Shown here in pieces: positions 1 through 36,251 of a DNA stretch of 36,251 bases. The notes under the pieces were generated by a model. It searched no databases. It was not told where the DNA came from and saw nothing but the letters and a program-made list of their open reading frames with translations. The DNA lies in IMG/VR virus record IMGVR_UViG_3300021389_002175, positions 1 to 36,251 of that record, one strand, 5' to 3'. The translations under genes and the position numbers were made by a program. How positions within the stretch are numbered: the stretch's first letter is position 1; each line of letters starts with the position of its first letter. The stretch comes from a virus.

Positions 1-21
1 TCCCCCCCCAGAAGATCAAAG

Positions 22-45
22 ACAGTCGCTTCGGCGACTGTTTTT
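22..45 (+). terminator. Rho-independent terminator
   Basis: A perfect 8-bp stem (22-29 with 34-41) closes on a TTCG tetraloop and runs into five T residues (41-45). It should end transcripts of a + strand gene lying left of the window. It sits only 20 bases before the ATG at 65, so little room is left for a promoter for the next gene. Confidence 0.9.
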
Positions 46-64
46 ATGAAGTATAAGTAATATT

Positions 65-1219
65 ATGAAAACAGCATGCAGCAAAAGCTGGACTGATGTA
101 AACATAGATTTTGCAAATAGATTAATAAGAAACTGTTGTAGATCTGTCGAATATAAAATGCCCGACAGTTATGATATAGATTTCTTTAATAACAGTCCTC
201 AAATACAGCAAAGAAGATCTAGTACACTATCTGGTGAACAACATCCTGATTGTGCTCATTGTTGGGAAAGTGAAAACGCTGGAATACCCAGTTACCGCTC
301 ACAGCAAAATAAATGGCAAGACTTTAGTGGTGTAACTCGAGATCCACAAACTACATACATTGATGTGACACTTGATACTACATGTGATCAAAGTTGTTTA
401 TATTGTGCTGCTGATGCTAGTAGTCAAATAGCTCAAGAAGAAGGTGTACCTATACGTGATAACGGTACCGAACATGACTTTGAAACATTTAAACGTTGGG
501 TATCAACACTTAGTGGAGACGTAGTGTTTAATTTTTTAGGTGGTGAACCAACTGCCAGTAAACGTTTTGCCCCAATGGTAGAATATATAAATCAACAAAA
601 TGTTAATGCAGAATTTGAAATTTGTACAAATTGTAATACAACTGAACCCATGATGAAACGATTATTAAAAACTATACGTGGTAGTGGTAAGCCATGGAAT
701 GTTGCTATTAGTAATGAAACTTATGCTGAACACGCAGAACTATTACGTTATGGATTAGATTGGGAAAGGTTTAAAAAAAACTTTATAACTTATATAACTA
801 CACCAGAAATTTTAAGCATTACATTGGCACCCACTACCAACGCATTTAGTATACGTTATTTTCCACAATATATCGAGTGGGTGTATGAAACTTTCTTGAC
901 ACATGCACCAGATAAATCATTTAGTTGGCATGGTAGTTATATTACTAGACCGCAGGCAATGGATATTAAGTATTTGCCTGCAAAGGATCGCATGCACATA
1001 CAACGTGCAATTAGCGTAAACAACAAATACAAAAATCATCATTTGCTAACAAATGCTCGTAACTTAGATAAATTTGGTGAATATCTACAAGCAATGTCTG
1101 ACAGAATAGGGTCTGCAACTCCTGAAGGTTATAGTGATCGTAATCAACAAATTGGGCTGAAGCACTTCCTCAATGAAAAACAACAAGTCAAACAAAAGGA
1201 TCTATCGTCACTATTATGA
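65..1219 (+). CDS. Twitch-type radical SAM protein
   Basis: A 384-aa radical SAM enzyme. C107, C111 and C114 (CDQSCLYC) form the CX3CX2C [4Fe-4S] site that cleaves S-adenosylmethionine, and LGGEPT near 158-163 is the GGE SAM-binding motif. A second cysteine set (C24-C25, C63, C66 in CAHCW) lies before the core. This resembles a SPASM/twitch auxiliary-cluster module placed at the N-terminus, as in phage 'twitch domain' radical SAM proteins. The start follows the terminator closely and no clear ribosome site is visible. Its stop overlaps the next start (ATGA), and the next gene has the same architecture, so the two probably act together. Such enzymes commonly modify peptides or sugars. The substrate here is unknown. 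Confidence 0.85.
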   Translation: MKTACSKSWTDVNIDFANRLIRNCCRSVEYKMPDSYDIDFFNNSPQIQQRRSSTLSGEQHPDCAHCWESENAGIPSYRSQQNKWQDFSGVTRDPQTTYIDVTLDTTCDQSCLYCAADASSQIAQEEGVPIRDNGTEHDFETFKRWVSTLSGDVVFNFLGGEPTASKRFAPMVEYINQQNVNAEFEICTNCNTTEPMMKRLLKTIRGSGKPWNVAISNETYAEHAELLRYGLDWERFKKNFITYITTPEILSITLAPTTNAFSIRYFPQYIEWVYETFLTHAPDKSFSWHGSYITRPQAMDIKYLPAKDRMHIQRAISVNNKYKNHHLLTNARNLDKFGEYLQAMSDRIGSATPEGYSDRNQQIGLKHFLNEKQQVKQKDLSSLL

Positions 1220-2340
1220 CTAATTTTTGTGTACATAGTTTAGCTGGTGTAAGTGTAGTAGATAGTCGTGGAGCACTGCGTCCATGCTGCAAATACGATA
1301 ATAGAGATAGTATTCCTACCATATTTGATGTCGACACACTGGACGGGTTGCATCGTATTAAACCATATGCTGATATAAAAAATAATCTCAATAAAGGCAA
1401 TTGGCCACGTGGCTGCCATCGATGCCAACTGTCTGAACAGAGTAATATACAATCACGTAGACAATGGACAAATAAGTTTTATGGCGATCATGGTTTGATT
1501 TTGAAACCAGGCAAGATTCAAGACTTAGAGATTGCACTAGATTATACATGTAACATGCGTTGTCAAATATGCAATCCCGGAGCGAGTAGTAAGTGGAGTA
1601 CTGATAAAAGTTTACTCAATGAACTAGATACATTGGGTGTAAAACTGGATGGTCATACTGATTATCGTAACTACCAGGATCGTATGCAGTATGTGTTATC
1701 AAATACTGATTTAAGTGCAGCACGACATGTTAAAATAGAAGGCGGCGAGCCGTTTTACGCCAAACATTTAAGTTGGTTTGTAAACAAATTACGACATGAA
1801 GTTTTACAACCACACCTGTTATTTTTAAATATCACAACAAACGGCAGTGTATATCCAGAAAAAAAAGTTATACGGCAATTGCAATACTTTCGAAACAGTT
1901 GTATATCATTTAGTTTAGATGGTACGGAAAAACTAGCAGAAGCTACTCGTTGGGGAGCTAAATGGGAAACTATTGATGAAAATATCAAGAAGTTTACGCA
2001 AACTGGTATTAACTTGCAAGCTAGTTGTACTGTTAGTATACTTAATTGGAACCAACTTGCTCCATTGATAAGATACTTAAAACATCGAAACATAACATTA
2101 AATTTTAGTGAGCTGACAGATCCAAAACATTTAAGTATATACCAGTTACCACTCAGTGTTAGAAAACAATTTGTAACTGGTAACACATCGTTAGACAATA
2201 TACTAACCGCAGATATTACGATTGATAATCAGTTATCAAAAACTCGTGATTATATTAATATTATTGATCGCTACCAAAAAACAGATTTTAGTAGTGTGAA
2301 TAAACAAGCATGGGAGATAATAAATGCTAATATCAGGTAA
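1216..2340 (+). CDS. Twitch-type radical SAM protein, second copy
   Basis: A 374-aa radical SAM enzyme. C112, C116 and C119 (CNMRCQIC) bind the catalytic cluster, and EGGEP near residues 177-181 is the SAM-binding GGE motif. The N-terminal cysteines C24-C25 (LRPCCKY) and C67/C70 (CHRC) look like an auxiliary-cluster module ahead of the core, as in the gene before it. The two proteins share layout but are clearly diverged, so this is an old duplication or two separate acquisitions. It starts within the stop of the previous gene (ATGA) and overlaps the next by 17 bases, which indicates translational coupling. The substrate is unknown. Confidence 0.85.
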   Translation: MTNFCVHSLAGVSVVDSRGALRPCCKYDNRDSIPTIFDVDTLDGLHRIKPYADIKNNLNKGNWPRGCHRCQLSEQSNIQSRRQWTNKFYGDHGLILKPGKIQDLEIALDYTCNMRCQICNPGASSKWSTDKSLLNELDTLGVKLDGHTDYRNYQDRMQYVLSNTDLSAARHVKIEGGEPFYAKHLSWFVNKLRHEVLQPHLLFLNITTNGSVYPEKKVIRQLQYFRNSCISFSLDGTEKLAEATRWGAKWETIDENIKKFTQTGINLQASCTVSILNWNQLAPLIRYLKHRNITLNFSELTDPKHLSIYQLPLSVRKQFVTGNTSLDNILTADITIDNQLSKTRDYINIIDRYQKTDFSSVNKQAWEIINANIR

Positions 2341-2881
2341 TCCTGAACAGGGAATAGCACAAGCACTGTTTAAGTTATATCCAGATGCTACCTATATGAG
2401 TAGAAGTAGTGGACATGACTTGGTTGAACGGCGTGGAAGAGAGAGTTTTGCTCAAGAAGCACTTAATCATGACGTTATTATAGTTAACAGTGCACTGTGG
2501 CAGTTTCAACAAACTGTACTACTAGATGCAGTGTACAAGAGCCTAAAGGATGCCAAGAAACTAGCACATATTGTTGTAATTGGTAGTACGACTGATAGAG
2601 TTAAGAACGGCAAGGCATGGTTATACAATGCAGAAAAGAAAGCGTTGCGTGATTACAGTAATACACTAGCAATAGGCGGTGTTTGGAGTCGTATGCCTAA
2701 AGTAAGCTACATTAGTTTTGGTACACTTAGCAATAATGAACACAAACATCCTGACAGGCGTTGTATGGATATAGATCAGGCTGCTGGATATATTAAATGG
2801 ATTATTGATGCTCCACGTGAAATAAATATAAATGAAATAAGTATTGATCCTATGCAAGACGATAACTGGTATGCCCTTTAG
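2324..2881 (+). CDS. SDR-like Rossmann-fold protein
   Basis: A 185-aa protein that reads like a small short-chain dehydrogenase/reductase. It opens with a beta strand and a glycine-containing turn (ISGNPEQGIAQAL), has VVIGS in the usual catalytic-serine strand, and carries YNAEKKAL, the family YxxxK pair, around residue 105. It is shorter than typical SDRs (about 250 aa), and the first glycine motif is degenerate. It may therefore be an atypical member or no longer bind NAD(P). It overlaps the radical SAM genes on both sides. It probably oxidises or reduces an intermediate in the same pathway, which is inference from position. Confidence 0.6.
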   Translation: MLISGNPEQGIAQALFKLYPDATYMSRSSGHDLVERRGRESFAQEALNHDVIIVNSALWQFQQTVLLDAVYKSLKDAKKLAHIVVIGSTTDRVKNGKAWLYNAEKKALRDYSNTLAIGGVWSRMPKVSYISFGTLSNNEHKHPDRRCMDIDQAAGYIKWIIDAPREININEISIDPMQDDNWYAL

Positions 2882-3530
2882 TAGAAATATTAACTATTTA
2901 CATTTTGGTCTTACAAGTAAGTGTACACTCAAATGTCCAGAGTGTGTACGAACAATGAGTAATCCTACGCTTAATACAGTATGGCGTGATATTAAAGAGC
3001 AACGACAAATTGATTGGAAGCAATACCGATCAATTATTAAAGATTTATCATACAACTCAATACTATTTTGTGGTAATTGGGGCGATCCAATATACTATAC
3101 TGGTCTAATAGAGTTTATCGTTTATATTAAAACTGTTACTGATGTTCCTATAGTTATTCACACAAACGGTAGTTATAAAGATGCTAATTTTTGGCGTCAG
3201 TTAGGAACAGTATTACAACAAGATGATAATGTTGTGTTTAGCATTGACGGATTAATAGATGATGACCAATATCGTATTAATAGTGATGCCACTAGTAGAA
3301 GGTTAGGTATTAGTACACTTGCTAATATATTACCCGAAGAAACTCGACCAAGAGTAAGTCAAAAATGTATATTATTTCGTTATAATGAAAATAGAATCTG
3401 GCAAATAGTAACTGAATCTCGCAAACTTGGTTTTGACTGTATAATTTTTGATACGCCTATCACAGATAATAATCCAGATCTGACACCACATTATTTTGGA
3501 GACAGATTCGAGGTACATTTTGATGAGTAG
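2871..3530 (+). CDS. Radical SAM core protein, lacking SPASM domain
   Basis: A 219-aa protein. C18, C22 and C25 (CTLKCPEC) form the radical SAM cluster site. FCGNWGDP occupies the place of the usual GGEP motif, and VFSIDG is a core-domain strand. The reading frame extends upstream to a TTG, but the ATG at 2871 is preferred because it gives only an 11-base overlap with the preceding gene. The protein stops just where a SPASM domain would follow. That domain is encoded separately in the next frame from 3523, overlapping by 8 bases. Family members normally have both on one chain, so the enzyme probably works as a two-subunit complex, unless a frameshift joins them. Confidence 0.8.
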   Translation: MPFSRNINYLHFGLTSKCTLKCPECVRTMSNPTLNTVWRDIKEQRQIDWKQYRSIIKDLSYNSILFCGNWGDPIYYTGLIEFIVYIKTVTDVPIVIHTNGSYKDANFWRQLGTVLQQDDNVVFSIDGLIDDDQYRINSDATSRRLGISTLANILPEETRPRVSQKCILFRYNENRIWQIVTESRKLGFDCIIFDTPITDNNPDLTPHYFGDRFEVHFDE

Positions 3531-3807
3531 TATTGATCCAAAATGTCAATCAACTGATATAAATTACCATGTTGAAATAAACGGATTGTTCTTACCATGT
3601 TGTTGGATAGCTACACATCGTGAAAGTATTAAAGATCTACGTGAAAGATTAGGTGATGATTATGACCTTTTGTTTTTGACAAATAACGATCCTTATAGTA
3701 TAATAGACTTGTGGGAAAAACATATCGAAAGTAGTTGGGAAACAGATACTCCTGTGCCCATGTGCAAAATTAAGTGTACTAAAAAAAGGAACGGCAATGG
3801 AGTTTAA
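3523..3807 (+). CDS. Stand-alone SPASM-like auxiliary cluster domain
   Basis: A 94-aa protein matching the C-terminal third of radical SAM/SPASM enzymes: C8, the GLFLPCCW strand (C26, C27), a 'IIDLWEKH' helix and a final CKIKC (C81, C85). These cysteines would hold an extra [4Fe-4S] cluster. It has no radical SAM core and begins at an ATG that overlaps the stop of the core-only protein before it, so it is read as that enzyme's second subunit. A TTG 27 bases upstream would lengthen it slightly. Its 3' end overlaps the next radical SAM gene by 11 bases. Confidence 0.7.
   Translation: MSSIDPKCQSTDINYHVEINGLFLPCCWIATHRESIKDLRERLGDDYDLLFLTNNDPYSIIDLWEKHIESSWETDTPVPMCKIKCTKKRNGNGV
3676..3704 (+). 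promoter_or_regulatory. Consensus sigma70-type promoter inside a gene
   Basis: TTGACA (3676-3681) and TATAAT (3699-3704) are both perfect hexamers with a 17-base spacer, inside the SPASM-domain gene. Transcription would start near 3711, about 85 bases before the radical SAM gene at 3797, and could give that half of the operon extra early expression. Consensus-like pairs also occur by chance in AT-rich coding sequence, hence the moderate confidence. Confidence 0.45.
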
Positions 3808-4753
3808 AAGAGCAGTAATAGAAGTATTTGGTGGATGCAATTACACTTGTAAAATGTGTCCCCAAACTAGTCCAGGTAGAGAGACTAGTTTTTTAAGACG
3901 TATGCCGTTTGACTTATTTGAAAATATATTAGATCAATTAACTGGCTCACCTGTCGTCAACTTGGAAGGCAGCGGTGAACCAACGTTAGAGCCTGAGCTT
4001 CCACGTTATATAGAAGCAGTTACACGACGAGGATTTCGTCCTTATATATACAGTAATGGTAGTGGCATGCATGGCGATTATATGCGTGATTGTGTTGATG
4101 CAGGACTTAAACTGTATCGTTTTAGTGTAATAGGATACAACAGAGAACGTTATCAAGAATGGATGAATATAGATAATTGGGATCTAATACATCAAAGCAC
4201 ATGTGAAATGCGTGATTATATCAAAAAGAGTGGTAGCGATTGTAGTCTACATAGTTATCATCTAATACTTGATCCCAACCAAACAGAATATGAAGTAGAA
4301 CAGTATCAACAAAATTTTATTTTTCCAACTGGTACAACTGCATATATTTGGAAAATGCACAACTGGAGTGGAAACTATACTCCTGATTACACAAGAGATG
4401 ATCGTAAAAAACGAAGTTGTGGCCGCCCGTTTGCAGATGAAATAACATTTAGAGCAGGAGGAACTGGCGGTATGCGAGGAGCCGTCACACCTTGTTGTCA
4501 AACGCTAGGTCCTCCAAATGAAAGTTTAAGTGTATTAGGCCATGCAAGTCATCAGAGTATAGAAGATATTTACTATGGAGATGCGTACAACCATCTTCGT
4601 AAAGCACACGAAATGGGAGATTGGGATGCTGTTCCTTATTGTAAAGACTGTGATTTTTTATATGAAGATCCTGAAGTATTAGTATGGAGTAATGACACAA
4701 ATGCTACACAGGGTCGTATGCTGGGCGTAAATAATATTGCAATATCACAATGA
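3797..4753 (+). CDS. Radical SAM/SPASM protein
   Basis: A 318-aa enzyme with the full conventional layout. C14, C18 and C21 (CNYTCKMC) bind the catalytic cluster, and LEGSGEPTLEP near residue 55 is the SAM-binding motif. The C-terminal half has a SPASM-type cysteine set (SCGRPF, TPCC and YCKDCDF). SPASM enzymes typically act on peptides, for example in RiPP or sulfatase maturation, but some act on small molecules. It overlaps the SPASM-fragment gene upstream, and its stop forms ATGA with an oxygenase gene. This is the only unpermuted, complete SPASM enzyme in the cluster apart from the one at 7441. Confidence 0.87.
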   Translation: MEFKRAVIEVFGGCNYTCKMCPQTSPGRETSFLRRMPFDLFENILDQLTGSPVVNLEGSGEPTLEPELPRYIEAVTRRGFRPYIYSNGSGMHGDYMRDCVDAGLKLYRFSVIGYNRERYQEWMNIDNWDLIHQSTCEMRDYIKKSGSDCSLHSYHLILDPNQTEYEVEQYQQNFIFPTGTTAYIWKMHNWSGNYTPDYTRDDRKKRSCGRPFADEITFRAGGTGGMRGAVTPCCQTLGPPNESLSVLGHASHQSIEDIYYGDAYNHLRKAHEMGDWDAVPYCKDCDFLYEDPEVLVWSNDTNATQGRMLGVNNIAISQ

Positions 4754-5283
4754 ATATCACTTTTCACGACACACCAAGCCCATATGCAACAGTTACTGAC
4801 GTATTTGATACTCAAGATTTGCAAACTTTTCAGCAAATTGCGGACCAAGCGCCAATGGGAGATAGCTGGATAGAAAATAATAACATGGACCAATATGCAT
4901 GGAAATTGTATCATAAAATATATCCCACGCTTAATCGAAAAACTCAAGATAGAAACAACTGTCTTGAATGCAGTACTGATGCTAGCTTCTTTAAAATACA
5001 AATAAAAAAACTAGAACCAGGGTTTAAACGTAATCGCATACACACCGACAGTGATTGGAAACAATTTGTTACAGTTGTTTATTTAGATGGACAAGGACTG
5101 GGAACAAAGTTATATGCTAGTAATGAAGGTGACCCTGAGCGTGTTATCCCATATATACACAACACAGGATATTCAATGATACCAAATGCAACTAGTTGGC
5201 ACGATTTTGATCACAGTGCTGACTTTACTGAAATAAGAACTACTCTTATGTTTATACTAGCAAATCGGGGGTTTTATAAATGA
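4750..5283 (+). CDS. Fe(II)/2-oxoglutarate oxygenase-like protein
   Basis: A 177-aa compact double-stranded beta-helix protein. The facial triad is readable as HTD (RIHTDSDW), then a distal histidine in SWHDF, followed 12 residues later by an arginine (RTTLMF) suited to binding 2-oxoglutarate. The VVYLDG and GYSMIPN strands fit the fold. Such enzymes hydroxylate or desaturate proteins, sugars or small molecules using O2. It is coupled by ATGA overlaps to the radical SAM gene before and the CMP-sugar synthetase after, so a sugar or glycopeptide substrate is possible but not shown. Confidence 0.75.
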   Translation: MNITFHDTPSPYATVTDVFDTQDLQTFQQIADQAPMGDSWIENNNMDQYAWKLYHKIYPTLNRKTQDRNNCLECSTDASFFKIQIKKLEPGFKRNRIHTDSDWKQFVTVVYLDGQGLGTKLYASNEGDPERVIPYIHNTGYSMIPNATSWHDFDHSADFTEIRTTLMFILANRGFYK

Positions 5284-5951
5284 GTACAGTTATTCTAATT
5301 CCAGTTAGATTAAAAAGTACAAGATTTCCAAACAAGGGCCTAGCTGATCTAAACGGCAAGCCCATGATACGACGAGTTTTTGACCGATGCGAAGCCATGG
5401 GTTATGATACAGTTGTATTAACAGATACTGATCAATTAAATTCAGTAATACCATCAAGCAACATTGTTCTGACTTCACCAGACTGTACCGACGGTACTGA
5501 CCGCTGTATTAGTGTAATAGGAAGAGAACTCAATTACGACAAATATATTAACGTGCAAGGTGATAATCCTGACGCAACTATAGAGCCTGTACAAGCTATC
5601 GAACGTGCACTTGATACACATTATGTATATCAAGCATATAAGTCAATGACGCCAGAAGGCCGCAGTGATCCAACAGTGTGTAAAATGGTTATGACCAATG
5701 ATCGTGTACATTGGTTTTGCAGAAGTGAATTATCATATGGAGAATTTGCACTAGGCTTTCATGGATACACCCAAGAAGCAGCAGAACGTTGGAGAACATT
5801 TACTCGCTATCCGGCTGAAATCACAGAAACTATAGAAGCATTACGTTGGATACAAAATGGTGATGAACTACGTGGTGTTAAATGTGAATTTGATGGTATA
5901 GAAATAAATGTGCCAAGTGACTTAGAATTATGGAGATCCGTTAATAAATGA
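5280..5951 (+). CDS. KdsB-like CMP-sugar cytidylyltransferase
   Basis: A 223-aa nucleotidyltransferase resembling 3-deoxy-manno-octulosonate cytidylyltransferase (KdsB, usually about 250 aa). Features are the N-terminal signature IPVRLKSTRFPNKGL, then DGTDRC, the metal-binding strand NVQGDNPD, and the C-terminal EALRWIQNG helix and ELWRSV. KdsB joins CTP to a 2-keto acidic sugar to give the CMP-sugar used by glycosyltransferases. The central part is shorter and the exact sugar cannot be read. It is coupled to genes on both sides. It is distinct from the second, NeuA-like cytidylyltransferase at 29132. Confidence 0.8.
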   Translation: MSTVILIPVRLKSTRFPNKGLADLNGKPMIRRVFDRCEAMGYDTVVLTDTDQLNSVIPSSNIVLTSPDCTDGTDRCISVIGRELNYDKYINVQGDNPDATIEPVQAIERALDTHYVYQAYKSMTPEGRSDPTVCKMVMTNDRVHWFCRSELSYGEFALGFHGYTQEAAERWRTFTRYPAEITETIEALRWIQNGDELRGVKCEFDGIEINVPSDLELWRSVNK

Positions 5952-6706
5952 AAATTTGGAGTTACGGAGACAGTCACCCAGCAGGACACGAACTAGGAAC
6001 TGAGTATGCACACGACTTAGGTGCAAGTTGGTTTGCAAGCGAAGGATGGTATAGTGATGATCTTAATACAACTGTACGACATGTATGTAGAAATCGTTTG
6101 GGTACAGAAAAATATAATAAAATAATAAAACAAAAATGGTACAAGCACATTCGCAATCAGTGTACACCCAGTTTGAGTTATGCAGGTGTGCTTGCTGAAC
6201 GTTTGGGTGCTGAACTTGTAAACAGAGCGGAGCCAGGTTCAAGCAACAGTCTCAGCATACTAAAAATGTATCAAGATGTTGAACAGTATCAACCTGACGA
6301 CATAGTACTGTTCAGTGTGGTAACACCTTTTCGCTATATACCTGCCAATGACATTGACGCTACTAATCATCAAATACATTGGCTGCCAGAATATCAAGCT
6401 GAAGTATTATGGGATGTAGGCCCACACGATGTTTGTTTTCGACTACAAACGCACGGTTATATACCGCTTGCTCGCAGTTTACATCCACGTTGCTATACAT
6501 TTAAAACAGTAAATGATGACATGACTGTTTTAGGGAAAGACGTAGATGTAAATATACCATTAAGTTTTTATCAACTATCTGAACAACATGTTAATGAACC
6601 AGAAAATGGTATAGAATCTTACAGATACCCTGGCGGACACTTGCATGAAGATTTACATGTAGCATATGGAGAATATTTGGCAAATGAACTTTCCAAAACG
6701 AACTAA
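5948..6706 (+). CDS. SGNH/GDSL hydrolase-like protein
   Basis: A 252-aa protein opening with WSYGDSHPAG, the block I serine motif of SGNH esterases. PGSSNS near residue 97 is a candidate block II/III Gly/Asn region, DDIVLFSVVTPFR is a following core strand, and HEDLHVAYGEYLA near the end offers the block V Asp/Glu-x-x-His pair. SGNH enzymes add or remove acyl groups, often on polysaccharides, which suits a place beside a CMP-sugar synthetase. The first codons overlap the preceding stop (ATGA). Block II and III assignments are less certain than blocks I and V. Confidence 0.65.
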   Translation: MKIWSYGDSHPAGHELGTEYAHDLGASWFASEGWYSDDLNTTVRHVCRNRLGTEKYNKIIKQKWYKHIRNQCTPSLSYAGVLAERLGAELVNRAEPGSSNSLSILKMYQDVEQYQPDDIVLFSVVTPFRYIPANDIDATNHQIHWLPEYQAEVLWDVGPHDVCFRLQTHGYIPLARSLHPRCYTFKTVNDDMTVLGKDVDVNIPLSFYQLSEQHVNEPENGIESYRYPGGHLHEDLHVAYGEYLANELSKTN

Positions 6707-7436
6707 ATTAACCAGTTATGAGCAATTTGTTGAGTTAAGTAATGACTTTGACCAGCGTGTTGGTACAAAAACTGTATGGTCTAAACTTACAATGTTTGAC
6801 ATATTTGAAAAAATACTAGGAGAAGATAGCTGGTGGGACATTGATTATCAAATTCAAAAATGGGTAGATAATGCTTTTAGTATTAAAACTGAGTTTACTC
6901 AAGATGACCAAGACATACCTCAAAGCCCACTTGGAAAAATGAATAGTGTATATCTTACGTTAAATGATATAAAAAACGGTAAAAATTTTTACAGTCCAAT
7001 AACATTGAGTCTTTTTAAAAACGGTAAAATCCCTATACATCCTGGTTCTACTAGATTGATATTAGCTGATGTATACAATAAACCAATAGACCTTTGTATT
7101 ACTGATTACAACAACAATTTTCGTAAAAGATTTCCAGATGTTGAATTTTTGGAAGTAGAAGACTACTATTTTGATTTTAGTGACGAGATGCATGAGCTAC
7201 ATGAAGATTGGACATGGACTGGACACTGTCCTACCTACGCCAATATGACAGATGACGATGTGCAAATTAAACAAATAAGTACTTACATGATACCTACTAC
7301 TGACGATTTTAGTTTTCATCATCCACGTGATGTAACAATAACTCGATGGTTTCGGTTAAATAATGACTGCATCACAGTCAATGACATGCCAATTGCAAAA
7401 AAGATTGACAATGTATGGAAGATTGTGTTAGAATAA
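6684..7436 (+). CDS. Unknown protein with ParB/Srx-like motif
   Basis: A 250-aa soluble protein. I do not recognise the full-length family. The stretch IPIHPGSTRLILADVY (about residues 112-127) resembles the ParB/sulfiredoxin-type signature in which a G-x-x-R loop binds a nucleotide phosphate. The acidic C-terminal half has no motif I can name. An ATG 18 bases upstream (6666) is possible. I chose 6684 because it leaves a smaller overlap (23 bases) with the hydrolase gene. It closes the first coupled block, and only four bases separate it from the next gene. Confidence 0.6.
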   Translation: MNFPKRTKLTSYEQFVELSNDFDQRVGTKTVWSKLTMFDIFEKILGEDSWWDIDYQIQKWVDNAFSIKTEFTQDDQDIPQSPLGKMNSVYLTLNDIKNGKNFYSPITLSLFKNGKIPIHPGSTRLILADVYNKPIDLCITDYNNNFRKRFPDVEFLEVEDYYFDFSDEMHELHEDWTWTGHCPTYANMTDDDVQIKQISTYMIPTTDDFSFHHPRDVTITRWFRLNNDCITVNDMPIAKKIDNVWKIVLE

Positions 7437-7440
7437 TAAA

Positions 7441-8556
7441 ATGACAGATGATGATTTAAAATGGAGCGAGTATGACTTTACCAAAATCCCGTATGGTGAC
7501 ATTGTCCAAGTTGGACAGCGTACTTTACTTTATAGGGATTTGTTTACTGTGTCTTGGCTTCTTGGCAGGTTTTGCAATTATCGTTGCAGCTATTGCTGGC
7601 CATACGCCCGTTCAGATAGAAAAGATCATAGACCAACCGAGCTATGTCTTAAAACAATCGACGAAATAAAAAGGCAGGCACGTGGCAACGGTTTTAATAG
7701 CTTTCATTTTTCTTTATCTGGTGGTGAGCCTACTTTTCACCCTGGCTATTTGGACATTCTCAAACATCTTGCTGATGATGTTGGTAATACTAATTATACT
7801 AGCGTTCACATGACATCAAACTGTAGTAGACCTATGAAGTGGTTTGAGGATTATGTAGAACGGGTAAAACCATTTCATAGAGCAAGCATTACAGCTAGTT
7901 TACATACAGAACACTTAAATACACGTGACAAGATGCAAGACTTTGCAGACAAGCTAATCTTCTGTCAGGAGCACGATGTACAAGTTACAATCAATATGGT
8001 CATGGTTCCGGAATGGTTCGAAAGAGACTGGGAAAACGCCCTGTTCTTCCACGAGCAAGGAATCAACGTCACACTCAAGCCACAGTCAGATCCCACGGCA
8101 TCAAGAGTCGTGGAAGGTTATACAGACGAAATGCTACAGCGATTGTGGAACGGCATGCCGCAAATGGCGTATACTGAATCGAAACGCAAATGGGCAGATC
8201 GTCCAAGGCCTAGTTTCGAATTGCCGCCTTATGCAATAGGCGACAATGATAAGAGTGTGCCCTGGCACATGCAAGTAGAGTTTACAGACAGTAAAGGAAA
8301 AAAATGGTACATGGACCAAGCGGAGAGATTCAATGCTTTCGGATTTAACAAGTTTGAAGGATGGATGTGTCAAAGTGGGTATAGCGGTATTATTATCCGT
8401 GAGCCTGATGGTAGTATTAAGCGTAGTTATAGTTGTCATGATGTTCCACTAGGTAACATAGAAACAGGATTTAAACTGTTTGATGGACCACGCAAATGTA
8501 TTACACCAGCATGTGTAAGTAGTGCTGATAGTAAAATACCGAAGCGTAAAGTATAA
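7441..8556 (+). CDS. Radical SAM protein with C-terminal cysteine module
   Basis: A 371-aa radical SAM enzyme. C45, C49 and C52 (CNYRCSYC) form the catalytic cluster site, and SLSGGEPTFHP near residue 97 is a textbook GGEP motif. The C-terminal part (WMCQSGYSG, SYSCHDV, KCITPACVS) holds four or more cysteines that probably bind an auxiliary cluster in a SPASM/twitch-like domain. The late-type element at 8552 overlaps the stop codon. Family relatives include maturases of peptides and sulfatases. The target here is unknown. No strong ribosome site precedes the ATG, so it may depend on translation from upstream. Confidence 0.85.
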   Translation: MTDDDLKWSEYDFTKIPYGDIVQVGQRTLLYRDLFTVSWLLGRFCNYRCSYCWPYARSDRKDHRPTELCLKTIDEIKRQARGNGFNSFHFSLSGGEPTFHPGYLDILKHLADDVGNTNYTSVHMTSNCSRPMKWFEDYVERVKPFHRASITASLHTEHLNTRDKMQDFADKLIFCQEHDVQVTINMVMVPEWFERDWENALFFHEQGINVTLKPQSDPTASRVVEGYTDEMLQRLWNGMPQMAYTESKRKWADRPRPSFELPPYAIGDNDKSVPWHMQVEFTDSKGKKWYMDQAERFNAFGFNKFEGWMCQSGYSGIIIREPDGSIKRSYSCHDVPLGNIETGFKLFDGPRKCITPACVSSADSKIPKRKV

Positions 8557-8559
8557 ATA
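8552..8559 (+). promoter_or_regulatory. T4-type late promoter element
   Basis: An exact TATAAATA, the T4 late-promoter -10 box, overlaps the stop of the preceding radical SAM gene. It lies 20 bases before the ATG at 8580, with an AAGAGGAG ribosome site between them. It would give late expression of the 98-aa protein and the oxygenase genes after it. It assumes a gp55-like late sigma factor, which is not in this window. Confidence 0.55.
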
Positions 8560-8579
8560 TTGATAAGAGGAGTGGACTG

Positions 8580-8876
8580 ATGGCACATAAAAGAACATAT
8601 AAAATTCAAACAGCTTCGCTTGCAATGGAAGTAGATTCTACAAATCTAATCAATGACAGTTGTGTAGCTATTCAGAATACATATGTATCAGAAGGAAAGA
8701 TATTAGCTCAAGGTGTTACATATGATGAAACTGATCCAAATATTATGAATGCATGGGTTACATTTGATACAGAAGCTAACTGCATAGCATATTATGATGC
8801 ACTAACAGCGGCAAGCAATGTAGAAACAGATAAAGTGGGCTTAACTATTATAGATGAAACTAACGAAACAGTATAG
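8580..8876 (+). CDS. Unknown 98-aa protein, possible substrate
   Basis: A small protein I do not recognise. It is mixed alpha/beta in appearance, acidic towards the end (TIIDETNETV), with two cysteines and no membrane segment or signal peptide. It has the strongest ribosome site in this block (AAGAGGAG, 6 bases before the ATG) and its own T4-late-like TATAAATA, so it is probably made abundantly and late, like a virion component. It sits between a radical SAM enzyme and an Asp/Asn hydroxylase-like gene, which it overlaps by 23 bases. It could be a structural protein or a substrate of the modifying enzymes. Both are inference. Confidence 0.75.
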   Translation: MAHKRTYKIQTASLAMEVDSTNLINDSCVAIQNTYVSEGKILAQGVTYDETDPNIMNAWVTFDTEANCIAYYDALTAASNVETDKVGLTIIDETNETV

Positions 8877-9435
8877 CTATTTTAAAGAATTATCACATCT
8901 ACCACAACTTAATTTATATAGCGAACTCTCAGAATTAAATCTTGATTACAAGCATAATCAGATATGTCTAAACACTACTAAAGACAAACTAAACGACCCA
9001 TATTATGGTGTCGGTAGTTTAGACTTAGACTATGATAACGAATATTGGGAAACAGATCAAGACGGTAATGAACGTAAAGTAGTGCCGCCTAGATCAGTTA
9101 TGCTTAAAGAATCAGACTTTACAGAACTAGCAACTCCCTTTAAAAATACTTTGTTTGAAGAATTTTATCGTATATTATGCGCAGAATACTCAGTAGGTCG
9201 TGTACGTATTATGCGACAAAATCCCAATCATACATTAAGTTGGCACTGTGACTATAATCGTAGACTACATTATCCATTAAAAACACAACTGGGTTGTCAT
9301 ATGGTGATTGAAGATGAAGTATTACACTTAAAACAAAACACTTGGTATTGGACTAATACTAAAGTATATCATACTGCATTTAATGGCAGTAGAGAAGATA
9401 GATTACATATTGTAGCCTGTCTATTAGAGGATTAA
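8854..9435 (+). CDS. Aspartyl/asparaginyl hydroxylase-like oxygenase
   Basis: A 193-aa Fe(II)/2-oxoglutarate oxygenase of the aspartyl/asparaginyl beta-hydroxylase type. LSWHCDYNRR gives the HxD metal pair, QLGCHMVIEDE is the following strand, WYWTNTKVYH provides the distal histidine, and NGSREDRLHIV gives the family arginine ten residues on. Members hydroxylate Asp/Asn side chains of proteins, or proline and other small targets. The start overlaps the 98-aa gene by 23 bases, so the two are co-expressed. That neighbour is an obvious but untested candidate substrate. Confidence 0.8.
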   Translation: MKLTKQYSYFKELSHLPQLNLYSELSELNLDYKHNQICLNTTKDKLNDPYYGVGSLDLDYDNEYWETDQDGNERKVVPPRSVMLKESDFTELATPFKNTLFEEFYRILCAEYSVGRVRIMRQNPNHTLSWHCDYNRRLHYPLKTQLGCHMVIEDEVLHLKQNTWYWTNTKVYHTAFNGSREDRLHIVACLLED

Positions 9436-9437
9436 AA

Positions 9438-10157
9438 ATGTCAAGATATGGAGATGGTACTTACCTTGAAGCTGACAAATATTTGGCTTTGCATAGTGCA
9501 CCTGTGGTGCCCACTAGTATAGTAATTGATCCTGATGAATTTAATGCAGTTATGCTAGAATACCAGTATGCATTTCGTAGTTGGGGGGAAAAGAAAAAAC
9601 ATTTCCCACGATACGGCTTACCATTAGTAAATGATAATGGAAGTATGTATAACAACCCAGAGCCAGTGTGCTATCCACTAGACGAATGGTTAGAGCATTT
9701 ATCAGAAGAGGATTGGGTATTTGACAGAGACTTTACCACAAAAACACCAGTGTTTGAACACCCAGTATTTGATCCGTTACGAGTATTTGATGGGCACTGG
9801 GCACGTAGTTGTATACTAAGATGGGATAGCGAAAGCTTCTTTTATCCACACAGTGATACTTGGTTGCCAAGTCCTATATTAAGATTGTGGGGAACAACTG
9901 ATCCTGACCATGCACGTTTTCAATTTGATCGTGAATATCGTAGACCAGATACGCCAGGATTAGTACCCAGTATGGATCCAGATATGATAGACTGGCCAGG
10001 CGAGATAGAAGCAGGCCGCATGTATTTGGTAGATACCAGTTTAATACATACAGCCCGTAGTATTGGTGATCATCCTACGCACCAGTTCTTTTTAGCAGTG
10101 CATACTGATGCTTATGACACTATGCAATCAGTATTAGATACAACGTCCAGTATGTAA
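9438..10157 (+). CDS. Fe/2OG-like oxygenase with altered arginine site
   Basis: A 239-aa protein with the oxygenase pattern YPHSDTW (HxD), then RLWGT and MYLVDTSLIHTAR (distal histidine). The arginine expected about 10-12 residues after the second histidine is not there (the position reads THQFFL), so 2-oxoglutarate may be held differently or activity lost. The N-terminal half (PVCYPLDEWLEHL) has no motif I can name. It starts two bases after the preceding gene. Its 3' end overlaps the oppositely oriented TauD-like gene by 24 bases, which marks the strand switch. Confidence 0.6.
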   Translation: MSRYGDGTYLEADKYLALHSAPVVPTSIVIDPDEFNAVMLEYQYAFRSWGEKKKHFPRYGLPLVNDNGSMYNNPEPVCYPLDEWLEHLSEEDWVFDRDFTTKTPVFEHPVFDPLRVFDGHWARSCILRWDSESFFYPHSDTWLPSPILRLWGTTDPDHARFQFDREYRRPDTPGLVPSMDPDMIDWPGEIEAGRMYLVDTSLIHTARSIGDHPTHQFFLAVHTDAYDTMQSVLDTTSSM

Positions 10158-11111
10158 CCTATAAGGTGTTTTATACCAGAAGCTAGTACGTTGTAATTCA
10201 CGCTTTGCTGTTTCAGGATCTAAACCTTTTTCTAGCCATACATTATTGCGTCTATGGACACCAGTTAATTGTTCCATAAAGCAAATATCACCTACTTCCC
10301 ATTCATGTGCATAATGATATTGATCACTGTCAATATATTCTGCTTTAATCTCTTCGTAAATCTCACGATGATTTTCCAATTTGTTACCATCTTTGTCAGC
10401 CATGTAGCTTAAATTTAAGTGTGGAAAGTACACACCTTTAATACCCAATGGATGTCTACTAATCATTTTTAGTGTGTTCTTTTTCTCAAACCGTGGCTCA
10501 CCAAATTTATTTTCAGGTTGATCATAGTTTAAACTTCGTTGTATTGCACGACTAGCACGTTTGTTATCAAAGTCTTTCAGCTCTGCTGTGGGCAGTACAT
10601 AGTGTGCTAGCCGATTTTCATATGTGTCTTCCATTTTGTTTGTGATACTCAAATACAGCGTGTCATATAATTCACGTTTTTCTTGGCTTAGATTGTTCCA
10701 GTATGGAATACTGTTAGCCATGATTGTTTGACTTCCTTTGGGTATTTCAACTGCACGTAAACCTACCATTTCTTCACTGTCAGGTGTAAACAATATATTG
10801 CAGTGCCAATCTAGTTCTCCGTGTCCAAACAAACCTTCTGCTTCGTGTTCGTCTTTTACTTTTAGATTGGTAACACGATAAATTTGTGGATACTTGTCGT
10901 CATTGCACCATATCTCTGCGGCTTGGTGATAGCCCACACGCATTTGAAAGTCTATGTATTCATCCACTGTGGCTGTATCTTTCTTCCATACTACAGTACC
11001 ATATTCACGTACTAGGTCAATAAAGTCTTGTTCTTTCATATCTTTATATGGTGTTAGTACTCTTACAGCTACAGTATATCCTGCACTGCTTTTAATATCT
11101 TCTATTTTCAT
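10134..11111 (-). CDS. TauD/TfdA-like dioxygenase, HxN variant
   Basis: A 325-aa protein with the TauD layout: an N-terminal half (DFIDLVREYGTVVW), ELDWHCNILFTPD at the metal site, GSQTIMAN, then C-terminal GDICFMEQLTGVHRR with the distal histidine and QRTSFWYK with the family arginine. TauD relatives normally have H-x-D/E at the first site. Here it reads HCN, because the codon is AAT where GAT would encode Asp. That could change iron binding or the reaction. It is the last gene of the long minus-strand run and overlaps the + strand oxygenase tail-to-tail. It overlaps the next gene upstream by 20 bases. Confidence 0.75.
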   Translation of the reverse strand: MKIEDIKSSAGYTVAVRVLTPYKDMKEQDFIDLVREYGTVVWKKDTATVDEYIDFQMRVGYHQAAEIWCNDDKYPQIYRVTNLKVKDEHEAEGLFGHGELDWHCNILFTPDSEEMVGLRAVEIPKGSQTIMANSIPYWNNLSQEKRELYDTLYLSITNKMEDTYENRLAHYVLPTAELKDFDNKRASRAIQRSLNYDQPENKFGEPRFEKKNTLKMISRHPLGIKGVYFPHLNLSYMADKDGNKLENHREIYEEIKAEYIDSDQYHYAHEWEVGDICFMEQLTGVHRRNNVWLEKGLDPETAKRELQRTSFWYKTPYRLHTGRCI

Positions 11112-11595
11112 TTATTGTCCTTTCGCATTCTTTAAACTCTTTTGTAAAAAATAGTTGTAATGTTACACGATCTTCCATAATACTATCACAGTTATCAACA
11201 GTATGTAATTGACTTACATCTAGTAATACTGGATGTTCATAATAATATCTTTCTCCAGTTTCACAAAATAAAAACGGTGCTTCAGTAGAATCGTTTAGTA
11301 ATATGTTTAGTTTACATCCATTGACATCTCGATGTGGCAAAACAAACCCATCTGGTTTAACTACATTAAAGTTAAATCCCAAACTGTCATCATATTCATT
11401 ACGCAAATAATCCAATGGTATACCAAGTGGATCGATTATTTCAGTTTTAATGTATTCTTGATCGTACCAGTTATCAATAAACACATTAGTAGTTTTTGCA
11501 ACTCGTGGATTATAGTAATCCTCACTGCGAGTACATCTTGAGTATATACTAAATAAATCACTTTTACTTATAGCAAGATCGTAAGACTTTATCAC
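11092..11595 (-). CDS. Small Fe/2OG oxygenase-like protein
   Basis: A roughly 167-aa beta-helix oxygenase. VLPHRDVNGCKLNILL gives the HxD pair, LLDVSQLHTVDN the distal histidine, and EDRVTLQLF the arginine 12 residues on. There is no ATG near the 5' end. I chose the GTG at 11595, which leaves a 32-base overlap with the upstream gene and follows an AGAAAG stretch. A GTG at 11646 is also open. The HTVD...EDR stretch closely matches the next gene upstream, so they are probably paralogues. The substrate is unknown. Confidence 0.65.
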   Translation of the reverse strand: MIKSYDLAISKSDLFSIYSRCTRSEDYYNPRVAKTTNVFIDNWYDQEYIKTEIIDPLGIPLDYLRNEYDDSLGFNFNVVKPDGFVLPHRDVNGCKLNILLNDSTEAPFLFCETGERYYYEHPVLLDVSQLHTVDNCDSIMEDRVTLQLFFTKEFKECERTINENRRY

Positions 11596-12196
11596 TAGCA
11601 ATACTTTCTGCAAAACTTGTTTCAAGTGCAATACTAAGGAATGCACGATCTTCTGTTAGCTCTTCCAAACCATCTACAGTATGGTCTTCTTGCACATTCA
11701 ATAGAAGTGCAGTGTTATCTTTATAATTCCAACCCTCTTCAGTTTTAATCCAACGACATGTTCCTGCTTCAATGTTTTTAACTGGTACATTGAGCTTGCA
11801 CAATACATGATCTACTCCTGCATTGTGTTGCATGATAGCGGCTTTGCCTGCTACAAAACGTGTAAAATTAATACTGTTTTTAGGATAAGGAGGCACAAAT
11901 CCTTCCGTAAAACTTCCGCTTCTGTCACTGCTTACTGCATTACTATAGTCCAGTTCAGCAACATTTTCATAGTCTATGCCATAGTATGGAAGTATAGTAT
12001 CAATAATCCACTGTTGATCTTGTTGTGTTTCACACCATATTTGATCACAAACAAAGTCTCCATGGTTAGCGTGAAACGCAAACTCAAGTATATGTGTAGT
12101 ACATCTGTCGTATATTTCATTTAGTTTGTTGTGCCATTCAACAGGCATAGGTTCACATATTTTAAAATTTATAGGGTCTGCATGTTCATGATACAT
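11564..12196 (-). CDS. Fe/2OG oxygenase-like protein lacking HxD
   Basis: A 210-aa relative of the gene downstream. It shares LLLNVQEDHTVDG with the distal histidine and TEDRAFLSIAL with the arginine 12 residues later. At the first metal site it reads IMQHNAGVDHVLCKL, so the histidine is followed by Asn-Ala rather than x-Asp. H-x-A/G is the arrangement known from non-heme iron halogenases such as SyrB2. It may equally be a loop insertion or a dead copy. ATG start. It overlaps genes on both sides. Confidence 0.6.
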   Translation of the reverse strand: MYHEHADPINFKICEPMPVEWHNKLNEIYDRCTTHILEFAFHANHGDFVCDQIWCETQQDQQWIIDTILPYYGIDYENVAELDYSNAVSSDRSGSFTEGFVPPYPKNSINFTRFVAGKAAIMQHNAGVDHVLCKLNVPVKNIEAGTCRWIKTEEGWNYKDNTALLLNVQEDHTVDGLEELTEDRAFLSIALETSFAESIASDKVLRSCYK

Positions 12197-12764
12197 TTTG
12201 TTTTATCCTCTTTTTAGCGGTGTCGTAATCTACATCCATTATGCTTAATTTTAATAGTATTCTTTCTTGTGGATGTGCAGGTACACGGTGTAATCGACTT
12301 GTGTTTAATAATGCAACACGATATTCAAATTGACCTACGTCAACAAATTCTACTGGACCTGCACTCTCGTTTAAAATTATATTGACACCGCATTTGGTAT
12401 TATGATCTATATGTTCTGGAACTTCTCCGCCTGCCTTTAATTTATAGTAACGTGGACGTATGTCTTTAGTGCCGATTATATTAGCAAAATGTTTAGTAAC
12501 ACGAGCAGTTTCTGGATAGTTATTAACATTGTCACTTCCATCTTCTTCATAACCAAAAAACCGTGCCTGTGTCCATTGGTCCATATGTACATCGTTATCA
12601 GAGTGGAACCAATTTGGATCACTGTTTACATCATCTTGTGGCACAATAAACGGTTCGTAGTCTCTACTATATGCTTCATGTAATAATTTATCAGAACTGT
12701 AATCAGTATAATCAAAGCTATATAATACATCATTATCATAATATCTAAAATCAATCATCCACAT
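12186..12764 (-). CDS. Small Fe/2OG oxygenase-like protein
   Basis: A 192-aa protein with a complete oxygenase signature: VPEHIDHNTKCGVNIIL (HxD and following strand), RVALLNTSRLHRVPAH (distal histidine) and ERILLKLSI (arginine nine residues on). The N-terminal 90 residues are rich in Asp and Tyr with no motif I can name. It is the third in a row of small oxygenase-like genes and overlaps the SET-domain gene upstream by 14 bases. The order suggests tandem duplication followed by divergence. The target is unknown. Confidence 0.68.
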   Translation of the reverse strand: MWMIDFRYYDNDVLYSFDYTDYSSDKLLHEAYSRDYEPFIVPQDDVNSDPNWFHSDNDVHMDQWTQARFFGYEEDGSDNVNNYPETARVTKHFANIIGTKDIRPRYYKLKAGGEVPEHIDHNTKCGVNIILNESAGPVEFVDVGQFEYRVALLNTSRLHRVPAHPQERILLKLSIMDVDYDTAKKRIKQNVS

Positions 12765-13263
12765 TGTTATCTCTCATATATCTTGGATAAGCGGCAAGCA
12801 ATACTTTGGGCAAATGTTTGTAATCATCTGTTCGTATTGTGCCTCTGCAATATTTACTACCGCAATTACACTCATCAATAATAGTTTGTCCGTCACCTAC
12901 ACTAACACTTCCATAATCGATTGTAAGTTCTTCACCTGGAACAATATCAATAAAACTAACAAGTTCATTAAATCCACGCATACGACAATTTGGTTCACAA
13001 CTGTGATTAGTTGTTGCTCTAAACAATGAATGTACTTGGTGTAAGTATAATTTATTACCAATTGGCATGCATATCATTTGGTCAGGTTCATCTACTATAA
13101 CACCGCCTATAATAGCAATCAGAGTTTCTAGTTCTATACGATCCGCAGTAAATCTTCCTATACCATTGTCACATTGTCTTTGATATGTAGGTACTAGAAA
13201 ATGGCTGAGACTGTGATTGTATTGTTCAGCTATTTGATTAAGTAGTTTGAGCTTTTGATTCAT
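12751..13263 (-). CDS. SET-domain lysine methyltransferase-like protein
   Basis: A 170-aa protein with clear SET-domain motifs: GIGRF near residue 34, NHSCEPNC (86-93, the pseudoknot SAM-binding strand), and GEELTIDYG (110-118, with the catalytic tyrosine). A post-SET-like CNCGSKYCRG (132-141) would hold zinc with the SET cysteine. SET enzymes transfer methyl groups from S-adenosylmethionine to protein lysines. They are mainly eukaryotic, with scattered bacterial examples, so one on a phage is notable. It lies in the oxygenase run, and metK at 30093 could feed it. ATG start. It overlaps the desaturase gene upstream by 26 bases. Confidence 0.85.
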   Translation of the reverse strand: MNQKLKLLNQIAEQYNHSLSHFLVPTYQRQCDNGIGRFTADRIELETLIAIIGGVIVDEPDQMICMPIGNKLYLHQVHSLFRATTNHSCEPNCRMRGFNELVSFIDIVPGEELTIDYGSVSVGDGQTIIDECNCGSKYCRGTIRTDDYKHLPKVLLAAYPRYMRDNNVDD

Positions 13264-13990
13264 CGATTAAAAAATATTTTATAATTACAGCAGGTAAATC
13301 TATTTCCCACCATTTGATTCTATTGTCCCATGCCATTGGCTTTGCATGATGTGTGTTGTGTAGTCCACTGCCTAGTGTAATAAAATTTACCCATGTGTTG
13401 TTTGTGCTGTGATCAGGTGTGTCGTAATGTCTGTATCCCCATTTGTGACAAAAAACATTTACAAGTCCTGCACTGTGAAATGTTACAACTGCTGGTATAC
13501 TAATAAGGAATACTGGTATACGCCAATCAATAATAGCCAACAAAATATAAATGCTGACTAACAATTTTAGGTAATGTTTGTGTATGAATTTAATAGTAGG
13601 ATCCCGTACAAGATCAATTACATACTTTCTTTCAATTGTAAATGGTTCCCAAAATGTACTCCATATGCGCCAGCCTGGTTGCCCACCATGTGGATCTTCA
13701 GGACCTTCGCTTTTAGCATGATGTTTTCTATGTATTCCACACCAAGCAACTGGTGATCCAAAGCAATTGAATACACTTAGCCAGATGAGAAGTTTATGCT
13801 TAATATTGGTAGTAGTAAAACTTTTATGACACAAATATCTATGCAGTGCAATCTCGCCGCCTACTTTACCAAACAATATCCAGCCAGCAAAACTCATAGC
13901 AAGCCAAGTATAATCAGCGTACAATAAACCTATCACAAGTGCTACGTGATTGGCTAATAATACAAGTTTAAGTTTGTATTCGTAAGACAT
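13238..13990 (-). CDS. Membrane fatty acid desaturase
   Basis: A 250-aa integral membrane di-iron desaturase of the acyl-CoA/acyl-lipid delta-9 type. The histidine boxes are HRYLCH (about residue 50), HRKHH (about 87) and HNTHH (near the C-terminus), with hydrophobic segments between them. It inserts a double bond into a membrane fatty acyl chain using O2. The frame is open to a GTG at 14023, but the ATG at 13990 has a GGAG upstream and leaves a 23-base overlap. A second, shorter desaturase lies at 15762. Together they could change host lipid fluidity or make a lipid attached to another product. Confidence 0.88.
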   Translation of the reverse strand: MSYEYKLKLVLLANHVALVIGLLYADYTWLAMSFAGWILFGKVGGEIALHRYLCHKSFTTTNIKHKLLIWLSVFNCFGSPVAWCGIHRKHHAKSEGPEDPHGGQPGWRIWSTFWEPFTIERKYVIDLVRDPTIKFIHKHYLKLLVSIYILLAIIDWRIPVFLISIPAVVTFHSAGLVNVFCHKWGYRHYDTPDHSTNNTWVNFITLGSGLHNTHHAKPMAWDNRIKWWEIDLPAVIIKYFLIDESKAQTT

Positions 13991-14459
13991 ACTGATATTG
14001 TACTCCTGTATCCCAATTCTCACTACCCGGCATTGGATCGTGTGTTACTTTCCAAGAATATTTACTATGTTTAGCAAAGTACTCTAATAGTTCAGGCGAC
14101 TCTTCTCTACTTACCCAAACGTCTGTATAGCCCATTTCAAGTCCACGTTGAGTAAGCTGATCAAGTGTGTCCAATCCTCTACGAAGATCTGCACGATATC
14201 CGCCAAAGTCATAGTCTCTGTCTCTGGTGTGTCTACATATTACTCTAATACTGCCGTTGTATTCTGGACGCTCAACACCTGCACTGTAGTATACCATACG
14301 CCCTTGATCCCATCCCATACGAGCAAATTTAGTATACTCAAATAATGGATATTGACTATAGTTTTGTGCATGTTTGTGGTCAGAGTTTTTAGAAAACAGT
14401 GCACGGATATCCGCCATGTAAGGATCTATCTTAGAGAGACGCCAGATCATCTGTACCAT
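13968..14459 (-). CDS. Unknown protein, possibly GNAT-like
   Basis: A 163-aa soluble protein. I do not recognise it with certainty. The layout of a strand (SIRVICRHTRDRDYDFG), a long helix (LRRGLDTLDQLTQRGLEMG), then DVWVSREESPELLEYFAKH is reminiscent of N-acyltransferases of the GNAT fold. The glycine-rich acetyl-CoA loop is not convincing. The start could be the ATG at 14459 or one three codons later. It overlaps the hydroxylase gene upstream by 29 bases and the desaturase downstream by 23, so it belongs to the same coupled operon. Confidence 0.6.
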   Translation of the reverse strand: MVQMIWRLSKIDPYMADIRALFSKNSDHKHAQNYSQYPLFEYTKFARMGWDQGRMVYYSAGVERPEYNGSIRVICRHTRDRDYDFGGYRADLRRGLDTLDQLTQRGLEMGYTDVWVSREESPELLEYFAKHSKYSWKVTHDPMPGSENWDTGVQYQYVLRIQT

Positions 14460-15042
14460 CTAAACTAAACATTAGCGCAATTCTAGCATGTTTGCTCATG
14501 TTAACAACTGCATGTGGATATCCAATATTGAGAAAATATGCATTGCCATTTTCTAAGTTATATGCTTCTAATTCGCCGTCACGCCTAAACAAGTTAACAA
14601 CATTTTTGTCTCCATAGATAGGAACAATGCATCTAACAGCATAGTTCACATCATAGTCTACATGAAACGGAATAGTTTTGCCTGGTGCTAGTTTTGTAAT
14701 ACGTATACGACTAGCAGGTGCTTTGAGTTGTGTTACAATTTTTTCAAAGTAACTGCCTGTGTATTCTGGTGTAGGTACATTGTATAGGTGTTCTTCTCGA
14801 CGTCTAATACGCTCTTTGATACTTGCTTCGTAAGGTAGTATTTCACTAGGGGTTGTTAAGTTTATTTGTTTAAAATTATCATACACACTTGCAACAAGTT
14901 CCATGTGATTATCACATAACATTGGATTGGCAGTTCTAACATCGACAAATTTCTCTGCAAGTCTGATCATTTCTCCTTGCAAGGTATTTAAATCAATATC
15001 TAAGTTTAAGTTAGCTATACTTGGTAAATTATGTTTTTTCAT
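14431..15042 (-). CDS. Asp/Asn hydroxylase-like oxygenase
   Basis: A 203-aa Fe(II)/2-oxoglutarate oxygenase. TIPFHVDYDVNYAVR gives HxD, the VRCIVPIYG strand follows, and NAYFLNIGYPHAVVN gives the distal histidine. HARIALMFSL gives the arginine ten residues on, which is the spacing of the aspartyl/asparaginyl beta-hydroxylase family and of the + strand gene at 8854. An N-terminal helical stretch of about 90 residues precedes it. It starts at an ATG that overlaps the PLP-enzyme-like gene by 14 bases. It probably hydroxylates a peptide or an amino acid derivative. Confidence 0.75.
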   Translation of the reverse strand: MKKHNLPSIANLNLDIDLNTLQGEMIRLAEKFVDVRTANPMLCDNHMELVASVYDNFKQINLTTPSEILPYEASIKERIRRREEHLYNVPTPEYTGSYFEKIVTQLKAPASRIRITKLAPGKTIPFHVDYDVNYAVRCIVPIYGDKNVVNLFRRDGELEAYNLENGNAYFLNIGYPHAVVNMSKHARIALMFSLDGTDDLASL

Positions 15043-15799
15043 TCATTACTCCGGCAAGACATATTCTTGCTTTATTCCCATCTCTTTTATACTTATCAAA
15101 ATCGTTATCTGTTGTTGTACCCAACCATACACTATCACTTGGTGTGAAGTTTAACTGTTCACAAATACGCTTTTGTTCATTATATAACATTTTGTGTACA
15201 TAGTCAATATCAAAATTACTAATAATATTTTCACCAACATCATGTGCATAGTAATTGTAGTACTTGGCACTTTCTGTTAGGGCCTGTCTTTTTAAATCTG
15301 GTTTGCGACTAAAGTACCATCCTGTCCTTACATTACGAATACCAAATGGTTTACTTAAACTGAAAAATGCTTTTTCAACACCGTCATGTAGTTCAATCTT
15401 TTGTACACTAGTACTGCCAACATAAGCTAAATCTAGTGCAACTTTTATATGTTTGTCAACTGGACAGTAATTGCCGTCAATCGCACTTGGAATACTTTGA
15501 TAAACATAATGTGGTGCCATGCCATTACGCTTGTGATCTACCCATTGGTATTCACCAGGTGCACTCCATATATGATACTCACTTCTACCCCACCACCAAT
15601 CTAAACCTTCTGTTATACCATTAGTAGGGTAAACATGCCAGTCAGTTAAGTCAACAATAGGTTTTAACCATTTAATGATGTCAGTCTTGTAATGACGAAC
15701 ACTATCATAATCAGGTTTAATATTTTCAATTGAGTTGCGAACTTCTGGTAGAACGTTTGTTCTAACTGCCAGGCTTTGCTTTAATAAAAAATCTTTCAA
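15029..15799 (-). CDS. Short aminotransferase-like PLP-fold protein
   Basis: A 256-aa protein carrying class I/II aminotransferase landmarks in the right order: NGITEGL (about 60-66), LDLAYVG (D123, the pyridine-nitrogen Asp place) and FFSLSKPFGIRNVRTGW (K150, the PLP lysine, followed by the phosphate-binding Arg region). Usual family members are about 380-400 aa, so the N-terminal arm and part of the C-terminal domain are missing or replaced. The start is uncertain: the only early codon is a TTG at 15799, which overlaps the desaturase gene by 38 bases. It could be an amino-sugar or amino-acid transaminase, or a PLP-binding remnant. Confidence 0.65.
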   Translation of the reverse strand: MKDFLLKQSLAVRTNVLPEVRNSIENIKPDYDSVRHYKTDIIKWLKPIVDLTDWHVYPTNGITEGLDWWWGRSEYHIWSAPGEYQWVDHKRNGMAPHYVYQSIPSAIDGNYCPVDKHIKVALDLAYVGSTSVQKIELHDGVEKAFFSLSKPFGIRNVRTGWYFSRKPDLKRQALTESAKYYNYYAHDVGENIISNFDIDYVHKMLYNEQKRICEQLNFTPSDSVWLGTTTDNDFDKYKRDGNKARICLAGVMNEKT

Positions 15800-16400
15800 T
15801 TATCCATCCACTGAAATCATATTTGTTTAGTCTGTAATGTCCAGGATTGTTATGATGATATAAATGCCAACCTTCTCCGGGTGCTATTAAATTCATCAAA
15901 GGTACATCTTTTGGTTGACCGTCTTTGTGTGCTACGTAGTTTAACATTCCAAATCCAATCCAACTAATAGCGAACGGTAAGGCAACAAATACTGTGAGCC
16001 CCCAAATTCCAAATAGTATGAATACTAAAACAGTATAAAATAAGTGTATATACTTACCAAAGCGATGCCACCATACTATTCTTGGGTTACGCAATAAATC
16101 AACTATATATTTTTTAGGTATTTTCTCTACACGCCAACGTGATGTTAATACTGTTAAACTTCCTTTATATATAGGACTATGTGGGTCATGCTCTGTATCG
16201 CTTTTTGCATGATGCATACGATGAACCGCAGCCCAAGTCAATGCACTGCGTCCGCCGCATATCATTCCTAGAAACAACATTAAATGTTCTATAATAGGTG
16301 TAGTTTTGAAACTTCGGTGTGTAAAATAACGATGGTAACCGCTGCTTATACCAATTGCTGCTACTATATAATAAAAAATATACCCTTGTAAAATTATCAT
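15762..16400 (-). CDS. Membrane fatty acid desaturase, short form
   Basis: A 212-aa membrane desaturase with HRYFTH, HRMHH and HLYHHNNP histidine boxes and hydrophobic helices, the pattern of delta-9 acyl desaturases. It is shorter than the one at 13238 and starts directly in the first membrane helix, so the N-terminal helix pair is minimal. The ATG overlaps the thyA stop (ATGA). Two different desaturases in one phage operon suggest sequential modification of a lipid, or different chain positions. That is inference. Confidence 0.85.
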   Translation of the reverse strand: MIILQGYIFYYIVAAIGISSGYHRYFTHRSFKTTPIIEHLMLFLGMICGGRSALTWAAVHRMHHAKSDTEHDPHSPIYKGSLTVLTSRWRVEKIPKKYIVDLLRNPRIVWWHRFGKYIHLFYTVLVFILFGIWGLTVFVALPFAISWIGFGMLNYVAHKDGQPKDVPLMNLIAPGEGWHLYHHNNPGHYRLNKYDFSGWIIERFFIKAKPGS

Positions 16401-17266
16401 ACTGCCATAGGTGCCTTTATACTATCCATTGGAGTGTAGCTAATTAGTTTGTAGTCATCAGGAATAGTTTTTAGAACTTGAGAAATATTATTAAATTCTG
16501 GCATTAACAAATATGGCATTTCACGTGGGCTACGTTCTAGTTGTTGTGTTACTTGTTCTATATGGTTACTGTATATATGACAGTCGCCACCAGTCCATAT
16601 AAAATCACCTACTTTAAGTTCACATATTTGTGCTAACATATGTGTTAATAGACTATAACTTGCAATGTTAAATGGTACACCCAAGAACATGTCTGCACTT
16701 CTCTGATAGAGCTGACAGCTAAGTTTACCGTTCATTACTTTAAACTGTGCTAGTGTATGACACGGAGGCAACGCCATTACATCAATTTCGCCTACATTCC
16801 ATGCACTTAATATAATGCGTCTACTATCAGGATCTGTTTTAATTAAATCAATTATTCCTGCAATTTGATCTACATATGCACCATCATGTGTTTGCCATTC
16901 ACGCCATTGCTTTCCGTATACTGGACCCAAGTCTTTATTGTCTTCACTATTATAATGACCAAGTGCTTTGCCTTGATTGTCAGCATTTGCAGTCCAAATA
17001 GTTTTCTTATCTTTCAATTCAGTACGTGGCTTACCGTAATGTATTTCAGCAAGTCTGCGTTCATTCATACTACCTTCTAGGAACCATAGTAGTTCACTTA
17101 CTACGCTTTTCCAAGCGAGCTTTTTAGTTGTTACAGCCGGAAACCCTTCTTGTAAATTAAAACGCATTTGGTATCCAAAGATACTGCGAGTACCAACTCC
17201 AGTACGATCACTAACATCTTCTCCAGCGTCCATGATACATTGTAGTGCTTCTAAATACTGATACAT
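16397..17266 (-). CDS. thyA: Thymidylate synthase ThyA
   Basis: A 289-aa thymidylate synthase of normal length. It contains the N-terminal folate/phosphate segment DRTGVGTRSIFG, ELLWFLEG, LGPVYGKQWR, the catalytic cysteine C169 in LPPCHT, QLYQRSADMFLGVPFN and HIYSNH. It methylates dUMP to dTMP using methylene-tetrahydrofolate, supplying thymidine for phage DNA. It shares an end with dihydrofolate reductase just upstream, which regenerates the folate it oxidises. Downstream it overlaps a desaturase start. Confidence 0.97.
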   Translation of the reverse strand: MYQYLEALQCIMDAGEDVSDRTGVGTRSIFGYQMRFNLQEGFPAVTTKKLAWKSVVSELLWFLEGSMNERRLAEIHYGKPRTELKDKKTIWTANADNQGKALGHYNSEDNKDLGPVYGKQWREWQTHDGAYVDQIAGIIDLIKTDPDSRRIILSAWNVGEIDVMALPPCHTLAQFKVMNGKLSCQLYQRSADMFLGVPFNIASYSLLTHMLAQICELKVGDFIWTGGDCHIYSNHIEQVTQQLERSPREMPYLLMPEFNNISQVLKTIPDDYKLISYTPMDSIKAPMAV

Positions 17267-17736
17267 TATAATTTACTCCATACATCTATATAAACATCAT
17301 TCTTGCGTCCACTTGACGTCAATGTAAAATTTTCTTCTATCAAACTAACAGGTAAGAATGTATCACATCCATACTGGCCACGTATTTGACTTAAATGAAA
17401 TTCGTCTATCATATCCAATAGACTTTCTATAAGTTTTGCACCGCCTATAATACATATGTCTTCTTGTATAGTTGCAAGTCGAGAACGCATAATATCACCA
17501 GACAATTTTTCAACTCCATCTGGTAATCTTTGCTTTGAGCTTGTAACCACAATATTGTGCCTATTGGGCAACGGCTTAAAAGGTAAACTATCCCATGTTG
17601 ATTTACCCATTACAATAGTTTTGTTAATAGTTTGTTCTTTAAACCATTTTAAATCTGCTGGATTGTGTGGCCAAGGAAGGGCACCGGCTAAGCCGATGCC
17701 CCATTTTTCATCACACGCTAGTATCGCTCGAATCAT
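17266..17736 (-). CDS. folA: Dihydrofolate reductase
   Basis: A 156-aa DHFR. It has the IRAILACDEKWGIG start, ALPWPHNPADLKWFKE (substrate and Met20-loop region with the acidic residue replaced by the P-W-x-x-x-x-D pattern), TIVMGKSTWDSLP, NIVVTSS, ICIIGGAKL (NADPH strand) and a C-terminal CDTFLPV. It reduces dihydrofolate made by ThyA. The gene order folA-thyA with a one-base junction is common in T4-like phages and gives a coupled thymidylate cycle. Confidence 0.95.
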   Translation of the reverse strand: MIRAILACDEKWGIGLAGALPWPHNPADLKWFKEQTINKTIVMGKSTWDSLPFKPLPNRHNIVVTSSKQRLPDGVEKLSGDIMRSRLATIQEDICIIGGAKLIESLLDMIDEFHLSQIRGQYGCDTFLPVSLIEENFTLTSSGRKNDVYIDVWSKL

Positions 17737-18043
17737 TTTTATCCTTGTTCAATAATTTTTTAGTTAAGTTTTTAACTTCTGTTTCGAGAAGGTTGTAGTC
17801 TATTACTATCTCTAAATCACGAACTGGACTTCCATAATCTTCACCTAGCTCTTCAACCGCTGCCATTATAAAAAGTACAATGTTAGGTTCATCAATTTCT
17901 TGTAAAACCTCTCCTTCAAAAATCACTCGGTCTCCATTTTCTAATACTAGTACTACTTTTTCAATATAGTCTAACGGTACTTCGTCAATTTCAATATCTC
18001 TAATAATGTTTTGAAAGGTCCTGTCTTTTTTACGTATCGGCAT
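17711..18043 (-). CDS. Unknown acidic protein
   Basis: A 110-aa protein I do not recognise. It begins MPIRKKDRTFQN and then becomes strongly acidic (EIDEVPLDYIEKVVLVLENGD, EELGEDYG), ending in a Lys-rich tail (LTKKLLNKDKNDSS). A GTG 27 bases upstream is open, but the ATG at 18043 gives a smaller overlap (14 bases) with the upstream gene. It overlaps the folA start by 26 bases. No membrane segment is present. It is small and charged, so a regulatory or DNA/protein-binding role is possible but not shown. Confidence 0.65.
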   Translation of the reverse strand: MPIRKKDRTFQNIIRDIEIDEVPLDYIEKVVLVLENGDRVIFEGEVLQEIDEPNIVLFIMAAVEELGEDYGSPVRDLEIVIDYNLLETEVKNLTKKLLNKDKNDSSDTSV

Positions 18044-18701
18044 TTGCTGTGGACTTTTTTGGCCGGCCACGCTTTGGTTTTAGATCTGGTGCCATTTCGT
18101 ATGCTTCAGACTTTAATCGCTCTGCTTCTGCCAAAAATGTTTCAGCTTGTGATAACATTCCTTGTGCAATCGCTGTATCATCTAGAACTTGTTCAGACGT
18201 TGGAATAGCTTGATCAATAGTTTGAGTAGGATCTAACTGAGTTGGTGTCATGTTATCAGAAAACTGGCGTGGTGCACCATCTGTATCGTCTATCATACTA
18301 TTTTTAATGTCTCGCTCACTCATTCCAGTTGATTGCTTGCGAATAATCTCATTGACTTCACTTAACTTGACCGTTGTTGAGGAGTTAGGTGTTAAATCAA
18401 TACTATTAGTCGGATACTTTCTTAAGTAACCAGCATTGTGTAGTTTCTGTAACATATTTGTTCCATCACTAAACAAACTGCGGTGTGCGATTTCGTAGAA
18501 TTCAGTTGCTTCTTGTCCTGCTGGACTTTCAACAACACGTACTACATCATCATGTTCCATGTCTGGTAATCTTTCTGTTTCTACAACAAGGCAGTTTTTG
18601 TCATCAGTGACATTACCACGCTCATCATAAATTTCTCTAAAGACTACTACACACTTCATTCCTGTGTTTGACACTTTTCCGATGTGTTTCATAGTTGCCA
18701 T
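18030..18701 (-). CDS. Conserved-looking phage protein, basic tail
   Basis: A 223-aa protein, MKHIGKVSNTGMKCVVVF at the start, ending in KPKRGRPKKS, an AT-hook-like basic tail that could contact DNA. The middle has a Thr/Gln/Asp-rich, probably disordered stretch (about 130-170) and a helix (MLSQAETFLAEAERL). It looks like proteins seen in marine T4-like phages but I cannot assign a function. A strong GGAGG ribosome site lies 7 bases before the ATG. It is followed by overlapping small genes leading to folA. Confidence 0.75.
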   Translation of the reverse strand: MATMKHIGKVSNTGMKCVVVFREIYDERGNVTDDKNCLVVETERLPDMEHDDVVRVVESPAGQEATEFYEIAHRSLFSDGTNMLQKLHNAGYLRKYPTNSIDLTPNSSTTVKLSEVNEIIRKQSTGMSERDIKNSMIDDTDGAPRQFSDNMTPTQLDPTQTIDQAIPTSEQVLDDTAIAQGMLSQAETFLAEAERLKSEAYEMAPDLKPKRGRPKKSTANADT

Positions 18702-18713
18702 TGGGATGCCTCC

Positions 18714-19001
18714 TTACTGTGCTTCCGTTGTTTCAGGTGCGGCTGCTGGCGCTGCTTCACCTTGTTGCTCCTGTACACTTTGGATAAATGCTACAAGACG
18801 GTTGAATACTGTACCAACCTGTGCTGCTTCTGCGGCACGAAATGCGCCACGTGAGACAGCAACATCAATTACTTGTGCTGCGTTTTGTAAATCAGCAACT
18901 CCAAGTGTTACCTGTTCTTTTTCGCCCTCAACTTGTGGCAATTCAGGTGCTGTGCCGTCAGTTGTGATCGGCTCTTCGGCCATTTGATTTTCTTCAGTCA
19001 T
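18714..19001 (-). CDS. Small acidic protein of unknown function
   Basis: A 95-aa protein with acidic, probably disordered ends (MTEENQMAEEPITTDG and an Ala/Pro/Glu-rich tail) around a helical core, LGVADLQNAAQVIDVAVSRG, FRAAEAAQVGTVFNRLVAF. It resembles small conserved proteins of T4-like marine phages whose role I cannot name. A GGAG ribosome site precedes the ATG. An ATG six codons in is also possible. A late-type CATAAATA lies about 44 bases upstream. Confidence 0.75.
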   Translation of the reverse strand: MTEENQMAEEPITTDGTAPELPQVEGEKEQVTLGVADLQNAAQVIDVAVSRGAFRAAEAAQVGTVFNRLVAFIQSVQEQQGEAAPAAAPETTEAQ

Positions 19002-19043
19002 ATTAATAATCTCCTATATTGACTCTTTTAATTATATACGTAC

Positions 19044-19322
19044 TTATTTATGTTCAGACGATACTGACATTTTATAAGCAATGATATTAGAGTAAAATCT
19101 TTCTCCATCAGATGGGTTTTCAAACCAAAATTGATATAATTTACTCTTTAAACTTTTTATATGATAAAACCCACTGCATCCACTAAAGTCTAGACTTTCA
19201 ATTTCGGGTGTATCGTCGAATTCAACTACATAACGATTACTCATCATTTTTGTAATAGTTGCCGGATCTAACATCTGTAAATCCTGATCACTTAGTGAAA
19301 ATCCTTGTTTTACTATCTTCAT
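19044..19322 (-). CDS. Unknown 92-aa protein
   Basis: A small protein with no motif I can name. The N-terminal part (GFSLSDQDLQMLDPATITKMM) is helical, and the C-terminal half (IKSLKSKLYQFWFENPSDGE) looks like beta strands. It follows the VWA/metallopeptidase gene by six bases and is probably transcribed with it from the promoter at 20566. No cysteine motif, signal peptide or membrane helix is visible. Confidence 0.7.
   Translation of the reverse strand: MKIVKQGFSLSDQDLQMLDPATITKMMSNRYVVEFDDTPEIESLDFSGCSGFYHIKSLKSKLYQFWFENPSDGERFYSNIIAYKMSVSSEHK
19045..19052 (-). promoter_or_regulatory. Possible late promoter element
   Basis: CATAAATA on the minus strand is a one-base variant of the T4 late box TATAAATA. 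It lies at the end of the 92-aa gene, about 44 bases before the ATG at 19001, where a 42-base gap gives room for a leader. A single short motif is weak evidence. Confidence 0.3.
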
Positions 19323-19328
19323 AATTAT

Positions 19329-20540
19329 TTATGCTGCCTTTTTTACTGGTTGCGCTTCATAATATACAGTAGTACCAAACGGGGCAACAGGCTTACTCCA
19401 ACTATTCTTAATCAAGAACAACGTATCGCAGTAGTCTGGATCTCCCCAACTTCTCCAAGGTTCACCATCTGTAAACATGATAAACTGGTCTGGCTCAATA
19501 CCACGTGCTTTCATAAAGTCCCAATTAGGAACAAAGTCAGTGCCACCACCGCCAGTCATTTCAAACTCTGTAATTGAACGTCCGTCATCATCTGTAAACT
19601 CGTCATAACCGCTAACTTCTGTATCAAAGCACCAGATACGGATCTTGTAGCTTTCGAACTGATCCATAATGCCTTGCACTTCACTAAGGAAATCACGAGT
19701 GTCAGTATCGCTAATTGAGCCACTAACGTCTAGTGCAATAGCAATGTCAATCTGTTGATCCTTTAGCATACCAGGCAATACTACAGTATTAAACTGGCTC
19801 TTGCGGTTAGGTGTCATAAACGTAAAGTCGCTAGTAAGGTTGCTTTCCAGTGTAACACGGATCATCTGACGCCAGTCCATTTTGGGCTCTGTAAGCTCGC
19901 CAATCATGCGGCGTATATCGCCCGGAACGTTACCAGCACCCACACTCTGTGCAGCCTGTATGATAGCATTTTTTAGCTCATCACTGATAGCCTTGGCATC
20001 ATCTTTTGAAATAGTAGGACGTTTACCTTTACCTTCATGTCCTTGGCCTTGTCCTTCTTCGCCCTCGCCTTCTATATCTAAATGAATATCTAGTGTTTGT
20101 TGTGGTGTAACACCATCTTTAATTAATTGGTCATATACATTTTCAGTCCACCATTCATCACTTTCATATTTTGCATCATATAGTGGCTTCACTTTGTCAA
20201 TTAGACGTCCAATCTTTTCACGTACTAGCATAGCATTAATTTTATAATCGCCTGCCATATTCCAGATTTGAGGCTGGCGGTCACCTCTACGGAGGAAGTG
20301 TTCATAAACACAGTGTCCAACTTCATGTCCAACTAGGAAAACAGTTTCTTCTAAGTCCAGTTTGTTAATAAATTCTTCGTTATAGTAAAAATTGCGTCCG
20401 TCTACTGCGGCAGTAGGACACCAATCACTGGCTTCTACTAACTGCAAACGGCATGCAATGTTGCCAAAAAACGGTTGCTTAAACAACATTTTAACACGGG
20501 CTGTTACTAGTTTTTCTTTTGCTGACTTAAACGTTTGCAT
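19329..20540 (-). CDS. Metallopeptidase-like VWA domain protein
   Basis: A 403-aa protein with two modules. The N-terminal half has HEVGHCVYEH (H72, E73, H76), a zinc-peptidase-like HExxH. After a Gly/Glu/Gln-rich linker (EGEGEEGQGQG), the C-terminal half is a von Willebrand A-like domain with the MIDAS motif DVSGSIS, TGGGGTDF and FTDGEPW. This matches the bacterial DUF2201/COG3864 arrangement. Such proteins typically partner a MoxR ATPase, encoded nearby at 20960, in chaperone or cofactor-insertion work. It has its own near-consensus promoter and a CGGAG ribosome site. Confidence 0.88.
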   Translation of the reverse strand: MQTFKSAKEKLVTARVKMLFKQPFFGNIACRLQLVEASDWCPTAAVDGRNFYYNEEFINKLDLEETVFLVGHEVGHCVYEHFLRRGDRQPQIWNMAGDYKINAMLVREKIGRLIDKVKPLYDAKYESDEWWTENVYDQLIKDGVTPQQTLDIHLDIEGEGEEGQGQGHEGKGKRPTISKDDAKAISDELKNAIIQAAQSVGAGNVPGDIRRMIGELTEPKMDWRQMIRVTLESNLTSDFTFMTPNRKSQFNTVVLPGMLKDQQIDIAIALDVSGSISDTDTRDFLSEVQGIMDQFESYKIRIWCFDTEVSGYDEFTDDDGRSITEFEMTGGGGTDFVPNWDFMKARGIEPDQFIMFTDGEPWRSWGDPDYCDTLFLIKNSWSKPVAPFGTTVYYEAQPVKKAA

Positions 20541-20565
20541 AGTATTCTCCGGTTGTTACATTATT

Positions 20566-20594
20566 AATATAAACGATTTATTAGGCAATGTCAA
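20566..20594 (-). promoter_or_regulatory. Sigma70-type promoter for the VWA gene
   Basis: TTGACA (20589-20594, minus strand) and TATATT (20566-20571) are separated by exactly 17 bases. The -35 overlaps the last codons of the 100-aa gene upstream, and the leader runs to the ATG at 20540. The same design recurs at 22083 and 22372. Confidence 0.8.
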
Positions 20595-20893
20595 GCACTA
20601 AGACACGTTATTTTAAAAATAATCATTTCTTCATAATTCTGGAAACTCATGTATGCTTTGGTACCATTTGTTACTTCCTCTGGTGGTAGCCAGTCATCGT
20701 CCCAGGGTATTCTACTAGCTTTTCTTGCTCCTTCATTCAGCCAAAAATGCCATCCCCAATTATACTGACAATGATTATCACACCACTGGATATATCTACT
20801 GTTAACACCACTTGCTTTTAAATCAACAACGTGTTTAAATTTTTTTAAGTATCCACATTCTGGATTAGTTACTGGAGTAATTGTCATTACCAT
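20591..20893 (-). CDS. Unknown Trp-rich 100-aa protein
   Basis: A small protein with a Trp/His-rich middle (YIQWCDNHCQYNWGWHFWLN), two Cys and a C-terminal acidic stretch (IPWDDDWLPPEE). I do not recognise it. The frame is open to a GTG at 20935 that would run through the terminator hairpin, so the first downstream ATG (20893) is preferred, with one two codons later (20887) also possible. It lies between the MoxR gene's terminator and the VWA gene's promoter. No ribosome site is convincing, so expression may be low or by readthrough. Confidence 0.5.
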   Translation of the reverse strand: MVMTITPVTNPECGYLKKFKHVVDLKASGVNSRYIQWCDNHCQYNWGWHFWLNEGARKASRIPWDDDWLPPEEVTNGTKAYMSFQNYEEMIIFKITCLSA

Positions 20894-20908
20894 ATCTATA
20901 TTTAACAA

Positions 20909-20938
20909 GAAGTGGGGCGATCGCCACCGCCCCACTTC
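20909..20938 (-). terminator. Hairpin terminator after the MoxR gene
   Basis: A perfect 11-bp inverted repeat (20909-20919 with 20928-20938, GC-rich) with an 8-base loop lies 22 bases after the stop of the MoxR-like gene. The minus-strand sequence after it is only modestly T-rich (TTGTT), so termination may be partial. Confidence 0.6.
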
Positions 20939-20959
20939 ACCAGGAGTGACGTAACTTAG

Positions 20960-22051
20960 TTACGCCATTTCAATCAGCGTACCGTAAGTAGCAATAAAGC
21001 CTTTCCAGTTCTTTAGCTGATTAAACTTTGGACGGATACCATACTTGCCTAATGCAATAGTACAAGCCATAACAACCATCTCGGCTTCGAAGTTGTTTTG
21101 CACAAACTCAAGGAAGTTATCGAAACGTTTCATTTCGTCCTTTTTGTTATCGAAGCTGTCTTTAAGCTCATAACACAGCGCAGTAGTAAGTGAATACTTG
21201 GCACTGATGTTATCTGTTTTCAGTTCTTTGACCTTGCCATCCAGGATGTCTGTAGGGTTAGGCAACTGAGCGGCAACTTGACGGTGCGCTTTAAACTTGA
21301 GCGCAATACCTTCGCCAATACCAGCGGCAACCATATCTGTTACCTCTTCCTCAGTAAAGCCTTCTACGTCACGGATAGTGTCTGAAACAAACGCCCATGA
21401 ACGTGGTGTAGCAAACGAACGCTCTGCACTACTTGCATCAAAGTTATACAAGTCGTCTTTAAACGTAGTAACATAACCAAGTACATCTGGATGTTGGTTG
21501 TTAACAACAGCCCAATCGAACCAGTCTTGGTAGTCAACACGTACTTCATAATGTAAGAAACGGTTAGCAAGCGGCTTGGGCATACGGTATGTAACACCCT
21601 TGTCAGTTTCACGGTTACCAGCGGCGGCAATAACTACGTTATCAGGCAAACGATATTTGCCGATAGCACGGTTAAGAATAAGCTGATATGCGGCAGCCTG
21701 TGTAGCAGGAGCGGCGCCATTAAGTTCATCTAAGAACAGTACAATAACATCGTACTCGGCGGCTTCAGCTTCTGTTGGAAGCTCATCTGGAGAGCTAAAG
21801 CTCATCCGGTTAGTTTCCTTGTTATAGTAAGGATAACCTTTAAGGTCAGTTGGATCCCATAGTGACAAGCGAGCATCAATTAGCTTGGCTTTTTTGCCTT
21901 CAGCAACATAGGAATCTGTAATTTGTTGAAACGTTTCAGACTTACCAATACCTGGTGGTCCCCAAACCATAACTGGGCGTTTAGTACGAAAGTGATGCTT
22001 AACGTACTTGGATAGTTCTGAAAGTTTTACGGTGCGTGTTTGTAAATCCAT
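20960..22051 (-). CDS. MoxR-type AAA+ ATPase
   Basis: A 363-aa AAA+ ATPase. GPPGIGKS (31-38) is the Walker A motif, VIVLFLDELNGA (about 105-116) the Walker B, and VIAAAGNRE the sensor-1 region with an arginine. MoxR ATPases remodel or mature partner proteins together with VWA proteins. Here the partner is the metallopeptidase/VWA gene one gene downstream. It has a strong AGGAGAT ribosome site and its own near-consensus promoter, then a hairpin terminator, so it is a separate transcript from the VWA gene despite the functional pairing. Confidence 0.9.
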   Translation of the reverse strand: MDLQTRTVKLSELSKYVKHHFRTKRPVMVWGPPGIGKSETFQQITDSYVAEGKKAKLIDARLSLWDPTDLKGYPYYNKETNRMSFSSPDELPTEAEAAEYDVIVLFLDELNGAAPATQAAAYQLILNRAIGKYRLPDNVVIAAAGNRETDKGVTYRMPKPLANRFLHYEVRVDYQDWFDWAVVNNQHPDVLGYVTTFKDDLYNFDASSAERSFATPRSWAFVSDTIRDVEGFTEEEVTDMVAAGIGEGIALKFKAHRQVAAQLPNPTDILDGKVKELKTDNISAKYSLTTALCYELKDSFDNKKDEMKRFDNFLEFVQNNFEAEMVVMACTIALGKYGIRPKFNQLKNWKGFIATYGTLIEMA

Positions 22052-22082
22052 TTTATATCTCCTGGCTGGATGTTATGTCTAC

Positions 22083-22111
22083 ACTATATAGACATTGGCG
22101 AACAGTGTCAA
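22083..22111 (-). promoter_or_regulatory. Sigma70-type promoter for the MoxR gene
   Basis: TTGACA (22106-22111, minus strand) and TATAGT (22083-22088) are separated by 17 bases. The -35 overlaps the end of the 76-aa gene upstream. The expected start lies about 25 bases before the MoxR ATG. It matches the promoter at 20566 in design. Confidence 0.8.
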
Positions 22112-22338
22112 GCAAAAAGTTTACCCATGTTTTCGAACACTACATTGTAGGCGTTTGCTTCATATCCATAGTTGTCGTAAAAGTCATCATCGTAATTATC
22201 TGAAGCACAATGCTCTTCCCAAACACGGTTCATTGCTTCCATGCCTTCTAGTGCATCACCACGACCAAAGTTAGTAATTGCATTCCAAGCAGTGTTAAAG
22301 TCTACTGTATCTTGGTAAAAACTAGGGATTCTAAACAT
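22108..22338 (-). CDS. Unknown 76-aa acidic protein
   Basis: A small protein, acidic and Tyr/Asp-rich (CASDNYDDDFYDNYGYEANAY), with a helix-forming start (FYQDTVDFNTAWNAITNFG). No family is recognised. It has a very strong ribosome site (AAGGAG, 6 bases before the ATG) and its own consensus-type promoter at 22372, so it is probably expressed early and well, like small host-takeover proteins of T4-like phages. That role is inference. Confidence 0.75.
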   Translation of the reverse strand: MFRIPSFYQDTVDFNTAWNAITNFGRGDALEGMEAMNRVWEEHCASDNYDDDFYDNYGYEANAYNVVFENMGKLFA

Positions 22339-22371
22339 GTGTAACTCCTTGTTTGCTTAACTTACTCTTAC

Positions 22372-22400
22372 TTTATAACACCAATACGTCTTGGTGTCAA
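22372..22400 (-). promoter_or_regulatory. Sigma70-type promoter for the 76-aa gene
   Basis: TTGACA (22395-22400, minus strand) and TATAAA (22372-22377) are separated by 17 bases, followed by a leader of about 27 bases and an AAGGAG ribosome site. It lies in the 168-base gap 22339-22506, which also carries the leader of the oppositely oriented gene at 22507. Confidence 0.8.
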
Positions 22401-22506
22401 GCCAGAAAATGCATTTTTTTCACTTTTTTTGCTAAAATCAGATAAGTAGTAGTACAGAAAGCAGAATATCGCTTTTCTGTTTAACGAAAGAGAAGGGAGA
22501 AATTTC

Positions 22507-22737
22507 ATGGAAATTTTGAACAAAGTAAAAGGATGGGCAGGCGCTCTTGCTGAAGTAGGCATTAGTCTTGCGGCTCTGATGATTGTAGTAGAAGTACTAG
22601 GATTAGGAGCAATTCCATTCTTTCCAGAAGTAAGTGTTGTAGCTAACGTTAGCTCAATGCTTGGTATGCTGGGTGCAGAAGGCCTTATGGGCTTGATTGC
22701 TATCTGGGTACTTTGGGGTATCTGGAATCGTAAGTAA
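22507..22737 (+). CDS. Two-helix membrane protein
   Basis: A 76-aa protein with an amphipathic start (MEILNKVKGWAGALAEVG), a first hydrophobic helix (ISLAALMIVVEVLGLGAI) and a second (LGMLGAEGLMGLIAIWVLW), ending in a positive tail (NRK). It is the only + strand gene between 10157 and the end of the window. Its leader contains a hairpin (about 22454-22480) and a GAAGGGAG ribosome site. Similar small membrane proteins occur in marine phages. Inner-membrane location is likely and a lysis or holin-like or immunity role is possible, but none is shown. Confidence 0.8.
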   Translation: MEILNKVKGWAGALAEVGISLAALMIVVEVLGLGAIPFFPEVSVVANVSSMLGMLGAEGLMGLIAIWVLWGIWNRK

Positions 22738-22750
22738 TTAACCCCAATTT

Positions 22751-22779
22751 GGCTGAAAACCTCCTCTAGGAAATCAGCC
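22751..22779. terminator. Hairpin between convergent genes
   Basis: A stem of 6 bp (GGCTGA with TCAGCC) continues through a symmetric AAA/AAA internal loop into a 3-bp CCT/AGG stem. It lies between the + strand gene ending at 22737 and the minus-strand gene ending at 22784. It has no T-run on the + strand, so its role as a bidirectional terminator is a guess from position. Confidence 0.4.
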
Positions 22780-22783
22780 CCCT

Positions 22784-23140
22784 CTAACTTACATTAGCTT
22801 CCATATGTTCTACCCAAGCATTTAAGTCATGTCCATACAATTTGTATAACATGCGATCTTCACTTCCATACAGTACTAGTTCACGTCTGCTAATATAATA
22901 AGGATACTTGTTATATCTGTCTAACAGTATGCGCAAACGTGCATTAAACTTGGGTTCTACATTAAGCATGAAGTGTTCATTTTCAAAGCCCATGTCATTT
23001 AAAACAGCGACCCCAAACTTTGTTAAGTTGAGGCCCTTGTCGTTTCTATAATTTTTAAAGATATTTCTCAGAGACATTCGGTCACCATATTGCATTGTTT
23101 TAGCATGAGCTAATACACTGTTATAGAATTCCGGTGTCAT
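22784..23140 (-). CDS. Unknown 118-aa protein
   Basis: A soluble, mostly helical protein rich in Lys, Arg, Tyr and Asn (MSLRNIFKNYRNDKGLNL, RRELVLYGSEDRMLYKLYG). No family is recognised. The charge pattern would suit nucleic acid binding. It overlaps the 101-aa gene upstream by 20 bases, so the two are a coupled pair. It ends close to the hairpin at 22751. Confidence 0.7.
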   Translation of the reverse strand: MTPEFYNSVLAHAKTMQYGDRMSLRNIFKNYRNDKGLNLTKFGVAVLNDMGFENEHFMLNVEPKFNARLRILLDRYNKYPYYISRRELVLYGSEDRMLYKLYGHDLNAWVEHMEANVS

Positions 23141-23426
23141 CCTCTCTTACCACTTCGCCTTGTGTTAATTTTACTACCGTGAACTTGTCAGTTTTAAATA
23201 ACTTGTTTAGTCTATCTGATAAATTAAACGCATGTCCACTATTACTAAATGAAACTTTCTTATATTTAGGCCCAGGATAATTTGTTAAACTATTTAGACT
23301 GCGTAGATTAATAGGCTTATTCTCATGAAATACTGCGTAGATTGCTTCTGCTGCTAACAGTTGTTCACTACGAAACGATTTAGGATCAGTAAACTCCATT
23401 AATATTTTTGGTTTAGGTCGAGCCAT
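23121..23426 (-). CDS. Conserved-looking 101-aa phage protein
   Basis: A basic protein (MARPKPKILMEFTDPKSF), with SEQLLAAEAIYAVFHENKPI suggesting a helix-turn-helix-like start, then NYPGPKYKKVSFSNSGHAF and LNKLFKTDKFTVVKLTQGE. Similar sequences are familiar from marine T4-like phages but I cannot name a function. A winged-helix or other DNA-binding role is possible. It has an AAGGAT ribosome site, with a late-type AATAAATA about 35 bases before the start. Confidence 0.75.
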   Translation of the reverse strand: MARPKPKILMEFTDPKSFRSEQLLAAEAIYAVFHENKPINLRSLNSLTNYPGPKYKKVSFSNSGHAFNLSDRLNKLFKTDKFTVVKLTQGEVVREDDTGIL

Positions 23427-23460
23427 GTTGCATCCTTTAATTAAAATACTCTGTTAATAG

Positions 23461-23468
23461 TATTTATT
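23461..23468 (-). promoter_or_regulatory. Possible late promoter element
   Basis: AATAAATA (minus strand), a variant of the T4 late box, lies in the 56-base gap between 23427 and 23482. It is about 35 bases before the ATG at 23426. The gap is unusually large for this packed region, which supports a promoter, but the motif is short and AT-rich. Confidence 0.35.
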
Positions 23469-23482
23469 AAAGTAGCACTAAA

Positions 23483-23668
23483 TTATGATTGTAATTCTGT
23501 ATAAATGCATATACCTTGTTGACCACTAGGGTAATAGCCCGCTGTACCACCTACATCTTTAGCTAGTTCTTCACGTTGCTTAAAACAGGTGTACATATCG
23601 TTGTAGGTGCTATGTGTAACTGCATATGCTTCACCACCATATAGATATATAAAAACAAGAGTCCACAT
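23483..23668 (-). CDS. Small membrane or exported protein (MW family)
   Basis: A 61-aa protein starting MWTLVFIYLYGGEAYAV, a short hydrophobic N-terminal segment like a signal peptide or anchor, then a soluble part with three cysteines (MYTCFKQREELA, GICIYTE). It starts on the stop of the upstream gene (TAATG). A similar small gene starting MWILFVVNAVM lies at 33489, with the same hydrophobic start, cysteines and one-base coupling. They are probably paralogues. Envelope location is inferred. Confidence 0.7.
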   Translation of the reverse strand: MWTLVFIYLYGGEAYAVTHSTYNDMYTCFKQREELAKDVGGTAGYYPSGQQGICIYTELQS

Positions 23669-24042
23669 TACAGTTCGTTTTCTTTTTCTTTTTTAAGCAT
23701 TCCTTCATAGTCTGGATTTGGTCCAGAATACGGCTCAAAATTACGACCTGTCTGCATCATACATGCTATACCGTCACCATATACATTTATTATACTGTAA
23801 GTACCTGTCTCTTGGTTTACAAAGAAAAACATTCCCCCAGTATACATTTTTCCGTCTGCTGCACTGAGCTGCATACCATTACCTAAAAACAGCATGTCCT
23901 CTTTGTATTTTTTTGGTGTTTCAAACATTTCAGCAAACGGCGCACAAAATTGTGTCACAACAAATGTTTTATCACGACTTTGACTAAAACTTTGACTAGT
24001 TAACAAAAACAATACTACTATACTACTCATTAGGTATTTCAT
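23668..24042 (-). CDS. Exported protein of unknown function
   Basis: A 124-aa protein with a clear signal peptide: Lys near the start, then a hydrophobic core (MSSIVVLFLLTSQSFSQS) with a likely cleavage after SFS or FSQ. The mature part is mixed strands with two cysteines (TQFCAPF, GIACMMQ) that could form a disulfide. It overlaps the gene upstream by 20 bases and is coupled to the small membrane gene downstream. Together these may form an envelope-targeted pair made by the phage. Confidence 0.75.
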   Translation of the reverse strand: MKYLMSSIVVLFLLTSQSFSQSRDKTFVVTQFCAPFAEMFETPKKYKEDMLFLGNGMQLSAADGKMYTGGMFFFVNQETGTYSIINVYGDGIACMMQTGRNFEPYSGPNPDYEGMLKKEKENEL

Positions 24043-24490
24043 TTTCTTGCGCCTTCCTTTTTATCGCCATATTGACGTCAGTTTGGGACTTAAACGGACC
24101 AATAAACTGGTATGTGTCTAATGTCTTTAGTCTAGGGCAGAATGCATCGCTCCATCCAAGCCGTGGAAACTTAATCCCATAGTACCCAGCCGCAAAATAT
24201 TGTGTACTCGTGGCTGTCTTTTTAAAAATAGGCACTGTATCTTGTAGTGAAATGTCAAATGCCTGTTCGGTATTAGCAGAGTATCCGTACACCGTATCAT
24301 TAATGAAAGTTCTAGTTTTCTTTTCTTCTATCTTAAAACTAGACAAGTCAGAATATATTACTTCAGATCCATCTATATTGCTATAAAATATATATCCGGA
24401 TTGGTCATGCTTTAAAGTACCGACTTTACTACCTTTGGATTCGATTATCCAAAATTTATCTTCAATTACTACTTTTGCTTTGTATTTCAT
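24023..24490 (-). CDS. Unknown 155-aa protein
   Basis: A soluble, largely beta protein (KYKAKVVIEDKFWIIESKG, KVGTLKHDQSGYIFYSN). The second half (YFAAGYYGIKFPRLGW, FIGPFKSQTDVNMAIKRKA) resembles small conserved proteins of marine T4-like phages. No catalytic motif is seen and the function is unknown. ATG start. It overlaps the gene upstream by 29 bases and the exported protein's gene by 20, so it sits inside a coupled block. Confidence 0.7.
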   Translation of the reverse strand: MKYKAKVVIEDKFWIIESKGSKVGTLKHDQSGYIFYSNIDGSEVIYSDLSSFKIEEKKTRTFINDTVYGYSANTEQAFDISLQDTVPIFKKTATSTQYFAAGYYGIKFPRLGWSDAFCPRLKTLDTYQFIGPFKSQTDVNMAIKRKAQENEIPNE

Positions 24491-24713
24491 TCTCAGGCCA
24501 CATTAGTTTAAATTTTACGTATGCTTCTGTGCTTAACTCCGCAGTTACAATTGTTGAAAAGCTGGCTTTGTCTGTATCTACTTCCATATGGTATGTTATG
24601 TTCGTTCCATTGTTTTGTATCCACAACCCTTGCTCACTGTCTAGCCAATGATCAAAATGCTCAGCGTCTCCACGCATTGGAAAAATTGCTACTTTAGTTT
24701 TAGTAGACCGCAT
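24462..24713 (-). CDS. Unknown 83-aa protein
   Basis: A small protein with an alternating, beta-rich look (TKVAIFPMRGDAEHFDHWL, ITYHMEVDTDKASFSTIV) and an acidic tendency. No family is recognised. It overlaps the RNase H gene upstream by 14 bases and the next gene by 29, so it is translated with them. Confidence 0.65.
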   Translation of the reverse strand: MRSTKTKVAIFPMRGDAEHFDHWLDSEQGLWIQNNGTNITYHMEVDTDKASFSTIVTAELSTEAYVKFKLMWPENEIQSKSSN

Positions 24714-25680
24714 TCAGATATTCTGCGTGAGCATCAGCTTGTTCACTTACTCGTTGTAAGTCGTGCTTACCACAGAACTTCATAAAGTTAATTCCTACTT
24801 GTCCCTTGTATTGCTTTTGTACTTGTGTAACAATAGTGCTGTCTAGTACTTGTTTAATCTCATTAGGCTGTGCGGTTAGATCAATTAGTTCACGATTGCG
24901 TTGATAGTCATCCAGTACACGGTGCTCTACACCGTCATGGTCTGTCCACTTTTGCAACATAAAGTTATTCCAGTTAAAGCCTTTATCATTTTTATCTGCA
25001 AAGGCTTCGATTAGTCCAACTTTGTTTTTAGTACCTTTCTTGCGAGCACCAGGATATGCACTAAAGATATTATCACTTGTGTCACCACGTATACACTTTT
25101 CAAATAGTAACCACTCAGGGTTACCAACCATCTTTTGTTCTTTAGTCTTTTTATCAATAACAGGCTTTCCACGATCATTATAGATGCCATCAAGCCTAAT
25201 GTGCTGATTAGTAATACCGTTATATTGTGTTACTTTGTCTGTAATTAGCTGATAGAAGTCACTATCACTACTAATAATAACGTGTTCATTATCAGGATGA
25301 TTCTGTATCCAACGAGCAATAAAGTCATCTGCTTCACACTGTTTGTGTTGTAATACTGTACAATTAGTACGTTTTTCAATAAACTCTTTTAGTTCATCAA
25401 ATGCTTCAAAGTACTTTTGGTCTTCTTCTTGCTCACGTGGAGTAAGAGCATCACGAGCTACTTTACGATTTGCTTTGTAAGGCAAGTAATGGTCTTTACG
25501 CCAACTACGTCCTTCAAAACAAAATACAACATGACTACCATTAAAATCACGCCAGGCCTTATTAATGGCACTAAACATGATATGATATGCCATACCAATT
25601 TTAGTTTCAATGTCGTCACCACGTACTACGTGTCTGGCACGATAAAACATGTTAAGCGAGTCTACTAGTATATGTGTCAT
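24700..25680 (-). CDS. T4 RNase H-like 5'-3' exonuclease
   Basis: A 326-aa flap/5' nuclease of the T4 RNase H and T5 exonuclease family. Metal-binding acidic residues are visible in ILVDSLNMFYRARH (D7), CEADDFIARW, ISSDSDFYQL and RGDTSDNI. The helical-arch basic segment (WRKDHYLPYKANRK) lies between the first two, and a helix-hairpin-helix-like part (KNKVGLIEAF) follows. It removes RNA primers and flaps on the lagging strand during phage DNA replication. The length fits the T4 protein (305 aa). Two bases separate it from the upstream coiled-coil gene. Confidence 0.92.
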   Translation of the reverse strand: MTHILVDSLNMFYRARHVVRGDDIETKIGMAYHIMFSAINKAWRDFNGSHVVFCFEGRSWRKDHYLPYKANRKVARDALTPREQEEDQKYFEAFDELKEFIEKRTNCTVLQHKQCEADDFIARWIQNHPDNEHVIISSDSDFYQLITDKVTQYNGITNQHIRLDGIYNDRGKPVIDKKTKEQKMVGNPEWLLFEKCIRGDTSDNIFSAYPGARKKGTKNKVGLIEAFADKNDKGFNWNNFMLQKWTDHDGVEHRVLDDYQRNRELIDLTAQPNEIKQVLDSTIVTQVQKQYKGQVGINFMKFCGKHDLQRVSEQADAHAEYLNAVY

Positions 25681-25681
25681 G

Positions 25682-25915
25682 TTATTCCTCTAACAGCTTC
25701 TTTTCTAGTTCTTCTTTGATATCAATTACGTTGTCACGTTTTATAATATCAATGATAGTTTCGTTTAATCCAATCTCACGTCTAAGCCAGTACATTTTTT
25801 CCTGTAGTTTATCTAGTTCTTTTTGGTAAAAGTCTAGCTCACGTTCTTTTCTTACTTTGCTTTCTATAATATCAGATAACAAAATTAATTTAGGCGAATC
25901 TGTATTTTCTATCAT
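25682..25915 (-). CDS. Small coiled-coil protein
   Basis: A 77-aa, highly charged protein that is almost wholly helical. VRKERELDFYQKELDKLQEK has hydrophobic residues in coiled-coil spacing, and IKEELEKKLLEE ends it. No catalytic motif is seen. It starts on the stop of the 36-aa gene upstream (ATGA) and sits two bases from the exonuclease gene, so it may assist it, which is inference. Confidence 0.75.
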   Translation of the reverse strand: MIENTDSPKLILLSDIIESKVRKERELDFYQKELDKLQEKMYWLRREIGLNETIIDIIKRDNVIDIKEELEKKLLEE

Positions 25916-26022
25916 GCGTTGTTAATCATCTGTTGCAACCATTTTGCAGGTAAATTACAAATATATCCATAGCATGACCAGAACAAAATGTTGTACAATA
26001 CAATCTCTACAATCTCATTCAT
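25912..26022 (-). CDS. 36-aa microprotein
   Basis: A very short gene that is supported by its context. The ATG at 26022 overlaps the stop of the SH3-fold gene, and its TGA overlaps the ATG of the coiled-coil gene (ATGA), filling the whole gap between them. The product begins MNEIVEIVLYNILFW and has a Trp/Tyr/Cys-rich middle (SCYGYICNLPAKW) with no charged residues for about 20 positions, so it may associate with a membrane. Function is unknown. Such small genes are common in T4-like phages and easily missed. Confidence 0.6.
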   Translation of the reverse strand: MNEIVEIVLYNILFWSCYGYICNLPAKWLQQMINNA

Positions 26023-26296
26023 TATCATTCTCCATAAATGGCGTCACAATTTGTGTGTTAGTAACACTATCCCAACGAAATGAGCGCCATCCTTTTGCGT
26101 TAACATCGTATACTACACACACATCTTCATTTATAGCACGAACTTTCTTCTGTGTCAATGGGTCATTTTTAGTTGGTGCAGGAACTACACTTTCATTCAG
26201 TGTACATGTCATTTTACGATAATCGCCGTTTACTTTTGTAAACTCAACAATGACTTCATGATTGCGTAAATCATTTTTGATCTTATTCCTGTCCAT
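26015..26296 (-). CDS. SH3-fold phage protein (DUF2693-like)
   Basis: A 93-aa protein resembling the phage SH3-beta-barrel family: EVIVEFTKVNGDYRKMTCTL gives the first strands, the middle reads VVPAPTKND, and VYDVNAKGWRSFRWDSV the typical closing strand. Function in the family is not established. Proteins of this kind occur widely in T4-like phages. It overlaps the gene upstream by 14 bases. A promoter-like TTGACA-17-TATAAA lies inside it. Confidence 0.75.
   Translation of the reverse strand: MDRNKIKNDLRNHEVIVEFTKVNGDYRKMTCTLNESVVPAPTKNDPLTQKKVRAINEDVCVVYDVNAKGWRSFRWDSVTNTQIVTPFMENDNE
26130..26158 (-). promoter_or_regulatory. Promoter-like element inside the SH3-fold gene
   Basis: TTGACA (26153-26158, minus strand) and TATAAA (26130-26135) are 17 bases apart inside coding sequence. 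Transcription would run into the 36-aa gene, the coiled-coil gene and RNase H. Similar matches elsewhere in coding DNA lower the weight of this one. Confidence 0.35.
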
Positions 26297-26471
26297 ATTT
26301 TACCACCTTTGTAATCTGTTTGTTTTTGTATTTTGCGCTAAAAATCTTTGCAAATTTTTCAGCGGCATTGCGAGTTGAGAATGTTTCAGGTTGTAAATCC
26401 CAACAATTACTTGTACTTTTTGTAACAAAAATCCAATCGTCCTTTGATATCATTATTTTAACTGCATACAT
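26283..26471 (-). CDS. Unknown 62-aa protein
   Basis: A small basic protein (MYAVKIMISKDDWIFVTK, then STRNAAEKFAKIFSAKYKNK). The strand-helix look is seen in many small phage proteins. The frame is open to an ATG at 26492, but the ATG at 26471 has a near-perfect GGAGG ribosome site six bases before it and clears the upstream gene. No family is recognised. It overlaps the SH3-fold gene by 14 bases. Confidence 0.7.
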   Translation of the reverse strand: MYAVKIMISKDDWIFVTKSTSNCWDLQPETFSTRNAAEKFAKIFSAKYKNKQITKVVKYGQE

Positions 26472-26472
26472 G

Positions 26473-26718
26473 CTATACCTCCATATCTGCATATTTTATA
26501 AACTGTTTTTTAAATGACGATGCATCTTGTTTATATTCAAAATGGAATGTATCTTCATAGATATTAGTATACTGACTGAAATCCCATTGCTCACGGTTTA
26601 ATTGTGTTTTACACCAGTCTTTGCCATTACCACGAAGATCGCTGTGCAAACGCACTGAGTATCCGCCATTGCGTCTCCATCTTTGTTTGTATTCAAATAT
26701 TTCTATTGGTTTTTTCAT
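26473..26718 (-). CDS. Unknown 81-aa protein
   Basis: A small basic and aromatic-rich protein (IFEYKQRWRRNGGYSVRL, KDWCKTQLNREQWDF). No motif is recognised. The Arg/Trp-rich start could bind nucleic acid or a membrane surface. Its ATG overlaps the stop of the upstream gene by one base (TGATG). One base separates it from the next gene. Confidence 0.65.
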   Translation of the reverse strand: MKKPIEIFEYKQRWRRNGGYSVRLHSDLRGNGKDWCKTQLNREQWDFSQYTNIYEDTFHFEYKQDASSFKKQFIKYADMEV

Positions 26719-27683
26719 CAGTAAAATTTATCCTTTTTAAACTCTCTGTCCTGTGGCGATGCATGTGCCAGATGTCCAATAATATTCATTCCTTTCCGAT
26801 TAAAATAGTCCCCCCATACATTACTACCACATGCAGGTTGAAATATAAGTGGCCATCTAAGTCTACTACCTTCAACTGTTGGATAATTATTTTCCTTCAT
26901 GATTAGTTTAGCACGTTTCCAGTTATCTGTAAAGTGTTTTCTGAACTCAATCATAGGTCCATGTAAAAAAAGTTCTTGTGGAGTTTTATAATTAAATAGC
27001 TTCTTATGTGCCAAGTGATGACTAAACATGATATTTTCATTTACCTTGATGCTACCATTGTTATCTACCATATGTACACCACAAAACACAGCATTGTTTT
27101 CACGAAACCGCTCACGACAAAAATTTTGCTCAACAGAAAACTTAGTAGGTTTGATCGAGTCTTTATCATATGGATCATTATCAGCGGAAGCAAACCATTC
27201 TTCTAAATGTGTAGGATTTGCATACATCCGAAATCCAGTTTGTGATTTAACACGAAATATCCACTTTTCATTTTGTACCATACGCCAACAATCATACCAT
27301 TTATAGTAAATTGCAAGATGACGTCTTAATACATCCCATCTTAACGCAAGTTCATCATTACGATAATATGAAGACAACCATTCATTAATCATCTCACCAA
27401 ACGCAGGATCTTCACCCAGATACCAGTCTACTAGATCATCAAGTACACCATATGTTTCAACATTACATTGGTATGTAATACCCAAACTATCAAATGCATC
27501 ACGGATATCTTGTATATTGTTTTGTGGATGATCCCATGTACTAATATACGCATTAATAGACCCAACGTTCATTTTATCACACCACTCTATTAGAAGTGAC
27601 ATGCTCGTCATAAAATTCTGGCTTTTAATACCGCCATAAGTTAATCCAGGAATTAAGAGTGCTAAATTGTTATTTAAATGCAT
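26718..27683 (-). CDS. Unknown 321-aa protein of the NeuB block
   Basis: A protein I do not recognise. It opens with a hydrophobic strand and glycine turn (LALLIPGLTYGGI), like a Rossmann-type glycosyltransferase, followed by AYISTWDHP. A Trp/Tyr-rich helical middle (LAIYYKWYDCWRMV) and WIFRVKSQTGFRMYANPTH are reminiscent of sugar-transferring enzymes acting with NeuB/NeuA. No catalytic motif is firm. It overlaps the NeuB gene by 14 bases, so transfer or trimming of the acidic sugar is a reasonable guess. Confidence 0.6.
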   Translation of the reverse strand: MHLNNNLALLIPGLTYGGIKSQNFMTSMSLLIEWCDKMNVGSINAYISTWDHPQNNIQDIRDAFDSLGITYQCNVETYGVLDDLVDWYLGEDPAFGEMINEWLSSYYRNDELALRWDVLRRHLAIYYKWYDCWRMVQNEKWIFRVKSQTGFRMYANPTHLEEWFASADNDPYDKDSIKPTKFSVEQNFCRERFRENNAVFCGVHMVDNNGSIKVNENIMFSHHLAHKKLFNYKTPQELFLHGPMIEFRKHFTDNWKRAKLIMKENNYPTVEGSRLRWPLIFQPACGSNVWGDYFNRKGMNIIGHLAHASPQDREFKKDKFY

Positions 27684-29142
27684 TTATACTGATTGCCGTT
27701 TTTCTGTCACTAAGTGATAAATTTTGTATATACTTATTTTGATAATAGCTATCACCTGAGAATGCAGTTGTTGATATTTCTTCAAATACACATCCTGTTG
27801 GACTACTAAAACTGTGCCATGTGTTTGGATTAACAGTCAGTTGGTCACCTGGATATAATACACGACTTGTTCCATACATATTTACGATTAACTCTCCCCA
27901 TAATACTAAAAATGTTTCCTTTTTAATTTTGTGCATATGATTAGGATGACTTTGCCTAGGATGTAAAACTAATATTTTCTTTGCATATTCATTATTCATT
28001 ATGGTAAACAATAAACATCCTGTTTCGTAAAATTTTTCCATTCCAAAATGATGACTTATTTCTACGTAATTATCATTATGAACTACAACTCCTGCACGAT
28101 TCAATAGTGCCCGTGTACTACATATAATACGACCTAATGTAGGATCTTGATGTTTTGTTTCAGTAACCTTTTGATCTTTTTTACCACTAGTTACTGTTCC
28201 TTCAACAAATTCTCCACTAGTAATTCCTCCTTTAAAAGGAAAGGCAAAATATACATCTTCATGTTTTAATGCATGTTGATTTACATTATGTTTTAAATAA
28301 ACTCCACGCTTTAAACTATCGATTGCATTACGTTCTTCTTGTAATATATTGTCACGAGTTGTGCTTCCTAATAATATTTTTGCACGGTTGTATGCTTGAA
28401 ACCATGCAAGACTTTGTTCTGGTGTACTACTATATTCATTGAGTGTTATAGTATTGGTTGCAACTCCGATGTGTCTTTCGAACATTGTTGCTCCTAGTGC
28501 AAGCGCAAGTCCTATTTGTTCAAGATCATCTTGGGGCTCGTGCGTACTCCATCCGATATAAACTCCTGGGTATCTTTTGCGCATAGTTTTGATGTTTAAT
28601 AGGTTACATGCTTCGGCAGGTGTTGGATAGATACTTACACAATGCATTAATGAAAAATTAACATTTCTACTCCTGAAGAAGTATACCAGATCGTCAATTT
28701 CTTCGAAACTAAGTCCACCTGTACTTGCAATAATAGGCAATCCGCTGTTTACTGCTTTTTTTAGTAGAGGCCAATCTTTTGCACTGCAACTTGCAATTTT
28801 AAGTATATCAAATCCTAGTTCAATAATTTTGTCAACACTAGCTTCGTCGAACGGTGTACAAATAGCAAGCATATTATTATTATGTACATGATCTACAAGT
28901 GTCTGGTAGTCTTTCCATGCTAACTTTGTATTTAAAAATCTAGAAACATGTTTATTTGTGCTTGATTTACGATCTTCAGGATGTATAAAGTTAGGTAAAT
29001 CTCGAAATTGAAATTTAATGCCTGCACGTACACCGGCGGTTAGTACAGATTTATGATGCATATCAATAATTTTTAGACCATGCTGTAACGATCCTTGGTG
29101 ATTGTTTGCCATATCTAATACGAATAAGTTATTAAACTGCAT
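27670..29142 (-). CDS. neuB: NeuB-like acidic sugar synthase, cupin fusion
   Basis: A 490-aa protein with three parts. Residues 1 to about 260 form the NeuB TIM barrel (LFVLDMANNHQGSL, GIKFQFRD, ICTPFDEASVDKI, LKIASCSAKDWPL, ASTGGLSFEEID, GWSTHEP). An SAF-type domain follows (RGVYLKHNVNQHA, FPFKGGITSGEF). The third part is a C-terminal cupin (HPRQSHPNHMHKIKKE, VLWGELIVNMYG). NeuB joins a sugar with phosphoenolpyruvate to give a sialic, legionaminic or pseudaminic-type acid. The frame extends upstream, but the ATG at 29142 has AGGA before it and fits the family start. The NeuA-like gene lies just upstream. Confidence 0.85.
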   Translation of the reverse strand: MQFNNLFVLDMANNHQGSLQHGLKIIDMHHKSVLTAGVRAGIKFQFRDLPNFIHPEDRKSSTNKHVSRFLNTKLAWKDYQTLVDHVHNNNMLAICTPFDEASVDKIIELGFDILKIASCSAKDWPLLKKAVNSGLPIIASTGGLSFEEIDDLVYFFRSRNVNFSLMHCVSIYPTPAEACNLLNIKTMRKRYPGVYIGWSTHEPQDDLEQIGLALALGATMFERHIGVATNTITLNEYSSTPEQSLAWFQAYNRAKILLGSTTRDNILQEERNAIDSLKRGVYLKHNVNQHALKHEDVYFAFPFKGGITSGEFVEGTVTSGKKDQKVTETKHQDPTLGRIICSTRALLNRAGVVVHNDNYVEISHHFGMEKFYETGCLLFTIMNNEYAKKILVLHPRQSHPNHMHKIKKETFLVLWGELIVNMYGTSRVLYPGDQLTVNPNTWHSFSSPTGCVFEEISTTAFSGDSYYQNKYIQNLSLSDRKTAISINAFK

Positions 29143-29821
29143 AATGTTCCTGCCAATAATGTGTATAGATATCAAACTGCCACTCATAATCGATATCTAA
29201 GCATTCAAATTCGTCCATAACAAATAGTTCAGGATTATTTTTAGTAAAATCTCCCATCCATACGTTTTGTCCTATTAGGTCTAATCGTCCTGCATACAAT
29301 CCATGGGCCGCTTCATAAGTGGGATCTACTAGCTTAGTATTCATAAACGTAGTTCCTTCGGGCCAATCAGTAATTAGATCTCCTTGTTTGTTCCAATAGT
29401 ATTGCTTTTTGTCCATAACACTAAACATACCGTCATGCGTACTATTCAAGTACTCATCTACAAATCTGTCTATTGTTTCAGGTGACATTAATATTAAACA
29501 AGGATTAAACAACACCGCATATTGATACTGCGGAAACTTATCCCACCATTCATACATAACAGGTAGCTGTTTTTCTTCGTTACGACTTTGTATACTACGT
29601 TTATAAACATTAACTTCATGCTTGTTACATATATCAATGAGTTCTTGATCGCAAACACTTGCGTAAAAGTTTTCCATTGGTATATTGGTTTGTTTAATCT
29701 TATTAATGAATATTTCAAATAAACATGTACCTGCAAATTCTCTTGTCATTTTTGCAGGTACACGTTGACTATTAGTTCTTGCTTGTACTATAAACAGAAC
29801 GTCTTTAATGTTTTTAGTCAT
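29132..29821 (-). CDS. neuA: NeuA-like CMP-sugar cytidylyltransferase
   Basis: A 229-aa nucleotidyltransferase beginning VLFIVQARTNSQRVPAKM, the CTP-binding signature of CMP-acylneuraminate synthetases. CLFEIFINKI, LFNPCLILMSPETIDRF and the C-terminal DIDYEWQFDIY place follow as expected. It would activate the sugar acid made by NeuB as a CMP-sugar. An in-frame ATG at 29902 overlaps the upstream gene too far. The ATG at 29821 overlaps by 8 bases and starts at the right place for the family. The sugar specificity is not readable. Confidence 0.82.
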   Translation of the reverse strand: MTKNIKDVLFIVQARTNSQRVPAKMTREFAGTCLFEIFINKIKQTNIPMENFYASVCDQELIDICNKHEVNVYKRSIQSRNEEKQLPVMYEWWDKFPQYQYAVLFNPCLILMSPETIDRFVDEYLNSTHDGMFSVMDKKQYYWNKQGDLITDWPEGTTFMNTKLVDPTYEAAHGLYAGRLDLIGQNVWMGDFTKNNPELFVMDEFECLDIDYEWQFDIYTHYWQEHYAV

Positions 29822-30089
29822 CAGTAGCAACATCCATAGCAACACCTCGACATAGATCGTTAAACCATAGGTCGACAATTGCTTCTGGTGTTTCTCCTGC
29901 ATAACCCGCTTCGCCTAATAGTCCAACAAAGTCATCATTCCAATCTAATTCAAAATAACCACGAGTAGGATTATCTTTATCAAAATGTACTTCAACTACC
30001 TTAACCCACGGACCAACAGCATTTTCTTTTGTTACTTCATCGCCAGTTTGTACTTTGCGATTTCTTACTAGTTTATTCCACCATCCCAT
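29814..30089 (-). CDS. Unknown 91-aa protein
   Basis: An acidic protein (MGWWNKLVRNRKVQTGDEVT, then NAVGPWVKVVEVHFD and GYFELDWNDDFVGLLGEAGY), resembling small conserved proteins of T4-like marine phages. The function is unknown. It ends with an 8-base overlap on the NeuA-like gene and follows metK by three bases. Confidence 0.75.
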   Translation of the reverse strand: MGWWNKLVRNRKVQTGDEVTKENAVGPWVKVVEVHFDKDNPTRGYFELDWNDDFVGLLGEAGYAGETPEAIVDLWFNDLCRGVAMDVATDD

Positions 30090-30092
30090 ATT

Positions 30093-31184
30093 TTACCATC
30101 CTATTCTTTCCCACGGTACATCTTTGTCGCCAAAGTGTCCGTATACACAATTCTTACTATACTGTGTATAATTAAACATGTCAAATCTTTTAATAATGCC
30201 ATATGGTGTTAGGTCAATATTATTTTTGATAAACTGTTGAATACTTCTATTATGTCCATTGCTATCTACATAGATGCTTGTTGGCTCTTTGACGCCAATA
30301 GCATAGCTTAACTGGATATTACACCAGTCTGCCATATCGTCTGCTACTACATTTTTGGCTAGCCAGCGAGCCATGTAGGCAGCCGATCTATCCACCTTTG
30401 TGGGATCTTTTCCACTAAAAGCGCCGCCGCCGTGAGGAGCAAAACCGCCATAGGTATCGACGATAATCTTTCTTCCGGTAACACCAGCATCACCGTCAGG
30501 TCCACCAATAACAAAGTTACCAGTGGGATTGAGATGCCAAGTAGTATTTTTATCAACTAAGTCTCCAAGTTCTTCCATTGCGGCAAGTTTACACAAGTGT
30601 CGTGCTTCTTCAACATTGCCTTTGGTATGTTGAGTACTTATCACAACTTGATCAATACGTTTGATCACACCGTCACGTCTGGCACCATAGTACTCTACGC
30701 TTACTTGACTTTTAGCATCTGGTCCTAGTATTTTACCACGCTTTGTTTTTAAGTTTTTTAGGATTTCATGGCTATAATGAATAGGTGCTGGCATCATACT
30801 GTCTGTATGATTACAAGCATAGCCAAACATTAGTCCTTGATCTCCTGCACCAAAGTCGTCTGTACCTAGTGCAATGTCTCCACTTTGTGAATGAATCTCA
30901 TTGTAGATACGCAAGTTATCCCAATGAAATCCATCTTGTTCGTAACCAATCTCACAAACTTTATTGCGCACGATTTCTTCAACTTCTTCTTTAGATACGT
31001 TAAAGTTTTTTACTTCGCCCGCCAACGTTACCATGTTGGTGGTTACAAGTGTTTCAATGGCTACACGAGTAGTTTCGTCGCCATTAGCAAGCCCAGCATC
31101 TACTAGTGCATCACTAATTTGATCTGCTACTTTATCTGGATGTCCGTCACTAACACTTTCGCTAGTGAAAATATAGTTATTCAT
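30093..31184 (-). CDS. metK: S-adenosylmethionine synthetase
   Basis: A 363-aa MetK with FTSESVSDGHPDKVADQISD at the start, GAGDQGLMFGYAC (ATP/Met site), GPDAKSQVSVEY and GGGAFSGKDPTKVDRSAAY (the phosphate and metal-binding signature). It makes SAM from ATP and methionine. The chosen ATG at 31184 is two codons inside a TTG and overlaps the end of a short upstream frame. In this genome SAM would feed the five radical SAM enzymes, the SET methyltransferase and QueE. Phage-encoded MetK is unusual but known in some large phages. Confidence 0.96.
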   Translation of the reverse strand: MNNYIFTSESVSDGHPDKVADQISDALVDAGLANGDETTRVAIETLVTTNMVTLAGEVKNFNVSKEEVEEIVRNKVCEIGYEQDGFHWDNLRIYNEIHSQSGDIALGTDDFGAGDQGLMFGYACNHTDSMMPAPIHYSHEILKNLKTKRGKILGPDAKSQVSVEYYGARRDGVIKRIDQVVISTQHTKGNVEEARHLCKLAAMEELGDLVDKNTTWHLNPTGNFVIGGPDGDAGVTGRKIIVDTYGGFAPHGGGAFSGKDPTKVDRSAAYMARWLAKNVVADDMADWCNIQLSYAIGVKEPTSIYVDSNGHNRSIQQFIKNNIDLTPYGIIKRFDMFNYTQYSKNCVYGHFGDKDVPWERIGW

Positions 31185-31259
31185 TACCAACCAGCCTTTC
31201 TGATTTTATCTTGGTCAATTGGTGCTTTCATTGCATTCTCGTGTTGTTTGTTGCGATAT

Positions 31260-32153
31260 CTAAGTTCCCCATGCGTTTCCGAAGAGCGAGATGTGAAGTC
31301 TTGGGGTAAAACGCCAGCCCCTTTCCATACATGCTTCTGCGACATCTTTGACGTTGAGGTTGTACTCTTCCGACCTACCACCGAGAGGCATAAGGTATAC
31401 AGGGCATTCCACGCCGTTGTCACGATACGCTTGAACAGCCCGAGTAACTTCATCGAAGTCATTATTACTAGCGACAACAAACTTGAAATAAATGTCGCTA
31501 CCGTCAACAAGGCTATACTCATGAGCAACATCAGGCAATATAGCAGTTTCCCAAGGTTCTCCTGAAACGCTAAGTTTTGGGGAACAACTCCAAGTAACTT
31601 CAAATCTGTCTTGAGTATTGAGATAGTTGTAGAAATCGTCGTGTAATTTTTGTGTAGTATTTGTTTCAAATGTAACATTCTTTAAATCTTTCATACGTGG
31701 ATGCTCGAACAATTCAATGTACAATCGTTGCCACGCCAACAACGGTTCACCGCCAGTCATAATTAAGTGTATGTCCTGGCCATTGTCCATAGTCCATTTG
31801 CCTTCTGGCGTTAAACTTAACAAGTGTTCCACTACTTCATCTACAGTTGCAAGACGGTTAAAGTCTTTAAACTCGGGATAAATGCTTGCATATGTATCAC
31901 AACCTGTGTGAATAATAGGCAAGTCTTCAAACTTTTCTGTTGTTTCATGTACGCCAGAATCAAGTAACGCTTTTACTTCTGCATTGTATCGCTGACCATC
32001 AGCATGTTGTTGCCAACGGTCTCGCTTTTCATCTGTGCCAAAGTTCATACAACGAAAGTTACAACCAAAAGTACGTAGGAACACACTTGGTACTCCTACG
32101 TATTTACCTTCTCCTTGAACACTGTAAAAAGCTTCACTATATCTAAGTTTCAT
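31260..32153 (-). CDS. queE: 7-carboxy-7-deazaguanine synthase, unusual motif
   Basis: A 297-aa QueE-type radical SAM enzyme. YSVQGEGKYVGVPSVFLR is the family start, the MTGGEPLL motif binds SAM, and the typical C-terminal RLHISLFGNAWGT is intact. The cluster motif is expanded: C31 and C35 (CNFRC) are followed not by xxC but by about 49 residues before C85 in TGCDTYAS, which matches the usual CDTxYA. QueE converts carboxytetrahydropterin to the deazaguanine precursor. With FolE upstream it gives two of the four steps. QueD and QueC are not in the window. Confidence 0.88.
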   Translation of the reverse strand: MKLRYSEAFYSVQGEGKYVGVPSVFLRTFGCNFRCMNFGTDEKRDRWQQHADGQRYNAEVKALLDSGVHETTEKFEDLPIIHTGCDTYASIYPEFKDFNRLATVDEVVEHLLSLTPEGKWTMDNGQDIHLIMTGGEPLLAWQRLYIELFEHPRMKDLKNVTFETNTTQKLHDDFYNYLNTQDRFEVTWSCSPKLSVSGEPWETAILPDVAHEYSLVDGSDIYFKFVVASNNDFDEVTRAVQAYRDNGVECPVYLMPLGGRSEEYNLNVKDVAEACMERGWRFTPRLHISLFGNAWGT

Positions 32154-32349
32154 CTTCTTCCTTCTTTGTTACTTGCCATGCACCGCTTGGTAGTTCTTCC
32201 CAGAGTAATGTATCTCCTTCGTCCCAACCAACTTGATTAAGTGCTTCGGGCGGCAGTTCAATATATAGTTCTTTGTCTTCACCGTTTTCTTGTACAGTAA
32301 CGACCCAATTATTATTATCTATTCTACGATATGGTTCACTCTTTGTCAA
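32143..32349 (-). CDS. AbrB/SpoVT-like small protein
   Basis: A 68-aa protein with a swapped-hairpin AbrB-like pattern: LYIELPPEALNQVGWDEGD, then TLLWEELPSGAWQVTKKEED. AbrB-type domains bind DNA, often as antitoxins or transition regulators, and dimerise. Its only early start is a TTG at 32349 that overlaps the upstream stop by 14 bases. No toxin is seen beside it. It lies directly upstream of queE, overlapping its ATG by 11 bases. Confidence 0.65.
   Translation of the reverse strand: MTKSEPYRRIDNNNWVVTVQENGEDKELYIELPPEALNQVGWDEGDTLLWEELPSGAWQVTKKEEDET
32321..32349 (-). promoter_or_regulatory. Promoter-like element at the AbrB-like start
   Basis: TTGACA (32344-32349, minus strand) and TAGAAT (32321-32326) are 17 bases apart. 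The -35 coincides with the TTG start codon, so the match may be accidental. If real, it would drive queE and metK. Confidence 0.3.
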
Positions 32350-33088
32350 GGTTTTCTTTCCTCTCTTTTAATTCGTCATCATAGTATTCCCATATTTCAT
32401 TCCATTCTGGAGTGTTTTCTTGGGGATGTGGATCTTCCCAACGCTTGTTAAACCATGCTACACTAGCATAGTAACCTTTGCCTCGGGTGTCAGCCCAATC
32501 GTACTCTTGCTCAAGTTCTACTTTGTTATACCACAAACGCTCAATCATTTCGCCATGATCTGTTTCCACAATACTGACAGTAATCAAGTCTTTATCAAAC
32601 TCTTCATCTTCAGCTAGTTCGAGAGTCCAACCACCAAAGTCGCCTTTTTCTGAACTATAAAATACCAGTACAGGTACACTGTCATCTTCTTTGCCATCTG
32701 CTGGTTCTTCTTGTGTATAACATTCTCTACCATACAACTGGTGTGGTTCTATGTCAATGCGTCCTTCCCAAGGGTAGTCCGGCTCACCATGTTCTCCTGC
32801 AGTCATTGGAAATGCCCAAAGCTCTGTACCGTTTGACGTACTCTGATGATGAATGTCTTCAATATCATACCAACTGTTGTAGTAATCCATATCTTCAAGA
32901 ATGTCAGGACTATCAGGATCAAAGCCTTCTTCTTCTCCTGCATCCTCACCTGATTCTAGTGCCATCAGATGATCAAGCAATTCATTTTCATCACGACCTT
33001 GCCAATAAGTAACAAACTCTGGTGTTATAGTACCAATGGTCATTTCACCGCCGTAGTTACTTCCACGTAAAAAATATTTCTTAGTCAT
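32336..33088 (-). CDS. Unknown acidic 250-aa protein
   Basis: A strongly acidic, soluble protein (MTKKYFLRGSNYGGEMTIGT, then EDAGEEEGFDPDSPDILEDM and a Trp/Tyr/Asp-rich middle). No motif is recognised. Such acidic proteins can mimic DNA or block host factors, but nothing here proves it. The frame is open to an ATG 36 bases upstream. The ATG at 33088 overlaps the upstream stop by 8 bases and is preferred. Confidence 0.7.
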   Translation of the reverse strand: MTKKYFLRGSNYGGEMTIGTITPEFVTYWQGRDENELLDHLMALESGEDAGEEEGFDPDSPDILEDMDYYNSWYDIEDIHHQSTSNGTELWAFPMTAGEHGEPDYPWEGRIDIEPHQLYGRECYTQEEPADGKEDDSVPVLVFYSSEKGDFGGWTLELAEDEEFDKDLITVSIVETDHGEMIERLWYNKVELEQEYDWADTRGKGYYASVAWFNKRWEDPHPQENTPEWNEIWEYYDDELKERKENLDKE

Positions 33089-33329
33089 CTTGTTCCGCCT
33101 CCCATTTAGCTTCTTCCCAATCATTAATTAAGTTACTAAATCCAATTTGCATAACACTATACTCATTATGGTTATCTCTAAACGCTTGAACTTCATTCAT
33201 TTGATCTTCTGTTAATTCATCAATCTCATCAATATCAAAAAAATCTCTTACATAATCATAAACATTTTCAGTAATCTCACGTTCATAATTTTCTTCGTAC
33301 TTGTGTATTTTATACCAGTCGAATGACAT
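33081..33329 (-). CDS. Unknown acidic 82-aa protein
   Basis: An acidic helical protein (MSFDWYKIHKYEENYEREI, then FFDIDEIDELTEDQMNEV). The ATG at 33329 is chosen over a GTG at 33356 because an AAGGAG ribosome site lies 7 bases before it. That site is inside the end of the 53-aa gene upstream. No family is recognised. It is coupled to the larger acidic protein's gene downstream. Confidence 0.75.
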   Translation of the reverse strand: MSFDWYKIHKYEENYEREITENVYDYVRDFFDIDEIDELTEDQMNEVQAFRDNHNEYSVMQIGFSNLINDWEEAKWEAEQDD

Positions 33330-33330
33330 A

Positions 33331-33492
33331 TTAATTCTCCTTGGCCTTTTTGCCACGCTTACCTACTTTAAATGTGTACACAATATCATCTGGATCAGTT
33401 CGTGCATGAGGTTCGCATTCTGTTACTTTATTTTCTTTCAACCATTTTTCTATAGCTTCATCATCAGCTACTGTTCTTTCTGCTCTACTCAT
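33331..33492 (-). CDS. 53-aa basic-tailed small protein
   Basis: A short gene filling the space between its neighbours. The ATG at 33492 overlaps the stop of the MW-type gene (ATGA) and has an AAAGGAG ribosome site 8 bases before it. The product begins MSRAERTVADDEAIEKWLKE and ends GKRGKKAKEN, a helical acidic front and a Lys/Gly-rich tail. The function is unknown. The stop lies just before the next gene's ATG, so the pair is coupled. Confidence 0.75.
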   Translation of the reverse strand: MSRAERTVADDEAIEKWLKENKVTECEPHARTDPDDIVYTFKVGKRGKKAKEN

Positions 33493-33671
33493 AAATCTGA
33501 CTCCTTTACACAGATAGTACGTTCATCCGACATGAATGTTGCTTCTAACACTGCCTGTTCAATACTGCATTTCATTTGTGTTTCATATGTTTTATATTGT
33601 GTATATTTTAATTCGCAAATATCAGAATCTGAACTGCACATAACTGCATTAACAACAAATAGTATCCACAT
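33489..33671 (-). CDS. Small membrane or exported protein (MW family)
   Basis: A 60-aa protein beginning MWILFVVNAVM, a short hydrophobic signal-like segment, followed by CSSDSDICELKY with three to four cysteines in all. It starts one base inside the stop of the phosphoribosyltransferase gene (TAATG). It shares its form with the gene at 23483 (MW start, short hydrophobic segment, cysteines), so they are likely paralogues. An in-frame ATG 39 bases upstream would overlap further and is disfavoured. Confidence 0.68.
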   Translation of the reverse strand: MWILFVVNAVMCSSDSDICELKYTQYKTYETQMKCSIEQAVLEATFMSDERTICVKESDL

Positions 33672-34186
33672 TAGTATACTCCCACATTTTCCCAAGGATA
33701 CACTAGCCATACATCCTCGTCTGCTTTGTTAATTTCATGACAAGTGTATGCACAATGCTCTGTGAATTCACTGGCTAGGTTGTCTGTTAGTGTAGCAAAG
33801 CGAACATTGTTGTTCCATACATTTTGCCATTTGTCATCATTGGGCAAACATCCTGCTTGCCAGTCTTTCATAATCCAGTTAAATGTAGCACCGGTATCGT
33901 TAATGTCATCTACAATAAGAATGTTCATTGGTTCTTTATTGTAACCAAATGCATCTTCTGCCATCCAACAGTTGCTTTCACTTTCACTAGTATCATCACG
34001 TAAACTTACTTTGAGTGCTTCACAACGAATGCCTGTCATGTTACTAATAATAGTAGCAGGTACATTCCCTCCACGAGTAAGTCCTACAATGTAATCAGGA
34101 CGCCAATTGTCTGTATACATTTGATTTACAATGCTGACACACATACGTTCAATGTCAGCCCAACTATAATAATGTTTCTTAATCAT
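33671..34186 (-). CDS. Phosphoribosyltransferase
   Basis: A 171-aa type I phosphoribosyltransferase. NILIVDDINDTGATF is the PRPP-binding motif, YIVGLTRGGNVPATII the N-terminal loop region, and WLVYPWE the closing hood strand of the xanthine/hypoxanthine-guanine type. It would link a base, or possibly a modified purine, to PRPP for salvage. It sits between folE and the MW-type gene. With FolE and QueE nearby, a role with a deazaguanine base is possible but unproven. Confidence 0.85.
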   Translation of the reverse strand: MIKKHYYSWADIERMCVSIVNQMYTDNWRPDYIVGLTRGGNVPATIISNMTGIRCEALKVSLRDDTSESESNCWMAEDAFGYNKEPMNILIVDDINDTGATFNWIMKDWQAGCLPNDDKWQNVWNNNVRFATLTDNLASEFTEHCAYTCHEINKADEDVWLVYPWENVGVY

Positions 34187-34879
34187 CTATCTACCCTGTG
34201 CAAATGACTGTTGCAATTTAATATTGTCCATAAACTCTTTCTTACAAGCTGGATCGTTATGGAAACTACCTTTGAGTACAGTTGTTTGTGTTAAACTACT
34301 GTTTGCCATAATGCCTCTATTCTCACAACAACCATGTGTTGCTTGGATATAAACACCGACGTCTGTACTACCAGTTGCTGACATAATTTCTCTAGCAATA
34401 TCCATTGCTAGTTCTTCTTGTAGAGTGCCTCTACGTGCACACCATTGTGCAAGTCTTGTATACTTGCTGAGACCAATAAGTGTGTCTGCGGCGATAATAC
34501 CTATATAGGCTACACCGCTTACTGGTTGGTGGTGGTGTGAACACATACTTTTAAGTTCACTACGTACAACTAACATGCCGTCGTAACGATCATTTGTATG
34601 GTTAGGAAATGCAGTTGCATTTGGCTTTGATTCATAACGTCCAGCCATTAGCTCATTGTAATACATCTTGGCAAGACGTCTTGCTGTATCTATACTATTG
34701 GGATCAGTTTTTCGATCAATTACTAGTGCATCTAATACACTTTCAAAGGCTACAGTTGCCTCATCAATTAACTGTTCCTTATCACCTTCTTGCAAAAAAT
34801 CACTAATGTTGTCTCCTGCCCAATAACGTACACCAGCTTCATCTATTCTGGATTTAATAAGTTCGGAAGTCTTTGTCAT
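34187..34879 (-). CDS. folE: GTP cyclohydrolase I
   Basis: A 230-aa FolE. MCSHHHQPVSGVAYIGI holds the zinc Cys and His residues, LSKYTRLAQWCARRGTLQE the substrate loop, and ATHGCCENRGIM the second zinc cysteine and catalytic region. It opens GTP to dihydroneopterin triphosphate, the first step to folates and to 7-deazaguanines. It directly abuts the phosphoribosyltransferase gene. With QueE it supports a deazaguanine pathway, and with ThyA and DHFR it could also feed folate. Confidence 0.95.
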   Translation of the reverse strand: MTKTSELIKSRIDEAGVRYWAGDNISDFLQEGDKEQLIDEATVAFESVLDALVIDRKTDPNSIDTARRLAKMYYNELMAGRYESKPNATAFPNHTNDRYDGMLVVRSELKSMCSHHHQPVSGVAYIGIIAADTLIGLSKYTRLAQWCARRGTLQEELAMDIAREIMSATGSTDVGVYIQATHGCCENRGIMANSSLTQTTVLKGSFHNDPACKKEFMDNIKLQQSFAQGR

Positions 34880-34882
34880 ATA

Positions 34883-35950
34883 CTATGTTCCTTTTAATAT
34901 GTTGTCTATCATAACACTACTATTTAGATAATCTCTAATAAGAATATTACGCTGTTTGGCCAATACGTCTTGGTATTTGTCAAACATGTTTAATTTTTCC
35001 TGTATAAAGCCCATTAGTTCTGCTTTGTGTTCACGATATGCATCTTCACTTTCAGTCCACTCACTTGGATATTTGAACTCTGGCAAATACATCTCTGCAT
35101 AACTGCAACGATCTGGCAAAATAGGAATTGCTCCTGTTAATACTGCCTCCATTACACTAATGCCTAAGTTTTCATGAAGGGCACAACTAAAGATAGCTTT
35201 GCATTTACCCATTGTAGCATAATATTCAGCTTTGTCAAGGTTCATTTTCTGTGTGATAATCATATCGTATTCAGTAGCTAAGTCTTCTGCAATTTCAGGT
35301 TGCTTATCTGCATTATAACGATGTGGCCACATAATAGCATTTGTCTTTGGTGTGTCTTGATAATTTATTAGTCCATTAACAATAAGCTCATGAGGTTGTC
35401 CACTGCGTATTGCTTTATTATGATCGCCTTGTGGGATATTTAAATTACGCAAAAACATGTCTTTATGAAAGTCAGTAGCGTAATAATTATAATCACTAGC
35501 ATGATACCAACTCTTCTCAACATGATTAGGCCACTTTGGTTGCATTTTGTATCCCAATATATCACTAGGATCATATGCACCTGCATGCCAAATACTGTGT
35601 ATTTCTACTGGAATTTCTAGCAAGTCACTCATATATTTGATAGGTGTAATAATAAAGTTCCAAGCATCAGTTATCAGAAACTTATCGCCTGCACGAACTT
35701 TACCGTTACTAAAGAGCTTACTTACTTCTGCTGTTTGTGTTGCTTTATAAACGTTAGTTGCACCAAAGTCAAGGAACGCACCTTCTGTTCTCACGTCAGG
35801 TTTAAAGTCTTCTCCATCAATAGTTACTACACGATAATCCAAATTATGTTCAGATATCTGATTCTGTAATACTAGTGGAATATTATCATACCATTGCTTT
35901 GTATAACGTTGGTCAATAGGTTCAATTGGTATAATATAAATTGTATTCAT
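34883..35950 (-). CDS. GT-B glycosyltransferase
   Basis: A 355-aa glycosyltransferase of GT-B/GT4 look. The C-terminal donor site reads CALHENLGISVMEAVLTGA (E-x7-E type) then IPILPDRCSYAEM. The N-terminal half has SIWHAGAYDPSDIL and NYYATDFHKDMF typical of such folds. It would transfer a nucleotide-activated sugar to DNA, protein or surface glycan. It lies between folE and a cupin gene, and the acceptor cannot be read. The start overlaps the cupin's stop by one base (TAATG). Confidence 0.82.
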   Translation of the reverse strand: MNTIYIIPIEPIDQRYTKQWYDNIPLVLQNQISEHNLDYRVVTIDGEDFKPDVRTEGAFLDFGATNVYKATQTAEVSKLFSNGKVRAGDKFLITDAWNFIITPIKYMSDLLEIPVEIHSIWHAGAYDPSDILGYKMQPKWPNHVEKSWYHASDYNYYATDFHKDMFLRNLNIPQGDHNKAIRSGQPHELIVNGLINYQDTPKTNAIMWPHRYNADKQPEIAEDLATEYDMIITQKMNLDKAEYYATMGKCKAIFSCALHENLGISVMEAVLTGAIPILPDRCSYAEMYLPEFKYPSEWTESEDAYREHKAELMGFIQEKLNMFDKYQDVLAKQRNILIRDYLNSSVMIDNILKGT

Positions 35951-36251
35951 TAATCTCTTCTTTCAATATCATCTTCACTTAGTTCACTACCCATCCACAC
36001 TTCAATTACTTTTGCTGTTGTGTTTCCGACATTTGTTGCTTTGTGCCAAGTATGTACTGGAATGTCAATACTTTGTCCTGATGTATATACTATACTTGAT
36101 TTGTCGCCATTGTCAAACTCTAAATCCATACGTATCTTACCTTCAACAACATGCCAGTGTTCACTGCGTATAAAGTGACGTTGATCACTAAGTGGAGTTT
36201 CAGTACCAAATGCGAGTTCTTTAACTGCCCAACCTGGTCCATTATGTAATA
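35950..36251 (-). CDS. Sugar-phosphate isomerase-type cupin, partial
   Basis: The 3' end of a gene that runs off the right edge (about 99 codons seen). The product reads like the C-terminal cupin of mannose-6-phosphate isomerase/GDP-mannose pyrophosphorylase type II: GPGWAVKELAF, LSDQRHFIRSEHWHVVEG (metal-binding His/Glu), IDIPVHTWHKATN and VIEVWMGSELSEDDIERRD. It may make or convert a sugar phosphate for the glycosyltransferase next to it. The N-terminal part is missing, so a stand-alone cupin cannot be excluded. Confidence 0.82.
   Translation of the reverse strand, partial: LHNGPGWAVKELAFGTETPLSDQRHFIRSEHWHVVEGKIRMDLEFDNGDKSSIVYTSGQSIDIPVHTWHKATNVGNTTAKVIEVWMGSELSEDDIERRD

Follow-up and report, generated by a model that had tools for sequence, protein, structure and literature searches.

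The genes of a dense island of iron-dependent enzymes, found in a probably marine, large phage, form two largely separate modules that recur across viral contigs. Module A (minus strand) comprises a desaturase, a small PLP enzyme, a hydroxylase and a TauD-like protein, and module B (plus strand) is an array of radical SAM genes. The window, i.e. the whole stretch analysed, spans 36,251 nt of one strand (IMG/VR virus record IMGVR_UViG_3300021389_002175, positions 1 to 36,251). Gene content, gene order, modularity, proximity to tail or virion genes (in three genomes) and the positions of a late-promoter word were observed directly. Most likely, the enzymes decorate the phage's own surface or that of the host. 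The preferred reading, held with somewhat less than even confidence, is that this is a late-expressed island of a T4-related jumbo phage, with two modules that chemically mature tail fibres or virion glycans.

Contig G003 overlaps positions 1-6189 of the window (2 mismatches) and carries the island on to the tail genes of the phage. Together, window and G003 contain at least 19 radical SAM genes in the island. The window shows the right-hand end of the island only, and the sequence-only reading covered that end alone. In 37 viral records picked for holding island genes, including that of the window, PF04055 counts range from 1 to 22 (median 11); they are 0-4 in a comparison set of 10 T4-like or jumbo isolates. 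The major capsid protein of the relative G001 is 71% identical to that of PA5oct, and sequence comparison assigns the phage of the window to a jumbo lineage related to T4. A marine habitat is plausible.

Two genes anchor the comparison of neighbourhoods. The hallmark radical SAM gene rSAM5 (7441..8556, plus strand) has at least 295 related stretches in viral contigs, with 82-94% identity among the 80 stretches kept, and no relative among 50,697 GenBank phage records searched. AAH14431 (14431..15042, minus strand), an oxygenase with an HxD site (PF05118 28.9 bits, over cut-off), has at least 146 related stretches in viral contigs and is 70% identical in Pelagibacter phage Mosig. Within six genes of AAH14431 (53 sequence groups) the PLP enzyme is found in 40 groups, TauD in 31, FAD2 in 28 and a methyltransferase in 26; rSAM4, the twitch radical SAM gene and rSAM8 are found in none. 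The reciprocal comparison from TauD (50 groups) gives the methyltransferase in 48, AAH14431 in 45, PLP in 44, FAD2 in 38 and rSAM5 in 6. Around rSAM5 (87 groups) lie rSAM8 (26), the twitch gene (25), the SDR-like family c17 (22), AAH8854 (22) and AAH14431 (1). The separation is incomplete: PLP is near rSAM5 in 15 of these groups and FAD2 in 9, and AAH8854 occurs with both modules. The order of ten minus-strand genes is kept in one independent relative, represented by two similar contigs, and another relative has six of the ten in order up to the contig end. The FAD2-PLP-hydroxylase-TauD core recurs in dozens of sequence groups and, interrupted by other genes, in an isolate of a different lineage. 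The sequence-only reading had proposed one or two modification pathways; two recurring modules were indeed found, and the chemistry stays inference. Genes scattered singly and without order, the outcome it had set against its own proposal, did not appear, as order is conserved.

All five radical SAM proteins it had named contain CX3CX2C, and four are over the PF04055 cut-off. rSAM1 (65..1219, PF04055 38.4 bits) has an N-terminal twitch-like domain and scores 168.1 bits against N_Twi_rSAM (NF033640), just under the curated cut-off of 170 bits. The twitch protein rSAM2 (1216..2340, PF04055 33.3 bits) exceeds this cut-off with 195.3 bits; rSAM3, rSAM4 and rSAM5 do not. As members of the viperin family these proteins were rejected (NCBIfam NF038283, 22.6-41 bits versus a cut-off of 180). 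The next gene (2324..2881) encodes the small protein of family c17, SDR-like by eye with a weak Pfam match (E 0.09); its relative L190:5789-6343 has no Pfam match. rSAM3 (2844..3530) has a radical SAM core domain with the cysteine motif and stays under the PF04055 cut-off (22.2 versus 29.5 bits, E 1.7e-4). The following ORF (3496..3807) weakly matches (E 0.004) the C-terminus of L164:1621-2559, resembles the C-terminal part of relatives encoded by one ORF, and is possibly the second half of rSAM3. rSAM4 (3797..4753), a radical SAM/SPASM protein, has at least 123 related stretches in viral contigs. The cytidylyltransferase at 5280..5951 is a KdsB-like CMP-sugar synthetase (PF02348 72.1 versus 22.6 bits) that matches 3-deoxy-manno-octulosonate cytidylyltransferase models below their cut-offs. 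It is followed by an SGNH-like protein, recognized by eye and without a Pfam match (5948..6706), and by a protein without Pfam or PHROG matches (6666..7436), whose counterpart in contig L011 is 87% identical and occupies the same place before rSAM5. A small protein (8580..8876) follows rSAM5 here and in G001. All these genes are on the plus strand.

Upstream of rSAM1, positions 1..46 (plus strand) hold a C-rich run at the window start and an inverted repeat followed by T5. This terminator-like element, whose stem the terminator scan listed on the minus strand only, separates rSAM1 from a nitroreductase-family gene on G003. Terminator-like sites overall are not commoner than in shuffles (9 versus 8.7), and the scan for sigma-70-type promoters was no better than chance (87 versus 80). 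Elsewhere in the window, 26718..29902 (minus strand) encodes NeuB with a fused cupin, a second cytidylyltransferase and an uncharacterized protein, a possible sugar supply. The S-adenosylmethionine synthetase at 30093..31190 (minus strand; three Pfam domains over cut-off, 92% identical in G001) is a possible source of SAM for the radical SAM genes.

The count of about eight Fe/2OG-like genes stands only as homology or motif, because four match Pfam, one of them below cut-off, and the rest were read from motifs (three by motif only). Six have an intact HxD site, and two (10134 and 11564) are without the usual iron-binding acid. In the Pfam search of each protein the radical SAM proteins and desaturases largely pass, whereas half of the 2OG calls fail, so that the reading rests partly on motifs. 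On the plus strand, AAH8854 (8854..9435) belongs to the Asp/Arg-hydroxylase family (PF05118 35.5 bits, over cut-off). The motif-based oxygenases at 4750..5283 (HTD...H) and 9438..10157, the last gene of the plus-strand run, have HxD and a later His in 3/3 and 8/8 aligned rows, respectively, counting the row of the window here and below. On the minus strand, the same pattern (HRD...H) is present at 11092..11646 in 3/3 rows. These three proteins match no Pfam family at E below 0.01. The gene at 11564..12196, by eye a relative of the preceding one, has HNA in place of HxD (3/3 rows), and 12186..12764 is PF05118-like below cut-off (19.2 versus 22.6 bits; HxD in 3/3 rows).

In the TauD-family protein at 10134..11111 (minus strand; PF02668 72.2 versus 27 bits), HCN replaces HxD in 2/2 aligned rows of the window type. 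The TauD-like family of module A (c6; PF02668 60.3 bits) has His-x-Asn, not His-x-Asp, in 46/46 rows, and in the three alignments shown this Asn aligns with the Asp of phenoxypropionate dioxygenases. When the TauD model is compared to PDB folds, ScoE and SfaA come out best (E 1e-17 to 3e-16, 16-21% identity). Thus, profile and fold are common to the phage proteins and the TauD/TfdA and ScoE-type Fe/2OG enzymes, but the phage rows examined have Asn for the iron-binding Asp. Halogenases have Ala or Gly at the position of the iron-binding acid. The change, fixed across the TauD-like family, would be of interest to enzymologists because changes of the iron site can switch hydroxylation to other chemistry.

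The remaining minus-strand genes include both membrane desaturases that had been claimed, FAD1 (13238..14023, PF00487 57.5 bits) and FAD2 (15762..16400, 41.1 bits). Both exceed the cut-off of 29.7 bits and have three His boxes by eye. Viral desaturases are, by its title, also the subject of a 2018 article by Roitman in ISME J, which reportedly concerns lipid desaturases of cyanophages. The SET-domain protein (12751..13263, lysine-methyltransferase family; PF00856 31.5 versus 22.4 bits) is over cut-off, as is the CMP-sugar gene, in agreement with their earlier naming. A GNAT-like protein, identified by eye without Pfam support (13968..14459), adjoins AAH14431 in 8 groups. The gene at 15029..15799 has no Pfam match; its model (pLDDT 91.2) has matches among PDB folds, and its predicted identity as a compact fold-type-I PLP enzyme rests on this fold. 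Of three further assignments made from the letters, the PLP-like one rests on fold, the SDR-like one stays weak and the SGNH-like one is by eye only.

In G003 a protein of 3651 residues and other tail-type genes precede the island on its strand, and G001 has homologues of these proteins (48-67% identical) in the same layout. Three of these proteins match the Sinorhizobium isolate Phosso, where they adjoin a small radical SAM run; the giant protein aligns with an annotated virion structural protein of Phosso (30% over 457 residues, E 4e-52). By these alignments, the place of the island is homologous in Phosso and lies beside an annotated virion protein. In Mosig, the oxygenase island adjoins tail-fibre genes, and the giant protein of G003 and G001 has no match to Mosig VrlC. 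A structural gene is recognizable in the fetched stretch of 32 of 87 rSAM5 groups and 26 of 53 AAH14431 groups; the nearest one is on the same strand as rSAM5 in 1/41 copies and as AAH14431 in 15/41. The link to tail genes can thus be regarded as firm in four genomes only, those of G001, G003, Phosso and Mosig.

The T4-type late-promoter word TATAAATA occurs in the window once (8552..8559, plus strand, 20 nt before the next ATG; 5.75 copies expected by chance). It is rare overall, with 369 copies observed and about 989 expected from base composition. It is found at -70..+20 of 5/15 groups of tail-fibre-like genes, 5/17 of nitroreductase and 10/53 of FAD2, compared to 3.8% of 3517 ORF groups as background (binomial p 2e-4, 3e-4 and 3e-5, uncorrected for 21 family sets). 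One exact word was used, and in two of the ten FAD2 groups it lies just inside the called ORF. Most family sets have no site, including rSAM5 (0/87) and PLP (0/50). The nitroreductase-family gene that lies immediately upstream of the window is preceded by a double site. The minus-strand module of the window has no such word and is on the same strand as thyA and DHFR and tightly spaced with them, so it may be early. In the related isolate CBB a similar motif is linked to late genes, according to passages of PMC5259590.

The preferred reading can be put as a mechanism in which enzyme activity, late expression, target and benefit are predicted. Module B, in which a row of radical SAM genes is joined by SDR-like, nitroreductase, sugar-activating, SGNH-like and glycosyltransferase-like genes, continues the tail-gene region on the same strand in the virus of the window. 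The glycosyltransferase-like genes are recognized by eye only, and the Pfam tally of 41 G003 proteins contains no glycosyltransferase family. Module A, with GNAT-like, methyltransferase, SET or redox genes as partners, would make or tailor a second building block. Both would at least partly be read from T4-type late promoters at the time of virion-protein synthesis. This coincidence makes the tail fibres or adhesins of the phage, or a glycan on them, the likeliest target. Swapping of cassettes would alter surface chemistry, as swapping of fibres alters protein. The SET, CMP-sugar, NeuB and carbamoyltransferase genes fit decoration of protein or glycan.

The last three of these genes, together with several glycosyltransferase-like and SGNH-like genes recognized by eye, also suit the main rival, which has a serious but minor share of the probability. 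Here the enzymes would build or alter host O-antigen or another surface glycan and block competing phages (serotype conversion). Passages of PMC7029224 propose such a role for the glycosyltransferases encoded in the host recognition cluster of pelagimyophages. However, judged by the promoter word, parts of each module would be expressed late, and this timing is late for superinfection exclusion. Furthermore, the Pfam tally of the G003 proteins contains no lipid-carrier transferase, flippase or polymerase family, which is a weak test because many proteins have no Pfam match.

Many of the same genes are also explained by glycan and lipid roles. Module A might act on fatty acyl or amino-lipid substrates and remodel host membrane lipids or make a small acylated metabolite, a reading of small probability. 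It draws on the two desaturases, the PLP and GNAT-like genes, the closeness of the TauD-like fold to the isonitrile fatty-acid enzymes ScoE, SfaA, MmaE and Rv0097, and PF05118, a family to which lipid A hydroxylases belong as well. Yet fold similarity at about 20% identity gives no substrate, the metal triad differs, and neither the window nor G003 showed a recognizable acyl-carrier or acyl-ligase gene by eye and Pfam. Still less probable are metabolic or redox accessory genes without a shared product, with oxygenases tuning host 2-oxoglutarate or Fe-S metabolism, a role suggested for the 2OG oxygenases of cyanophages. Passages of Sullivan 2010 (PMC3037559) link 2OG oxygenases to NtcA signalling and passages of Nishimura 2017 (PMC5332604) discuss Fe-S genes of viruses, 12 radical SAM genes among them, but two tight, largely separate neighbourhoods and the strong conservation of rSAM5 and AAH14431 favour specific pathways. 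Counter-defence or nucleotide chemistry related to viperin is very improbable: four of the five radical SAM proteins weakly match PADLOC viperin models (best 28.6-40.9 bits) and viperins are the top PDB matches of the rSAM5 profile (E 0.007), but these matches span the radical SAM core only, and in the wider profile the higher scores go to radical SAM enzymes other than viperins.

The sequence-only reading could name no phage pathway that needs this set. No known product was found, but a similar locus, the hypervariable host recognition cluster, has been described in pelagimyophages (Zaragoza-Solas 2020, PMC7029224); passages of that paper present it as a large and variable island that lies in the structural region next to tail-fibre genes and contains accessory genes and radical SAM cassettes. 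Mosig likewise has module A genes beside tail-fibre genes. The phage of the window differs by belonging to a jumbo lineage, and its island by having at least 19 radical SAM genes and both modules. Phosso has four PF04055 matches within about 7 kb beside the giant-virion-protein homologues, but its run has far fewer genes, and the search of the phage collection gave no Phosso match for AAH14431, rSAM5, FAD1 or PLP. The 183 kb T4-like environmental genome TARA_ERS488813_N000010, likened here by description, has 12 radical SAM genes, discussed as Fe-S genes in passages of Nishimura 2017 (PMC5332604). T4-like marine cyanophages carry several 2OG oxygenases each, whereas no radical SAM array is mentioned in passages of Sullivan 2010 (PMC3037559); cyanophage P-SSM2 has 0 PF04055 matches. 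Thus, earlier publications already include both this type of locus and a T4-like genome that contains 12 radical SAM genes. The two modules, the triad change and the scale of the island are new as far as searched.

In its fullest form, unlikely to hold in every part, the preferred reading sees marine T4-related jumbo phages carrying a virion-finishing factory. A late, cassette-swapping array of about 20 radical SAM enzymes and an oxygenase/desaturase module, whose TauD-like enzyme has a His-Asn-His or two-His iron site, would equip tail fibres with unusual groups, which may be halogenated, cross-linked or glycosylated, and so set host recognition, and rSAM5 would be the hallmark gene of a large group of uncultured phages. 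This can already be tested, since the core of module A is small enough for reconstitution and Mosig and Pelagibacter HTCC1062 are an isolated pair carrying it. The enzyme types in question usually modify peptides, sugars or lipids. rSAM5, frequent in viral contigs and absent from the GenBank phage records searched, marks biology missing from the reference set. If the reading is true, some large phages would meet new hosts by surface chemistry and not by fibre sequence alone.

The window is a 36,251-base fragment of a virus genome. Its first 16.4 kb carry 14 genes on the plus strand (65–10157) and 10 on the minus strand (16400–10134), and the two sets converge tail to tail at 10.13–10.16 kb. 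ORFs were called mechanically as the longest open frame, and the names glycosyltransferase-like, SGNH-like, GNAT-like, SDR-like, QueE-like and tail-fibre-like (cluster c43) were assigned by eye. The five radical SAM genes (rSAM1–rSAM5) and the two membrane desaturases (FAD1 and FAD2) that the sequence-only reading had placed in this island were all recovered by profile searches, rSAM3 below the PF04055 cut-off. Of its eight 2-oxoglutarate (2OG) oxygenase genes, four match PF05118 or a TauD profile, one of them below the cut-off. For the other four (4750, 9438, 11092 and 11564, named by their starts in the window) neither Pfam nor PHROG offers a family at E below 0.01. The HxD motif and the later His are kept in the aligned relatives of 4750, 9438 and 11092. 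An Rfam search with the window and two flank pieces gave no match.

The 228-residue rSAM3 and the ORF that follows it in another frame (103 aa; window 2844–3807) together resemble one split radical SAM gene; relatives of 313–319 aa are a single ORF. The split ORFs are also present in the overlapping contig G003, and the second half gives a weak match (E 0.004). A C-rich run opens the record (1–10) and is probably an assembly break point.

For neighborhood analysis, loci were fetched around anchor genes, using the closest 80 relatives per anchor. ORFs were called in 254 loci, merged by common 200-base words into 153 sequence groups, and 5476 proteins were clustered. Within six genes of AAH14431, the PF05118 hydroxylase of the minus strand (53 groups), a PLP enzyme is found in 40 groups, the TauD-like protein in 31, FAD2 in 28 and a methyltransferase in 26. 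The radical SAM families rSAM4, twitch and rSAM8 are found in none and rSAM5 in one. Around rSAM5 (7441–8556; 87 groups) the neighbors are rSAM8 (26), twitch (25), the SDR-like gene (22), the second PF05118 oxygenase AAH8854 (22), rSAM4 (16), a nitroreductase (16), PLP (15), FAD2 (9) and AAH14431 (1). Because loci had been fetched around their anchors, a reverse scan was run from TauD anchors (best 80 of at least 143 relatives, 50 groups). It yielded the methyltransferase in 48, AAH14431 in 45, PLP in 44, FAD2 in 38, AAH8854 in 21, rSAM5 in 6, twitch in 5 and rSAM4 in no group. Given the counts from all three anchors, the desaturase/PLP/hydroxylase/TauD-like cassette (module A) and the radical SAM array (module B) are largely, not wholly, separate, with PLP and AAH8854 bridging both. 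A single 24-gene pathway is rejected, AAH14431 being so rarely near array genes (rSAM5 in 1/53 groups; rSAM4, twitch and rSAM8 in 0/53).

The pelagiphage Mosig (Kyanoviridae) has, in a single strand-run, genes annotated FA_desaturase, aminotransferase, FMN reductase, peroxiredoxin, TauD, methylase, N-acetyltransferase and Asp_Arg_Hydrox; module A is therefore common to different phage lineages. The window's version carries FAD1, a SET gene and three extra oxygenase-like genes, and the module A methyltransferase is absent. The sequence-only reading had looked to conserved gene order as a sign of a pathway, and such an order exists: all ten minus-strand genes are collinear in the window and in G001/G002 (similar contigs forming one group). 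A further contig, L006, has six of the ten and ends inside SET. The 98-aa ORF after rSAM5 was considered as a peptide substrate and discarded: its relatives occur in few loci, none of the groups reaching 40% identity, and elsewhere other families come after rSAM5.

The IMG/VR record G003 (65,881 bases) overlaps window 1–6189 with 2 mismatches; hence G003 and the window probably represent a single virus population. G003 has a 3651-aa protein and other tail-type genes up to 15,313; next come glycosyltransferase-like genes (named by eye), and after them a long stretch of radical SAM, 2OG-like, SGNH-like, methyltransferase, carbamoyltransferase, PP-loop and cytidylyltransferase genes. Upstream of the overlap, PF04055 is matched by 15 of 41 proteins and SPASM by 6 of 41. 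The CX3CX2C motif is present there in 14 ORFs which, together with the window's five genes, gives at least 19 radical SAM genes in this virus. A QueE-like gene at window 31260 (PF04055 below cut-off) may add another. The island spans ~60 kb, counted from where the glycosyltransferase-like genes begin in G003 to where the minus-strand cassette ends in the window.

G001 (197,947 bases) is collinear with both pieces and has the same array layout, with 20 PF04055 matches and tail-type genes 48–67% identical to their G003 homologues. Right of the island, MetK, QueE-like, FolE, exonuclease, second cytidylyltransferase, phosphoribosyltransferase, glycosyltransferase-like and cupin genes are 77–92% identical between G001 and the window, and NeuB, 26718 and 32336 just 30–38%; ThyA and DHFR of the window are replaced by a ThyX-like gene. 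Since the G001 capsid protein (PF07068) is 71% identical to that of Pseudomonas jumbo phage PA5oct and 70% to that of Vibrio phage 2.275.O, the window's phage is, as judged by homology, a member of a T4-related jumbo lineage. G001 also encodes relatives of Mosig PcyA (45%) and heme oxygenase (42%) at 33449–34108 and 54042–54557.

Three other regions of the window deserve description. The phage MetK, QueE-like, phosphoribosyltransferase and FolE genes (30093–34879) possibly serve SAM supply and 7-deazaguanine-type chemistry. NeuB is fused to a cupin/D-lyxose-isomerase-like domain (27670–29187) and adjoins the second cytidylyltransferase. A MoxR-type ATPase and a VWA/metallopeptidase-like protein (19329–22051) are neighbors in 23 sequence groups; the PHROG label of the second gene, HNH endonuclease, is unsupported by its Pfam domains.

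In 37 viral records carrying island genes, the window included, PF04055 counts range from 1 to 22 (median 11; 10 or more in 23), a hand-picked, non-random sample of mostly long contigs. Ten isolates have 0–4: Phosso 4, Mosig 2, 121Q, GAP32, XbC2, HTVC008M and T4 1 each, and PA5oct, Vibrio phage 2.275.O and P-SSM2 0. At least 295 related stretches in viral contigs were found for rSAM5 (best 80 of 295, 82–94% identical), at least 146 for AAH14431 (best 80 of 146, 72–94%) and at least 123 for rSAM4. Among 50,697 GenBank phage records rSAM5 has no match and AAH14431 has one, in Mosig (70%). Direct DNA comparison with these phage records gave none for window 1–8000 and only Mosig for 8500–16420. 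Across 84,980 species genomes, two strict patterns located rSAM5 in at least four contigs, all in MAGs, two of which also contain Gp23 phage capsid genes. A sample of 240 genomes from the same class as one rSAM5 MAG (titled Rickettsiales) contains the twitch family (E 1e-20 or better) in a single genome, namely that MAG itself. No host function can be read from bacterial neighbors. The IMG/VR records give no habitat; "marine" is taken from Mosig's source and MAG names.

In the Sinorhizobium isolate Phosso (region 179870–195012), the giant tail-type protein matches the annotated virion structural protein (30% over 457 aa, E 4e-52). Two smaller tail-type proteins have their matches in the two Phosso genes that separate that gene from a radical SAM run. 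This run starts ~3 kb from the virion gene and includes four genes annotated as radical SAM, one ~4 kb from the others, and an "oxidoreductase" that matches PF04055 weakly. Because all three tail-type proteins have homologues beside it, the same genomic site carries a smaller array in this isolate. A host recognition cluster including radical SAM cassettes has been described (PMC7029224). No match was found between the giant protein of G003 or G001 and Mosig VrlC, so identity with the published cluster is limited to position and content. Both G003 (14192–15313) and G001 (96794–97945) have, directly before the enzyme array, a tail-type protein that contains Tyr-Gly repeats, and the repeat is absent from 5476 other ORFs. 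That this protein is a substrate of the array is only an idea.

The metal site is altered in the TauD-like family of module A. His-x-Asp is replaced by His-x-Asn in all 46 rows of the alignment (37 HSNG, 9 HANG), which is the sole unbiased count, one of the two patterns of the TauD scan demanding HSN. In comparison with solved structures, the position of this Asn is taken by an Asp in phenoxypropionate dioxygenases. The predicted model (pLDDT 83.9; below 50 in the loop holding the Asn) is closest in fold to ScoE and SfaA. The window's divergent TauD (10134) has HCN (2/2 rows) and the 11564 family (11564–12196) HNA (3/3 rows), a site resembling that of halogenases. Other 2OG-like families checked keep HxD, apart from one of nine rows of cluster c67. 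The PLP protein model (pLDDT 91.2) matches fold-type-I aminotransferases at 10–17% identity.

The T4 late-promoter word TATAAATA is depleted over all loci (369 copies, with about 989 predicted by base composition). Its single copy in the window, where chance would give 5.75, lies 20 nt before the ORF after rSAM5. The word is found twice just before the nitroreductase-family gene directly upstream of the window (G003 59054–59686; cluster c23, 71% to its nearest relative), which escaped the ORF filter and was read from the sequence, and before the same tail-type gene in G001 and G003. With 21 family sets inspected and p values uncorrected, the word is enriched at gene starts of tail-fibre-like (5/15), nitroreductase (5/17) and FAD2 genes (10/53 groups, two sites just inside the called ORF) versus 3.8% overall. 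On account of the FAD2 sites, the idea suggested by the window that the minus-strand module is always early was dropped. The word is missing at rSAM5 (0/87) and PLP starts (0/50), as expected for inner operon genes, and this lends late expression no support. Late expression of parts of the island is suggested. A similar late motif is given for isolate CBB and is predicted also before structural genes of GAP32 (PMC5259590).

In earlier work a T4-like genome is reported to have 12 radical SAM genes (PMC5332604), such genes count among the principal accessory genes of phages from the Tasman Sea (PMC7150976), cyanophage 2OG oxygenases are listed (PMC3037559) and a desaturase is mentioned on a pelagiphage scaffold (PMC11480375). 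Passages from PMC7678222, PMC9004378 and PMC3475032 contain nothing about the two modules. No prior report of the modules or the HxN family was found in an open-licence library, which does not prove absence.

Gene content, scale, modularity and the triad change are direct observations; the target of the island we infer. Modification of a host-envelope glycan is a somewhat unlikely target, and roles in lipid or small-molecule chemistry are less probable still. Metabolic tuning is doubtful. Viperin-like chemistry is very improbable, as the radical SAM genes do not reach the model cut-offs for a viperin or anti-defence identity. Favored over these rivals, if tentatively, is that the island may act on the tail fibres or a glycan of the virion.

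Follow-up and report, generated by a model that had tools for sequence, protein, structure and literature searches.

The DNA analyzed here, called the window, comes from a marine tailed phage and is a 36,251-base IMG/VR fragment. Within it, an ATG-initiated ORF of 98 codons lies between an upstream radical SAM gene (PF04055) and a downstream gene of the Asp/Asn beta-hydroxylase family (PF05118, 35.5 bits versus a cut-off of 22.6), the arrangement given in a preliminary description of the locus (Table 1). The last codons of the 98-aa gene contain the start of the hydroxylase gene, with an overlap of 23 nt (8854 versus 8876), and an oxygenase-like gene without a Pfam match follows in the same direction. 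Sequence comparison shows that the 98-aa ORF is a real gene: two diverged homologues keep its frame, its length (91 to 92 aa), and 19 positions that are invariant in the three-sequence alignment. The sequence AAGAGGAG, located 8 to 15 nt 5' of the ATG, forms a duplex of -9.8 kcal/mol with the anti-Shine-Dalgarno sequence. This ribosome-binding site, previously described as the best in the block, is indeed the strongest among the 13 plus-strand genes, but it shares that rank with the site of the gene at 5280.

Table 1. Features at the 98-aa gene locus, in window coordinates
Feature	Position	Strand	Evidence
Radical SAM enzyme, cysteines at the C terminus, highly conserved among marine phages	7441..8556	+	PF04055, 6e-16
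TATAAATA, late-promoter-like element over the radical SAM stop codon	8552..8559	+	Exact match; ATAAATA enrichment in relatives; kept in three homologues
AAGAGGAG, ribosome-binding site	8565..8572	+	Anti-Shine-Dalgarno duplex energy
98-aa protein, predicted ferredoxin-like/DABB-type fold	8580..8876	+	ORF list, homologues, AlphaFold models, structural matches
Asp/Asn beta-hydroxylase-family gene (PF05118, Asp_Arg_Hydrox), 23-nt overlap with the 98-aa gene	8854..9435	+	Pfam match, 1e-8; Mosig homologue
Codirectional downstream gene with HxD...H pattern (oxygenase-like by eye)	9438..10157	+	ORF list; homologue near all three 98-aa genes

The octamer TATAAATA was confirmed at the position reported earlier, 28 nt before the ATG of the 98-aa gene, where it covers the TAA stop codon of the radical SAM gene (8554 to 8556). 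The exact octamer is rarer than expected in the window (1 site versus 5.75 expected), so its presence by itself means little, and it was rejected as stand-alone proof of a promoter. Motif statistics were compiled from 64 non-redundant loci, each surrounding a relative of the radical SAM gene, with gene-upstream sites defined as those 15 to 65 nt before a gene start. In these loci, ATAAATA is scarce overall (182 sites, versus 257 to 633 for the permutations listed), and 62 of its 182 sites (34%) are gene-upstream, compared with 638 of 13,510 (4.7%) for 20 permuted heptamers pooled (Fisher, 7e-35). The orientation control is weaker: 28 of 182 sites (15%) are gene-upstream for the reverse orientation, and intergenic placement by itself may thus explain about half of the excess, although the sense-strand excess over the reverse orientation stays about two-fold. 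Elements of the TATAAATA type therefore occur upstream of genes beyond chance, virion genes included. In the relatives, genes of all kinds stand behind the motif (nitroreductases, hydroxylases, desaturases, radical SAM genes, and tail-fiber-type genes, with names partly assigned by reading the sequences), and gene 25 (gp25, baseplate wedge) of the cultured Pelagibacter phage Mosig is preceded by it. The gp23 genes of two relatives have no ATAAATA within 90 nt upstream; there, gp23 directly follows another gene.

All three known genes of the 98-aa type keep the motif, as T/C/A-ATAAATA, 26 to 32 nt before the ATG. In the window and in one homologous locus (L010), ATAAATA contains the radical SAM stop codon, whereas in the other (L013), it is read within the radical SAM frame, showing that the element survived a change in that frame. 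The octamer, the distance to the start codon, the gene-upstream enrichment of NATAAATA, and the position before Mosig gp25 all resemble T4-type late promoters; the difference is that the first base of the octamer is degenerate in these phages. Because of the upstream excess of ATAAATA and its occurrence before Mosig gene 25, a T4-like late promoter at 8552 to 8559 is plausible. The 98-aa protein is probably made late in infection, in agreement with the preliminary description, whose proposal of late expression gains support from the enrichment in relatives, from Mosig gp25, and from the conservation of the motif in the three homologues despite the frame change. What the motif marks is the start of a late operon, not a substrate: 14 of the 64 loci have ATAAATA where the radical SAM gene ends, and the small gene is present in only three of them. 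For pelagimyophages, methods developed for middle and late promoters of cyanophages were reported to give unsatisfactory results (PMC7029224); NATAAATA offers a usable late-promoter signature for these uncultured marine phages.

Homologues of the 98-aa protein were found in only 2 of 80 radical SAM loci, namely, L010 (92 aa, 37% identity) and L013 (91 aa, 32% identity). The three proteins share an N-terminal MA[HY]KxTxxIQ stretch, and their alignment contains no conserved Cys. A profile search of 50 whole records recovered no homologue beyond the same two (2 records carry one and 48 do not), and IMG/VR scans that used each of the three members, or a degenerate DNA motif for the N terminus irrespective of the presence of a radical SAM gene, yielded only these two contigs besides the window; other IMG/VR hits of the DNA motif encode unrelated proteins. 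With any of the three members as the query, no homologue was found among INPHARED phages. No PDB chain matched by sequence at an E value of ≤10, and Pfam gave no match, DABB families included, for any of the three at a maximum E value of 10 with filters that drop most weak matches. PHROGs returned no virion-protein family for the 98-aa protein, and phrog_16618 (E value, 0.03) matches only one of the three members and was not trusted. A 112-aa protein encoded behind a late promoter in a similar layout was considered as a relative and rejected (hhalign probability, 0.4%). Its gene, preceded by TATAAATA, lies two genes downstream of the same radical SAM gene (L112, 8263 to 8598; L128, 5001 to 5336), and its match to the DABB protein SP1 is very weak (E value, 0.05).

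The DNA similarity of the two homologous loci to the window extends across the radical SAM gene and the promoter and is lost after roughly the first 30 nt of the small gene; at the protein level, the radical SAM enzyme is 90% identical, versus 32 to 37% for the small protein. The best reading of these comparisons is that the 98-aa gene is fast-diverging and exchangeable. Across IMG/VR, 295 stretches match the radical SAM gene, and the 80 kept are 82 to 94% identical to it; mean column identity in an alignment of 11 sequences is 89%, and no NCBIfam model hit it above the curated cut-off. The enzyme is thus near-invariant amid otherwise hypervariable marine phage regions. The slot behind it is itself hypervariable, holding a nitroreductase, a hydroxylase, an acyl carrier protein, another radical SAM enzyme, or other genes, genome by genome. 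For example, at 7146 to 7379 of three loci (L041, L044, and L046), it is occupied by an apparent acyl carrier protein, with a desaturase-like gene next in line. The radical SAM enzyme also has orthologues (58 to 65% identity) on Bdellovibrionota MAG contigs, several of which are hundreds of kilobases long; one contig carries a glycosyltransferase (GT2) domain gene near the orthologue, and no homologue of the small protein was found at these loci. Two other conserved radical SAM genes, or at least one of them, usually lie beside the Bdellovibrionota orthologues (L114, L116, L118 to L122, L124, and L125).

Among the downstream neighbors, relatives of the hydroxylase are present in 39 of the 80 radical SAM loci, and a homologue of the oxygenase-like gene at 9438 lies near all three genes of the 98-aa type. 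AMP-binding and nitroreductase genes are found behind the 98-aa homologues; in L013, an AMP-binding (adenylate-forming) enzyme is encoded two genes behind (8078 to 8776). The window also encodes NeuB, a cytidylyltransferase, fatty-acid desaturases, TauD-type and other oxygenases, and radical SAM enzymes, a regional gene set that, judged from sequence, is closer to sugar/lipid tailoring than to peptide maturation. The pelagimyophage host recognition cluster likewise forms a hypervariable block that includes radical SAM and sugar genes, and an aspartyl/asparaginyl beta-hydroxylase belongs to the core genes of those phages (PMC7029224). Unlike them, the window is not placed in the pelagimyophage clade, and its MoxR-like ATPase is nearest to those of Pseudomonas PA5oct-type phages (43%).

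Two AlphaFold models of the small protein, built with different lead sequences on an alignment with a depth of three, both have a beta-alpha-beta-beta-alpha-beta topology (pLDDT 74 and 83), the monomer arrangement of the DABB/ABM superfamily. The best structural match is 2OP5 for the first model (Z 9.6, 94 residues, 2.7 Å) and RslO4 for the second (Z 9.3, 85 residues, 2.7 Å), scores only somewhat over the typical background for small alpha/beta models. DABB proteins dominate among the 50 matches listed per model, including ABM, LsrG, IsdG, MhuD, SnoaB, OAC, and the marine proteins 2OP5 and 2OD6, both of which are among the best matches for both models. The protein resembles DABB/antibiotic biosynthesis monooxygenase-type proteins (ABM, LsrG, IsdG, SnoaB, and OAC) in predicted topology and length and can be aligned structurally with them over the full length (Z about 7.5 to 9.6); it differs from them in having neither a sequence-profile match nor an identified active site, and identity in the structural alignments is 3 to 16%. 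As sequence-family support is absent (PDB and Pfam), the protein is predicted to be compact and DABB-like by fold only and is filed in no DABB family. The DABB/ferredoxin-like fold is common and by itself shows no function. The structures 2OP5, 2OD6, and 2OD4, the last also among the matches, are "dimeric ferredoxin-like" proteins from an uncultured marine organism; they resemble the 98-aa protein in length and share its marine origin but are only 6 to 10% identical to it, with no sequence match at an E value of ≤10, and have been described only as novel metagenomic families (PMC2557142).

Our preferred reading, a tentative one with somewhat less than even confidence, is that the 98-aa gene is the first gene of a late operon and encodes a DABB-like, exchangeable accessory of sugar/lipid tailoring rather than a dedicated substrate of its neighbors. 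The short operon would comprise the 98-aa gene, the hydroxylase gene, and the oxygenase-like gene and would start at the T4-like NATAAATA promoter within the 3' end of the radical SAM gene. Comparison of sequences establishes the gene itself, its homologues, the motif statistics, the variability of the slot, and the occurrence of the enzymes without the gene; only a few genomes carry the 98-aa gene in this slot. By its predicted fold, the product would be a compact protein of the DABB kind, probably a homodimer, and we infer that its most likely role in the region's sugar/lipid tailoring pathway is that of a small accessory that binds a ligand or catalyzes without a cofactor, a placement read from the gene neighborhood alone.

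Alternatively, the gene might encode a small host-takeover, counter-defense, or superinfection protein that entered the slot by gene exchange and is unrelated to the neighboring enzymes. Its very fast divergence next to conserved neighbors, its presence in few genomes, and the free exchange of slot contents are what such a protein would show, but genes of this type are often early rather than late, and the three copies share the slot behind the same radical SAM gene, with the oxygenase-like gene near each; we regard this explanation as unlikely. A late, unmodified minor virion or assembly protein is similarly unlikely. It would account for the late-type promoter and the strong ribosome site, and the motif also precedes Mosig gp25 and tail-fiber-type genes of relatives; in pelagimyophages, moreover, the hypervariable region with tail fibers and radical SAM cassettes lies within the structural region (PMC7029224). 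Nevertheless, structural genes are not the only ones with the motif, the PHROGs search points to no virion family, and most relatives that have the same region lack the 98-aa protein.

The preliminary description had proposed that the protein is a substrate of the flanking enzymes, the radical SAM enzyme at 7441 and/or the hydroxylase at 8854. All three homologues are encoded directly downstream of the radical SAM gene, as a RiPP-like precursor would be beside its maturase, the N-terminal stretch is conserved, and the gene overlaps that of the hydroxylase. Against this, the maturase orthologues are accompanied by the putative precursor in just 2 of 80 loci, 2 of 50 whole records, and none of the bacterial loci, and the alignment lacks a conserved Cys. 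Homologues lacking the neighboring enzymes, which the same description had named as evidence against its proposal, were found in part: the hydroxylase lies one gene away from the homologue in L010 and is missing beside that in L013, whose contig contains, well away from the gene, no more than a distant partial match of 31%, whereas the radical SAM gene adjoins all three. Furthermore, the late motif fronts the enzymes themselves, and the predicted fold is compact and of the DABB type, not that of a leader/core precursor. Since both enzymes usually occur without the 98-aa protein, sequence data make a dedicated substrate unlikely, indeed less likely than either of the two preceding explanations; a dedicated precursor-maturase pair is very unlikely because both enzymes recur without the small protein in phage loci, as does the radical SAM enzyme in Bdellovibrionota. 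The shared position of all three homologues directly behind the radical SAM gene means that the protein may still have a partner role with that enzyme. Improbable, too, is a broader scheme in which swappable DABB-type catalytic or carrier proteins complete late small-molecule tailoring pathways (radical SAM, oxygenases, nitroreductase, AMP-binding enzyme, and acyl carrier protein), with the slot deciding the final product.

With an attractive but unsupported substrate story removed, the substrate of the near-invariant radical SAM enzyme, with its Bdellovibrionota orthologues, seems the more interesting question, and the enzyme the better target. Elsewhere in the window, a NeuB domain is fused with a D-lyxose isomerase/cupin-like domain on the minus strand (27670 to 29187), adjoining the cytidylyltransferase-like gene (29132 to 29902), a possible nonulosonic acid branch. 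A QueE-like gene (31260 to 32153, minus strand) has the radical SAM motif CNFRCMNFG, without the third cysteine of CxxxCxxC. Finally, a radical SAM ORF at 2844 to 3530 ends and a cysteine-containing, C-terminal-like ORF (3496 to 3807) carries on in another frame; the pair resembles an enzyme that has been frameshifted or split.
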